Assembly: GCF_022458985.1 (NCBI RefSeq)
Contig: NC_061771.1
Coordinates: 30,740,322-30,804,321, forward strand
DNA: 64,000 bases
Direction of reading: 5' to 3'
Origin: Mugil cephalus
Taxonomy: Eukaryota; Chordata; Actinopteri; Mugiliformes; Mugilidae
The stretch's first letter is position 1; every line of letters begins with the position of its first letter. Of this stretch, positions 1 through 64,000 are shown piece by piece. The notes below the pieces were generated by a model. The model was not told the DNA's origin, did no database searches, and saw only the letters and a list, made by a program, of their open reading frames with translations. Made by a program: the position numbers and the translations under genes.

Positions 1-859
1 GAGTCACATCCACTGCATACTGCTGGACCCTCTTCTGCTCAGCCTCAAGCAGCTTCTTCATGTCTTTACTGAGTGTCTCCTCCAGCTGAGTCACAGCTCT
101 CACCACAGTCCCCTCATATGATGGTGGATGGACGCTGACCTCTGTCCAGTCCTTGGTGGGTGGAGCAGCTTTCAGGGAGGAGAAGCTTTGGAGGAGGTGG
201 AGGTGGTCTTCAGACCGTAAGAGCTGCTTCATCTCAGAGCTCCTCTTCATCAGCTCAGAGACTTCCTGTTCCAGATCTTTGATGAAACCTTCAGCCTGTT
301 TCTCTGTTGTTTTCTGTTTGTCTTCGATCTCCTTTATGAGCTGGTCCAGGCCTCTCTCAACAGACTCCTTCAGAGCAGTGAAGACCTGAACACCTTCTGC
401 TTTCTGTCTGTCTGCAGCATCTTTACTCATCTTCACTGACTCTTTCATCTCCTCAATCTTCAGTCGTCTCTTCTGGATCATCTGCTGAATTTCATCCTCT
501 GTCTTCTCCAGCTCTGCCTTCTTTCCTTCATATTCTTCTTTCAGAGGAACAACATTATGTGTCTTGTGGTTTAATACAGAGCAGAGCATGCAGACACATG
601 CCTGGTCGGTCTTACAGAACAGTTCTAGACGTTTATCATGCTTCCTACACATCCTGTCTTCCAGGTTGTCCACAGGGTGGATAAGCTGATGTCTTTTCAG
701 GCGTGACATTGTCAGATGAGGCTCCAGGTGAGAGTCACAGTAGGAGAGCAGACACACCAGGCAGGACTTCAGGGCCTTCAGTTTGGTTCCAGTGCAGACG
801 TCACAGGGAACTTCTCCTGGTTTGGCAGCTTGTTGCTCTGAGCTGCTGCTGCTGGCTTT
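1..859 (-). pseudogene. RING-less TRIM copy in left palindrome arm, 3' part outside window
   Basis: Read on the minus strand, this is the TRIM family sequence from the Ser-rich linker through B-box (CxxC then CRKHDKPLELFC), the coiled coil and the start of PRY; it runs off the window edge while still open. The first about 80 codons (the whole RING) are missing. The family's internal codons for CTCAACAG now follow a pyrimidine-rich intron end, which gives a possible new splice acceptor at 860-862. Without a RING it could not be a normal E3 ligase; it could at most be a decoy that dimerises through the coiled coil. The mirror copy at 25709-27104 carries an extra A in an A-run that this copy lacks, so this copy may still be open. 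I call it a pseudogene because the only in-frame ATG seen lies inside the B-box region. Confidence 0.72.
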
Positions 860-1048
860 CTGTTGAGATAGAGAGGTTATAGATAATTAAGAGAGAAACA
901 CAGTTTAAGTAGAGATTTATTGTTATTGAACTTGAATTCTGTTCTACAGTTTAATTTAATCACATGTGAGTGGAACTTCCTGTTGGACTGAAGCTCTACG
1001 TTTTGATGCTGGTTGTTTAGCACAGTTAATATTATCAGCTGTACTCAC

Positions 1049-1230
1049 CAGTATTTGAGTCAGATGTTGAGAAAGAACAGATGAACTCAGATAAATTTTC
1101 TTCACACAGAAACACAGAGTCACTCTGACAAACTTTGAGTTTCATTTCAGTAAAGTTAAAGTTAAAGTTTAAATCTAGTCTTTCCAGTTTAGCTCCTCCT
1201 CTGACTGCAGCTCTATTTGTCACAGTTTAT
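1049..1230 (-). other. noncoding leader exon of the RING-less TRIM (approximate 5' end)
   Basis: The sequence ends on the minus strand in ...AAATACTG followed by the donor GTGAGT (1043-1048). It is homologous to the leader exons of every other TRIM copy in the window. The 5' limit is an estimate from where similarity among copies stays strong. The intron to the coding part is 860-1048. Confidence 0.5.
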
Positions 1231-1395
1231 TTCCTGCTTCACGTGGAGGTGTGATCAGTGTAAAATGTGGTGACATTTTTCCTCAGTTTATTTCCTGGTG
1301 TGACTTTATTGCAGCTAATCACACTTCTGGTGGTTGTTGTTTTTTCTGACCTCTGCTGGACACAGAGAAAAACTACCCCAGACTTCACTTTTATT

Positions 1396-1960
1396 CAATT
1401 AACCTTTATTTAACCAGGAAATATCCCATTGAGATTGAGAACCTCTTTTTCAAGGGAGTCCTAGCCAAGAGGCAGCAAACACAAATTACAGTTGCGTATT
1501 TACATAAAAAGGAAACAGAACTAAACACATTGTGAGAAACAAGTGCACATAATGGAATTGACCTCAATAACGCTCAGTTTGGATTTAAAAGTGCTCAAAA
1601 AAAATTAAGTCAGTTAGTTTCCAGTCTTTCTGTAGCATATTCCAAGCATGAGGTGCAGAGTAAACAAAAGCCCTTTTACCCAACTCCGTATGAGCATAAG
1701 GGACAGAAAGCAACAACTGATTTTGAGAACGAAAAGAATGAGGTGCAGCATTTCTCAAAGTAACTAAAGTGCAAATGTACGAATGCAGCAGTCCCAACAT
1801 TGCCTTATAAATGAATTAACGACGACAAACTCTTAGAGCCTGATTTACTTTAATCCCAAATAAGGACCTTATAGATTGTGCGTGCTGTTGGTTTAACGGG
1901 TTGTGGGTCATCTTAAAAGATTGCATGAGCAATTGACAACAGTTGCAAAAGTAGATACCG
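1396..1960 (-). mobile_element. LINE 3' end (L2/CR1-type non-LTR)
   Basis: On the minus strand the tail of a reverse-transcriptase ORF can be read (ELGKRAFVYSAPHAWN, typical of the C-terminus of fish L2/CR1-type LINEs). It is followed by the usual 3' end with 'cctggttaaataaagg'. It is truncated at the 5' side and inactive. The mirror copy is at about 24606-25172. Confidence 0.7.
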
Positions 1961-2189
1961 TTCTATTTAAATGAGGTTTTTTAGCCTTCTATCTCTTTTC
2001 ACCTGACAGAATAAGGCAGAGCAGACTGAATGAAAGCACAAAATGAAATTTTAAGAATTGGAAGCGTTAGTGCAAGAGGCAAATAAACATATTTTGGACT
2101 TAGTGCAAAGAAATATTAACATACCCAGGAGAACTCAAGAAGTACTGACACCAAAAGAATTAAGGTAACATGTAATGCTCTATATATCC

Positions 2190-2530
2190 ACCTCGCATAA
2201 TACACCTAACACACAGACTGCACCAAGAAACAATGATGGTGAATATACTACAGAGAATCCTCTACCATAAACAAATGGAACTGGAAACTTTTGATTACAC
2301 GGAGCACAACACAACAGATCTCAATACAGACATAGATACTGATAATAACTTATTATTTCACATAATGACAGTATGAAAACAATATTAATTCCGTGGGTAA
2401 ACTGTCAATAATACAGTTAAATAACAGAAGTATGTGTAAAAAATTAGATTATATAAACGAGTAACTGAAACTATTCACTCATCCCTTCAGTATCATTCAG
2501 TTTAGTTTGACTGAACGCTAGAACAGGAGA
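2190..2530 (+). mobile_element. LINE ORF2 fragment (start of endonuclease domain)
   Basis: A degenerate frame contains a peptide resembling the N-terminal edge of a LINE AP-endonuclease (pattern LSIIQLNSRSM...THPFS). It is better preserved in the related copy at 44600-45000. No intact ORF remains. It is part of a block of about 800 bp shared by both arms and the 44.6 kb region. Confidence 0.5.
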
Positions 2531-3866
2531 ACAGGAAGTAAATCCAAGTTCAGTGAAACATGTAGATATTTGTTAGCATCCCTGCTAATAAACCACTACC
2601 CCTAACACCAACCAATGAGGATGATGGTCTGCTCCAGATTATTTTATTCCATCCTTCTAGTGTTGTAGAAAACAACAGATAAAACTCTAGAAGTGTCCGA
2701 GATGACCATGTGTATTCAGATTCCTAGTTAAGCTAACAAATGCTAACATTGCCATTGCTGTTGTTTAAAGTTTGTCAGTTCCCCTGAACACATCCATCTG
2801 ATACTTTTCTTTGGTGCATTGAGAACAAGTCAACACATGGCGGCCATCTTTATGTACAGTCTGTTGTCAGGTGCAGTTTACTCATTTTGTTAGCTAGCTG
2901 GATGGCTAACTACAAAAGAAGTGACCTAAAACAGCGTCCCATCTAGGAAACATTCTTTAGAGCTAAAGGGGTCATATGGTATATATATTATAACTTTTTA
3001 TGATGTTTTATCAAGTTCACTTTTCTTTTTAAAGTTACTCAGGTCAAAATTTGAAGTAATATTTCTAATGGACTATTCTTCACTCATTCTTTGGATCATT
3101 AAATTATTTCATTAATCAGCTGTACATCTAAGAAAAGGTATGTTTGTTTTCTATTTCTGTTCAATAAAGTTGAGTTGTTGTTCGATCAGAGTGACTCTGG
3201 AACTTCAGAACCAAAATCTAAGGAAGATGAACTCAGGTGGAGTTACCAGCCTGGGATACCTGGCCGTACTGAGCCTACACAAGTTACACATCCAGGTATT
3301 TGGACTGAACTTGGTCACATGGTCATATGGTCCTGTGGGCTGGACCAGAACAAGAGACTGATGAAAGCTTCTTCTACTTGACCTACCTGCTTCTGTGAGG
3401 GAGGAAGACAAATTGCTTCAAATGACGATCAAACCTCTGTTTTTTAAAATATTTCTGAGCAAAAACTAGTGAATGAAACCATGTTAAAGGTGATGACACC
3501 AGAAATAAACATAGTTTACACAGCCCAGTACACAGTCCTTGGCCTTTAATTGGAGCTTATTTTGCAATCATCACAATTTACACACGAGTGCTTTTCAGGA
3601 TGGATCTGGGGTGAAGAGTTTCATGAATCAACAGTTCAAAACCAGTTCAAAAACCAACAGTTCGAAAAAGGTTTTACCATAATTCACAATAACATGTTTT
3701 TATTCCAACATAATCAGTTTGTACCGTATCTCTCTAATCCATTGATATCTTTGCAATCTCAGCTGTACCAGTATTGTAGTATTAAAGCATATGTGTACAG
3801 AGTGTGAATCAAGAGTGAAGATCAATAAGTTCATTCATTGACCTCAAAGCTTCATCATTAAATGGA
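2531..3866. other. gene-free stretch; TRIM 3' flank at its right end
   Basis: No convincing gene is seen. The stretch from about 3540 to 3866 is the 3' untranslated and flanking part of the TRIM at 3867-5510, with homologues beside other TRIM copies (for example about 12,000-12,140 and 27,340-27,530). A polyadenylation hexamer AATAAA lies on the minus strand at 3699-3704, about 165 bases past the stop codon. 3130-3420 has short open frames on both strands but no recognisable domain. Confidence 0.6.
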
Positions 3867-5510
3867 TCAGACAGTTTGATTGACAGGACAGATGATCAGA
3901 GGTGCAGAGTTTTTACCACCATCATTTGTGCAGGGACTGAAGTATGGATAAAGTTTGTCAGTGAAGGAGCAGTCAGTAAAGGAGTAGATAAGAGCTGCAG
4001 TATCTACATCATGAAAAGAGACCAGACCCTCCTCATAATCCACAAACACCTCCACCTTCTCAGGACGAGAACCAAGAGAGAGACGCACTGGACGACTAGT
4101 ATTGGCTGTATACTTATTTCCATTTCTCAAACTTAGAGACCAGAAACCATTCTTAGAACTTGCTATAATGTCTCCCTTCCTGTTGACTGACTCTCGGGCC
4201 ACTCCTAGATCCCAGTCAGTTTTTCCTTTAACCTGAACCTGAAAGTAAAATCTGCCTGAAGAGAAACTCTTCTTTCCCAAAACACTAACACAATATGAAA
4301 ATCTCTCTGGGTTGTCTGGAAGATTTTTCCTCTCATCACCACAATGAACTTGTTTTCCATCATCAGACAGGATGAGTGCAGGATGTGCTGTATCAGGATC
4401 TAGAGTCACATCCACTGCATACTGCTGGACCCTCTTCAGCTCAGCCTCAACCAGCTTCTTCATGTCTTTACTGAGTGTCTCCTCCAGCTGAGTCACAGCT
4501 CTCCCCACAATCCCCTCATATGATGGTGGATGGACGCTGACCTCTGTCCAGTCCTTGGTGTGTGGAGCATCTTTCAGGGAGGAGAAGCTTTGGAGGAGGT
4601 AGAGGTGGTCTTCAGAGCGTGAGAGCTGCTTTACCTCAGAGCTAATCTTCATCAGCTCAGAGACTTCCTGTTCCAGATCTTTGATGAAACCTTCAGCCTG
4701 TTTCTCTGTTGTTTTCTGTTTGTCTTCGATCTCCTTTATGAGCTGGTCCAGGCCTCTCTCAACAGACTCCTTAAGAGCAGTGAAGACCTGAACACCTTCT
4801 GCTTTCTCTCTGTCTGCAGCAGCTTTACTCATCTTCACTGACTCTTTCATCTCCTCAATCTTCAGTCGTCTCTTCTGGATCATCTGCTGAATTTCATCCT
4901 CTGTCTTCCCCAGCTCTGCCTTCTTTCCTTCATATTCTTCTTTCAGAGGAACAACATCATGTGTCTTGTGGTCTAAAACAGGGCAGAGCATGCAGACACA
5001 TGTCTGGTCAGTCTTACAGAACAGCTCCAGAGGTTTATCGTGCTTCCTACACATCCTGTCTTCCAGGTTGTCCACAGGGTGGATCAGCTGATGTGTTTTC
5101 AGACGTGACACTGTCAGATGAGGCTCCAGGTGAGAGTCACAGTAGGAGAGCAGACACACCAGGCAAGACTTCAGGGCCTTCAGTTTGGTTCCAGTGCAGA
5201 CGTCACAGGGAACTTCTCCTGGTTTGGCAGCTCGTTGTTCTGAGCTGCTGCTTTTGGCGTTCTGTTGAGCTTCATGTCTGAACTCAGCAACCATCTCATG
5301 GATGAAACTGTTGATGTTAAGTTCAGGTCTTTTCACAAACACTTTTTTACACAGTGGACACTTAGATAGATGAGCAGTATCCCAGTGCTCAGTGATGCAG
5401 AGTTTGCAGAAGTTGTGTCCACATGGTGTAGAGACTGGATCAGTGAACACATCCAGACAGATGGAGCACAGAAACTGATCTTCAGATCTCAGAGAGCTGG
5501 CAGCAGACAT
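3867..5510 (-). CDS. TRIM E3 ubiquitin ligase, TRIM39/bloodthirsty-like, intact (left arm)
   Basis: 547 residues in one coding exon. The RING is residues 15-54, with zinc ligands C15, C18, C30, H32, C35, C38, C51 and C54. A B-box1-like zinc cluster starts at C102, and B-box2 is about 154-184 (C154, H157, C165, C173, C176, H181, H184). A coiled coil covers about 190-330, and PRY/SPRY runs from about 366 (LDPDTAHP) to the end, with WDLGV and VDYEEGLVSF motifs. The family joins ubiquitin to targets chosen by SPRY, usually in the cytoplasm; in fish such expansions are tied to innate immunity. The start is the ATG nine bases after the acceptor (TTGTTGTCAG). A leader exon ending at 5712 joins across the intron 5520-5711. 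The protein differs from its mirror copy at 21056-22699 at about nine residues. Family and domains are sure; the exact orthologue is not. Confidence 0.95.
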   Translation of the reverse strand: MSAASSLRSEDQFLCSICLDVFTDPVSTPCGHNFCKLCITEHWDTAHLSKCPLCKKVFVKRPELNINSFIHEMVAEFRHEAQQNAKSSSSEQRAAKPGEVPCDVCTGTKLKALKSCLVCLLSYCDSHLEPHLTVSRLKTHQLIHPVDNLEDRMCRKHDKPLELFCKTDQTCVCMLCPVLDHKTHDVVPLKEEYEGKKAELGKTEDEIQQMIQKRRLKIEEMKESVKMSKAAADREKAEGVQVFTALKESVERGLDQLIKEIEDKQKTTEKQAEGFIKDLEQEVSELMKISSEVKQLSRSEDHLYLLQSFSSLKDAPHTKDWTEVSVHPPSYEGIVGRAVTQLEETLSKDMKKLVEAELKRVQQYAVDVTLDPDTAHPALILSDDGKQVHCGDERKNLPDNPERFSYCVSVLGKKSFSSGRFYFQVQVKGKTDWDLGVARESVNRKGDIIASSKNGFWSLSLRNGNKYTANTSRPVRLSLGSRPEKVEVFVDYEEGLVSFHDVDTAALIYSFTDCSFTDKLYPYFSPCTNDGGKNSAPLIICPVNQTV

Positions 5511-5870
5511 ATCTACACACTGACAACAAGAGAAAAAGAGAGAAAAACACAGTTAAAGTAGAGATTTATTGATTACTGATAAGTTATTGAACTTCTAAAG
5601 AAACATGCCGAGTCAGTGTGAAGTGGAAAGAGTGGAACTTCCTGTTGGACTGAAGCTCTAAGTTTTGATGCTGGTTGTTGAAACACAGTAAATATTATAA
5701 GCTGTACTCACCAGTATTTGAGTCAAATGTTGAGAAAGAACAGATGAACCCAGTTGAGTTTTCTTCAGACAGAAACCAAGAGTATACTGGACTACAGCTC
5801 TGCCGTCGCTCTGACAAACTTTGACTTTCACGTCAGGAAAGTGACGTTTAATCTGGTCGTTACACTTTGA
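5511..5870 (-). other. leader exon and first intron of the 3867-5510 TRIM
   Basis: Coding exon 2 begins at 5519. The intron is 5520-5711, with donor GTGAGT at its 5' end and acceptor CTTGTTGTCAG. The noncoding leader runs from 5712 to roughly 5870; its transcription start is not determinable here. The same leader is found beside the other TRIM copies. 5871-6289 is upstream sequence with no gene seen. Confidence 0.6.
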
Positions 5871-6289
5871 ACTCTCATGCTTCAGTATCAGATGGGATCA
5901 GTTTTAAAATGCACTGACATTTTTGCTTATTTTATTTCCTGGTATGATTTTATTGCAGCTCGTAAAAAGATTGTAAATGTGTTTTTCAGTCCTTATCAGC
6001 TCCATCAGAGTTCAAACTCCTCTGATGGTTGTTGTCTTTTCTTACCTCTGCTGGATATAGAGAAGAACTACACCAGAGTTCACTTTCATTAACAACAACC
6101 ACAAACTCTGAAAGCTTTTCTGAACACACTGACTCTTTTGTAAACTCACATTCAGTTTGAATCATTGTTTCTCTAGGAAGATCAAATGCGTTCTTCAGAT
6201 CAGGTTACATTACTCTTGTGGTGACTTTGTATATTTAGTGCTGTGTATTGGGTACGCGTTGTTCTTGCCATGAAATGAGACGCTAGGAC

Positions 6290-6850
6290 TCATGCCGAGA
6301 ATAAAACAGGAAGTTTCAATAGAAGATCCTTCCAGGCAAAGAGTTTGAAGTCTTCACAGGGAATCAAGTTGAAGAGCTTGTAACTCTGTTGCAATGAGTT
6401 CCACGTTGTCGAGGCAGAGTAAGAAAATGACAGTCTGTCAAGCTCTGTATGGATTGAGGAAACAGTGAGAGTGACATAAATAGTGAAGAGAGTGAGTCCT
6501 AAGACAGAACCTTGTGGAACACTCTTAGCAACATCGGGAAAGCATGAGGAGAGACCACTGAGTTGCACACATTGCTTATGGTTGGAGAGAGATTCTGAGA
6601 ATTAGCCAACAGCTTGGTCTGACAGGCCTATGAGTGACAGACTCTGACATAACATCCCATGGTCAACAGAATCAAATGCCTTGGACAAATCACACTTCAC
6701 ATTGTCCAAGGCTTCCACAACATCATTTAAGACTTTCACGGAAGTAGTATGTACTGTTCTATGTTGCTTCTGAAAACCAGGCTGATGAGGAGAAAAAATA
6801 CAACGCAAACATGATAACTCCTTGATCTGATCATTCAGCAGTCTCAAGTG
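6290..6850 (-). mobile_element. LINE reverse-transcriptase relic with internal deletion
   Basis: Minus-strand frames read RT motifs (DLSKAFDSVDHGML, VPQGSVLGL), then jump straight to the ORF C-terminal signature (TELDRLSFSYSASTTWNSL). The palm core including the YADD/FADD box has therefore been lost. Several frameshifts and stops are present. It is likely from the same broad family as the LINE at 7500-9375. The mirror copy is at 19716-20280. Confidence 0.75.
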
Positions 6851-6879
6851 CCTTAGCTAAGGTATAACTCCTTCACATG

Positions 6880-7215
6880 AACCATCGCGGTAGAGCGGCC
6901 GTCCAATAACTGAAAGGTTGGTGGTTTGATTTCGCCCTATCCATTGTGTCTGTCTTTGTGTCCTTGGGAAAAGACACTTTACCTGCAGTGTGAACTACTA
7001 CTTGTGTATGATTGTGAGTGGCTGATGTTGGTGGGGATTGGAGAGGCCGTATTGGCAGCCATGTTTCCGTCAACCTGCCCCAGGGCATCTGTGACTAGGG
7101 GAATTTACTACCAACAGGGTTGTGACTGTGCGAGCGAATGAACGATGCATTTAGTTGTAAAGTGCTTTGACTGTCGGTGATAAGAAGCTATATAAAACCT
7201 ATGTAATATTATTAT
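6880..7215 (+). mobile_element. tRNA-derived SINE
   Basis: An A-box-like GGTAGAGCGGCCG is followed by a B-box-like GGTTTGATTTC, then the 'gtgtccttgggaaaagacac' module. The end resembles a LINE tail (aagtgctttgactgtc...ctatataaaacc) before an A-rich run. This is the architecture of a common teleost SINE. Same family as the SINEs at 12440, 13573 and 39085. The mirror copy is on the minus strand at about 19350-19690. Confidence 0.7.
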
Positions 7216-7499
7216 TGAAAAAAAAACATAATACACAAACAGAAACAATCACATACAACATGCAGAAGACTTTTGTTTACAAAAACCCACAGTTCCCACT
7301 AATGTTGGTTTAATGTTTGGTACTAGTGTTTCTCTCTGTCCTCTGTCTTATTTTCTTATCTTGGTTTTATTTTGTTCATGGGCTGTAACCTTTGTCCAGG
7401 GTGCAGTCAGTCTCCAGCCAATGACAGCACAGAGTATGACAACAGGACTCCAACAAAACAAATGAGCTGGTCCTGATCAGCTTGAACCCTACTTTCTTA

Positions 7500-9375
7500 A
7501 GTTGGCTGCGGACTTCATTGCTTAGCCTTTATCAATTTTATACAATCTCAGCCTTCTTAATAGTGAGGTCCCAAATATATGGAAGTCTGCCTTCATTCTT
7601 CCCCTGTTAAAAGGGGGAGATCCCACATTAGTGAACAATTATAGGCCGATTTCGAAGTTGTGCATTTTAGGAAAGTTCTTCGAAAGATTTGTCAGCAACC
7701 AATTAAAAGATTTCCTTGAGAAAGCTAATATCTTATCAAGATATCAATCTGGCTTTAGAAAAAAAAAAAAACACAGCACTGTTTCTGCAGCCCTCAAGGT
7801 TTTAAATGACATCATTCAAGCATTGGACTTAAAGAAAATGTGTGTTGCGTTATTTATAGACTTATCCAAGGCATTTGACACTGTTGATCATAATATCCTG
7901 ATTAATATATTGCATAAAATAGACTTATCTGAGCATGCAGTTTCTTGGTTTAAGAATTATTTATTGGATAGATCACAGTGTGTCCAGACGGCAAGGTCCT
8001 CATCAAAAGTTTTTAGGGTTTCAAAGGGGGTACAAGGGCTGCCTTTAGGGTCCATCCTGTTTTCAATCGATAAAAATGATCTTGCGACAATTTGTCGGAT
8101 GCTTTGTATCATTTCTATGCAGATGATACAATAATTTATTGTTTTTCATCGACTGTTGTGCAAGCTTTCACTCTTTTACAATCAGCCTTTGATGTTGTTC
8201 GGGCTCGTCTGCAAAGACTGAAGCTGGTTTTTTGAATACTGATAAGACGAAGGTCATGATTTTTTTCTAGGGCTACTGTGTTGTCAAAAAATCTCCCCTT
8301 TTTAACCTGCCAGGGTACAACCATTGAGCTGGTCTCGTCTTATAAATACCTGGGTTTCCATGTTGATGAACGTCTCTCTTTTAAATACCATATTTCAAGT
8401 CTAGTCTCTAAACTTAAGGTAAAATTAGGCTTTTACTTTAGGAATAGATCTTGCTTCTCTCATGGAGCCAGGAAACGCCTCGTGTCTGCAACCTTTCTTC
8501 CAGTGCTCGATTATGGTGATGTATTGTACATGCATGCACAGTCACATGTTTACGCTCTCTGGATACTGTGTGTCATTGTGCCTTGTGGTTTGTCTGTGGT
8601 TGAAAGAATCTAACCCATCACTGCACTTTGTACAAAAAGGCTGAATGGTCATCCCTGTCTGTTAGAAGATTTACACTTTGGTTAACTTTTATTTACAAAG
8701 CTCTACTTGGTATGGTCCCATCCTATCTCAGAATTTATCTTGTCAGGAACTATGGACGTTATAACCTGCGATCCACTGGGTTCTTTACTTTGACTGTCTC
8801 TCGTGTCTTTACAGAATTGGAGAAAAGGGCATTTCGTTATACTGCTCTCTCTGCATGGAACTCCCTGCTAGATGACTTACAATGGCCGGACCTGATCCCC
8901 CTAGATAGCTTTGTTGAAATTCTTAAAACGAAGGAACTCGAAAGCATTGGACTTTGTCACCATTTTAAATCAGATGTTACATGTCTTTAATCCATCTCTG
9001 ATGTTTCATTTTATTTATCTATTGTTACGTCCCGGCTCGAGAGGCGCAACATAAAAGTGGAGACACATGATGGAGTTTCAAAAAGTATTTATTTTTACAA
9101 GAAGGGACAGAAAAACAGGTGAGCCATGGTGAGCTTCTGCAGTGGAAAAATCATCCCCCAGGCCTCTTCAACAGGCCTTTTAGTCAGTCTTCTCAGGTGT
9201 GGCTGATTAAGGTGATTAGGCACTGGCCAAACACACCTGTATAGCCAGTGAAAATGCAAAGGGCGTAACACTATGTATTTCTATCTCCTGAAATTCTGCT
9301 GCCTCTCGGCCAGGTCGCTTTTGAAAAAGAGATTCTATATCTCAATAAGACTTACCTGGTTAAATAAAGGAAAAA
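7500..9375 (+). mobile_element. LINE (L2/CR1-type) RT region and 3' end, broken
   Basis: The RT domain is readable in pieces: NNYRPISKLCILGKFFERFV, then SGFRKKKKHSTVSAALKVLN, LFIDLSKAFDTVDHNIL, KGVQGLPLGSILFS and the C-terminal TELEKRAFRYTALSAWNSL. Frameshifts separate the pieces near 8130 and 8610. The 3' tail (acctggttaaataaagg) lies at about 9355-9375. A solo LTR (9023-9270) sits inside the 3' untranslated part. It lacks the endonuclease end and is inactive. Confidence 0.85.
9023..9270 (-). mobile_element. solo LTR (248 bp) with 4-bp target duplication, nested in the LINE
   Basis: The element begins TGTTACG and ends CGTAACA, and is flanked on both sides by CTAT (9019-9022 and 9271-9274). 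TG...CA ends plus a 4- to 6-bp target duplication are diagnostic of LTR-retrotransposon integration. A minus-strand AATAAA near the far end sets its orientation. No internal coding region remains, so it is a recombined solo LTR, probably Ty3/gypsy-type. The mirror copy is at 17294-17541. Confidence 0.8.
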
Positions 9376-9499
9376 AAAAATATTCTCGGATTTACTTAAA
9401 TGCAATTTTCTCACCACCACGCCGCCTCTTTTCATTTACTTCAAAGCTCATTCAACCACTTCTGCTCTCTGGACTGGACACTCTCCACATGTAACCTCC

Positions 9500-9840
9500 A
9501 ACCGAGAGTGGATAGATGCAGGTGTTTTCAGATGGACTGGGAAGATATACCCAGTCTCCATAATTATGTATAAAAATCTGTTATGGTCTGATGAGACCAG
9601 AATTGATTCTTTCGCCCAAACTTATCAGAGGTATGTTTGGCTCAACAAGAAAGAGCACTGTAGCCTCTGTGAAGCAAGGTGGTCACTGCATCATGTTCTG
9701 GGGGGCTGCTGATCTTCATCTGGAACCTGGACTCCAAGTCATGAGTCACTTTTTGAACAGAACCTTCAGGTGTTTGTTAGAAAGACAACTTAAAGATAGT
9801 CTTAATCATAACCTATGATTCCATCTGTCTGCTCAGCCTG
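9500..9840 (+). mobile_element. Tc1-type transposase fragment
   Basis: Plus-strand frames give the transposase core: LWSDETRIDSF, then QRYVWLNKKSTVASVKQGG and IMFWG. This is the Tc1 DDE region with a frameshift between the first two parts. No terminal inverted repeats are recognised. The mirror copy is at about 16740-17060 and a related fragment is at 29390-29610. Confidence 0.75.
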
Positions 9841-12439
9841 TGGGGAGACCCCATAATTGCCCCTCCTTTCTACCCTCCCTCCAGGCCAAGCCCCTGTGCA
9901 GCCCCTCCATTCTATTCATCCACCTGGACAGTTTAGTTTCCATGCTCTCTGTCTCCATCTCCTCAATCATTCTCCAAAGACTTAGCACAGACTCTGGTAT
10001 CAGCTAAGACTGTAATTATTTATGGTCATATGTGGCTTATTAAGACCCATCTGAGTAAACAATAATTGCGTTGAGTTGTAATCCACAAAGGTTTTCTTTA
10101 GTAGGAAACTACAGCAAAACAATCAGATGATGTAAATTTTATATTTAACAGTTCTGTTCTAACTAATGCCGCTCCCTGTCTTCATTCGCTCTCTAGGTCA
10201 TTCAGCCACCTCTGCTCTCTCTATCTCAAGGAGGAGGATTTATTTCCAAAGAGGGGTCAACAAGTGCCACCTATCTTTAAATGTCCAGCATAGTCTCTGT
10301 TTCCAAGAATACTTACTAAATGTGGTTTTGATTTGTCCTTTTACATTTGGGGATAAAATAAGTATCAATAAAGTGCATGTTAACCTCATCATGTCCGTTC
10401 TGCCTGAAGGAGGAAACAAACCATAACAAACAGAGCTGCAGTCAGAGGAGGAGTAAAACCGGAAAGACCAGATTCAACGTCACATTCCTGAAATGAAAGT
10501 CAGAGTTTGTGAGGATGGAAGCAGAGCCATCGCTACGGAACAAGATGGCCCCTCCCATTTCTGCCATATTTTAGCTTCACTCTGGTGCGTTGAGTGGGAA
10601 TGAACACATGTCAGCCATCTTTATTTACAGTCTTGTAGGGTTCTCTAAAAATGTGTAAAAACATTCATTTTTATTTTACTGAGTTTTATCATTTTAGTAA
10701 TGGTAAAAATATGCAGATTCTCCCTTTATATTGCTTCTACAAGACGGAGTAGAGTAGGACTTTGTTTTCCCAGAATCCTGTTTTTCCAGTTTTGCAATAG
10801 TCATGTTTAAATTAATACTCTTCATATATTAACTCTGCAATTCATGTATTATATTGTTTAAAATATCCTATGGTCTTTAAAAATGATAAATGATTAAGTT
10901 TTTCCTGTTTGATAAAAACTATTGTTTATTTCCGCGGGAGGAAATATCCCAGAGTTCTCTGGGACCGTGGAGATGTTGCTGTGTTTTCCTCGGCAGACAG
11001 AAAGAAGTCTGTTTGGAGACTCGAACTTAACGCTGGTTCAGATTTTGCCCTGCCCATAGAGCCTTAATCGGTCAGAGTGCTCTTTTCACGTATCTCATCG
11101 GAACGGAACTGAGTGCAGGGCACAAGACTGTGTTAACTGCTCCGGTTTCAAAAGTTAACTTCTTCTCATAACTGGATAAAACTTCATGTGCACCAGCGCC
11201 TCGAATGGGCCCCAACGGTTAGGGAAATTATCCAAGCGCTTGGGTTAGACTTTTCATGGTACCATTATCATTTATCTTTATTTCCATGTAAACTGTGAAC
11301 ATATATTGGTACAGGTGTGGATACTATTATTGTGTTTTGAGCACACAAAAGCACTCGGTTGATATTTCTATTCCTATGTGTGTTATTGAAATCATATTTT
11401 GAACATTTAGTAGGCGTGAATGCAGTTAAAATATTAATACCATAAGTGAATGCTTTATTAAAAGAGAACCACAATTTGATTTGGTTTACAAATAAGCTAA
11501 AAATCACATTTTGATAGGTTTATGTTGTGTTTGAGCTAATATTAAAATCAATTAATTTCATTAATGTGAGGGAACAGAAAGGGTAAAAGTACTCTTTTGA
11601 TTAAGAAGTACACATACACATTTCATCATTGGTTGAAGGAAACTTAAGCTGTTTACTGATTTAAAAGGGTAAAAGAAAGCATTTTGATGCTTCAGGTATT
11701 ACTGTCTTGATTTAAAGCATACATAAAATGTTTTATTTGTTGCTTTCTAGTTGTTTTTATTCTAAAGCACAATTAAATGTAAAGGTTATATTCCTTTTTC
11801 TCACTTCAGTGATAAAGTCCCTTGCTTAAAGAGGAACCACAGCGAATTCACCATCTTTAGCTGAGAACCTAGGACCTGTTTTATTCTTATTGGGTATGAC
11901 AACATTTGAAGTAATAATTTACTAATGGACGTTTCTTTACTCTGAAACATAGTTGACACAACCCAGTCCACAGCTCTTGGCCTTTCATTGTAGCTCATTT
12001 TGCAATCATCACAAATTACACGTGTGTTTTTCATGATGGATCCAGCACTGGGTGTTACAGGGTGAAGAGGTTCATGAATCAACACAGTAAACACATTGAA
12101 ACACATTAAAACAAGTAAAAGGTAAAAGTCCAACAACCATTAAATCTAAACTGATAAACTGAAGAATAAAGGAATGAGAACATTAATGAAAGAAAACAAG
12201 TTGAAACATTTTGATCATAATTCACAATGAAAACATTTTATTCAAGAATAACCAGTTTGTACCGTATCTCTCTAATCCATTGATATCTTTGTGCTCTCAG
12301 CTGTACCAGTATTGTAGTATTAAAGCATATATGTACAGTGTGTGAATAAAGAGTGAAGATCAATAAGTTCATTCATTGACGTTCAATCAAAGCTTCATCA
12401 TTAAATGGATCAAACAGTTTGTTTGACGGGACAGATGAC
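9841..12439. other. non-coding duplicated stretch (left arm inner part)
   Basis: No gene is supported. About 10,430-10,560 resembles the TRIM leader-exon region and is probably a decayed leader. 11,260-12,439 is AT-rich and includes TRIM 3'-flank sequence (about 11,980-12,430). The inner part is present three times in the window (here, 13,858-15,170 and 39,370-40,674). A perfect CCAAGCGCTTGG palindrome lies near 11,231-11,242 and recurs in the other copies. Confidence 0.55.
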
Positions 12440-12724
12440 AACAAATCTGTTTTTATATAGTGCTTCAGACACTCAAAGGCACTTCATTCTTCATTCATTC
12501 CCACAGTTATCACTGAGGTCACAGCTGCCCTGGGACAGGCTGACAGAAACGTTGCTGACAATCTGCGCCTTTTGACTCTGACTCGCAACCATACACTAGT
12601 GGAGTTCACACCAGGAGCAAAATGTGTTAAGTGTCTTGCCCAAGGAGACAACAGACAGACTAGGGTTATTGGATGACCACTCTACCGCCAGAGCTACTGC
12701 TGTGGCCGGCAGGTGGTAGAGGTA
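12440..12724 (-). mobile_element. SINE inserted in TRIM 3' end (left arm)
   Basis: A 285-bp insertion with the A-box-like GGTAGAGTGG and the 'cttgggcaagacac' module, ending in ctatataaaaacag on the minus strand. It is flanked by near-identical 7-bp duplications (AGATGAC at 12433-12439, AGATGAT at 12725-12731). It interrupts the last codons of the TRIM fragment beside it. Confidence 0.8.
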
Positions 12725-12937
12725 AGATGATCAGAGGTGCAGAGTTTTTACCACCTTAGTACAGACCAGGACAGAAGAATGCGTAAAGTTTGTCATTGAA
12801 GGAGCAGCCAGTAAAGGAGTAGATAAGAGCTGCAGTATCTACATCATGAAAGAAGACCAGACCCTCCTCATAATCCACAAACACCCCCACCTTCTCAGGA
12901 CGAGAACCAAGAGAGAGAGACACACTGGAGGATCAAC
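12725..12937 (-). pseudogene. TRIM SPRY C-terminal fragment, cut by N gap (left arm)
   Basis: The minus strand encodes the end of a SPRY domain (SLGSRPEKVGVFVDYEEGL, then FHDVDTAALIYSFTGCSF) with damage: an extra 2-bp repeat in the CTCTCT run, and a TAA in the tyrosine codon of 'VCTMVV'-type sequence. The final residues are replaced by SINE sequence. The upstream remainder lies in the gap. It corresponds closely to 38,876-39,084. Confidence 0.75.
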
Positions 12938-13437
12938 NNNNNNNNNNNNNNNNNNNNNNNNNNNNNNNNNNNNNNNNNNNNNNNNNNNNNNNNNNNNNNN
13001 NNNNNNNNNNNNNNNNNNNNNNNNNNNNNNNNNNNNNNNNNNNNNNNNNNNNNNNNNNNNNNNNNNNNNNNNNNNNNNNNNNNNNNNNNNNNNNNNNNNN
13101 NNNNNNNNNNNNNNNNNNNNNNNNNNNNNNNNNNNNNNNNNNNNNNNNNNNNNNNNNNNNNNNNNNNNNNNNNNNNNNNNNNNNNNNNNNNNNNNNNNNN
13201 NNNNNNNNNNNNNNNNNNNNNNNNNNNNNNNNNNNNNNNNNNNNNNNNNNNNNNNNNNNNNNNNNNNNNNNNNNNNNNNNNNNNNNNNNNNNNNNNNNNN
13301 NNNNNNNNNNNNNNNNNNNNNNNNNNNNNNNNNNNNNNNNNNNNNNNNNNNNNNNNNNNNNNNNNNNNNNNNNNNNNNNNNNNNNNNNNNNNNNNNNNNN
13401 NNNNNNNNNNNNNNNNNNNNNNNNNNNNNNNNNNNNN
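12938..13437. other. assembly gap, 500 N
   Basis: Exactly 500 N, a placeholder for an unknown length. It sits at the symmetry centre of the inverted repeat. Comparison with 37,890-39,084 suggests it hides the upstream part of one or two head-to-head TRIM pseudogenes. Confidence 0.98.
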
Positions 13438-13632
13438 TGGTCTCCTTTCATGACGTAGATACTGCAGCTCTTATCTACTCCTTTACTGGCTGCTCCTTCA
13501 ATGACAAACTTTACGCATTCTTCTGTCCTGGTCTGTACTATGGTGGTAAAAACTCTGCACCTCTGATCATCTTACCTCTACCACCTGCCGGCCACAGCAG
13601 TAGCTCTGGCGGTAGAGTGGTCATCCAATAAC
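13438..13632 (+). pseudogene. TRIM SPRY C-terminal fragment (right arm) running into SINE
   Basis: The plus strand reads VSFHDVDTAALIYSFTGCSF and GGKNSAPLII, then continues into SINE sequence, where the frame stays open for about 19 more codons to the stop at 13629-13631. The normal family ending (CPVNQTV) is therefore replaced by a SINE-encoded tail. The 5' part is lost in the N gap. Confidence 0.75.
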
Positions 13633-13857
13633 CCTAGACTGTCTGTTGTCACCTTGGGCAAGACACTTAACACATTTTGCTCCTGGTGTGAACTCCACTA
13701 GTGTATGTTTGCGAGTCAGAGTCAAAAGGCGCAGATTGTCAGCAACGTTTCTGTCAGCCTGTCCCAGGGCAGCTGTGACCTCAGTGATGACTGTGGGAAT
13801 GAATGAAGAGTGAAGTGCCTTTGAGTGTCTAAAGCACTATATAAAAACAGATTTGTT
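13573..13857 (+). mobile_element. SINE inserted in TRIM 3' end (right arm)
   Basis: 285 bp, flanked by perfect ATCATCT target duplications (13566-13572 and 13858-13864). Same element, same site and same length as at 12440-12724 and 39085-39369, so the insertion predates the duplications. Confidence 0.85.
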
Positions 13858-16740
13858 ATCATCTGTCCTGTCAACCAAACTGTTTGATCCATTTAATGAT
13901 GAAGCTTTAAGATCAATGAATGAACTTATTGATCTTCACTCTTTATTCACACACTGTACATATATGCTTTAATACTACAATACTGGTACAGCTGAGAGCA
14001 CAAAGATATCAATGGATTAGAGAGATACGGTACAAACTGGTTATTCTTCAATAAAATGTTTTCATTGTGAATTATGATCAAAATGTTTCAACTTGTTTTC
14101 TTTCATTAATGTTCTCATTCCTTTATTCTTCAGTTTATCAGTTTAGATTTAATGGTTGTTGGACTTTTACCTTTTACTTGTTTTAATGTGTTTCAATGTG
14201 TTTACTGTGTTGATTCATGAACCTCTTCACCCTGTAACACCCAGTGCTGGATCCATCATGAAAAACACACGTGTAATTTGTGATGATTGCAAAATGAGCT
14301 ACAATGAAAGGCCAAGAGCTGTGGACTGGGTTGTGTCAACTATGTTTCAGAGTAAAGAAACGTCCATTAGTAAATTATTACTTCAAATGTTGTCATACCC
14401 AATAAGAATAAAACAGGTCCTAGGTTCTCAGCTAAAGATGGTGAATTTGCTGTGGTTCCTCTTTAAGCAACGGACTTTATCACTGAAGTGAGAAAAAGGA
14501 ATATAACCTTTACATTTAATTGTGCTTTAGAATAAAAACAACTAGAAAGCAACAAATAAAACATTTTATGTATGCTTTAAATCAAGACAGTAATACCTGA
14601 AGCATCAAAATGCTTTCTTTTACCCTTTTAAATCAGTAAACAGCTTAAGTTTCCTTCAACCAATGATGAAATGTGTATGTGTACTTCTTAATCAAAACAG
14701 TAATTTTACCTTTTCTGTTCCCTCACATTAATGAAATTAATTGATTTTAATATTAGCTCAAACACAACATAAACCTATCAAAATGAGATTTTTAGCTTAT
14801 TTGTAAACCAAATCAAATTGTGGTTCTCTTTTAATAAACCATTCACTTATGGTATTAATATTATAACTGCATTCACGCCTACTAAATGTTCAAAATATGA
14901 TTTCAATGACACACATAGGAATAGAAATATCAACCGAGTGCTTTTGTGTGCTCAAAACACAATAATAGTACCCACACATCTGTACCAATGTATGTTCACA
15001 GTTTACATGGAAATAAAGATAAATGATAACGGTACCATGAAAAGTCTAACCCAAGCGCTTGGATAATTTCCCTAACCGTTGGGGCCCATTCGTAGCGGTG
15101 GTGCACATGAAGTTTTATCCAGTTATGAGAAGAAGTTAACTTTTGAAACCGGGGCAGTTAACACAGTCTTGTGCCCTGCACTCAGTTCTGTTCCGATGTC
15201 AAGTACTTACGCAACCTCTCGTTGTGAATGCAATACGGCATTGTAGCCAGCCAGGCAGCCACGTCGAGGCAGCTCCGCGACGCGTCCCGTGGCTCCAGCT
15301 ACTTGCAACACGTCCTCGTCGTCTCGACCCGCACGAACGTCGTGTGCAAACTTCCTCGTGTCCGTCTGGTTCTCTGCCACCGAGCTAACTCACAATACGC
15401 GGCTAATGTCGGAGCTAGTGGCGGAGACCTTCACTATTGTGTAAACTACACACAGTCGACTGAGATACGTGAAAAGAGCACTCTGACCGATTAAGGCTCT
15501 ATGGGCAGGGCAAAATCTGAACCAGCGTTAAGTTCGAGTCTCCAAACATTGACTTCTTTCTCTCTGCCGAGGAAAACACAGCAACATCTCCACGGTCCCG
15601 GAGAACTCTGGGATATTTTCTCCCGCGGAAATAAACAATAGTTTTTATCAAACAGGAAAAACTTAATCATTTATCATTTTTAAAGACCATAGGATATTTT
15701 AAACAATATAATACATGAATTGCAGAGTTAATATATGAAGAGTATTAATTTAAACATGACTATTGCAAAACTGGAAAAACAGGATTCTGGGAAAACAAAG
15801 TCCTACTCTACTCCGTCTTGTAGAAGCAATATAAAGGGAGAATCTGCATATTTTTACCATTACTAAAATGATAAAACTCAGTAAAATAAAAATGAATGTT
15901 TTTACACATTTTTAGAGAACCCTACAAGACTGTAAATAAAGATGGCTGACATGTGTTCATTCCCACTCAACGCACCAGAGTGAAGCTAAAATATGGCAGA
16001 AATGGGAGGGGCCATCTTGTTCCGTAGCGATGGCTCTGCTTCCATCCTCACAAACTCTGACTTTCATTTCAGGAATGTGACGTTGAATCTGGTCTTTCCG
16101 GTTTTACTCCTCCTCTGACTGCAGCTCTGTTTGTTATGGTTTGTTTCCTCCTTCAGGCAGAACGGACATGATGAGGTTAACATGCACTTTATTGATACTT
16201 ATTTTATCCCCAAATGTAAAAGGACAAATCAAAACCACATTTAGTAAGTATTCTTGGAAACAGAGAAGAACTATGCTGGACATTTAAAGATAGGTGGCAC
16301 TTGTTGACCCCTCTTTGGAAATAAATCCTCCTCCTTGAGAGAGAGAGAGCAGAGGTGGCTGAATGACCTAGAGAGCGAATGAAGACAGGGAGCGGCATTA
16401 GTTAGAACAGAAGTGTTAAATATAAAATTTACATCATCTGATTGTTTTGCTGTAGTTTCTTACTAAAGAAAACCTTTGTGGATTACAACTCAACGCAATT
16501 ATTGTTTACTCAGATGGGTCTTAATAAGCCACATATGACCATAAATAATTACAGTCTTAGCTGATACCAGAGTCTGTGCTAAGTCTTTGGAGAATGATTG
16601 AGGAGATGGAGACAGAGAGCATGGAAACTAAACTGTCCAGGTGGATGAATAGAATGGAGGGGCTGCACAGGGGCTTGGCCTGGAGGGAGGGTAGAAAGGA
16701 GGGGCAATTATGGGGTCTCCCCACAGGCTGAGCAGACAGA
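13858..16740. other. non-coding duplicated stretch (right arm inner part)
   Basis: Mirror of 9841-12439. It contains TRIM 3' flank (13,865-14,310), AT-rich sequence and a decayed TRIM-leader-like segment near 16,010-16,140. The 111-codon open frame at 14156-14491 is retained in all three copies but is composed of TRIM 3'-flank sequence with no domain. No gene is supported. Confidence 0.55.
15199..15462. other. 264-bp CpG-dense segment present only in right arm
   Basis: The left arm reads straight through (CATCGGAAC at 11096-11104), while this arm has 264 extra bases between TTCCGATG and AGATACGTG. The segment is far richer in CG dinucleotides than its AT-rich surroundings. A 2-bp TG repeat flanks it, and no terminal inverted repeat is visible. 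It could be an insertion here or a deletion in the left arm. No coding or RNA family is recognised. Confidence 0.8.
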
Positions 16741-17060
16741 TGGAATCATAGGTTATGATTAAGACTATCTTTAAGTTGTCTTTCTAACAAACACCTGAAG
16801 GTTCTGTTCAAAAACTGACTCATGACTTGGAGTCCAGGTTCCAGATGAAGATCAGCAACCCCCCAGAACATGATGCAGTGACCACCTTGCTTCACAGAGG
16901 CTACAGTGCTCTTTCTTGTTGAGCCAAACATACCTCTGATAAGTTTGGGCGAAAGAATCAATTCTGGTCTCATCAGACCATAACAGATTCTTATACATAA
17001 TTATGGAGACTGGGTATATCTTCCCAGTCCATCTGAAAACACCTGCATCTATCCACTCTC
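16740..17060 (-). mobile_element. Tc1-type transposase fragment (mirror copy)
   Basis: Reverse-complement match of 9500-9840 with the same frameshifted DDE-region peptide (STVASVKQGGHCIMFWG). Inactive. Confidence 0.75.
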
Positions 17061-17189
17061 GGTTGGAGGTTACATGTGGAGAGTGTCCAGTCCAGAGAGC
17101 AGAAGTGGTTGAATGAGCTTTGAAGTAAATGAAAAGAGGCGGCGTGGTGGTGAGAAAATTGCATTTAAGTAAATCCGAGAATATTTTTT

Positions 17190-19065
17190 TTTTCCTTTAT
17201 TTAACCAGGTAAGTCTTATTGAGATATAGAATCTCTTTTTCAAAAGCGACCTGGCCGAGAGGCAGCAGAATTTCAGGAGATAGAAATACATAGTGTTACG
17301 CCCTTTGCATTTTCACTGGCTATACAGGTGTGTTTGGCCAGTGCCTAATCACCTTAATCAGCCACACCTGAGAAGACTGACTAAAAGGCCTGTTGAAGAG
17401 GCCTGGGGGATGATTTTTCCACTGCAGAAGCTCACCATGGCTCACCTGTTTTTCTGTCCCTTCTTGTAAAAATAAATACTTTTTGAAACTCCATCATGTG
17501 TCTCCACTTTTATGTTGCGCCTCTCGAGCCGGGACGTAACAATAGATAAATAAAATGAAACATCAGAGATGGATTAAAGACATGTAACATCTGATTTAAA
17601 ATGGTGACAAAGTCCAATGCTTTCGAGTTCCTTCGTTTTAAGAATTTCAACAAAGCTATCTAGGGGGATCAGGTCCGGCCATTGTAAGTCATCTAGCAGG
17701 GAGTTCCATGCAGAGAGAGCAGTATAACGAAATGCCCTTTTCTCCAATTCTGTAAAGACACGAGAGACAGTCAAAGTAAAGAACCCAGTGGATCGCAGGT
17801 TATAACGTCCATAGTTCTTGACAAGATAAATTCCGAGATAGGATGGGACCATACCAAGTAGAGCTTTGTAAATAAAAGTTAACCAAAGTGTAAATCTTCT
17901 AACAGACAGGGATGACCATTCAGCCTTTTTGTACAAAGTGCAGTGATGGGTTAGATTCTTTCAACCACAGACAAACCACAAGGCACAATGACACACAGTA
18001 TCCAGAGAGCGTAAACATGTGACTGTGCATGCATGTACAATACATCACCATAATCGAGCACTGGAAGAAAGGTTGCAGACACGAGGCGTTTCCTGGCTCC
18101 ATGAGAGAAGCAAGATCTATTCCTAAAGTAAAAGCCTAATTTTACCTTAAGTTTAGAGACTAGACTTGAAATATGGTATTTAAAAGAGAGACGTTCATCA
18201 ACATGGAAACCCAGGTATTTATAAGACGAGACCAGCTCAATGGTTGTACCCTGGCAGGTTAAAACGGGGAGATTTTTTGACAACACAGTAGCCCTAGAAA
18301 AAAATCATGACCTGCGTCTTATCAGTATTCAAAAAACCAGCTTCAGTCTTTGCAGACGAGCCCGAACAACATCAAAGGCTGATTGTAAAAGAGTGAAAGC
18401 TTGCACAACAGTCGATGAAAAACAATAAATTATTGTATCATCTGCATAGAAATGATACAAAGCATCCGACAAATTGTCGCAAGATCATTTTTATAGATTG
18501 AAAACAGGATGGACCCTAAAGGCAGCCCTTGTACCCCCTTTGAAACCCTAAAAACTTTTGATGAGGACCTTGCCATCTGGACACACTGTGATCTATCCAA
18601 TAAATAATTCTTAAACCAAGAAACTGCATGCTCAGATAAGTCTATTTTATGCAATATATTAATCAGGATATTATGATCAACAGTGTCAAATGCCTTGGAT
18701 AAGTCTATAAATAACGCAACACACATTTTCTTTAAGTCCAATGCTTGAATGATGTCATTTAAAACCTTGAGGGCTGCAGAAACAGTGCTGTGTTTTTTTT
18801 TTTTCTAAAGCCAGATTGATATCTTGATAAGATATTAGCTTTCTCAAGGAAATCTTTTAATTGGTTGCTGACAAATCTTTCGAAGAACTTTCCTAAAATG
18901 CACAACTTCGAAATCGGCCTATAATTGTTCACTAATGTGGGATCTCCCCCTTTTAACAGGGGAAGAATGAAGACAGACTTCCATATATTTGGGACCTCAC
19001 TATTAAGAAGGCTGAGATTGTATAAAATTGATAAAGGCTAAGCAATGAAGTCCGCAGCCAACTTA
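17190..19065 (-). mobile_element. LINE RT region and 3' end (mirror copy)
   Basis: Reverse complement of 7500-9375 with the same breaks and the same nested solo LTR. RT motifs DLSKAFDTVDHNIL and the C-terminal ALSAWNSLL are readable on the minus strand. Minor substitutions distinguish it from the left copy (for example, a TGA-creating run difference near 18,800). Confidence 0.85.
17294..17541 (+). mobile_element. solo LTR, 248 bp (mirror copy)
   Basis: TGTTACG...CGTAACA ends, flanked by ATAG on both sides (17290-17293 and 17542-17545). Identical length to 9023-9270. In plus orientation AATAAA precedes the 3' end, as expected for an LTR. Confidence 0.8.
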
Positions 19066-19349
19066 AGAAAGTAGGGTTCAAGCTGATCAGGACCAGCTCA
19101 TTTGTTTTGTTGGAGTCCTGTTGTCATACTCTGTGCTGTCATTGGCTGGAGACTGACTGCACCCTGGACAAAGGTTACAGCCCATGAACAAAATAAAACC
19201 AAGATAAGAAAATAAGACAGAGGACAGAGAGAAACACTAGTACCAAACATTAAACCAACATTAGTGGGAACTGTGGGTTTTCGTAAACAAAAGTCTTCTG
19301 CATGTTGTATGTGATTGTTTCTGTTTGTGTATTATGTTTTTTTTTCAAT
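19066..19349. other. no gene seen (mirror of 7216-7500)
   Basis: Simple non-coding sequence between LINE and SINE relics. It is the reverse complement of the left-arm equivalent. Confidence 0.5.
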
Positions 19350-19690
19350 AATAATATTACATAGGTTTTATATAGCTTCTTATCACCGACAGTCAAAGCA
19401 CTTTACAACTAAATGCATCGTTCATTCGCTCGCACAGTCACAACCTTGTTGGTAGTAAATTCCCCTAGTCACAGATGCCCTGGGGCAGGTTGACGGAAAC
19501 ATGGCTGCCAATACGGCCTCTCCAATCCCCACCAACATCAGCCACTCACAATCATACACAAGTAGTAGTTCACACTGCAGGTAAAGTGTCTTTTCCCAAG
19601 GACACAAAGACAGACACAATGGATAGGGCGAAATCAAACCACCAACCTTTCAGTTATTGGACGACCGCTCTACCGCGATGGTTCATGTGA
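19350..19690 (-). mobile_element. tRNA-derived SINE (mirror copy)
   Basis: Reverse complement of 6880-7215, with an A-rich tail at the low-coordinate end and A/B-box-like motifs near 19,640-19,680. Confidence 0.7.
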
Positions 19691-19715
19691 AGGAGTTATA
19701 CCTTAGCTAAGGCAC

Positions 19716-20280
19716 TTGAGACTGCTGAATGATCAGATCAAGGAGTTTTCATGTTTGCATTGTATTTTGTCTCCTCATCAGTCTGGTTTTCAGAAGCAAC
19801 ATAGAACAGTACATACTACTTCCGTGAAAGTCTTAAATGATGTTGTGGAAGCCTTGGACAATGTGAAGTGTTGTGATTTGTCCAAGGCATTTGATACTGT
19901 TGACCATGGGATGTTATGTCAGAGTCTGTCACTCATAGGCCTGTCAGACCAAGCTGTTGGCTAATTCTCAGAATCTCTCTCCAACCATAAGCAATGTGTG
20001 CAACTCAGTGGTCTCTCCTCATGCTTTCCCGATGTTGCTAAGAGTGTTCCACAAGGTTCTGTCTTAGGACTCACTCTCTTCACTATTTATGTCACTCTCA
20101 CTGTTTCCTCAATCCATACAGAGCTTGACAGACTGTCATTTTCTTACTCTGCCTCGACAACGTGGAACTCATTGCAACAGAGTTACAAGCTCTTCAACTT
20201 GATTCCCTGTGAAGACTTCAAACTCTTTGCCTGGAAGGATCTTCTATTGAAACTTCCTGTTTTATTCTTGGCATGAGTCC
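19716..20280 (+). mobile_element. LINE RT relic (mirror copy)
   Basis: Reverse complement of 6290-6850. The plus strand reads DLSKAFDTVDHGML, VPQGSVLGL and SASTTWNSLQQSYKL. It has the same internal deletion as the left-arm copy and one extra codon near 19,870 (KCCDLSK versus KCDLSK). Confidence 0.75.
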
Positions 20281-20699
20281 TAGCGTCTCATTTCATGGCA
20301 AGAACAGCGCGTACCCAATACACAGCACTCAATATACAAAGTCACCACAAGAGTAATGTAACCTGATCTGAAGAACGCATTTGATCTTCCTAGAGAAACA
20401 ATGATTCAAACTGAATGTGAGTTTACAAAAGAGTCAGTGTGTTCAGAAAAGCTTTCAGAGTTTGTGGTTGTTGTTAATGAAAGTGAAGTCTGGTGTAGTT
20501 CTTCTCTATATCCAGCAGAGGTAAGAAAAGACAACAACCATCAGAGGAGTTTGAACTCTGATGGAGCTGATAAGGACTGAAAAACACATTTACAATCTTT
20601 TTACGAGCTGCAATAAAATCATACCAGGAAATAAAATAAGTAAAAATGTCAGTGCATTTTAAAACTGATCCCATCTGATACTGAAGCATGAGAGTTCAA

Positions 20700-21046
20700 A
20701 GTGTAACGACCAGATTAAACGTCACTTTCCTGACGTGAAAGTCAAAGTTTGTCAGAGTGACGGCAGAGCTGTAGTCCAGTATACTCTTGGTTTCTGTCTG
20801 AAGAAAACTCAACTGGGTTCATCTGTTCTTTCTCAACATTTGACTCAAATACTGGTGAGTACAGCTGATAATATTTACTGTGTTTCAACAACCAGCATCA
20901 AAACTTAGAGCTTCAGTCCAACAGGAAGTTCCACTCTTTCCACTTCACACTGACTCGGCATGTTTCTTTAGAAGTTCAATAACTTATCAGTAATCAATAA
21001 ATCTCTACTTTAACTGTGTTTTTCTCTCTTTTTCTCTTGTTGTCAG
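20700..21046 (+). other. leader exon and first intron of the 21056-22699 TRIM
   Basis: The noncoding leader ends at 20854 (…AAATACTG) before the GTGAGT donor. The intron is 20855-21046, ending TTGTTGTCAG. Its 5' limit near 20,700 is estimated from similarity with the other leaders. Confidence 0.6.
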
Positions 21047-21055
21047 TGTGTAGAC

Positions 21056-22699
21056 ATGTCTGCTGCCAGCTCTCTGAGATCTGAAGATCAGTTTCTGTGC
21101 TCCATCTGTCTGGATGTGTTCACTGATCCAGTCTCTACACCATGTGGACACAACTTCTGCAAACTCTGCATCACTGAGCACTGGGATACTGCTCATCTAT
21201 CTAAGTGTCCAATGTGTAAAAAAGTGTTTGTGAAAAGACCTGAACTTAACATCAACAGTTTCATCCATGAGATGGTTGCTGAGTTCAGACATGAAGCTCA
21301 ACAGAACGCCAACAGCAGCAGCTCAGAACAACAAGCTGCCAAACCAGGAGCAGTTCCCTGTGACGTCTGCACTGGAACCAAACTGAAGGCCCTGAAGTCT
21401 TGCCTGGTGTGTCTGCTGTCCTACTGTGACTCTCACCTGGAGCCTCATCTGACAGTGTCACGTCTGAAAACACATCAGCTGATCCACCCTGTGGACAACC
21501 TGGAAGACAGGATGTGTAGGAAACACGATAAACCTCTGGAGCTGTTCTGTAAGACCGACCAGACATGTGTCTGCCTGCTCTGCCCTGTTTTAGACCACAA
21601 GACACATGATGTTGTTCCTCTGAAAGAAGAATATGAAGGAAAGAAGGCAGAGCTGGGGAAGACAGAAAATGAAATTCAGCAGATGATCCAGAAGAGACGA
21701 CTGAAGATTGAGGAGATGAAAGAGTCAGTGAAGATGAGTAAAGATGCTGCAGACAGAGAGAAAGCAGAAGGTGTTCAGGTCTTCACTGCTCTTAAGGAGT
21801 CTGTTGAGAGAGGCCTGGACCAGCTCATAAAGGAGATCGAAGACAAACAGAAAACAACAGAGAAACAGGCTGAAGGTTTCATCAAAGATCTGGAACAGGA
21901 AGTCTCTGAGCTGATGAAGATTAGCTCTGAGGTAAAGCAGCTCTCACGCTCTGAAGACCACCTCCACCTCCTCCAAAGCTTCTCCTCCCTGAAAGATGCT
22001 CCACACACCAAGGACTGGACAGAGGTCAGCGTCCATCCACCATCATATGAGGGGATTGTGGGGAGAGCTGTGACTCAGCTGGAGGAGACACTCAGTAAAG
22101 ACATGAAGAAGCTGGTTGAGGCTGAGCTGAAGAGGGTCCAGCAGTATGCAGTGGATGTGACTCTAGATCCTGATACAGCACATCCTGCACTCATCCTGTC
22201 TGATGATGGAAAACAAGTTCATTGTGGTGATGAGAGGAAAAATCTTCCAGACAACCCAGAGAGATTTTCATATTGTGTTAGTGTTTTGGGAAAGAAGAGT
22301 TTCTCTTCAGGCAGATTTTACTTTCAGGTTCAGGTTAAAGGAAAAACTGACTGGGATCTAGGAGTGGCCCAAGAGTCAGTCAACAGGAAGGGAGACATTA
22401 TAGCAAGTTCTAAGAATGGTTTCTGGTCTCTAAGTTTGAGAAATGGAAATAAGTATACAGCCAATACTAGTCGTCCAGTGCGTCTCTCTCTTGGTTCTCG
22501 TCCTGAGAAGGTGGAGGTGTTTGTGGATTATGAGGAGGGTCTGGTCTCTTTTCATGATGTAGATACTGCAGCTCTTATCTACTCCTTTACTGACTGCTCC
22601 TTCACTGACAAACTTTATCCATACTTCAGTCCCTGCACAAATGATGGTGGTAAAAACTCTGCACCTCTGATCATCTGTCCTGTCAATCAAACTGTCTGA
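21056..22699 (+). CDS. TRIM E3 ubiquitin ligase, TRIM39/bloodthirsty-like, intact (right arm)
   Basis: 547 residues with all eight RING ligands (C15 to C54), B-box2 (C154 to H184), a coiled coil at about 190-330 and PRY/SPRY from about 366. It is nearly the same protein as 3867-5510. Differences seen by eye are L53M, K86N, R93Q, E99A, M174L and single changes in the coiled coil (D to N, A to D, Y to H) and SPRY (R to Q before ESVNRK). All zinc ligands are conserved. The ATG lies nine bases after the acceptor, and a polyadenylation hexamer follows at 22862-22867. Predicted role: RING-dependent ubiquitin ligase, probably in innate immune regulation. It may be a true second locus or the other haplotype of the left-arm gene. 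Confidence 0.95.
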   Translation: MSAASSLRSEDQFLCSICLDVFTDPVSTPCGHNFCKLCITEHWDTAHLSKCPMCKKVFVKRPELNINSFIHEMVAEFRHEAQQNANSSSSEQQAAKPGAVPCDVCTGTKLKALKSCLVCLLSYCDSHLEPHLTVSRLKTHQLIHPVDNLEDRMCRKHDKPLELFCKTDQTCVCLLCPVLDHKTHDVVPLKEEYEGKKAELGKTENEIQQMIQKRRLKIEEMKESVKMSKDAADREKAEGVQVFTALKESVERGLDQLIKEIEDKQKTTEKQAEGFIKDLEQEVSELMKISSEVKQLSRSEDHLHLLQSFSSLKDAPHTKDWTEVSVHPPSYEGIVGRAVTQLEETLSKDMKKLVEAELKRVQQYAVDVTLDPDTAHPALILSDDGKQVHCGDERKNLPDNPERFSYCVSVLGKKSFSSGRFYFQVQVKGKTDWDLGVAQESVNRKGDIIASSKNGFWSLSLRNGNKYTANTSRPVRLSLGSRPEKVEVFVDYEEGLVSFHDVDTAALIYSFTDCSFTDKLYPYFSPCTNDGGKNSAPLIICPVNQTV

Positions 22700-22861
22700 T
22701 CCATTTAATGATGAAACTTTGAGATCAATGAATGAACTTATTGATCTTCACTCTTGATTCACACTCTGTACACATATGCTTTAATACTACAATACTGGTA
22801 CAGCTGAGATTGCAAAGATATCAATGGATTAGAGAGATACGGTACAAACTGATTATGTTGG

Positions 22862-22867
22862 AATAAA
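22862..22867 (+). other. polyadenylation signal AATAAA of the right-arm TRIM
   Basis: AATAAA about 163 bases after the stop codon, conserved as the mirror hexamer at 3699-3704 (minus strand). Confidence 0.55.
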
Positions 22868-24040
22868 AACATGTTATTGTGAATTATGGTAAAACCTTTT
22901 TCGAACTGTTGGTTTTTGAACTGGTTTTGAACTGTTGATTCATGAAACTCTTCACCCCAGATCCATCCTGAAAAGCACTCGTGTGTAAATTGTGATGATT
23001 GCAAAATAAGCTCCAATTAAAGGCCAAGGACTGTGTACTGGGCTGTGTAAACTATGTTTATTTCTGGTGTCATCACCTTTAACATGGTTTCATTCACTAG
23101 TTTTTGCTCAGAAATATTTTAAAAAACAGATTGAGGTTTGATCGTCATTTGAAGCAATTTGTCTTCCTCCCTCACAGAAGCAGGTAGGTCAAGTAGAAGA
23201 AGCTTTCATCAGTCTCTAGTTCTGGTCCAGCCCACAGGACCATATGACCATGTGACCAAGTTCAGTCCAAATACCTGGATGTGTAACTTGTGTAGGCTCA
23301 GTACGGCCAGGTATCCCAGGCTGGTTACTCCACCTGAGTTCATCTTCCTTAGATTTTGGTTCTGAAGTTCCAGAGTCACTCTGATCGAACAACAACTCAA
23401 CTTTATTGAACAGAAATAGAAAACAAACATACCTTTTCTTAGATGTACAGCTGATTAATGAAATAATTTAATGATCCAAAGAATGAGTGAAGAATAGTCC
23501 ATTAGAAATATTACTTCAAATTTTGACCTGAGTAACTTTAAAAAGAAAAGTGAACTTGATAAAACATCATAAAAAGTTATAATATATATACCATATGACC
23601 CATTTAGCTCTAAAGAATGTTTCCTAGATGGGACGCTGTTTTAGGTCACTTCTTTTGTAGTTAGCCATCCAGCTAGCTAACAAAATGAGTAAACTGCACC
23701 TGACAACAGACTGTACATAAAGATGGCCGCCATGTGTTGACTTGTTCTCAATGCACCAAAGAAAAGTATCAGATGGATGTGTTCAGGGGAACTGACAAAC
23801 TTTAAACAACAGCAATGGCAATGTTAGCATTTGTTAGCCTAACTAGGAATCTGAATACACATGGTCATCTCTGACACTTCTAGAGTTTTATCTGTTGTTT
23901 TCTACAACACTAGAAGGATGGAATAAAATAATCTGGAGCAGACCATCATCCTCATTGGTTGGTGTTAGGGGTAGTGGTTTATTAGCAGGGATGCTAACAA
24001 ATATCTACATGTTTCACTGAACTTGGATTTACTTCCTGTT
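22868..24040. other. gene-free stretch (mirror of 2531-3700)
   Basis: TRIM 3' flank, then unrecognised sequence. Short open frames at 23,159-23,430 have no domain. Confidence 0.5.
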
Positions 24041-24044
24041 CTCC

Positions 24045-24377
24045 TGTTCTAGCGTTCAGTCAAACTAAACTGAATGATACTGAAGGGATGAGTGAATAGT
24101 TTCAGTTACTCGTTTATATAATCTAATTTTTTACACATACTTCTGTTATTTAACTGTATTATTGACAGTTTACCCACGGAATTAATATTGTTTTCATACT
24201 GTCATTATGTGAAATAATAAGTTATTATCAGTATCTATGTCTGTATTGAGATCTGTTGTGTTGTGCTCCGTGTAATCAAAAGTTTCCAGTTCCATTTGTT
24301 TATGGTAGAGGATTCTCTGTAGTATATTCACCATCATTGTTTCTTGGTGCAGTCTGTGTGTTAGGTGTATTATGCGA
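24045..24377 (-). mobile_element. LINE endonuclease-start fragment (mirror copy)
   Basis: Reverse complement of 2190-2530. Confidence 0.5.
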
Positions 24378-24605
24378 GGTGGATATATAGAGCATTACAT
24401 GTTACCTTAATTCTTTTGGTGTCAGTACTTCTTGAGTTCTCCTGGGTATGTTAATATTTCTTTGCACTAAGTCCAAAATATGTTTATTTGCCTCTTGCAC
24501 TAACGCTTCCAATTCTTAAAATTTCATTTTGTGCTTTCATTCAGTCTGCTCTGCCTTATTCTGTCAGGTGAAAAGAGATAGAAGGCTAAAAATCCTCATT
24601 TAAAT

Positions 24606-25172
24606 ATAACGGTATCTACTTTTGCAACTGTTGTCAATTGCTCATGCAATCTTTTAAGATGACCCACAACGCGTTAAACCAACAGCACGCACAATCTATA
24701 AGGTCCTTATTTGGGATTAAAGTAAATCAGGCTCTAAGAGTTTGTCGTCGTTAATTCATTTATAAGGCAATGTTGGGACTCCTGCATTCGTACATTTGCA
24801 CTTTAGTTACTTTGAGAAATGCTGCACCTCATTCTTTTCGTTCTCAAATCAGTTGTTGCTTTCTGTCCCTTATGCTCATACGGAGTTGGGTAAAAGGGCT
24901 TTTGTTACTCTGCACCTCATGCTTGGAATATGCTACAGAAAGACTGGAAACTAACTGACTTAATTTTTTTTGCGCACTTTTAAATCCAAACTGAGAGTTA
25001 TTGAGGTCAATTCCATTATGTGCACTTGTTTCTCACAATGTGTTTAGTTCTGTTTCCTTTTTATGTAAATACGCAACTGTAATTTGTGTTTGCTGCCTCT
25101 TGGCTAGGACTCCCTTGAAAAAGAGGTTCTCAATCTCAATGGGATATTTCCTGGTTAAATAAAGGTTAATTG
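24606..25172 (+). mobile_element. LINE 3' end (mirror copy)
   Basis: Reverse complement of 1396-1960, ending cctggttaaataaagg. The RT C-terminal ORF is shifted relative to the left copy by a small indel near 24,850. Confidence 0.7.
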
Positions 25173-25344
25173 AATAAAAGTGAAGTCTGGGGTAGTTCTT
25201 CTCTGTGTCCAGCAGAGGTCAGAAAAAACAACAACCACCAGAAGTGTGATTAGCTGCAATAAAGTCACACCAGGAAATAAACTGAGTAAAAATGTCACCA
25301 CATTTTACACTGATCACACCTCCACGTGAAGCAGGAAATAAACT

Positions 25345-25519
25345 GTGACAAATAGAGCTGCAGTCAGAGGAGGAGCTAAACTGGAAAGACTAGATTTAAA
25401 CTTTAACTTTAACTTTACTGAAATGAAACTCAAAGTTTGTCAGAGTGACTCTGTGTTTCTGTGTGAAGAAAATTTATCTGAGTTCATCTGTTCTTTCTCA
25501 ACATCTGACTCAAATACTG
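25345..25519 (+). other. noncoding leader exon of the RING-less TRIM (mirror copy)
   Basis: It ends AAATACTG before the GTGAGT donor at 25520. The intron is 25520-25708. The 5' end is approximate. Confidence 0.5.
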
Positions 25520-25708
25520 GTGAGTACAGCTGATAATATTAACTGTGCTAAACAACCAGCATCAAAACGTAGAGCTTCAGTCCAACAGGAAGTTCCACTC
25601 ACATGTGATTAAATTAAACTGTAGAACAGAATTCAAGTTCAATAACAATAAATCTCTACTTAAACTGTGTTTCTCTCTTAATTATCTATAACCTCTCTAT
25701 CTCAACAG

Positions 25709-27104
25709 AAAGCCAGCAGCAGCAGCTCAGAGCAACAAGCTGCCAAACCAGGAGAAGTTCCCTGTGATGTCTGCACTGGAACCAAACTGAAGGCCCTGAA
25801 GTCCTGCCTGGTGTGTCTGCTCTCCTACTGTGACTCTCACCTGGAGCCTCATCTGACAATGTCACGCCTGAAAAGACATCAGCTTATCCACCCTGTGGAC
25901 AACCTGGAAGACAGGATGTGTAGGAAGCATGATAAACCTCTAGAACTGTTCTGTAAGACCGACCAGGCATGTGTCTGCATGCTCTGCTCTGTATTAAACC
26001 ACAAGACACATAATGTTGTTCCTCTGAAAGAAGAATATGAAGGAAAGAAGGCAGAGCTGGAGAAGACAGAGGATGAAATTCAGCAGATGATCCAGAAGAG
26101 ACGACTGAAGATTGAGGAGATGAAAGAGTCAGTGAAGATGAGTAAAGATGCTGCAGACAGACAGAAAGCAGAAGGTGTTCAGGTCTTCAGTGCTCTGAAG
26201 GAGTCTGTTGAGAGAGACCTGGACCAGCTCATAAAGGAGATCGAAGACAAACAGAAAAAAAACAGAGAAACAGGCTGAAGGTTTCATCAAAGATCTGGAA
26301 CAGGAAGTCTCTGAGCTGATGAAGAGGAGCTCGGAGGTAAAGCAGCTCTCACGCTCTGAAGACCACCTCCACCTCCTCCAAAGCTTCTCCTCCCTGAAAG
26401 CTGCTCCACCCACCAAGGACTGGACAGAGGTCAGCGTTCGTCCACCATCATATGAGGGGACTGTGGTGAGAGCTGTGACTCAGCTGGAGGAGACACTCAG
26501 TAAAGACAAGAAGAAGCTGGTTGAGGCTGAGCTGAAGAGGGTCCAGCAGTATGCAGTGGATGTGACTCTAGATCCTGATACAGCACATCCTAAACTCATC
26601 CTGTGTGATGATGGAAAACAAGTTCACTGTGGTGACGTGAGGAAGAATCTTCCAGACAACCCAGAGAGATTTTCTAAATGTCCATGTGTTTTTGGAAAGA
26701 AGAGTTTCTCCTCAGGCAGATTTTACTTTCAGGTTCAGCTTGAAGGAAAGACTGAATGGGATCTAGGAGTGGCCAGAGAATCAATCATCAGGAAGGGAAG
26801 CATCACTCTGAGCCCTCAGAACGGTTACTGGACTGTAAGTTTGAGAAATGGAAATAAATATGCTGCTTTTGCTGGTCCTCCAGTGTGTCTCTCTCTTGGT
26901 TCTCGTCCTGAGAAGGTGGGGGTGTTTGTGGATTATGAGAGGGGTCTGGTCTCATTTCATGATGTAGATACTGCAGCTCTTATCTACTCCTTTACTGGCT
27001 GCTCCTTCAATGACAAACTTTATCCATACTTCAGTCCTGGTGTGAATGATGGTGGTAAAAACTCTGCACCTCTGATCATCTGTGCTGTCAATCAAACTGT
27101 CTGA
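25709..27104 (+). pseudogene. RING-less TRIM pseudogene with frameshift (right arm)
   Basis: It starts after a cryptic acceptor (CTATCTCAACAG) made by deletion of the RING-coding part. B-box2 and the coiled coil read in one frame to about 26,255, where the A-run in ACAGAAAAAAAACAG has one more base than in the family and shifts the frame. The second frame then continues through the rest of the coiled coil and a complete PRY/SPRY (LDPDTAHPKLIL, WDLGVARESI, VDYERGLVSF, ending CAVNQTV). Missing: all RING ligands. A polyadenylation AATAAA follows near 27,246. A sequencing error in the homopolymer cannot be excluded, since the left-arm copy lacks the extra base. Confidence 0.85.
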
Positions 27105-28300
27105 TCCATTTAATGATGAAGCTTTGAGATCAATGAATGAACTTCACACTCTATACATATATGCTTCAATATTATAATACTGGCATGGCTATGAACATAA
27201 TGATATCAATGGATTAGAGAGCTGTGGTACAAACTGATATTATTGGAATAAAAAGATTTTATTGTGAAAAAAGTTCATGTCAACTCAGTTTTATTCTACA
27301 ATGTACTCATTCTTTCATTCCTCTATTTATCAGTATAGATTTAATGATTGTTGGACTTTTATCTTTTATTCTTACGTTTTACACTGTTAAATCATGAAAC
27401 TCTTCACCCTGTAACACCCAGTGATGGATCCATCATGAAAAACATGTATGTAAATTGTGATGATCGTCAAATGAGCTACAATTAAATGCCAAGAACTGTG
27501 TACTGGATTGGGTCAACTATTTTTCTTTGTCACCAGAGAGAAAAATCTTCAAATATTTATACGATGTGATTTATTGAACTTTAAAGAGCGTTTCCTAGGC
27601 AGGATGATCTGATTGGACAGAGATCTGATTGCTATTAGCCGTCCAGCTAGTTAATGAAACAAGCAGAGTGCATCTTGTTGTGTAGTGATGGCTCTGCTTC
27701 CATCCTCACAAACTCTGACTTTTATTTCAGGAATGTGACATTGGATCGGGTCTTTCCAGTTTTACTCCTCCTTTGACTGCATCTCTGTTTGCTATGGTTT
27801 TTTTCCTCCTTCAGGCAGAATGGACATGATGAGGTTAACATGCGCTTTACTTATAATTATTTTTATCCGCGAGTGGAAAAGGACAAATCAAAAACACATC
27901 TAGTAATAAGTTTATTTTACAGCCCAGTGCCAATTAACCAGATCTAGAGTCCAACAAACTCTCTGATGATTGCTGTTTTGTTGCCCTCAGGTGGACACAG
28001 AAAAGAACTACACTGGACTTCACAAGATAGGTGGCATTTGTTGACCCCTCTTTGGAAAAACAACACCCAGAGGAGGCATCTCCTCCATGAGAGAGAGAAC
28101 AGAGGTGGTTCAGTGAGCTAGAGAGTGAATGAAGAGAGGGAGCAGCATTAGTGAGAACAAAGAATTTAACATGGATGATTTGCTGTAGCTTCTTACCAAA
28201 GAAAACATTTGTAGACTACAACTCTGCCATCACTCTGATAACATGACTTTTGTGTAGGAAGGCCCTCCATGATTTTCCAGGGGAGCTTCTCAGTAGCTGC
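27105..28300. other. TRIM 3' flank and decayed leader segment
   Basis: 27,105-27,530 is the TRIM 3' flank shared with other copies. About 27,670-28,240 is a diverged relative of 16,010-16,500, including the leader-like sequence 'tgactgcatctctgtttg'. No coding sequence is seen. Confidence 0.55.
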
Positions 28301-28559
28301 TGGAATAGTCAGTGAGGACTTGGCAGACCAGGGAAGAGTTCTCCACTCTATCCCGGAACATGCCTCCCCTTAACAAGCCCACCAGACCCAGGATCCCAGT
28401 TTGTCAATCTGCAACAGCTTCAAGAGCTCCCTCCTTACCACTAACTGACTACACACTGTGCCGTGATCCTCACCGCCCTACACAGAGATCAGCCAGGGAC
28501 CTGTGTATAATTTACCATCTGCCTTATACTCAACAGGGAACTTGAGACTCTGGCCAGTG

Positions 28560-29390
28560 TCACCCATGGCCCCTAAAGAAAGGGCGGACAGAAAATAAGG
28601 CCATCGGATACTTCTCCCATCAGCAGCTCAGTTTCTGGACTGTTCACACTTGGAACCCCTGGGTGATTTCCACCTCAACCCATGTGTACACCCTTCAATT
28701 CCGACATGGCCCCCATCATCCAGCAGGGTCAAAATAACCACCATCAGAAACCCGGCGAAAGTCTGCCCTTCTGACCAAGGGCACGATCAAGGTGGTAGGA
28801 CCTCTGTAGAAGCCCAGGGGATTCTATTCGATGTACTTCCTTGTCATGAAATAGACCAGTGTGTTCCGCCCGATACTGGACCTAAGAGACCTCAACAGAT
28901 ACTTGAAGGTGAGGAAGTTTCATCTGCTGACCACACTACTGCAGACCATCACCCGGGGAGAATGGTTTACTTCCGTGGACCTAAAGGGCAGCTACTTCCA
29001 TGTCCTCATTGCACATCACCACAGGAAAGTCCGGTTTGCCTATTGAGGCTGCGACTGGCAGTTGCGGATTCTCCCCCTCTTCAAAGGTGTTCACCGGGTG
29101 CATAGCAGCAGCCCTGCACCCCTACAGTCTCAGGGTGTGAAGGTTCTGCTGTACTTGGACGACTGGTTGATTTGCGCGCAATCCAAAGCGCAAGTCGCCC
29201 TGAAACGCAGATCGGCTTCTCTCACATTACCCAGTTGGGCCTAAAGGTGACATGGGAAACATGGCAAAGAGTTGCCTAGAGCTATCTCAGTCCACAACCT
29301 TCACTGGTGTGGCATTAAACACGGTGACCATGAAGCCTTGCCCATCCCCTCAGCGTATGGACAACATCCTTCGCCTGCTCTCTCTCCATG
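28560..29390 (+). mobile_element. DIRS-type retrotransposon reverse-transcriptase relic
   Basis: Readable pieces in shifting frames: RPILDLRDLNRYLKV, then LTTLLQTITRGEWFTSVDLK, VLLYLDDWLICAQSKAQVAL with the catalytic YLDD box, and FTGVALNTVTMKPCPSPQRM. This combination (DLRDLNR, YLDDWLI, SPQR) is typical of fish DIRS1-like elements rather than gypsy. No tyrosine recombinase is seen. At least three frameshifts make it dead. 28,301-28,559 upstream is unassigned. Confidence 0.75.
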
Positions 29391-29610
29391 CTGTGACCAC
29401 CATGCTTCACAGAGGCTACGGTGCTCTTTATTGTAAAGCCAAACACACCTCTGATAACTCAGGACAAAAATTTCAATCTTGGACTCACCATATCATAACA
29501 GATTTTCAGGCATGGTTATCGAGACTGGGTGTATGATTTCCACCTGATAACACCTGCATCTGTCTACTCTGAGTTGGAGGTCACATGTGGAGAGCATCCA
29601 GTACTTGATT
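29390..29610 (-). mobile_element. Tc1-type transposase fragment
   Basis: A diverged relative of 16,880-17,085 in the same orientation, sharing 'ttcacagaggctac' and 'acacctgcatct'. It is joined directly to the DIRS relic. Confidence 0.6.
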
Positions 29611-29719
29611 TTGAATATGTTTTAAAATAATGTTTTACTTTTTAAAATAAACGTACACAGGTTCTGATCAGATGATCACTTTGATTTGTTCCACATAACA
29701 TAAACCTGTTCATTTCACA

Positions 29720-30830
29720 GGACTGTTGACACATTAAGAATTTTATTTGCCATTTGTGCATACACACAGAGAAACACCCATGAGGTAAACCAGAATGTCA
29801 GACAAAAAGACACAGGAAAGACACACAATTATATAAAACAAAATACATACAATTGTATAGTATATAAAAAGTGCATAAAACCTAGTATAAAAAGATGGAA
29901 AGATTAAACCATTGTATTGCATGATGCCTGGTTATTTTGTATTGGCCATGAGCCAATACAATGTGTTCTGTGTGTGATGATGCTGTCAGCGGTTGCATGT
30001 GTAGTGTTTATGCTTGAGCAGGGAGTGAGCTGGATGTAGTGCGTCTCTGATGATTCTCTGCTCTTTTCGGACAGTGTTCCAATGATCCTTTCTGTGGTCT
30101 TTATGACTATTTGCAGAGCCTTCCTCTCTCTCTCTCTCTGGTGTTGCCACTCTTTGTCAGTCCCTTATAGATCTGGGTGAGAGGAGGACAGTGCAGACCC
30201 GCTTTCCTGAACGACCTGATGAAATCGAGCCTCTGCTGGACTTTTTTTTTTTTTTTGTTACTGTGGCAGCAGTGTTCGCAGTCCAGCTTAGATGTGAGGT
30301 TACCTGTAGGCCCAGTATTTTGTAACTATCAGCCCTCTCCACCTCAGTCCCATTGTTGAAGAGGGGCTGCAGTGGGTGTATTCTTCTTGAAGTCCATGAT
30401 CATTTCTGTTGTCTTTCTGAAGTTTCCAATGATTAAATTCCAGAATAATAAAAGAAGCATCAGGATATATGAGTGCTGCCTCTTCATTGGTGAAGGTGGG
30501 TATATACACAACACTCACAATGAATGCAATGAGTTCTCTGGGTAAATAAAGCGGTCATAGCTTCAAAGTTAGATACTCCACGTTCTCAGAGCAAGATTTG
30601 GAGATAATCTTACAGTCTGTACAACAAGTTTGTTTAACGAGGACAGCTGTAACTCCGCCGCGGGTCTTGCAGCTGTCTGCTGCCTGCCTGACTCTGATAG
30701 CTCTGTGACGATGTCCTCCCTCCGAGGAGCGGTACCTCGCCCTGGTGGGAAGGAGCTTAAACATCCAACCACGACATGAGAAACATGACCTCATATGAAG
30801 AACAGATTTGATCTTCCTACAGGTCACTCA
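29720..30830 (-). mobile_element. LINE with endonuclease joined to RT C-terminus (internal deletion)
   Basis: Minus strand: an endonuclease-like piece at 30,500-30,830 (CKTRGGVTAVLV, YLPRELIAF-type, VVYIPTF) leads after a deletion into the RT C-terminal part (VERADSYKILGLQVTSHLSW) at 30,150-30,360, then a 3' region to about 29,720. A homopolymer of T lies at 30,241-30,256. Similar in plan to Rex1/L2-type fish LINEs. Confidence 0.65.
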
Positions 30831-30839
30831 CTACATGGA

Positions 30840-31413
30840 TCCAAACTGAATGTGAGTTTAGAATAGAGTCAGTATGTTCTGAAATACTTTTAGAGTTTAT
30901 TGTTATTAATCAAACTGAAGTCTGGCGTACTTCTCTGTGTGAAGTGGAGGTCAGGAAAACAACCATCAAGAGAGTTTGAACTTGTGGAGCTGATAAGGAT
31001 TAAAAAACAAACACATTCATATTCTTTATATGAGCTGCAATAAAGTCACAACAACTGATCACGTCTGAACATTAAGCAGGAAATAAACTGTGTGAGGGGT
31101 CAAAGTGTAAAGACCAGATTCAACGTTACTGTCTGAGCGAAGGCAGAGCTGCAGTCCAGACAAATCTTTTAATAAGATTTTAATTTCTCTCTGAAGAAAA
31201 TTCATCTGATCTGTTCTTTCTCAACATTTGACTGAAATACTGGTGAGTACAGCTGATAATATTTACTGTGTTTCAACAACCAGCATCAAAACTTAGAGCT
31301 TCAGTCCAACAGGAAGTTCCACTCTTTCCACTTCACACTGACTCAGTATGTTTCTTTACAAGTTCAATAACTTATCAATAATCAATAAATCTTTCTCTCT
31401 CTCTTGTTGTCAG
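30840..31413 (+). other. upstream region, leader exon and intron of the 31423 TRIM
   Basis: The leader ends at 31242 (…AAATACTG|GTGAGT). The intron is 31243-31413, ending TTGTTGTCAG. The leader's upstream part is shorter and more diverged than in the other copies. Confidence 0.55.
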
Positions 31414-31422
31414 TGTGTAGAC

Positions 31423-33066
31423 ATGTCTGCTGCCAAATGTCTGAGATCTGAAGATCAGTTTCTGTGCTCCATCTGTCTGGATGTGTTCACTGATCCAGTC
31501 TCTACATCATGTGGGCACAACTTCTGCAAAGACTGCATCACTCAAAACTGGGATCATGATGACAAGTTCCAGTGTCCAATATGTAAACAGATTCTCTACA
31601 CTAGGCCTCAGCTAAACATCAACACTTTGTTCTCGGAGATAGTTCCTGAGTTCAGACATGAATCTTAACAGAAAGCCAGCAGCAGCAGCTCAGAGCAACA
31701 AGCTGCCAAACCAGGAGAAGTTCCCTGTGACATCTGCACTGGAACCAAACTGAAGGCCCTGAAGTCCTGCCTGGTGTGTCTGCTCTCCTACTGTGACTCT
31801 CACCTGGAGCCTCATCTGACAATGTCACGCCTGAAAAGACATCAGCTGATTCACCCTGTGGACAACCTGGAAGACAGGATGTGTAGGAAACACGATAAAC
31901 CTCTGGAGCTGTTCTGTAAGACCGACCAGACATGTATCTGCACGCTCTGCTCTGTTTTAGACCACAAGACACATGAGTTTGTTCCTCTGAAAGAAGGATA
32001 TGAAGGAAAGAAGGCAGAGCTGGGGAAGACAGAGGATGAAATTCAGCAGATGATCCAGAAGAGACGACTGAAGATTGAGAAGATGAAAGAGTCAGTGCAG
32101 ATGAGTAAAGATGCTGCAGACAGAGAGAAAGCAGAAGGTGTTCAGGTCTTCACTGCTCTGAAGGAGTCTGTTGAGAGAGGCCTGGACCAGCTCATAAAGG
32201 AGATCGAAGACAAACAGAAAACAACAGAGAAACAGGCTGAAGATTTCATCAAAGATCTGGAACAGGAAGTCTCTGAGCTGATGAAGAGGAGCTCTGAGGT
32301 AAAGCAGTTCTCACGCTCTGAAGACCACCTCTGCCTCCTCCAAAGCTTCTCCTCCCTGAAAGCTGCTCCACCCACCAAGAACTGGACAGAGGTCAGTGTC
32401 GGTCCACCATCATATGAGGGGACTGTGGTGAGAGCTGTGACTCAGCTGGAGGAGACACTCAGTAAAGACAAGAAGAAGCTGCTTGAGGCTGAGCAGAAGA
32501 GGGTCCAGCAGTATGCAGTGGATGTGACTCTAGATCCTGATACAGCAAATCCTGCACTCATCCTGTCTGATGATGGAAAACAAGTTCACTGTGGTGATTT
32601 GAGGAAGAAACTCCCAGACAACCCAGAGAGATTTTCTAAATGTGTTAGTGTTTTGGGAAAGAAGAGTTTCTCTTCAGGCAGATTTTACTTTCAGGTTCAG
32701 ATTAAAGGAAAGACTGAATGGGATCTGGGAGTGGCCATAGAGTCAATCAACAGGAAGGGAGACATCACACTGAATCCTCAGAATGGTTTCTGGACAGTAG
32801 GTTTGAGAAATGGAAATAGATGCAAAGCCAGTGCTGGTCCTTCAGGGCGTCTCTCTGTTGGTTGTTGTCCTGAGAATGTGGGGGTGTTTGTGGATTATGA
32901 GGAGGGTCTGGTCTCTTTTCACGATGTAGATACTGCAGCTCTTATCTACTTCTTTACTGGCTGCTCCTTCACTGACAAACTTTATCCATTCTTCTGTCCC
33001 TGTATGAATGATGGTGGTAAAAACTCTGCACCTCTGATCATCTGTCCTGTCAATCAAACAGTCTGA
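31423..33066 (+). pseudogene. TRIM39/bloodthirsty-like, single nonsense codon at residue 82
   Basis: The frame is exactly the family length (547 codons plus stop) from the ATG nine bases after the acceptor to the final CPVNQTV. The only break is TAA at 31666-31668, where relatives have CAA (Gln82), just after an intact RING (C15, C18, C30, H32, C35, C38, C51, C54). B-boxes, coiled coil and PRY/SPRY follow in the same frame. As written it would make an 81-residue RING-only peptide. The change is a single C-to-T, so it may be recent, polymorphic or a sequencing error. Its SPRY loop after LRNGN (RCKASAGPSGRLSVGCC) differs from the intact copies. Confidence 0.9.
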
Positions 33067-33179
33067 TCCATTTAATGATGAAGCTTTGAGATCAATGAAT
33101 GAACTTATTGATCTTCACTCTTTATTCACACTCTGTAGATATATGATTTAATACTACAATACTATAATACTGCAGTACT

Positions 33180-33700
33180 TCCTCATTTACGATGTTTGCA
33201 AGTTTATCATAAAAAGAATATGTTGGTGTCATCTGCAAAGAGTATGAACTTTAGCAATTGAGATACATCAAATACATCATTAACATAAATATTAAACAGA
33301 TTTTGTCTCAAATCAGACTCCTGGGGGATACCACAAGAATATAATCCCATTGTACACTTCCTGTTAAGAAGCTTCTTAACCACTCTCCAGCAACCCTGTA
33401 ATACCATATAATTTGTATATCCATATAATAAGTTTGTTGATTAGGTTGGAGTGATTGATTGTGTCAAAATCTTTTTGGTCCAGTGGGTTAGTGATTTTTT
33501 CTGTTGCTTCAGTTATTGCCATTTAGGTGGTAGTTTTTGTTCTAAAGAGTTTTTCTAAGATTTTGATTCCTGATATTAGTCTCCAATTTGTGTAGCTGCA
33601 TTTATTCTCATTTTTGTGTAGTGGAACTACTTTTGTGATTTTCATTTTATAAGGGAAACAACCAGATTGGAAGATAAATGTTATTTATGACTTTCTCACA
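33180..33700 (-). mobile_element. LINE reverse-transcriptase fragment
   Basis: The minus strand reads GIPQESDLRQNLFNIYVNDV and then LFADDTNIFF, which is the RT catalytic FADD box. The upstream part to about 33,700 is degenerate. Truncated on both sides. Confidence 0.7.
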
Positions 33701-33704
33701 ATTT

Positions 33705-33735
33705 ACTGTCACAATATTGTCAATATTGTGACAGT
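33705..33735. repeat. 31-bp perfect hairpin palindrome
   Basis: 15-bp arms (33705-33719 and 33721-33735) are exact reverse complements around a single T. The arm sequence is ACTGTCACAATATTG. Confidence 0.9.
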
Positions 33736-33879
33736 CAATGGATAATTTCATTTAATAATTTATCACTTCCTGCATGATTATTTTATTATTAAATATATTA
33801 AATATTTTATAATATTTTATTTATTATTATGATGATATTGGTGTAGATGTTATCGATAATTGTGGCACTGTGTGATGTT

Positions 33880-36720
33880 ATTCTACTACTATTTGATGAG
33901 GAGCCTGTCACCACACTTCCCAAAAAGCCTGGTGTAAGTTCCAAACTTCAAAGGGAAGTCGCTGAACTTCGGAAAAAAGTTGCGCAGTTAATGAACAAAG
34001 ACAAAAAAATTTATTTATTTAGTTGAAAAAGGAAGGAAACACCCTTGCAAAGTCAAAGTTTAGCAGCCCTTGTCACAAATCCTTCGACATCCCAAACTTC
34101 CACTCAGCCAAAACCATGGTTCTGCTTTAAGTGGGGAGAAAATGGCTACATTGCCACAAACTGCACTAATGAACCTAACCCTGGCCTGTACGGAAAAGAA
34201 TGCAGAACTCCGAGATAAATGTAACATATTCTAGGCACGCCAAGGAGCACCCGAGGCATCTTTATACTTGCAAAGGCTCCTGTCAAACAGATAAGTCCCA
34301 CAGCAATGACCCACAATGTGGAAGAGGAAACAGAAGTTAAAACCCCGGGAAGCAGGGGTTTCCACAGACTCTACCTCCTGGACTGGTAGGCCCTCACCAT
34401 GTATCTACAGTCACTGTAGGGGAAACAAGATGTCAATCTATCCTTGATACCAGATCTCCGGACACCACCATTTCAGACACTTTCCATTCCAAATACCTTC
34501 CCTATTCAGACCATCCATCATCTGCTCGAGGTGGAAGAGTGAGGTTCTCGTATTTTTAGATGACCTCATAGTCTTTTTAGAGACTCTTGAGGAGCATAAG
34601 ATGAGGCTCATGAAGGTATTACACCGATTCAGGGAATATGGCTTGAGACTGTCACCTGAGAAGTGTCCATTCTTCAGGTGATCTGTAAAATGCCTTGGTC
34701 ATGTGGTGGATGCCCAAGCGGTCCACACTGATCATGATAAAATCGCTGGATATTGTAGGCATTTTGTGGAGGGCTATTCCAAGATTGCCAGGCCCCTCAA
34801 CTCTCTCACCGTTGGGTATTATCCACCCAAAAAGCGGGGTAAAGCATACAAAAGAGACCAGCCCAAGAACTGTGTTCATCTTCGTGCCCAATTTGATGCA
34901 GAGTGGACATCCCAATGTGGGTTTACTTTCAGAACGCTCATTGACAAGTTAACATTAGCTCCTGTCCTTGCTTTGGCAGATCCCAAGCTCCCTTAGGTGT
35001 TACACAGATGCTTGTTGTGAGGGTCTGGGAGCTGCTCTTTATCAAGAGCAAGGTGGGAAGCTCCGGCTGATAGCCTACGCCAGCAGAGGCTTATCAAAGA
35101 GTGAGAAAAGTTACCCGACTCACAAGCTAGACTTTTTAGCCTTAATGTGGGCTGTGAAAAATTTAATGACTACCTCTGTGGTACGGATTTCACTGTTCTA
35201 ACAGATAATAATCTGATCACCTATGTTCCACCAAGCTTGATGTGGCAGGACACCGCTGTTTGGCTGCCCCGTTAATTTACAGATTCAACATCAAGTATTG
35301 AGCAGAACATACCAACAGGGATGCAGAAGGTCTGTCTCGACGGTCGCAGCCTGCACCTCATGAAGATGAGGATTTCATGCAAGAAAAAGAGAGGATCGAG
35401 GTAATGACTAAGTGCACTTTAGAGGGGGAGGAAAGAGAAATCCCCACCGATGTAATCTCCGCACTCTGTCATCCTCACACAGTCATCTCGCTGCAACTTA
35501 CTGTTCTTGCAAAGTTTCTCGCCATAAATGCTTTGTCAGTGCCTGAACTGCTGCTAGCCAATCCAGTCATCACTGACCATTTCACAAAGTATGCAGTAGC
35601 AGTACCAACAAAAGATCAGAAGGCCAGGACAGTTGCTATGGCCCTTTGGTAAAACTTCCTTGTCCATTACAGGTTTCCTTGTCCCCTTCACAGGGATCAA
35701 GGAGCGACTTTGAATGACACACAATCAGAGAGCTGTGTTCCCTCATTGGAGCAGAAAAGCACCATACTACACCCTGTCACCCCCAAGGAAATCCTGTTGA
35801 GCGCTTTAATAAGACCCTGTTCAGGCTTGTACAGTGCGACAATTTTCATTGCATATGCTACTAAAAATCATTCTTTGCGAAGAGGAATATGTATCCACTA
35901 GCACATGTGCAAAGGAGTAGCTTGTTCAGGAACAGAGACATGGACAAGAGATGGGAGTCACTGCAAAGGTCCGGGCACCTTTGCAGCGACTGGTGCTGAG
36001 AAGGTCCGGCGCACAGGCATGGGAGGCGCTGTGGAGGTCCGGGGCGTAGGCACGGGGACCGGAGCAGTGATCACCCTTGTGGCGGAGACAGAGATAGAGG
36101 CAGGGACCAGTGCGGTTCTGGTGCTAGCTGCCCAGCGTGCAACAGACTCTAACCGACACAAACAACACCCCCTCCTCCGGCGATGTGACTCAAGGATAAG
36201 GGGTGGTAAAATGACCCAGGAAAACTCGCTGCTGTTGGTGTTACTGTGAGCTGACTGCATCGGGACATTCTGCACTCACCAACAACACCTGAGCAGTTCA
36301 TCTGATGCTCTGTGAAATTTACCGGCACTCCTTAAAGTGAACTGGAACCTTCTAAAACATAGGTCTTCAAAAGGGGGTATGTGTAGGTACTGTAGGGGGT
36401 CACAAACTTGATCTCCTCCAGGGCACCAACCCTCCCACTGAGACCCATAAGACACATTCAGAATATCTACAAAACTTTCCTCAACTGCTCCAAGAGAGCT
36501 ACACTCTGGCAGTTGAAAACTCCAAGAGAGCAAGAGAGAGGAACAAGCTGCGGTTTGATGCCAAAGTCAGAGCTGCGGAGTTAGTTGGAAGCGACCATGT
36601 CCTTAACCATGTCCAACATAAGTTGGCCGACACGTGGGAGCAACCTGTTCACATTGTTGTGAAACAGACTGATGGTGGCCCTGTATGGCAGTGGGTCACG
36701 GCATACCCTTAACATAAACC
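33880..36720 (+). mobile_element. Ty3/gypsy retrotransposon, gag end to integrase, decayed
   Basis: In order: a zinc-knuckle remnant at about 34,120 (CFKWGENGYIATNC, second Cys replaced by Trp), the RT end with FLDDLIVF and KCPFF at 34,550-34,680, an RT/RNase H connection (FVEGYSKIARPLNSL), RNase H (TDACCEGLGAALYQEQGGKL, AYASRGLSKSEKSYPTHKL) at 34,990-35,170, the integrase core (VITDHFTKYAVAVPTKDQKA) at 35,570-35,640, and the pol C-terminus (NSKRARERNKLRFD, HKLADTWEQPVHIV) at 36,510-36,690. Many stops and frameshifts. A GC-rich repeat block (35,905-36,300) interrupts it. The protease and first half of RT are not readable. Inactive. Confidence 0.85.
35905..36170. repeat. GC-rich repeat block, copy 1
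   Basis: Shares about 200 bp of strong similarity with 37,095-37,310 ('gttcaggaacagagacatgg' through 'gtgatcacccttgtgg'). It sits inside the gypsy pol relic. Gly/Val-rich open frames here come from composition and are not a gene. Confidence 0.7.
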
Positions 36721-36989
36721 TACTTTTGCTCTTTGGGGTTCTGTCTGGGGCACGCTAGGGCAGGGACCACGACTACGAAAAGCAAGGAAAATGGATTTGA
36801 GAAGCAGTAAGGTGAGAAATCAGCAAGCAGAATGATGATTCAGAGGGGGATTTGACAGATGAAGATCAAAACAAAACAGTCCAGGGAGTCTCAAAAGTTC
36901 TCAGGAGGGCAACCCGTAGACTGACAAGTAGTGGCGGGTCGCTCAGGAGGGGGACTGGGAGGTCGCACCTGCCGGCTCAAGATTGCTCA

Positions 36990-37250
36990 GGATCGGACAC
37001 ATGGACGACAGGTCCAGCAACTGGCTCAGGATTGGCGACGTAGACGACAGGTGCATCAGCCTCCTCAGGAAAGGAGACGTGGACAACAGGAATGGCAGCT
37101 TGTTCAGGAACAGAGACATGGACAAGAGACGGGAGTTGCTGCAAAGGTCTGGGGTGCAGGCGTGGGAGGTGCTGTGAAGGTCCGGGGCGCAGGCATGTGA
37201 GGCGCTGCGAAGGTCCGGGGCATAGGCATGCGGCCGGAGCAGTGATCACC
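36990..37250 (-). repeat. minisatellite in coding phase: 39-bp units, then 33-bp units
   Basis: Four 39-bp units have equivalent positions at 37001, 37040, 37079 and 37118. On the minus strand they translate to a 13-residue repeat of the type PVVHVSxPEQAA. They adjoin about three 33-bp units (37,140-37,235) that give 11-residue Ala/Pro-rich repeats (APRTFAAPHMP). Both unit lengths are multiples of three, so the repeat keeps an open frame on the minus strand. This is probably part of a retroelement-associated repetitive protein. Confidence 0.75.
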
Positions 37251-37885
37251 CTTGTGGTGGAGACAGGGATAGAGGCAGGGACCAGTGAGGCCCTGGTGGT
37301 AGCTGACCAGTGGCCATTGTGCTGAGGCCCAGCGACTGGGTAGTAGGCAGACAGGCCTGTCTGAAGCTGTTGGCCAGTAGCTCTGCCTCCATGATGACCA
37401 TGAGGGCCATGCCCCTCTGTCTGGGCCCCACTGGCCAGTGAGTACCCTCAAAAAACTCAGGTGTGCGCCAGGGCTTGTACTCAAGCATAAGTTCTTGGTA
37501 GTACGGAATTACTTGCCTTTTATCTGCTGCCTCATTAAAAGTAAAGTCTGCTGGGTCCATACTGGTTGTGTTGTGCTGTCAGGAATTAGAGGTGAGGACC
37601 CAAATGCAGGACAAAAGATGAGGAGACAGGGGATCTGGGGAAAAGGGCATTTAATGGAAATTAACGGAAACCTTCCAGGAAGGCAGTAAGGCAAAAAGCA
37701 AAACTTGAACATCAACATGGCTTGGAGACCAAAAAAACATGGCATGGAAAAATCATGGACAACATCATGAAAAATGACATCCACAACGCAACAGGGAACA
37801 AAGGACGGCAGGGCTATATATACACACAAGGGCTCAGGGATGACAAGACACAGGTGAAACTAATGAAGGCAATCAAACCAGGAGA
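37246..37885 (-). mobile_element. LTR-like promoter region and start of an ORF (minus strand)
   Basis: Reading minus, a TATA-type stretch (37,815-37,822) is followed by an ATTAAA signal, then a ...CCTGACA end at 37577 compatible with the 3' end of an LTR. Sixteen bases later an ATG (37560) opens a frame beginning MDPADFTF, a start shared by several fish gypsy gag-like ORFs, which leads toward the minisatellite protein at 36,990-37,250 through frameshifts. The far LTR end is not visible, because the segment joins TRIM sequence near 37,890. Confidence 0.45.
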
Positions 37886-37889
37886 AACC

Positions 37890-39077
37890 AAAAACCTTGT
37901 GGAAAACCTGGAAGACAGGATGTGTAGGAAGCACGATAAACCTCTGGAGCTGTTCTGAAAGACCAACCAGACATGAGTCTGCACGCTCTGCTCTGTTTTA
38001 GACCACAAGACACACGAGTTTGTTCCTCTGAAAGAAGGATATGAAGAATATGTAGGCAGAGCTGGAGAAGACAGAGGATGATATTCAGCAGATGATCCAG
38101 AAGAGACGACTGAAGATTGAGGAGATGAAAGAGTCAGTGAAGATGAGTAAAGATGCTGCAGACAGAGAGAAAGCAGAAGGTGTTCAGGTCTTCACTGCTC
38201 TGAAGGAGTCTGTTGAGAGAGGCCTGGACCAGCTCATAAAGGAGATCGAAGACAAACAGAAAACAACAGAGAAACAGGCTGAAGGTTTCATCAAAGATCT
38301 GGAACAGGAAGTCTCTGAGCTGATGAAGAGGAGCTCTGAGGTGAAGCAGCTCTTACGGTCTGAAGACCACCTCAACCTCCTCCAAAGCTTCTCCTCCCTG
38401 AAAGCTGCTCCACCCACCAAGGACTGGACAGAGGTCAGCGTCCATCCACCATCATATGAGGGGACTGTGGTGAGAGCTGTGACTCAGCTGGAGGAGACAC
38501 TCAGTAAAGACATGAAGAAGCTGCTTGAGGCTGAGCAGAAGAGGGTCCAGCAGTATGCAGTGGATGTGACTCTAGATCCCGATACAGCACATCCTTACCT
38601 CATCCTGTCTGATGATGGAAAACAAGTGAACCATTGTGACATGAGGAAGAAGCGTACAGACAACCCAGAGATTTTCTACATATGTTGATGTTCTAGCAAA
38701 AAAAGAGTTTCTCTTCAGGTAGATTTTATGTACAGGTTCAGATTAAAGGAAAGACTGAATGGGATATAGGAGTAGCCAGAGAGTCAATCAACAGGAAGGG
38801 AGACATCATAGCAAGTCCTCAGAATGGTTACTGGACTGGAAGTTTGAGAAATGGAAACCAATATACAAGCAATGTTGATCCTCCAGTGTGTCTCTCTCTT
38901 GGTTCTCGTCCTGAGAAGGTGGGGGTGTTTGTGGATTATGAGGAGGGTCTGGTCTCCTTTCATGATGTAGATACTGCAGTTCTTATCTAGTCCTTTACTG
39001 GCTGCTCCTTCAATGACAAACTTTACGCATTCTTCTGTCCTGGTCTGTACTATGGTGGTAAAAACTCTGCACCTCTG
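37890..39077 (+). pseudogene. TRIM pseudogene lacking RING, many breaks
   Basis: Homology starts abruptly at 'LVENLEDRMCRKHDKPLELF' (B-box2), fused to LTR-like sequence. Breaks visible: Cys165 codon to TGA (37,956), a further TGA soon after, a frameshift near 38,050, an open coiled-coil and PRY stretch (38,092-38,688), a frameshift near 38,680, and a TAG in place of Tyr near 38,990. The 3' end is cut by a SINE at 39085. The inner part matches the palindrome-centre fragments. Confidence 0.9.
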
Positions 39078-40674
39078 ATCATCTTACCTCTACCACCTGC
39101 TGGCCACAGCAGTAGCTCTGGTGGTAGAGTAGTCATCCAATAACCCTAGTCTGTCTGTTGTCTCCTTGGGCAAGACACTTAACACATTTTGCTCCTGGTG
39201 TGAACTCCACTAGTGTATGTTTGCGAGTCAGAGTCAAAAGGCGCAGATTGTCAGCAACGTTTCTGTCAGCCTGTCCCAGGGCAGCTGTGACCTCAGTGAT
39301 AACTGTGGGAATGAATGAAGAATGAAGTGCCTTTGAGTGTCTAAAGCACTATATAAAAACAGATTTGTTATCATCTGTCCTGTCAACCAAACTGTTTGAT
39401 CCATTTAATGATGAAGCTTTAAGATCAATGAATGAACTTATTGATCTTCACTCTTTATTCACACACTGTACATATATGCTTTAATACTACAATACTGGTA
39501 CAGCTGAGAGCACAAAGATATCAATGGATTAGAGAGATACGGTACAAACTGGTTATTCTTCAATAAAATGTTTTCATTGTGAATTATGATCAAAATGTTT
39601 CAACTTGTTTTCTTTCATTAATGTTCTCATTCCTTTATTCTTCAGTTTATCAGTTTAGATTTAATGGTTGTTGGACTTTTACCTTTTACTTGTTTTAATG
39701 TGTTTCAATGTGTTTACTGTGTTGATTCATGAACCTCTTCACCCTGTAACACCCAGTGCTGGATCCATCATGAAAAACACACGTGTAATTTGTGATGATT
39801 GCAAAATGAGCTACAATGAAAGGCCAAGAGCTGTGGACTGGGTTGTGTCAACTATGTTTCAGAGTAAAGAAACGTCCATTAGTAAATTATTACTTCAAAT
39901 GTTGTCATACCCAATAAGAATAAAACAGGTCCTAGGTTCTCAGCTAAAGATGGTGAATTCGCTGTGGTTCCTCTTTAAGCAAGGGACTTTATCACTGAAG
40001 TGAGAAAAAGGAATATAACCTTTACATTTAATTGTGCTTTAGAATAAAAACAACTAGAAAGCAACAAATAAAACATTTTATGTATGCTTTAAATCAAGAC
40101 AGTAATACCTGAAGCATCAAAATGCTTTCTTTACCCTTTTAAGTCAGTAAACAGCTTAAGTTTCCTTCAACCAATGATGAAATGTGTATGTGTACTTCTT
40201 AATCAAAAGAGTACTTTTACCTTTTCTGTTCCCTCACATTAATGAAATTAATTGATTTTAATATTAGCTCAAACACAACATAAACCTATCAAAATGAGAT
40301 TTTTAGCTTATTTGTAAACCAAATCAAATTGTGGTTCTCTTTTAATAAACCATTCACTTATGGTATTAATATTTTAACTGCATTCACGCCTACTAAATGT
40401 TCAAAATATGATTTCAATAACACACATAGGAATAGAAATATCAACCGAGTGCTTTTGTGTGCTCAAAACACAATAATAGTACCCACACCTGTACCAATGT
40501 ATGTTCATAGTTTACATGGAAATAAAGATAAATGATAATGGTACCATGAAAAGTCTAACCCAAGCGCTTGGATAATTTCCCTAACCGTTGGGGCCCATTC
40601 GTAGCGCTGGTGCACATGAAGTTTTATCCAGTTATGAGAAGAAGTTAACTTTTGAAACCGGGGCAGTTAACACA
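38876..40674 (+). repeat. third copy of the palindrome's inner unit
   Basis: It matches 13,438-15,170 in the same orientation, base for base over long stretches, from the SPRY fragment through the SINE, the TRIM 3' flank and the CCAAGCGCTTGG site. It ends at the second N gap at 'gcagttaacaca', just before the position of the 264-bp CpG-dense segment in the right arm. Confidence 0.85.
39085..39369 (+). mobile_element. SINE in TRIM 3' end (third copy)
   Basis: 285 bp with perfect ATCATCT duplications (39078-39084 and 39370-39376), the same insertion as at 12440 and 13573. Confidence 0.85.
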
Positions 40675-41174
40675 NNNNNNNNNNNNNNNNNNNNNNNNNN
40701 NNNNNNNNNNNNNNNNNNNNNNNNNNNNNNNNNNNNNNNNNNNNNNNNNNNNNNNNNNNNNNNNNNNNNNNNNNNNNNNNNNNNNNNNNNNNNNNNNNNN
40801 NNNNNNNNNNNNNNNNNNNNNNNNNNNNNNNNNNNNNNNNNNNNNNNNNNNNNNNNNNNNNNNNNNNNNNNNNNNNNNNNNNNNNNNNNNNNNNNNNNNN
40901 NNNNNNNNNNNNNNNNNNNNNNNNNNNNNNNNNNNNNNNNNNNNNNNNNNNNNNNNNNNNNNNNNNNNNNNNNNNNNNNNNNNNNNNNNNNNNNNNNNNN
41001 NNNNNNNNNNNNNNNNNNNNNNNNNNNNNNNNNNNNNNNNNNNNNNNNNNNNNNNNNNNNNNNNNNNNNNNNNNNNNNNNNNNNNNNNNNNNNNNNNNNN
41101 NNNNNNNNNNNNNNNNNNNNNNNNNNNNNNNNNNNNNNNNNNNNNNNNNNNNNNNNNNNNNNNNNNNNNNNNNN
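40675..41174. other. assembly gap, 500 N
   Basis: Exactly 500 N, a placeholder of unknown size at the edge of the third copy of the duplicated unit. Confidence 0.98.
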
Positions 41175-41887
41175 TTAAATTAAAAAGTATCACGAAGACA
41201 AAAACAACTGAGAATAGAACTCTACCAAGGCTGAACAGGCGCTAGTTTATCACCACGTCTCTGCAGAGTGTGCCCCTTTGTTGCAAAACTGGTCTTTGCA
41301 CCTTTCGATGATTTACACATGAATGCTTTTGTTTCAAGAGTATTAAATAACGGCTGTACTTCTCACAATGATAAACTCAGAAGTAGGATGAGATAGAGAT
41401 GAAATCAAACACTTTCAATGAAACATCATGTCAGTATTAGAACACGTTATCAGAAACATTCATTCATTTCGATGACTTTCCTCAATATGCTAATTCATAT
41501 AACTAATAATAGTAAGCAACACTAACTGATATCGAGAAGAAGGAAAGGTAGGTTATATTCGGGCTAGGCTAACCAGTCTTGCTTTGTGGAATATAGATGT
41601 ATTAAAATGCTATAACAGTAATACTTGGTAGAATTATGTTCCAAAGACATTTCCCTAACCGGCCTCTAGATGGTAGTATGGCTCCATGGTAGAAACATAT
41701 GATTAAAATACTCAAATCTAACTTCTTCAAATTTTGAGCTAGAAAAATGAACAAAACTGTTTTTTGACACAAATCACAAGCTGGGTATCCAGAATCCAGT
41801 CCAGAATGATCATTTAGTCAGAGTGTGAATTAAGTCTGAAGATCAATAAGTTCATTCATTGATCTCAAAGCTTCATCATTAAATGAA
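41175..41887. other. gene-free stretch, then TRIM 3' flank
   Basis: AT-rich sequence without recognised elements. The last about 70 bases resemble TRIM 3' flank (gatcaataagttcattcattgatctc). Confidence 0.5.
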
Positions 41888-43531
41888 TCAGATAGTTTGA
41901 TAGACAAGACAGATAATCAGAGGTGCAGAGTTTTTACCACCATGATTCAACTCAGGACTGAAGAATGGGTACACTTTGTCAGTGAAGGAGCAGCCAGTAA
42001 AGGAGTAAATAAGAGCTGCAGTATCTACATCATGAAAGGAGACCAGACCCTCCTCATAATCCACAAACACCCCCACGTTCTCAGGATGAGAGCGAAGAGA
42101 GAGAGTGACTCGAGTCTTATCAAGGGCTTTGTACTCATTTCCATTTCTCAACCATACAGTCCAGAAACCATTCTGAGGACTTGCTTTAATGTTTCCCTTT
42201 CTGTTGATTGACTTTCTGGCTACTCCTAGATCCCATTCAGTCTTTCCTTTAACCTGAACCTGAAAGTAAAATCTGCCTGAAGAGAAACTCTTCTTGCCTA
42301 AAACACATGGACATTTGGAAAATCTCTCTGGGTTGTCTGGAAGATTCTTCCTCACATCACTATGATTCACTTGTTTTCCATCATCAGACAGGATGAGTGC
42401 AGGATGTGCTGTATCAGGATCTAGAGTCACATCCGCTGCATACTGCTGGACTCTCTTCAGCTCAGCCTCAAACAGCTTCTTCATGTCTTTACTGAGTGTC
42501 TCCTCCAGCTGAATCACAGCTCTCACCACAGTCCCCTCATATGATGGTGGACGGACGCTGACCTCTGTCCAGTCCTTGGTGGGTAGAGCAGCTTTCAGGG
42601 AGGAGAAGCTTTGGAGGAGGTGGAGGTGGTCTTCAGAGCGTGAGAGCTGCTTTACCTCAGAGCTAATCTTCATCAGCTCAGAGACTTCCTGTTCCAGATG
42701 TTTGATGAAACCTTCAGCCTGTTTCTCTGTTGTTTTCTGTTTGTCTTCGATCTCCTTTATGAGCTGGTCCAGGCCTCTCTCAACAGACTCCTTCAGAGCA
42801 GTGAAGACCTGAACACCTTCTGCTGTCTCTCTGTCTGCAGCAACTTTACTCATCTTCACTGACTCTTTCATCTCCTCAATCTTCAGTCGTCTCTTCTGGA
42901 TCATCTGCTGAATTTCATTCTCTGTCTTTCCTAGCTCTGCCTTCTTTCTTTTATATCCTTCTTTCAGAGGAACAACATCATGTGTCTTGTGGTCTAAAAC
43001 AGGGCAGAGCATGCAGACACATGTCTGGTCGGTCTTACAGAACAGCTCCAGAGGTTTATCGTGCTTCCTACACATCCTGTCTTCCAGGTTGTCCACAGGG
43101 TGGATCAGCTGATGTGTTTTCAGACGTGACATTGTCAGGTGAGGCTCCAGGTGAGAGTCACAGTAGGAGAGCAGACACACCAGGCAGGACTTCAGGGCCT
43201 TCAGTTTGGTTCCAGTGCAGATGTCACAGGGAACTTCTCCTGGTTTGGCAGCTTGTTGCTCTGAGCTGCTGCTGCTGGCTTTCTGTTGAGATTCATGTCT
43301 GAACTCAGCAACTATGTCAGAGAGCAAAGTGTTAATCCTCAGCTGAGGTCTACTTTTGAAAATCTCTTTACACAGTGGGCACTTGTATAGAACAGTATTG
43401 TCCCAGTGTTGAGTGATGCAGTGTTTGCAGAAGTTGTGTCCACATGGTGTAGAGACTGGATCAGTGAACACAACCATACAGATGGAACAACGAAACTGAT
43501 CTTCAGATCTCAGACGTCTGGCAGCAGACAT
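41888..43531 (-). CDS. TRIM E3 ubiquitin ligase, TRIM39/bloodthirsty-like, intact
   Basis: 547 residues in one exon. The RING ligands are complete (CSIC...CGHNFCKHC...CPLC), but the RING has MVVF in place of LDVF and a distinct loop (DNTVLYKC). B-box2, coiled coil and PRY/SPRY are as in the family. The SPRY loop after LRNGN reads EYKALDKTRVTLSLRSHPEN, unlike its relatives, and the C-terminus is CLVYQTI. The ATG is nine bases after the acceptor TTGTTGTCAG; the intron is 43541-43694. The leader here differs: similarity to the other leaders stops near 43,775, where a good splice acceptor is seen, so the gene may have an extra upstream exon. Predicted RING-type ubiquitin ligase; target unknown. 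Confidence 0.95.
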   Translation of the reverse strand: MSAARRLRSEDQFRCSICMVVFTDPVSTPCGHNFCKHCITQHWDNTVLYKCPLCKEIFKSRPQLRINTLLSDIVAEFRHESQQKASSSSSEQQAAKPGEVPCDICTGTKLKALKSCLVCLLSYCDSHLEPHLTMSRLKTHQLIHPVDNLEDRMCRKHDKPLELFCKTDQTCVCMLCPVLDHKTHDVVPLKEGYKRKKAELGKTENEIQQMIQKRRLKIEEMKESVKMSKVAADRETAEGVQVFTALKESVERGLDQLIKEIEDKQKTTEKQAEGFIKHLEQEVSELMKISSEVKQLSRSEDHLHLLQSFSSLKAALPTKDWTEVSVRPPSYEGTVVRAVIQLEETLSKDMKKLFEAELKRVQQYAADVTLDPDTAHPALILSDDGKQVNHSDVRKNLPDNPERFSKCPCVLGKKSFSSGRFYFQVQVKGKTEWDLGVARKSINRKGNIKASPQNGFWTVWLRNGNEYKALDKTRVTLSLRSHPENVGVFVDYEEGLVSFHDVDTAALIYSFTGCSFTDKVYPFFSPELNHGGKNSAPLIICLVYQTI

Positions 43532-43540
43532 GTCTCCACA

Positions 43541-43774
43541 CTGACAACAAGAGAGAAAGAGAGAAAAACATTGTTTGAATAGAGATTTATTGATTATTGA
43601 TGAGTTATTTAACTTATAAAAAAAACATTTCAGAGTGCACGGAAGTTTTGATGCTGGTTGTTGAAACTCAGTAAATATTATCAGCTGTACTCACCAGTAT
43701 TTGAGTCAGATGTTGAGAAAGATCAGATGAACCCAGTTGAATTTTCTTGAATCAGAAGCAGAGACTTTTCTGGC
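43541..43774 (-). other. intron and possible internal noncoding exon upstream of the 41888-43531 TRIM
   Basis: The intron 43541-43694 has a GTGAGT donor. The exon piece 43695-43774 begins after TTGTTATCTTTTCAG on the minus strand, a strong acceptor with a pyrimidine tract that is absent from the other TRIM leaders. This suggests the leader is an internal exon in this gene. Confidence 0.5.
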
Positions 43775-44029
43775 CTGAAAAGATAACAAGAAAAAGAATA
43801 AAGGAAAAGATGATCATAATAAAACCTCAGCAAATAAAACGTAACAAAAGTGCTGCTTGCAAAGTGGCATTACTGTTTTTCTTTCCAAAAGTGGTGATGT
43901 GAGCAGAAAAGATTTGTTCACTCCATTGTCTTTCATTGTGCCTACAAGTCATTTTCACAACAATAACCTCAGCCACTTATGCTGCTACTGTGACAGTTAT
44001 GACTCTAAAACACACTAACTGCGCTGGTC

Positions 44030-44540
44030 GTGTTATTTTGCCCATTTGACAGACGCAGCCCTCCACAGCCAGGAGAGAGCTACAGGAGAAAGGTGGAGCA
44101 GAAGCTGACGGAGAACAACATGAGAGACGTCTGGGAAGATGTGCGGACCATCATCACCATCACAGACTTCTTCAATAGGTTCAACCTGCCCCCCAGATAC
44201 CACACTGCCATCAGCAACCAGAGGAGCCTGGTTGAGAGACTGTGCCTTTCTAAGTGCAGGACTAACAGACTCTGAAACACCTTTGTTCCTCATGCCATCA
44301 GGATTTACTGCTCCTCACTTGGGGGGAGGAGGAAATAGGCCAGAGAGGACAGAAGGGAAGGAGTAGTAGTAGTCATCCACCAACTATGCAATATTTTTTA
44401 TTTGTAATTTAATCTAAAGAGTTTATTGTTTATTGTACGTTGTATATTTCTCTTATTTCTCCTTTTGTATATAGCTACTCGAAATACAATTTCCCTGAGG
44501 GAGTCACCCCAAAGGGATCAATAAAGTTGAGTCTAAGTCT
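44030..44540 (+). mobile_element. LINE fragment and 3' tail
   Basis: Peptide SYRRKVEQKLTENNMRDVWE (the linker before RT in fish LINEs) is joined after a deletion to a 3' tail with 'aatttccctgagggagtc' and 'atcaataaagttg', a common fish LINE terminus. Non-functional. Confidence 0.6.
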
Positions 44541-44599
44541 GATATTCATCAAACTAAACAGGACCCCAGAGGAAGCAAAGGTGTTGCTGGTGAGAAATA

Positions 44600-45000
44600 T
44601 TGACGAACTCAAGAAGTACTGATACCAAAAGAATTAAGGTAACATGTGACTCTCTATATATCCACCATGCATAATACACCTATCACAGAGACTACACCAA
44701 GAAACAATGATATAGACATACTACAAAGAATCCTCTATCATAAACAAATCGAATTGGAAACTTTTGAATACAAGGAGCACAACACAACAGATCTTAATAC
44801 AGACATAGATACTGATAATAACTTATTATTTCACATAACGACAGTAGGAAAACAACATTAATTCAGTGGGTAAACTGTCAATAATACAGTTAAATAGCAG
44901 AAGTATGTGTAAAAATTTACATAATATCAACAAGTATCTGAAACTATTCACTCATCCCTTTAGTATCATTCAGTTTAGTTTGACTGAATGCTAGAACAGG
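44600..45000 (+). mobile_element. LINE ORF fragment, start of endonuclease
   Basis: An open frame at 44,646-44,861, then GKLSIIQLNSRSMCKNLHNI and THPFSII near 44,870-44,990, resembling the first strand of a LINE endonuclease domain. Homologous to 2190-2530 and 24045-24377. The rest is missing. The flanking block 45,000-45,330 is also shared with the palindrome arms. Confidence 0.55.
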
Positions 45001-45637
45001 AGAACAGGAAGTAAATCCAAGTTCAGTGACACATATAGATATTTGTTAGCATCCCTGCTAATAAACCACTACCCCTAACACCAACCAATGAGGATGATGG
45101 TCTGCACCAGAGTATTTTATTTTGTCCTTCTAGTGTTGTAGAAAACAACAGATAAAACTATGGAAGTGTCAGAAATGACCGTGTGTGTTCAGATTCATAG
45201 CTAAGCTAACAAATGCTAACATTGTCATTGCTGTCGTTTGTCAGTTCCCCTCAACATCCCTCATCCCTCTACATCATTGACAGTTAGTTTACTATTTTTG
45301 ATAGCTAACTGGACGGCTAATGTTTTTCTTAATTACCATCCTGTTGACGTTTTACTGGTTGGGATCATACTTGGGACAAACTAAAACAATAAAATACACT
45401 TCAAATAAATTATGACTTCAGTGATGATTTCTGTAATTTAAAGTAGTTATTTTTAGTTCTTTGTAGATATATTGAGCTTCTAAAGAAACATGCTGTTCTA
45501 AGCTTAAATTTAATCACATTTGAGTTAATCTGACAGAGTCAGTATGAAGTGGAAAGAGTGGAACTTCCTGTTGGACTGAAGCTCTAAGTTTTGATGCTGG
45601 TTGTTGAAACACAGTAAATATTATCAGCTGTACTCAC

Positions 45638-45800
45638 CAGTATTTGAGTCAGATGTTGAGAAAGAACAGATGAACTCAGTTGAATTTTCTTCAAACATAA
45701 ACACAGAGATTTGTCTGGACTGCAGCTCTGCCGTCGCTCTGACAATATTTGACTTTCATTTCAGGAAAATGACGTTTGATCTCGTCTTTACACTTTGACT
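45638..45800 (-). other. TRIM leader exon without an adjacent coding exon
   Basis: It matches the family leader and ends AAATACTG|GTGAGT (donor 45632-45637). The following intron sequence matches the family down to about 45,437, then the homology ends before any acceptor or ATG. It may be orphaned by deletion, or be the first exon of the 41888-43531 gene, spliced to 43774. Confidence 0.6.
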
Positions 45801-45989
45801 CCTCACGTAGTTTGTTTCCTGCTTCAGTATCAGATGGGATCAGTTTAAAATGCATTGTCATTATTACTCATTTTATTTCCTGGTATGATTTTATTGCAGC
45901 TCATAAAAAGACTATAAATGTGTTTGTTTTTCGGTCCTTACCAGCTCCACGTGTGACCGCTTGTGACTCAAAATAATGATTCAAGGAGA

Positions 45990-47400
45990 ATTAGCTTCCT
46001 AATTATTTTCGCCTCTTACCCGTTCTGTGCTCTTTCCTTTTCTGTTATTTTCTGAAATTTTCCGAGTTATTAAGTGAGTTAACATCGGGTGTGGTTCATG
46101 ACTCTTTAAAGAGGTGTTGAGTAAAATCACAACCTTTGTTCCACCAGTTATAACCATTTTCCCATTGTAGTAGACCCATGCATGAAATTCTTTTATTGTT
46201 TCCAGCTGTGTTATGGAGCTGTGTGACTACCATTTTTGGATGTATGTAAAATTATTTTTAACTCAACATCTAATCCATCAATCTGAAAATTTATTGTGCA
46301 AACTGCAAAAACTTTGAAAACAACAACAAAAGAGAACACAACAGAACATATGACCTGTAAACAAAGGCTATATGTGATATGCGGTGTACATGTGTGTGTT
46401 TTAGAAGAAATCATTATTAGCCCGTACTTCGCTGGCTTCCTGGGAATGTACTGTCTGAAATTTGAGGAGCCTCTGAAGGTACCAATTGCTCATCAACATC
46501 AACAGATGCTGTCTGGACAGAACATGAGTGGAACAGTAAGAGGACAGTAAAGAACAATTAAATCTTATCCATCCATCTCATCCCGAGATGTTGCACTACA
46601 TTCAGGTATGAAAGCAAATCTTGTTGTTTGTGGTATCAAGCCTTTGGTGCCTACAGAGAGACTGCAGCCAGTGAGCTACAATATCTGATAATTGACATTT
46701 ATAGCAACACATACCAGAATAATTATGTGACGATCAGGAAATAAACTTTCCTCATTTCTATTTGACTAAATTTTACTTATGTTCCTCAACACAAAATAAA
46801 ACATGTTGGTTTTAACAAGCAGGTTTTAACAGTAAACCCTCCACAGTCAGAGATCTGCTACGGGCCAGGGTTTCACCATTGAGGGCAGTCGACAATAGAC
46901 ATGGAGACTCCATGGCATCTTTGCATGAGGGTCATGGGGCATGGCTCTACTAGAAGGCCCTGCTGTGCAGGCCAGGATTAATCGCTTTTATAAGTTTTCC
47001 TGTGTCAAAAATGTTGTCGAGCATAAGTTAATAATTAATATTCATCTCTCATCTCATACATTCATCTCTCTCCCCAGTGAAATGTCCACCGTGTTCATGT
47101 GATGAACACAATTTCCTTTGCAGACACATTTTGTGATGTAGCTGTGTGTAAAAAGTTTGTCTCTCATTGTATTGAAGATCAGGGCCCCAGAGCAATTCTC
47201 ATTGGCTGATTAAAGCAATTCATGTTTCATTGCATGGAGACTTGAGTTGACTACCAGGTTAGTGTGTGATTTATGACTTTACCATTTGGGCAGAAGTTGG
47301 AGATAAAAGGGTTCGGACCTCATTAACCAGAGGATTCAATAATTTATTAAGGGGGAAAAGACAAAATGAGGCCATTCAACCAGGAGTGGTTTAAGAGGAA
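45990..47400. other. no gene seen
   Basis: AT-rich sequence with short open frames on both strands and no recognisable domain or repeat. 46,840-46,990 is more GC-rich but unassigned. Confidence 0.45.
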
Positions 47401-47960
47401 AACTTGGCCTGAACAGAGGAATCAAGGCTGCAAGTTAAAATACAAAGGGCTGCTAGAGGCCAACTTCAGTGGAAACAACACCCACTCAATGTGGCAAGGC
47501 ATCCAAAACATTACATTACAAGGAGCATGATCACCACCCTACTCTATTGACACCTCTATGCTAGACCCACTCAACACCCTTTGTTGCGTGCTTTGAAGAG
47601 GACAGCAGATAGGCAGAGGGCACCCTGTCAACACCTTCAGCACACTCACTCACTCTTCAGCAATACCAGGTACTATGAGTTCTGCAGGGCATAGACACCA
47701 GGAGACCACGAGGACCAGATGGAGAACCAGGGGGGGTGTTGAAATCATGTGGCCATCAGCTTACTGTAGTATTCACTCTGAGCTGTTGACTTCAGCTCCA
47801 CTCGACTGTTCAACAAACTGCACAAATTACAGCTCGGAACCCCCCTCTGTCAGTGGATCATGGTCTTCCAACTACAAAGACCTCAGCGTGTTTGGATGTG
47901 CACCTCCATCATCGTCCTCGACACCGGAGTGCTGCAGACCTGCCCTTTTAATTTAATATC
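47400..47960 (+). mobile_element. LINE fragment
   Basis: Readable pieces include SGNNTHSMWQGIQNIT and a later frame resembling the pre-RT region of fish L2/Rex-type LINEs. Multiple stops. It abuts TRIM 3' flank at about 47,957. Confidence 0.5.
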
Positions 47961-48077
47961 TTTGCAATCTCAGCTGTACCAGTATTGTAGTATTAAAGCA
48001 TATGTGTACAGAGTGTGAATAAAGAGTGAAGATCAACAAGTTCATTCATTGATCTCAAAGCTTTATCATTAAATGGA

Positions 48078-49768
48078 TCAGACAGTTTGATTGACAGGAC
48101 AGATGATCAGAGGTGCAGAGTTTTTACCACCATCATTAAAACAGGGACTGAAGAATGGGTAAAGTTTGTCATTGAAGGAGCAGCCAGTAAAGGAGTAGAT
48201 AAGAGCTGCAGTATCTACGTCATGAAAGGAGACCAGACCCTCCTCATAATCCAAAAACACCCCCACCTTCTCAGGACGAGAACCAAGAGAGAGACGCACT
48301 GAAGGACCAGCAAGAGCGAAGTATACATCAGAATCAGTATGAGAATCAGACTCAGACTCAGACTCGGAATCAGAATCATTTACCAAACCTACTGTCCAGC
48401 AACCATCCTCAGGAATCAGGCTGATGTCTCCCTTCCTGTTGATTGACTCTCTGGCCACTCCTAACATCCATTTAGTCTTTCCTTTAACCTGAACCTGAAA
48501 GTAAAATCTACTTGAACAGAAACTGTTGTTTCCGAAAACACATGCACATTCAGAAAATCTCTCTGGGTTGTCTGGAAGATTCTTCCTCACATCACTATCA
48601 TGAACTTGTTTTCCATCATCAGACAGGATGAGTTCAGGATGTGCTGTATCAGGATCTAGAGTCACATCCACTGCATACTGCTGGACCCTCTTCAGCTCAG
48701 CCTCAGAAAGAAGCTTCTTGACGTCTTTCCTGAGTTTCTCCTCCAGCCGAGTCACAGCTCTCACCACAGTCCCCTCATATGATGGTGGACGGACGTTGAC
48801 CTCTGTCCAGTCCTTGGTGGGTGGAGCAGCTTTCAGGGAGGAGTAGCTTTGGAGGAGGTGGAGGTGGTCTTCAGAGCATGAGAGCTGCTTTACCTCAGAG
48901 CTCCTCTTCATCAGCTGAAAGATTTCTTGTTCCAGATCTTTGATCAAACCTTCAGCCTGTTTCTCTGTTGTTTTCTGTTTGTCTTCGATCTCCTTTATGA
49001 GCTGGTCCAGGCCTCTCTCAACAGACTCCTTCAGAGCACTGAAGACCTGAACACCTTCTGCTTTCTCTCTGTCTGCAGCATCTTTACTCATCTTCACGAC
49101 TCTTTCATCTTCTCAATCTTCAGTCGTCTCTTCTGGATCATCTGTTGAATTTCATCCTCTGTCTTCCCCAGCTCTGCCTTCTTTCCTTCATATTCTTCTT
49201 TCAGAGGAACAAACTCATGTGTCTTGTGGTCTAAAACAGGGCAAAGCAGGCAGACACATGTCTGGTCGGTCTTACAGAACAGCTCCAGAGGTTTATCATG
49301 CTTCCTACACATCCTGTCTTCCAGGTTGTCCACAGGGTGGATCAGCTGATGTGTTTTCAGGCCTGACATTGTCAGATGAGGCTCCAGGTGAGAGTCACAG
49401 TAGGAGAGCAGACACACCAGGCAGGACTTCAGGGCCTTAAGTTTGGTTCCAGTGCAGATGTCACAGGGAACTTCTCCTGGTTTGGCAGCTTGTTGCTCTG
49501 AGCTGCTGCTGCTGGTTTTCTGTTGAGCTTCATGTCTGAACTCAGCAACAATCTCACAGATGAAAGTGTTGATCCTCGGCTGAGGTCTAGTGTAGAACAT
49601 CTCTTTACACATTGGACACTGGAACGTGCCGTTATGATCCCAGTGTTGAGTGATGCAGTGTTTGCAGAAGTTGTGTCCACATGATGTAGAGACTGGATAA
49701 TTGAACACATCCAGACAGATGGAGCACAGAAACTGATCTTCAGATCTCAGACATCTGGCAGCAGACAT
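48078..49768 (-). pseudogene. TRIM39/bloodthirsty-like with 1-base deletion and acidic SPRY insertion
   Basis: The start ATG at 49768 follows the usual acceptor. RING, B-boxes and the first part of the coiled coil are intact. At about 49,096 the family's TTCACTGACTC is TTCACGACTC (plus-strand view), a one-base loss that shifts the frame. After the shift, the rest of the coiled coil and PRY/SPRY stay open to CPVNQTV. Restoring length would give about 563 residues, 16 more than the family, because the SPRY loop carries an inserted Asp/Ser/Glu run (DSDSESESESDSHTDSD) at 48,320-48,385. As written it would stop shortly after residue 224. The leader exon ends at 49966. Confidence 0.9.
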
Positions 49769-49776
49769 GTCTCCAC

Positions 49777-50110
49777 ACTGACAACAAGAGAGAGAGAAAA
49801 ACACAGTTTAAGTAGAGATTTATTGAATATTGATTTGTTATTGAACTTCTAAAGAAACATGCTGAGTCAGTGTGAAGTGGAAAGAGTGGAACTTCCTGTT
49901 GGACTGAAGCTCTAAGTTTTGATGCTCGTTGTTGAAACACAGTAAATATTATCAGCTGTACTCACCAGTATTTGAGTCAGATGTTGAGAAATAACAGATG
50001 AGCTCAGATGAATTTTCTTCAGATAGAAACACAGTGATTTGTCTGGACTGCAGCTCTGCAGTTGTTCAAAGTTTCACTTCAGTAAAGTGACGTTGAATCT
50101 GGTCTTTACA
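49777..50110 (-). other. exon 2 start, intron and leader exon of the 48078-49768 TRIM
   Basis: Coding exon starts at 49777, the intron is about 49,778-49,965, and the leader runs from 49966 to about 50,110 with the family sequence. 50,111-50,400 is upstream sequence shared with other copies. Confidence 0.55.
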
Positions 50111-50399
50111 GTTTAGCTCCTCCTCTGACTGCAGCTCTGTTTGTCAGAGTTTGTTTCCTCCTTTAAGTTCAGATGTGATCAGTTTAAAATGCACTGAGAT
50201 TATTACGTATTTTATTACCAGGTGTGACTTTATTGCAGATCATAAAAAGACTGTAAATGTGTGTTTCGGTCCTTATGAGCACCCCCAGAGTTCAAACTCT
50301 TCTGATAGTTGTTGTTTTTTTCTGACCTCTGCTGGACACAGAGAAGATGACAACTTCTCAGTAAATTTTCAACCTTTACTACAACGTGGAGAATGTTAG

Positions 50400-51160
50400 C
50401 GTGAAGTGCATTAATGGCAATTCCAAATGTTTCCCTTTGTTTTAGTATAAAGATATGAAAAGCTATAGATTGATATATTTGTAATATATTTATCCTCATC
50501 CTATATTATCTTTGTTATACAAAGTATTTAAATTTAATTTGGATGGAATAATAAAGTGGGTGTCTGTGTAGTTCTAGGTTTCAGTGTTGTGTTATGTCAA
50601 ATATCTTACTAAAACTGTGTGAACCTTAGGCAAAATTATTGGCAAAATTTTACTTAACATCAGCAATGTAACTTTTGCTCTGTGCAGATTCATTACACTG
50701 AACACTCTGCCGTGACACTTTTGGCCCACGAGCCGCATGTTTGAGACGTGTGCTCTATAACTAAACAATGTCGCATGTCTGCACACAACAATTATTTATG
50801 AGTCTCAGTTTATTTATTTTCTAAGTGGTGGATTGGACCTTCTGTGAGTTTAGTCATATTGGTGCTGGGAACTGCACAAGTGCATGCTAATGGTTATGCT
50901 AAAGTAGATGCTAATTGAGATGCTAAAGGCTAGCACATTTGCCCCATTTTCCAAGAGTTTGGCTAGATTTCCATTAAGGTTTCACTCTAAGTGTGTGTTA
51001 GCAACTGTTAGTGGGTCAATTATTAAATCAGACTCGACTTTCTGACCGATAGCAGCATTAGTTCTTCTCACATATTTTAACTTTTCTGATGATTCCTTTA
51101 CAATAGTTTGTCATATCTATCAAACTGAACACGAGTGTGTGTAAGTGGCATTAAATCCCC
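50400..51160. other. no gene seen
   Basis: AT-rich intergenic sequence. A short tract at about 50,880-50,930 repeats ATGCTAA-type words. No element recognised. Confidence 0.45.
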
Positions 51161-51169
51161 CTCCCTCAG

Positions 51170-51350
51170 CAGTCCTGTTGGTGTCCCGCAGGGTTCGATC
51201 CTTGGGCCATTATTATTTTCACTGTACATAAAGATGCCCAGGTGTTTTGTCCTCATCTCAACCTTCAAATGTGCAGTAATTTTTACCCACAGTTAAAACC
51301 ACTGATCAAACTCACAAATGCTCTAAAAAAGGTACAAGACTGGCTTGATT
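51170..51350 (+). mobile_element. LINE reverse-transcriptase scrap
   Basis: VGVPQGSILGPLLFSLYI is readable at 51,178-51,232, followed by LTNALKKVQDWLDSHF. Between them the FADD segment is missing. A small remnant only. Confidence 0.65.
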
Positions 51351-51923
51351 CACATTTCATCAGTGACATCTATATTTATGCTGTATATATTTTCATTCCA
51401 TCTATGGTTGTGTATGGTGATGTGCATGTGTGCCGTGTCATGTTTTAGTCAACTTTGCATTTAATATATATATAATTCTCCTTTAATAAATCTCGTTTAC
51501 ATTTTTGTTTAGCTGCTGCAGCGTAGGCCTTTGAGGAATGTGATTTCAATCCAAAAAAATCAAGGCTGTGAACGTGTGTGAAGTCTGATCAGTATTTCTA
51601 TCCTCTAAAGTTTTTTATTTATTACTCGTGTTGTATCTGTTGCAATGTCTCTGCACTACGAATGGAAATTAAGGTCAAGGTCATGTATTTGTACCAAGTG
51701 TTCACACAGAATAAATAAATAAATAATAATAAAATCAGGTAACTTTGAAAATTTCAAAAATGTTTTTAGGAGCAGGTTTTGGAATCAAAGTTTAATGGTT
51801 ATAATGTAACTAATCAATCATTCATCAATCAGTCACACTAACAGATGAATCAGAAATAAAAACTGAGCAGTTAAACAACTTTGACTTTAATTTTTCTTTT
51901 TAATATTGAAATAATGACAATGT

Positions 51924-52083
51924 CCACTTTATTAGGTACACCTGTACAACACTGCTGCTCTGCCACAAAGTAGACTCCCCCCCATCTCGTCCGTGCCCCC
52001 ATAGTTCCCAATATTCTGACCCCCAGTAATAGAACATCAGGTTCCTTGCAGAAGCCGGTGGTCAGGTGTACCTAATAAAGTGG
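51924..52083. mobile_element. short non-autonomous DNA transposon (160 bp) with perfect 21-bp inverted repeats
   Basis: Ends are exact inverted repeats starting CCACTTTATTAGGTACACCT. The interior is unrelated and has no ORF. This terminal sequence is a familiar repeat in fish genomes. It lies just downstream of the rab1a 3' region. Confidence 0.85.
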
Positions 52084-52136
52084 CCTCCGGGTCTGAGGCC
52101 CAGAGAAAGTCCAGGCTCCTGAACAAAGAGTGAAAA

Positions 52137-52538
52137 CTGAGACAAAAAGAAAGGGTTATCAAAGATCTCCTCCGTCGTTTTAATCGTTGCCTCCAGCCAC
52201 TTATCGCTCACTTCTTACATTTATGTATAAATATATACAGTTTATAGATTATTCTGGGATGGTGGATGAACGCCTCCTCGTTGTGCCGACGTCACGCCTC
52301 CCAGTGCAGCACATGGCCGCGTCTAAGCATGTGCTTCATGTGAGGCGTGTTCTTGTGAGGAGATAAGATAAGGGTTAGTTAAATCAGATGAAGGGCCGGG
52401 GTTTCTGATGGGTGGGTGGGCTTACCGTCCTATCGCTGCTCTAGCTTCACACACATTTACAAACCGCTCAGAGTCCCTCTCTGCTTTTCTTTCCTGTCTG
52501 TGGAGCATGGAAACGCTGAGGCTGCTCGCAGCTCGGCC
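52137..52538 (-). other. rab1a 3' untranslated region (extent uncertain)
   Basis: GC-richer sequence downstream of the rab1a stop. No clear AATAAA on the minus strand close to the stop was identified, so the end is a guess. Confidence 0.35.
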
Positions 52539-55500
52539 TCAGCAGCAGCCTCCGGACGAGGTGGTGACCGGCTTGCTGTGGATCTTGACGTTGGACTTCT
52601 CAGAGGAGCCGGCCGTGGCCCCGGGGCCCATCCTCTTCTTGATCTCGGCCGCCATGGTCATGAAGGCTTGCTCCACGTTGGTGGCGCTCTTGGCGCTGGT
52701 CTCCAGGAAGGGGATCCCCAAGTTATCGGCGAACTCCTGTTGAAGAGACGAGAGTTAAAGAAGTTGAACTCATAAAGGTTTACTTAGAAACTGACTTATT
52801 TCACACAGGATGTTGAAAAAGGGAAACAATAACATCAATAGCAGCTCTTCTTGGTCTACCAGCTAACTAATAGTAGCTCACCCTAGCTTCCATGTAAACT
52901 AACAGTATCTCTTTCTAGCCTCCCAGCTAACTAATAGTAGCTCATCCTAGCCTCACGGCTAACTAAAAGTAGCTCTTCCTAGCCTCCCTGTTAACTAATA
53001 GAAGCTCTTCCTAGCATCCCTGGTAACTAATTATAGCGCTTCCTAGCCTCCCAGCTAATAGTAGCTCATCCCAGCCTCCCAGCTAACTAACAGTAGCTCT
53101 TCCTAGCCTCCCAGCTAATAGTAACTCTTCCTAGCCTCCCAGCTAACTAATAGTAGCTCTTCCTAGCCTCCCAGCTAACTAACAGTAGCTCTTCCTAGCC
53201 TCCCTGTAAATTAACAGTAGCTCTTCCTAGCCTCCCAGCGAATAGTAACTCTTACTAGCCTTCCTGTTAACTAATAGTAACTCTTCCTAGCATCCCAGCT
53301 AACTAACAGTAGCTCTTCCTCTTCCCTTCATTGTAGTTTTCTAATGTTAGTTTGTATCCAGACCTTCATATTCTGCACAATGACACTGACAAGTTGCTAA
53401 TGCTAGCAGGTTCGCATTCACGTCACATTTAAAAACAATTATCTTAATCTTCATACTCTTCCCCTGGTCTCATTTCAACTCTCTGAACATGTTTAGCGGT
53501 CAGGTGTTAGCGTGGTGCCCACTGACCTTTGCTGTGGTGTAATCCACAACCTTCTTCGTTGTGAGGTCACACTTGTTGCCTACTAGCAGCTTGTTGACGT
53601 TCTCGCTGGCGTAGCGGTCGATCTCCTGTAGCCACTGTTTGACATTGTTGAAGGACTCCTGAGGACGGGAGACAGAAACACCATCAACACCGACTTTAAT
53701 CACACAAAAGACCCATGGTGTCCACAAGATGGCCGACAGAAAGCTTAGAAGAAAAGAACTACAACAAGAAAATAAACACCTTAAACACCCATAAAGTCCT
53801 GAGTCTTCTCTGATAATTACAGGTGTGGATAGTGTGGCCTCTAGGGGGCGCTGCGGAGCAACACAGGCTTGTGGCTGATAAATATAAGGGTTTTAAAACA
53901 TTTGCTTTAAATGTATGGCTCTTTTATATCTCTTTAATATCTCAGCAGTTTGTGAGATTTAATTTTAATAAAAACAAAGATTAAAAATAAGAGAAATACC
54001 AGAGTACTGTACATGTCTACAGCCTGAATTCAACCAATCTGCTGATTTATAATTTTCCTTTGTTTTTTAGGTCTGTCTTAAAGAAAGGTGACTGGAGCTC
54101 TACAGTTTCTTGAATCCAGGAATGGATCAGCGTTCATATAAAAACCGTGCTACTCTGTTGTTGTTTTTTTTTATTAGTTTATCTTTAGTTTCTTTACAGA
54201 CAGAGGTAAAGGAATGAAGGAGGATCAAAGGAAGAAAGGAAGGAAAAAATGAAGTTTGAATGTTGCTCTGACCTGATCCGTCACGTCGTAAACTACTATG
54301 ATGCCGTGGGCTCCTCTGTAGTAACTGGATGTGATGGTGCGGAAGCGTTCCTGACCGGCGGTATCCCACTGAGGAGGCAAAACATCAACATTATCAACAG
54401 TAAAACACTTTACATCCAGTCTGTGTGTAAATTAGCAGCAGCGCCACCATGTGGTCAGTAGAATATTGTATCAGCTGATGTCTCTGATGGATCTCTACCT
54501 ACAACTGGACCAGAACCAGGAACATGGTGGTTGTTGACTTGGAGACATGATCCAGATTTAGGAACAAGACGGAAACAAGTTAAGATCTTTAATGTAGAGA
54601 TAAAGACAGAAGGACAGATGAAAGGAAGGAAGGGAGGATGGAAAGAGGAAGGAAAGGTTGGAAGGATGGAAAGAAAGATGAAAGGAACAAGAAATGAAGG
54701 AGAGAGGGAGAAAGGAAGGAGGGAAGCTTCTATCCTCATAGGAACCAGATCACTGATGAGGGAAGGAAGGAAGGAGGGGGAAGGAAGGATGGAACGAACA
54801 GAAAAGGAAATAGGGAGGAAAGAATAAAGGAAGGAGCGAGGGAGGAAAGAGGAACTAAACGTTGGAGAAAGGAAAGAAGAAAGAAAGTAAAGAGGAAGGA
54901 AGGAAACAAAGATGAAAGGAAGGAGAAATGAAGATAGGAGATAGGAATGAAGGAAGGAAGGAAGGAAGGAAGGAAGGAAGGAAGGAAGGAAGGAAGGAAG
55001 GATGAAAGATGGAAAAAGGAAGGAAAGGTTGGAAGGAAGAAAAGAAGAAATTAAAGAGGAAAGGAAGAAGAAATTAAGGAAAGAAGAAATTAAGCTTCTA
55101 TCTTCACTTTTCCTTCATTTCTCAGAGGAACCAGGTCACTGATGAAGGAAGGAAAAGGAAATAGGAAGGACAGAAGAAAGGAGGGAAGGAAGGAAGCTTC
55201 CGCCCTCACATCACTGCTGAGCTGCTTGTTGTGTGCGTCATGACTTGTGGAGATGAGACGCATTTTGGAACAAGCTGTGAAGTCTCCTCCTCCTCCTACT
55301 GAACCATCTCCTGAGTTTAGGTTTGTTTCTGCTTTAGTTTCATTAGCAGCTCCAGTGTTCACACCTGGACTCTAGAGACCAGATCACGGTTCACACCTGG
55401 ACTCTGATCTGGACTCTAGAGACCAGATCAGGATGGACGTTAATGTGAGGTCTGAATGAGGCTTATCAGTGAACTCCTTACAATCTGTAGCTTTATGGTC

Positions 55501-56786
55501 TTCCCGTCCAGCTCAATGGTCCTGATCTTGAAGTCCACGCCGATGGTGCTGATATAGCTCTCTGTGTACGTGTCATCCTGGGATCAAAGACACACACACA
55601 GGACGTCAGGCTACTGAGTGCCACGCTGCTGATGGTGAGAAGGACATTAAACAAAACCTACCGCGAACCGGAGGAGGAGACAAGACTTTCCAACGCCAGA
55701 GTCACCAATCAGGAGCAGCTTGAATAAATAGTCACTGTGAAGACACAAAGCATTGCAGTCACGGTACATCCCACAATAAAAAAATAAATAAATAAACCAA
55801 GTTGACAGTCCACTTGGATAAAACATCATCATCGTCATCATCATGGTCGGAAAGTGCGAAAATTACATAGATGACTGAAATTTTTCAGTGAAAGCAACAC
55901 TGAGACCCAGGACTAAGCAGCAGACAGTGACAAACCCAAATTATGCTAAATTTCTTAAGAAATTACATTTTTTATTAAAAGGGCAGGTTGTTAAATGTAA
56001 GCTTTCACCCAGTTTACTTGCTATTTTTGAACTAAAACAAATAGAAAAAGTTTGGTGTTGTTGTTACTTATAGGTTATTATTCTGTCATCTTAGTGGTCC
56101 GGCCCACTTCAGATCAGATTGGACTGGATGTGTCCCCAAACTAAAATGACTCCTCATTTAGGACAAAACTAGACCAGAACAACTGATAATCAGCCGGTGT
56201 GAACATTAAAAGATTAATTAGACCCATAAAACCACGATCAGCTGATGAAATAACACGTCTGTCTGACCGGTTATTTATCAACAGTATTTAATCTGTCATG
56301 ATTTCAGAGGATTCGTCGATTAAATGTCGATTCTTTGTCATATTTTCGACGGTGGATCGACCAAACCGGATCAGTGTGAGGACTTTGAAGGCGTTTATGG
56401 AGGAAATAACTCTTAAACAAACGCTGATGTGAAGTAACGCTGATATTAGCCAACCACCACCGACCAACTCCCTGTCAGCTGCGGATAAACGGAACCGAGC
56501 CGTCGGTGACTTCGGCCCGGATCGGTTCGAGTGTTTCGCTTCGCTTCGTGAACCCCTGTCCGAGCTGTCACCACAACCGAGCCTCCGTGTAAACAACTAA
56601 ATCCTCAATACGTAGCAGCTCATAGTTAGTTAGGTTAGGCTATCCTAGCCTAACCTAGCCTAGCCGCCTAGCCTAGCCTAGCCTAGCCTAGCCGCCTAGC
56701 CTAGCTTTCACCGGCTGAGCTGACAGCTTCAACCCCGGAGCTGTCAGAAACGGCACCAAACCCGCCACTTACTACTCGGGATTCAT
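52539..56786 (-). CDS. rab1a: Rab1 small GTPase, six coding exons
   Basis: Exons on the minus strand: 56773-56786, 55662-55734, 55482-55577, 54273-54368, 53527-53658 and 52539-52736; all introns are GT-AG. The joined frame is 609 bases, giving 202 residues starting MNPEYDYLFK. An in-frame TAG nine bases upstream fixes the start; mammalian RAB1A has three more N-terminal residues. Motifs: GDSGVGKS (phosphate loop), TIGVDF (switch I), WDTAGQE (switch II), NKCD and ETSAK (guanine binding), and a C-terminal GGCC geranylgeranylation site. Rab1 controls ER-to-Golgi vesicle traffic and autophagy initiation. The tail [14 protein letters not shown] is of the Rab1A rather than Rab1B type, but fish have duplicates, so the exact paralogue is not certain. 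It is the only clear non-TRIM cellular gene in the window. Confidence 0.97.
52840..53330. repeat. 32-bp minisatellite in rab1a intron 5
   Basis: About 15 tandem units of the type 'cctcccagctaactaatagt' plus 'agctcttcctag', some shortened by 4 bp through loss of AACT. It fills most of the last intron. Confidence 0.9.
54590..55200. repeat. purine-rich tract with GGAA array in rab1a intron 3
   Basis: The plus strand is strongly G/A over about 600 bp, with an uninterrupted AGGA/GGAA tetranucleotide array at 54951-55001 (about 12 units). Transcribed from the minus strand, so the pre-mRNA is pyrimidine-rich here. Confidence 0.9.
56625..56706. repeat. CCTAG pentanucleotide repeat in rab1a intron 1
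   Basis: Repeated CCTAG/GCCTA units interrupted twice by CCGCCTAG, lying about 70 bases inside the first intron from its donor. Confidence 0.85.
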
Positions 56787-56946
56787 CGTTGACTACAGGG
56801 TACAAAGTTTCGTCGCCGTGAATGCAGCTGGAGCTGGTTGCAGATGAATCCTGGACCGGCCTCGTAGTGAAGAAAATTCGCCGTTTTTTTGTGAAGAAGA
56901 AACTGGCTAAACGGGTTGTCGCAGCCTGAACAGCATAATCGAATCA

Positions 56947-57012
56947 AATATGGCTGCCTCTCTGACGACCTACCCGGAAATACCAGGCGATAGGAATCAT
57001 GGGTAGTGTAGT
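56947..57012 (-). promoter_or_regulatory. rab1a core promoter motifs
   Basis: On the minus strand: ACTACACTACCCA (57000-57012), matching the known ACTAYRNNNCCCR promoter motif; TTCCGG (56974-56979), an ETS-type site; and GCCATATT (56947-56954), a YY1-type site near the likely start. No TATA box. This combination is typical of housekeeping promoters. The 5' untranslated region runs from about 56,950 to 56,787. Confidence 0.6.
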
Positions 57013-57139
57013 GGTATGACGATGGGCGTTTACACAGAGTCTGAGGAAGAAAGAGTCATTTTCATTTAGTAAAAATTCTATATTTTACATTTGTTGATAT
57101 TAAATTTTACTTTAGAAACTAAATTATAAACTTAAAATA

Positions 57140-57330
57140 CTATACTAAATATTTGTCATAACTGCTGATCAGTGGTTTACAGCAGCTTGGAGGAATTTGA
57201 TCCCATTCTTCAGAACACAACCAATTCAGTTGTAAGATGTTGGTGGGTTTCCTCACATGAATGATGCTTCCGGTCCTTCCACAACATTTCTTTTGGATTG
57301 AGGGCAGGACTTTAACTTGGCTGTTCCTAA
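57140..57330 (-). mobile_element. Tc1-type transposase C-terminal relic
   Basis: Minus-strand HVRKPTNILQLNWLCSEEWD and IPPSCCKPLISSYDKYL match the conserved Tc1 C-terminus (HxRKPxN...EEWxxIPxxxCxxLIxSYxKxL). Upstream catalytic parts are degraded or absent. Confidence 0.75.
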
Positions 57331-57339
57331 ACATTCATC

Positions 57340-59360
57340 TTGTTCTTCTTTAACCGTTCTCTTTGAGAACCTACCACTTTGACTCTGAAATTACCTTGTA
57401 ATCCCAAGGGTGCACCAATATTTGCATCTCACACAGATGTAATATTGGCTCATTTTCCTGAATAAATGAACAAGTATAATGTTTCTGCGTTATATTGGGT
57501 TGCTTCCAGCACTTGTTCTGAGTCAACATTATGTTGAAATGTAGAAAATTCTGAACGAAGTAAAAACTATATCCAGTATATGTGTGTGTGTTCTGTAGTC
57601 AGCACAGAAACTAATACAACGAGGGGGTTAAGAAATCAGAAGGTATTTAAAAGCATGCAGTGTCTGGGTCAGACTAATGTGGCGAAATAAACTGAGGCTG
57701 CAGCTGCAAAATCGCAATCTCCCCTGAGTTTCGACTATAGAGTGTAAGCAAACCTCGTTCAGATTTATTTTTAGGGAGTTTGCAACCAATTTGTTAGAAA
57801 GGTGTATGCAGTAGTACCATTGCTACTGCTTATCCAAACACAACACATGTAATGTAACTAATCAAACTTGTTCGCCCTTTATTTCTGAGAGCTGTCACCT
57901 TTGCTCTAAACATATAAGTCTGGATTTAAAACACATTTAACTGGACTTTAAACGTGTTACTGAGTGAAAGATGAATACTGCATACTTCTTTAGAAGAGAG
58001 AGAAAAGGTAAGGAGGTGGTGCAGTGATCAACAAACAGGGACCTCTATCTTTCTCTAAAGTTTGTCCTACAAAATTCTCACAAAACTCACATTCACATTT
58101 GCAAACAGTGACGTCTTCACACAGTAATATAAATGCATTTTATTTAAAATGCATTTGAAATTATATTTTACAAACCACACCCACTGAATCACAGAATATC
58201 ACTTAATACGTTTTTGGTCTTAAACAAAATCTTTCAGAAATTAAGTTAAACAGTTACACAACACTTGTGTGCCTCACACGGGGCGCCATTTATGTTGTGC
58301 CACAGTGTTATTCAGATCAAATGCACTAAACTACTTAGGGAATCCATTTTGTAATTACTAATCAGACTCAAAATGATCATGTCATGTTTACAGATAGTAA
58401 AGGGAAAATGCAGTATGCACTCTAGTCCAACTAAATGCAAAGAAGGGTTTGTGTTTGAGTATTTGTGTGTGTGGGTTTGTTTTGCCACTGACTTCATCAT
58501 TTTGTTTGGGAACATGAAGTATGAATCTGAATTTGATTCTCAGCTTCCTTTTGATTGTGTTCACAACAAGCTAAAACCATTTATACACATAATCAACTTG
58601 ACTTTTCAGTCAATCAATTTTACTTGAAAAATGGTTTCATTTACAGATTTGAGATATTCCTTCACTGTTTCTTTATAATTAAGCAAACAAAGGGTTTGGA
58701 TTGTTTTTGTAAACCAGGCAAATGAAAGAAAGCAAGAACAAACCAACAAAAAGGACAAATCAAAAATTCTACAAGTCCAGCTGACCTTATTCAACGCTTC
58801 TTTGGATTACCATGACCTGGATGACTGAGAACCTTCACAGACATATCAAGAATTTGGTTACTTCATCAACACCACAAGACTTTGATGTCCACAGAAGACA
58901 GCCATGGTGTTGTAGTGGTAAAGTAAAACCCTTCATCACATCCAGACAAGTGAAGAACACTCCAAGAGAGGTAGGTGTATCAATATCCAATAGAGAAACC
59001 TACACAAAAAGAGAATAGTGAGGTTTCATCACAAGAAGGAAACTATTCATGAACCTTGAAATCAGGAAGACCGATAATACACAACCAAAACTATCCTTGT
59101 AAAGCTTCATAAACCACAAAAGGCTTTCTTTGATTTTCTGGAGTGTGCAGATGTCGAATATGTCTTCTTGAATAATCTCATACTGTTTGGGAAGGGGAAG
59201 TCTTATTTTCAATGATGTCACAGGACACTCGTGTTAAAATATCAGGGGAATTTTGTCAAGATGAATACGAAGTCATTAAGTCTGGAAAATGACAGAAAAA
59301 AGACAGATTCAACTGACAATGACCCACATCCTTACTAATCAATTTCATTTGAGTGATTCA
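57340..59360. other. intergenic, no gene seen
   Basis: AT-rich DNA with only short open frames. 58,800-59,220 looks like an old interspersed repeat but I cannot name it. Confidence 0.45.
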
Positions 59361-59361
59361 A

Positions 59362-59462
59362 GGGATGATCAGAGGTGCAGTGCTTTTACCACAATGATTC
59401 AAGTTTTAGAAAATATGTCTCTGGGGAAGCTGGAAAATTGTTCCTCACATCACTATCTGGAA
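59362..59462 (-). pseudogene. tiny TRIM SPRY relic
   Basis: Two short matches on the minus strand: GKSTAPLII (family GGKNSAPLII) at about 59,362-59,400, and SDVRNNFPASP (family SDVRKNLPDNP) at about 59,420-59,460. The roughly 130 residues between them are deleted. It lies immediately 3' of the intact TRIM at 59533. Confidence 0.65.
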
Positions 59463-59532
59463 GTGTAGATGGATTAAAGTGTGAAGATCAGTAAGTTTAT
59501 TCATTGATCTCAAAGCTTCATCCTTAAATGGA

Positions 59533-61176
59533 TCAGACAGTTTGATTGACAGGACAGATGATCAGAGGTGCAGAGTTTTTGCCACCATGGTTCAACTCAG
59601 GACTGAAGAATGGGTAAAGTTTGTCATTGAAAGAGCAGCCAGTAAAGGAGTAGATAAGAGCTGCAGTATCTACGTCATGAAAGGAGACCAGACCCTCCTC
59701 ATAATCCACAAACACCCCCACCATCTCAGGTTGAGAACCAAGAGAGAGACGCACTGGAGGTCTAGTACTGACTTTGTATTCATTTCCATTTCTCAACCAT
59801 ACAGTCCAGAAACCTTTCTGGGGACTTGCTATGATGTCTCCCTTCCTGTTGACTGACTCTCTGGCCACTCCTAGATCCCATTTAGTCTTTCCTTTAACCT
59901 GAACCTGAAAATAAAATCTGCCTGATGGGAAACTATTCATTCCGAAAACACATGGACATTTAGAAAATCTCTCTGGGTTGTCTGGAAGATTCTTCCTCAT
60001 GTCATCACAGTGAACTTGTTTTCCATCATCAGACAAGATGAGGTAAGGATTTGCTGTATCAGGATCTAGAGTCACATCCACTGCATACTGCTGGACCCTC
60101 TTCAGCTCAGCCTCAAGCAGCTTCTTCATGTTTTTCCTAAGCTTCTCCTCCAGCTGAGTTACAGCTCTCACCACAGTCCCCTCATATGATGGTGGACGGA
60201 TGCTGACCTCTGTCCAGTCCTTGGTGGGTGGAGCAGCTTTCAGGGAGGAGAAGCTTTGGAGGAGGTGGAGTTGGTCTTCAGAGCGTGAGAGCTGCTTTAC
60301 CTCAGAGCTCCTCTTCATCAGCTCAGAGACTTCCTGTTCCAGATCTTTGATCAAACCTTCAGCCTGTTTCTCTGTTGTTTTCTGTTTGTCTTCGATCTCC
60401 TTTATGAGCTGGTCCAGGCCTCTCTCAACAGACTCCTTCAGAGCAGTGAAGACCTGAACACCTTCTGCTTTCTCTCTGTCTGCAGCATCTTTACTCATCT
60501 TCACTAACTCTTTCATCTCCTCAATCTTCAGTCGTCTCTTCTTGATCATCTGCTGAATTTCATCCTCTGTCTTCCCCAGCTCTGCCTTCTTTCCTTCATA
60601 TTCTTCTTTCAGAGGAACAAACTCATGTGTCTTGTGGTCTAAAACAGAGCAGAGCATGCAGACACATGTCTGGTCGGTCTTACAGAATAGCTCCAGAGGT
60701 TTATCGTGTTTCCTACACATCCAGTCTTCCAGGTTGTCCACAGGGTGGATCAGCTGATGTCGTTTCAGGCCTGACATTGTCAGATGAGGCTGCAGGTGCG
60801 AGTCACAGTAGGAGAGCAGACACACCAGGCAGGACTTCAGGGCCTTCAGTTTGGTTCCAGTGCAGACGTCACAGGGAACTTCTCCTGGTTTGGCAGCTTG
60901 TCGCTCTGAGCTGCTGCTGCTGGCTTTCTGTTGAGCTTCATGTCTGAACTCAACAACCAGCTCAGATAACAAAGTGTTGATTCTCAGCTGAGGTCTAGTG
61001 TAGAACATCTCTTTACATATTGGACACTGGAACGTGTCATTATGATCCCAGTGTTGAGTGATGCAGTGTTTACAGAAGTTGTGTCCACATGATGTAGTGA
61101 CTGGATCAGTGAACACATCCAGACAGATGGAGCACAGAATCTGATCTTCAGATCTCAGACATCTGGCAGCAGACAT
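59533..61176 (-). CDS. TRIM E3 ubiquitin ligase, TRIM39/bloodthirsty-like, intact
   Basis: 547 residues in one exon. RING ligands are complete, with loop DHNDTFQCPIC; B-box2 starts CRKHDKPLELFC; then coiled coil and PRY/SPRY (LDPDTANPYLIL, WDLGVARESVNRK, VDYEEGLVSF, ending CPVNQTV). The SPRY loop after LRNGN is EYKVSTRPPVRLSLGSQPEM. The ATG is nine bases after the acceptor; the intron is 61186-61377 and the leader ends at 61378. It lies about 2.7 kb upstream of the rab1a promoter on the same strand. Predicted cytoplasmic E3 ubiquitin ligase of the fish immune-type TRIM expansion; substrate unknown. Confidence 0.95.
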   Translation of the reverse strand: MSAARCLRSEDQILCSICLDVFTDPVTTSCGHNFCKHCITQHWDHNDTFQCPICKEMFYTRPQLRINTLLSELVVEFRHEAQQKASSSSSERQAAKPGEVPCDVCTGTKLKALKSCLVCLLSYCDSHLQPHLTMSGLKRHQLIHPVDNLEDWMCRKHDKPLELFCKTDQTCVCMLCSVLDHKTHEFVPLKEEYEGKKAELGKTEDEIQQMIKKRRLKIEEMKELVKMSKDAADREKAEGVQVFTALKESVERGLDQLIKEIEDKQKTTEKQAEGLIKDLEQEVSELMKRSSEVKQLSRSEDQLHLLQSFSSLKAAPPTKDWTEVSIRPPSYEGTVVRAVTQLEEKLRKNMKKLLEAELKRVQQYAVDVTLDPDTANPYLILSDDGKQVHCDDMRKNLPDNPERFSKCPCVFGMNSFPSGRFYFQVQVKGKTKWDLGVARESVNRKGDIIASPQKGFWTVWLRNGNEYKVSTRPPVRLSLGSQPEMVGVFVDYEEGLVSFHDVDTAALIYSFTGCSFNDKLYPFFSPELNHGGKNSAPLIICPVNQTV

Positions 61177-61185
61177 GTCTACACC

Positions 61186-61540
61186 CTGACAACAAGAGAA
61201 AAAGAGAGAAAAACACAGATTAAATAGAGATTTTTTGGTTATTGATGAGTTATTGAACTTCTAAAGAAACATGCTGAGTCAGTGTGAAGTGGAAAGAGTG
61301 GAACTTCCTGTTGGACTGAAGCTCTAAGTTTTGATGCTGGTTGTTGAAACACAGTAAATATTATCAGCTGTACTCACCAGTATTTGAGTCAGATGTTGTG
61401 AAAGAACAGATGAACTCAGTTGAATTTTCTCCAGACAGAAACACAGAAATTTGTCCTGAATGCAGCTCTGCCGTTGCTCTGACAAACTTTGACTTTCAGT
61501 TCAGGAAAGTCACATTGAATCTGGTCTTTACAATTTTATT
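61186..61540 (-). other. intron and leader exon of the 59533-61176 TRIM
   Basis: Donor GTGAGT at 61372-61377, acceptor CTTGTTGTCAG. The leader runs from 61378 to about 61,540, with the family sequence (…gcagctctgccgttgctctg…). Confidence 0.6.
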
Positions 61541-61639
61541 TCTCCTAAGACTGCTGCTCTGTTGTGTCCTGCTTCTTGTTCAGACACAATGAGATTGAAA
61601 TACAGCGAAAGCTTTGCTTATTTTATTTCCTGGTGTAGA

Positions 61640-62500
61640 TTCATTTCAGGTCATAAATAGAGATCAATAGGTCTGTTTTACAACCATCTGTAGCTCCACC
61701 TCAGTCTAAAGTTCAACAAGTTCATCCGATGGTTGATGTTATGTTGACCTCTGCTGGCCAAAGAGAACAACAACATCAGTCTTGACTACCACAGCTCTGT
61801 ATTATTAAACTGAACTAGACATTAAATTTATCAGTACTCCTCATCTTGATAATATTGCTCATCTAAGCACATCTGATTTTACTAATCACCTTGATTTGTG
61901 GGAATTGTCCGGGGTATGACGTTCTGCTCATAAATACAAGTACTTTGCTTCTATAACTGTATTGTAAATGTCTAATTTCTGTCATTTCAGTAGACATGAC
62001 AGGAAAAGTAAAGGATGTGGTGTAGTAATAAATGTACATCTTAATTTAGTATTTTCTACCAGAATTTAATCTGTAAATTAATTAAGCATTTTACTTTTAT
62101 CGATCATTGCTCTGAAACTGATGTTCAAATTGTTTCAGACAGGAAAAGAAAAGAAAGAAAGACATATAATTTAAAATACATGTTCCGAACAGTGGCCCAC
62201 AGCAAAGTTGTAATGAAATGTGAATATCACTTTCAATCCTTAGTTTGTAATATATAACCAGACATTGGTCGTGATACCATGAGAGCAGCCGTGGAAGTGA
62301 CCTGTTGAAGAAAACTACAGAAGAGATCAACTGGACAGACAGTGTAAGGAAAAGTCTCGTATGGGATGAACTTTTCCATATGGCTAATAATGTTGGCCTC
62401 TCACACAGGGATCCTTCAGAGCTTTCCTGTGGAGATGCAGAGGGTTGCTTTACTACATCCACACTGTCATGTACAGTATGGAACTTCTAGAAGCTGAGGG
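61640..62500. other. no gene seen
   Basis: Intergenic sequence. The open frame at 62,097-62,462 on the minus strand has no recognisable domain. Confidence 0.4.
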
Positions 62501-63900
62501 CACAAGTGAATTGTTAGCACTAAAAGATGTTGTTGATGATGCACATTCACGGGGTAATGTCAATTGAGTTAGCTCATCCAGATACAACTACCACACCGTT
62601 TACAGATGCAACAAGTGTTATCACTGCTGACAAAGCAGACACCCAGGTATTGGCTGAAACTTAATACAGTGTCTCATTGAGCTATGCCAATGTTTTCAAA
62701 GATAATGTTCAGAAAATGCTTTTGGAGTATGAGGAATTAAGAAAAAATGTAGCCAATTTATGAACATTCCCACTCCACAGGCCACTATGCAACCCACAAG
62801 AGCCCTTAGGTAACCAAACACAACAGCACATTAACCTTTTCTTGGAAATCCTTAATTGGCTGTATCCAGCCGACGAAAAGGATAATTAAAACTGACTCAC
62901 CCATAAACAACGTCACTAAGGTCAGAGAGCCACTACTATCCCAGCTACCCCAGACAGTTTGATATCAGTGTGGGAGTCACCAGTGGATGTAAGTCATCTT
63001 GAGAAAGAGGAGCAAGAAATTGTGAACAAAATGCTGTATGAGGAGCCATCTGTCCCTAAACCTCAAAGGTGACTTTCCTGTACAGAAGGCTAACCACTGG
63101 TTTCTGAAGTAAAGGAGTACATGAAAGCTCCTTTGGCAAATGGTTGGTTCATAAAGTCAAAGTCTCACAGGCATGTATTGGCTCACTGCACCTTTGCACT
63201 GATAAATCCAGAAAACCATCCCGGTCCCTTTGCCTCTGTTCTATTATCTGAACGATACTTTGGGGCACCCATGGTTCAGTATTCTTGATCAGGATATGGT
63301 CTACCATCAAGGGTAAATGGCAGAAGGCTCAAGACACCTTGAGACACTTCTTAAGCTGTATTAATGAGTATGGATACCTTTTTGCCTTCCTGCCGGTGTA
63401 TGGAAAAGATGTGTGACTACTGGTGCATTCCCTAACAATTTTCCAGCTCCCAAAAACATGGCATGAAATTAAGAACTGAGAAATGTGAGAGGTATGTAGG
63501 TCGACTTGTATCTTCAGACGGTGTTCAAATTAGCCCAATAGACATGGAGGTAATGCAGTCACTTAAGGCCAAAACACCCCAGACAGTGGAGCATGTGAGA
63601 AGGCTCTATTACTGCAGTTACATACAGGACTTTTCATGCATAGCAAAACCTGTGCACATGCTTCTCTAAGATAAATACTAGCAAGTCACTGGTACAACCT
63701 TGAGAAACATAGAAAAATGGTCCTCAGCTGTCCTCCAAGGTCCCTGTGGAGTGAACCAGGGAGCACCAGAGAGTGGTGTAGAAACTCATTGGCATCCTTA
63801 CCAACCCTCTGGTTTTAGCATACCCAGACTTCAACCAACCATGGTACACCTCCAAACAGACACCAGAAGGTTTTGATCCAACCTATTTGTCTTGGATCTG
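62500..63900 (+). mobile_element. Ty3/gypsy retrotransposon, decayed
   Basis: The readable part at 63,463-63,669 is the end of RT and the connection to RNase H (KCERYVGRLVSSDG, then YIQDFSCIAKPVHMLL). Flanking frames are broken; upstream, 'QKMLLEYEELRKNVANL' and a pre-RT region can be guessed, and downstream an RNase H start (LAYPDFNQP). No LTRs are visible within the window. It is distinct from the gypsy at 33.9-36.7 kb. Confidence 0.7.
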
Positions 63901-64000
63901 TTCATGGTTCCCTCCACCTTCAATTGAAAAGAACAACAACATGATGCTGAAACCACCATGATTCACCATGGACATGTTAGTGGTATACTAATTAAGCTGA

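Follow-up and report, generated by a model that had tools for sequence, protein, structure and literature searches.

Gene-conversion palindromes, such as those of primate Y chromosomes, have long inverted arms that carry genes and are more than 99% identical. At face value, the giant inverted repeat in the 64,000-nucleotide stretch of Mugil cephalus DNA analysed here (the window) would suggest gene conversion of this sort between arms carrying immune genes. The evidence gives an ordinary mechanism instead, namely unequal crossing-over within an array of direct TRIM copies. Passages of two reports on teleost class IV TRIM clusters describe genes that lie mostly in one orientation, with similar neighbours and broken copies (PMC2657112, PMC3137616), and the same is seen at this locus. 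Most likely, the apparent palindrome is a product of scaffolding and not a real mirror-image duplication of fish immune genes; its best reading, which we regard as probable, is a direct tandem TRIM array in which one contig, contig B, was misoriented.

Coordinates are window positions throughout, and negative numbers denote sequence upstream of the window. The near-identical giant inverted repeat proposed in the initial annotation is borne out by alignment of the left arm, 407-12859 (unit U2), with the reverse complement of the right arm, 13438-26162 (unit U3), which yielded 94 substitutions at 12,445 sites (0.76%). Identity is 99.17% between 1-11097 and the reverse complement of 26568-15461 (11,111 columns), and 97.85% between 11096-12859 and that of 15198-13438 (1,766 columns). 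By part, arm-to-arm substitutions amount to 3.20% in 1-406 (13/406), 0.58% in 407-11095 (62/10,686) and 1.82% in 11096-12859 (32/1,759). The right arm also contains a 264-bp segment that is missing from the left arm. The rule that a feature at x recurs at 26,566-x holds up to x of about 11,095 and fails beyond it, where this segment shifts the pairing (12859 pairs with 13438). The reported solo-LTR pair, 9023-9270 and 17294-17541, is identical at 248/248 bases. Among the 25-mers of the right arm, 10,549/13,107 were found in the left arm, compared with 0 in each of five mononucleotide shuffles. High arm identity stops at about 406/26162, within a broken TRIM copy and not at the window edge.

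Each arm does carry an intact TRIM gene, as had been noted: the single-exon gene U2mid (3867-5510, minus strand) and U3mid (21056-22699, plus strand) are both open over 547 aa. They differ at 13 nucleotides, in 9 nonsynonymous and 4 synonymous codons, in agreement with the earlier count of about nine residue differences. The resulting dN of 0.0071 and dS of 0.0112 derive from these 13 changes only, too few to say anything about positive selection in the pair, and we dropped that idea. Pfam matches above the cut-off to the class IV TRIM domains RING, B-box, coiled coil and PRY-SPRY were found in 4/5 proteins scanned, U2mid being one with all four domains; the fifth, a truncated frame at 31822-33066, is without RING. 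The TRIM copies here may belong to the bloodthirsty-like (btr) subfamily.

The centre of the palindrome is a 500-N gap (12938-13437), with no continuous sequence across it; 500 N is a filler used by Hi-C scaffolders. In an N-run scan covering 224 kb around and including the window, the left arm forms the end of contig A (1-12937 in the window), which is gap-free from at least -99999 and breaks off in the 3' end of a TRIM copy (12717-12937, minus). Contig B (13438-40674; 27,237 bp), probably misoriented, is flanked on both sides by 500-N gaps, the far one at 40675-41174, and begins in a TRIM 3' end (13438-13580, plus) homologous to 12717-12859. Beyond the right arm it contains the broken start TRIM of U3 (U3start; 25745-27101, plus), a spacer of about 10.8 kb (27129-37894) that includes a TRIM copy with one in-frame stop (31423-33063), and a broken unit-end TRIM copy (37894-39092, plus) adjoining the partial unit U4 (38874-40674), which comprises the unit end only. 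Contig C occupies the remainder of the window (41175-64000) and runs to 75972.

A true inverted duplication would mean that U2 and U3 are arranged head to head on the chromosome and that contig A, gap and contig B are in the right order and orientation. This is the published order and orientation, and a passage on zebrafish finTRIMs reports an inverted duplication with twin genes on chromosome 23 (PMC2657112). However, the centre is all N and crossed by no read-level sequence, inverted unit pairs all lie across a gap, and the only unit pair that is whole within a contig, U1/U2, is direct. Moreover, both ends of the inverted block would need to coincide with gaps, and divergence within the arm is highest next to the centre (1.82% vs 0.58%). 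We consider a true palindrome improbable. A foldback read (missed adapter or template switch) could also have made the palindrome, and such artefacts, 7-17 kbp in length, appear among the false duplications described in the relevant part of PMC9516828. We rejected this explanation as highly implausible, because the centre is a scaffold gap and not a read-through, contig B extends more than 13 kb beyond the arm, and the arms differ by 54 transitions, 53 transversions and the 264-bp segment.

The recent palindromic duplication with arm-to-arm gene conversion suggested in the initial annotation is not supported, given a third copy of the unit. This copy, U1 (about -12517 to -300), lies directly upstream of the window on the same gap-free contig A, adjoins the left arm, belongs to the same age class and is direct to U2 (98.2% over 10,263 columns between -12517..-2282 and 868..11097). 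At 10,038 non-TRIM sites, U1-U2, U1-U3 and U2-U3 differ at 85, 89 and 76 sites, respectively, and the odd-one-out sites in U1/U2/U3 number 49/36/40 (chi-square p = 0.35). The difference d(U1,U2)-d(U2,U3) is 0.09%, with a 95% block-bootstrap interval of -0.15 to 0.32 that includes 0. With roughly equal distances among all three units, the inverted pair does not stand out, and the block bootstrap over non-TRIM sites gave no sign of extra arm-to-arm homogenisation in U2-U3 relative to the direct pair U1-U2.

In the scaffold, U3 runs opposite to U1 and U2; flipping contig B makes it direct. U4 matches 12937-11129 in inverted orientation at 98.2% and 13438-15165 in direct orientation at 98.7%, and the last 1,809 bp of contig A form an end-to-end dovetail with the first 1.8 kb of flipped contig B (98.2%). 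A point against is that the dovetail does not join identical sequence: 25/1,801 sites distinguish U2 from U4, and U4 must therefore be another allele or another unit. With contig B flipped, the order would read U1 - junction TRIM - U2 / partial U4 - end TRIM - spacer - start TRIM - U3; every unit would be direct, and contig B would continue contig A. Because the end TRIM adjoins U4 on contig B, this contig holds the piece expected after the last unit of contig A.

Alternatively, contig B may represent the other haplotype, in which case U3 would be the allele of U2 and U4 that of U1. The two haplotypes would then differ by about 10.8 kb of spacer, and the assembly would have retained contig B as a false duplication, set head to head with contig A. 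Contig A and flipped contig B are indeed collinear (U1 end - TRIM - U2 against U4 - TRIM - spacer - TRIM - U3) and end no more than 78 bp apart on the unit. Among site splits in the four unit-end copies, U1+U2 against U3+U4 is the commonest (6 sites, vs 3 and 0), which also fits contigs from two haplotypes. A gap between copies on the same scaffold is a mark of false duplication in the part of PMC9516828 that lists them, and such a gap is present at A/B. The 0.76% divergence of U2-U3 is similar to that of the other suspect pair flanking a gap, the suffix of contig D (91048-108021) and the prefix of contig E (108522-125334), with 100 substitutions in a 14,866-column part and 34 in 1,985 columns. 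Against this reading, U2-U3 is not clearly closer than U1-U2, and the latter lies in cis on one contig. In addition, a search of 8.0 kb of the spacer (27300-30700 and 33200-37800) against the 24 chromosomes returned no second near-identical copy. Such single-copy sequence is not expected from a plain haplotig, so contig B is more than a redundant duplicate of contig A, and that form of the idea is weakened. The initial annotation had offered head-to-head joining of two haplotypes as its second option; the assembly join is supported by the 500-N centre and the small, gapped contig B, while the origin from two haplotypes stays the main rival, possible but unlikely in our view. Misorientation of a contig within a direct tandem array, which we find likelier, is not among the options of that annotation.

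Orientation across the contigs bears on which of them is wrong. TRIM copies are minus in 10/11 cases on contig A, plus in 5/5 on contig B, minus in 3/3 on contig C, like contig A, and plus in 5/5 on contig D and 2/2 on contig E. The strand switches in 2/21 neighbour pairs within contigs and in 3/4 across gaps (Fisher p = 0.016). Inverted orientation was seen for 67/80 matches of segments shared by A and B, 21/22 shared by B and C and 0/16 within B, and direct orientation for 90/120 shared by A and C. These counts speak for a misoriented contig B. Beyond the window, 25/26 TRIM loci listed at 30.804 to 31.34 Mb are plus, like contig B; with the minus strand prevailing to the left, a real strand switch exists somewhere in the cluster, a point in favour of a true palindrome. 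Because the contigs beyond C and the listed loci are plus, flipping contig C is as economical by strand as flipping contig B, and we discarded strand counts alone as an indecisive arbiter of the wrong contig. Flipping contig C instead would keep the palindrome; contig C, not B, would be misplaced, and a real inversion point would fall at the A/B gap, between a minus and a plus block, with two units of a young TRIM tandem array head to head. We find this scenario unlikely.

The junction between U1 and U2 is consistent with a direct array. The junction TRIM (-518..823, of which 1-823 lies in the window; minus strand, broken ORF) is a chimera, of end type left of 351 and start type right of 491, as expected from unequal crossing-over between direct TRIM copies. 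With informative-site counts restricted to the TRIM stretch shared by the compared copies, 81/83 sites in -510..351 match the end TRIM (U4) and 22/22 in 491..678 match the start TRIM (U1start). Two informative sites lie in between, one of each type, which maps the crossover interval to 140 bp (351-491). The unit-end TRIM at 37894-39092 and the left portion of the junction TRIM share 99.6% identity. The 5' half of U3start is common to the junction TRIM and U1start and its 3' half is different from both; U3 is therefore not a product of the same single crossover, a point against our reading. For the changed 5' part of the U1 TRIM (-9512..-7876), comparison in 150-column steps pointed to no single donor.

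In the real structure, a 13.4-kb unit carrying a single TRIM E3-ligase gene, with further TRIM copies at its borders, would be repeated in direct tandem. The array grew by unequal crossing-over of a unit-start TRIM with a unit-end TRIM, which left the chimera at the U1/U2 junction. The near-identical units broke the assembly: contig A stops within the TRIM copy after U2, and contig B starts and ends in unit-end copies. The scaffolder would then have placed the 27-kb contig B backwards, so that a direct repeat came to look like a mirror image. Flipping contig B removes the palindrome and with it any ground for expecting arm-to-arm gene conversion; units would exchange sequence in the way usual for direct tandem arrays. 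Near-identical copies lie on either side of 2/4 gaps (A/B and D/E) in the 229 kb examined, and TRIM copy number and orientation should for this reason not be counted from this assembly. Until raw reads prove it, the apparent palindrome should not be treated as a genuine mirror-image duplication.

Compared with known systems, the locus shares RING, B-box, coiled coil and PRY-SPRY with the teleost class IV TRIM clusters (finTRIM, bloodthirsty/trim39-like btr and trim35/hltr); it differs in that each copy has its ORF within one exon, an arrangement reported for many medaka finTRIMs. Like gene-conversion palindromes, it has genes within long inverted arms whose identity exceeds 99%; in contrast to them, its centre is unsequenced and its inverted pair is no more similar than the direct pair. 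It resembles VGP heterotype false duplications in having near-identical copies on one scaffold with a gap between them, but the copies at this locus are inverted, and a gap-free contig holds a direct copy next to them. According to a passage of PMC7672694, it is short contigs that Hi-C scaffolders misorient, and contig B agrees with such scaffolds in being 27 kb long, lying between two fixed-size gaps and having contents opposite in orientation to its neighbours A and C.

The apparent palindrome formed by a left arm (1-12937) and a right arm (13438-26570), each with an intact 547-aa TRIM gene, is most likely not real, and contig B (13438-40674), which carries the right arm, is probably misoriented. 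The inverted near-identity described in the initial annotation was itself confirmed by arm-against-arm alignment (99.17% over 11,111 columns and 97.85% over 1,766), and the two intact proteins, thought to differ at about nine residues, differ at 9 (dN 0.0071, dS 0.0112). Between 407-12859 and 13438-26162, 94 of 12,445 sites differ; the arm stretch closest to the apparent centre has the highest divergence (1.82%), and the outermost 406 bases of the arms diverge by 3.2%. A 264-bp segment at 15198-15461 is present in the right-arm unit (U3), absent from the left-arm unit (U2) and partly present in an upstream unit (U1). The annotation's alternative of a genuine palindrome was not borne out: there is a third, direct copy, the units are equidistant, the TRIM between U1 and U2 is chimeric, and the centre is a 500-N gap. 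Contig B is bounded by gaps at both ends, its far end by a second 500-N gap at 40675. Across the sequence examined (the window, C2:30740322-30804321, with 100 kb leftward, 60 kb rightward and a further 5 kb), the four gaps in 224 kb around the window are each exactly 500 N, so the N count is not readable as a true gap size.

The left contig, contig A, is gap-free from the left limit of the sequence examined to 12937. Within it, -12517..-2282 (negative positions lie upstream of the window) and 868..11097 are direct copies at 98.2%, as are -2134..-300 and 11096..12937 at 98.6%; the left arm is thus the second of two direct tandem units, repeating every ~13.4 kb. Searching 634.8 Mb in 24 chromosome-size contigs with parts of the unit recovered three near-identical copies, U1, U2 and U3, and the remaining matches were shorter stretches at 90% identity or less. 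Outside the TRIMs, differences in 10,038 sites number 85 (U1-U2), 89 (U1-U3) and 76 (U2-U3), with 49, 36 and 40 sites odd in U1, U2 and U3, respectively (p = 0.35). On these counts the inverted pair, U2-U3, cannot be shown to be closer than the direct pair, U1-U2, and the non-TRIM comparison gives no sign of additional conversion between the arms. Over the full alignment including TRIMs, odd sites number 137, 69 and 72, the U1 excess arising in its middle TRIM, which is altered at about 4500-5500 and has a disrupted frame. This broken TRIM (-9512..-7876) has a 5' part unlike U2 and U3 across ~1 kb between closely matching flanks, as though sequence from other TRIM copies had replaced it; a single donor for this part was looked for and not found.

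A chimeric TRIM (-518..823) separates U1 from U2. Within the shared TRIM stretch -510..678, it agrees up to 351 with contig B's end TRIM at 81 of 83 informative sites, and from 491 onward with the start TRIM of U1 at all 22, the two sites in between pointing one each way. To the left of 400 it is 99.6% identical to the end TRIM and 90.9% to the start TRIM; to the right, the values are 91.7% and 99.6%. Such a chimera is the product expected from unequal crossing-over of direct unit-flanking TRIM copies. The start TRIM of U3 has the same 5' half as the junction TRIM and the start TRIM of U1 (99.3-99.6%) and a different 3' half (91-92%), indicating at least one more exchange in its history.

Contig B (27,237 bp) opens with the end of U3 and closes with a partial unit end, U4, oriented like U3; inward of U4 lies the end TRIM from which the junction TRIM between U1 and U2 took its left half. 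Flipped into the orientation of contig A, it therefore runs from a unit end through the end TRIM, the spacer and the start TRIM to U3, the arrangement expected to follow the last unit of contig A. The ends of contig A and flipped contig B overlap end to end by 1.8 kb at 98.2%. Strand fits the flip over contigs A to C: TRIMs are minus in 10 of 11 cases on contig A (counting one distant copy at -41722, 29% identity), plus in 5/5 on B and minus in 3/3 on C, with switches at three of four gaps versus 2 of 21 neighbour pairs inside contigs, whereas the plus-strand TRIMs of contigs D (5/5) and E (2/2), farther right, count against the flip. Among the matches listed, the minus strand holds 8 of 9 loci between 30.659 Mb and the end of contig A, and the plus strand 25 of 26 between 30.804 and 31.34 Mb, so a real strand switch exists or is produced somewhere in the cluster. 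On strand alone, contig C rather than B could be the wrong piece; the junction chimera and the A/B dovetail favour flipping contig B. On contig C, a 32-bp unit is repeated in tandem at 52837-53320 (15.5 copies), and at 54001-56000 the plus strand is strongly purine-biased (GC skew 0.24, AT skew 0.23).

Contig B could instead be allelic to contig A, as the other haplotype. Gaps in this cluster do attract redundancy: the last 17 kb of D (C2:30831369-30848342, window 91048-108021) matches the first 16.8 kb of E (C2:30848843-30865655, window 108522-125334) across a 500-N gap. This direct match of ~17 kb (pieces of 98.6% and 98.2%) starts at the first base of E and finishes at the last base of D; a TRIM inside it, intact in D (97803), is frame-broken in E (115298). 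It is a probable unmerged haplotype overlap, or else a tandem copy cut off at its edge. Against allelism of contig B, 8.0 kb of its spacer (27129-37894) has no near-identical counterpart in the 24 chromosomes that the search covered. Part of the spacer (33200-37800) contains pieces that share 77-85% identity with 4 kb of C1 (52930467-52934510) and looks like a retroelement remnant.

Four of five TRIM frames scanned against Pfam carry RING, B-box, coiled-coil and PRY-SPRY domains above cut-offs; the fifth is truncated, without RING. Two further plus-strand copies, C2:30879267-30880883 and 30886872-30888488, lie 7.6 kb apart with equal bit scores (1074.9) and equal identity to the query, and are perhaps another very recent tandem pair. 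In fish, clustering of similar TRIMs in one orientation is usual, according to two reports (PMC2657112, PMC3137616).
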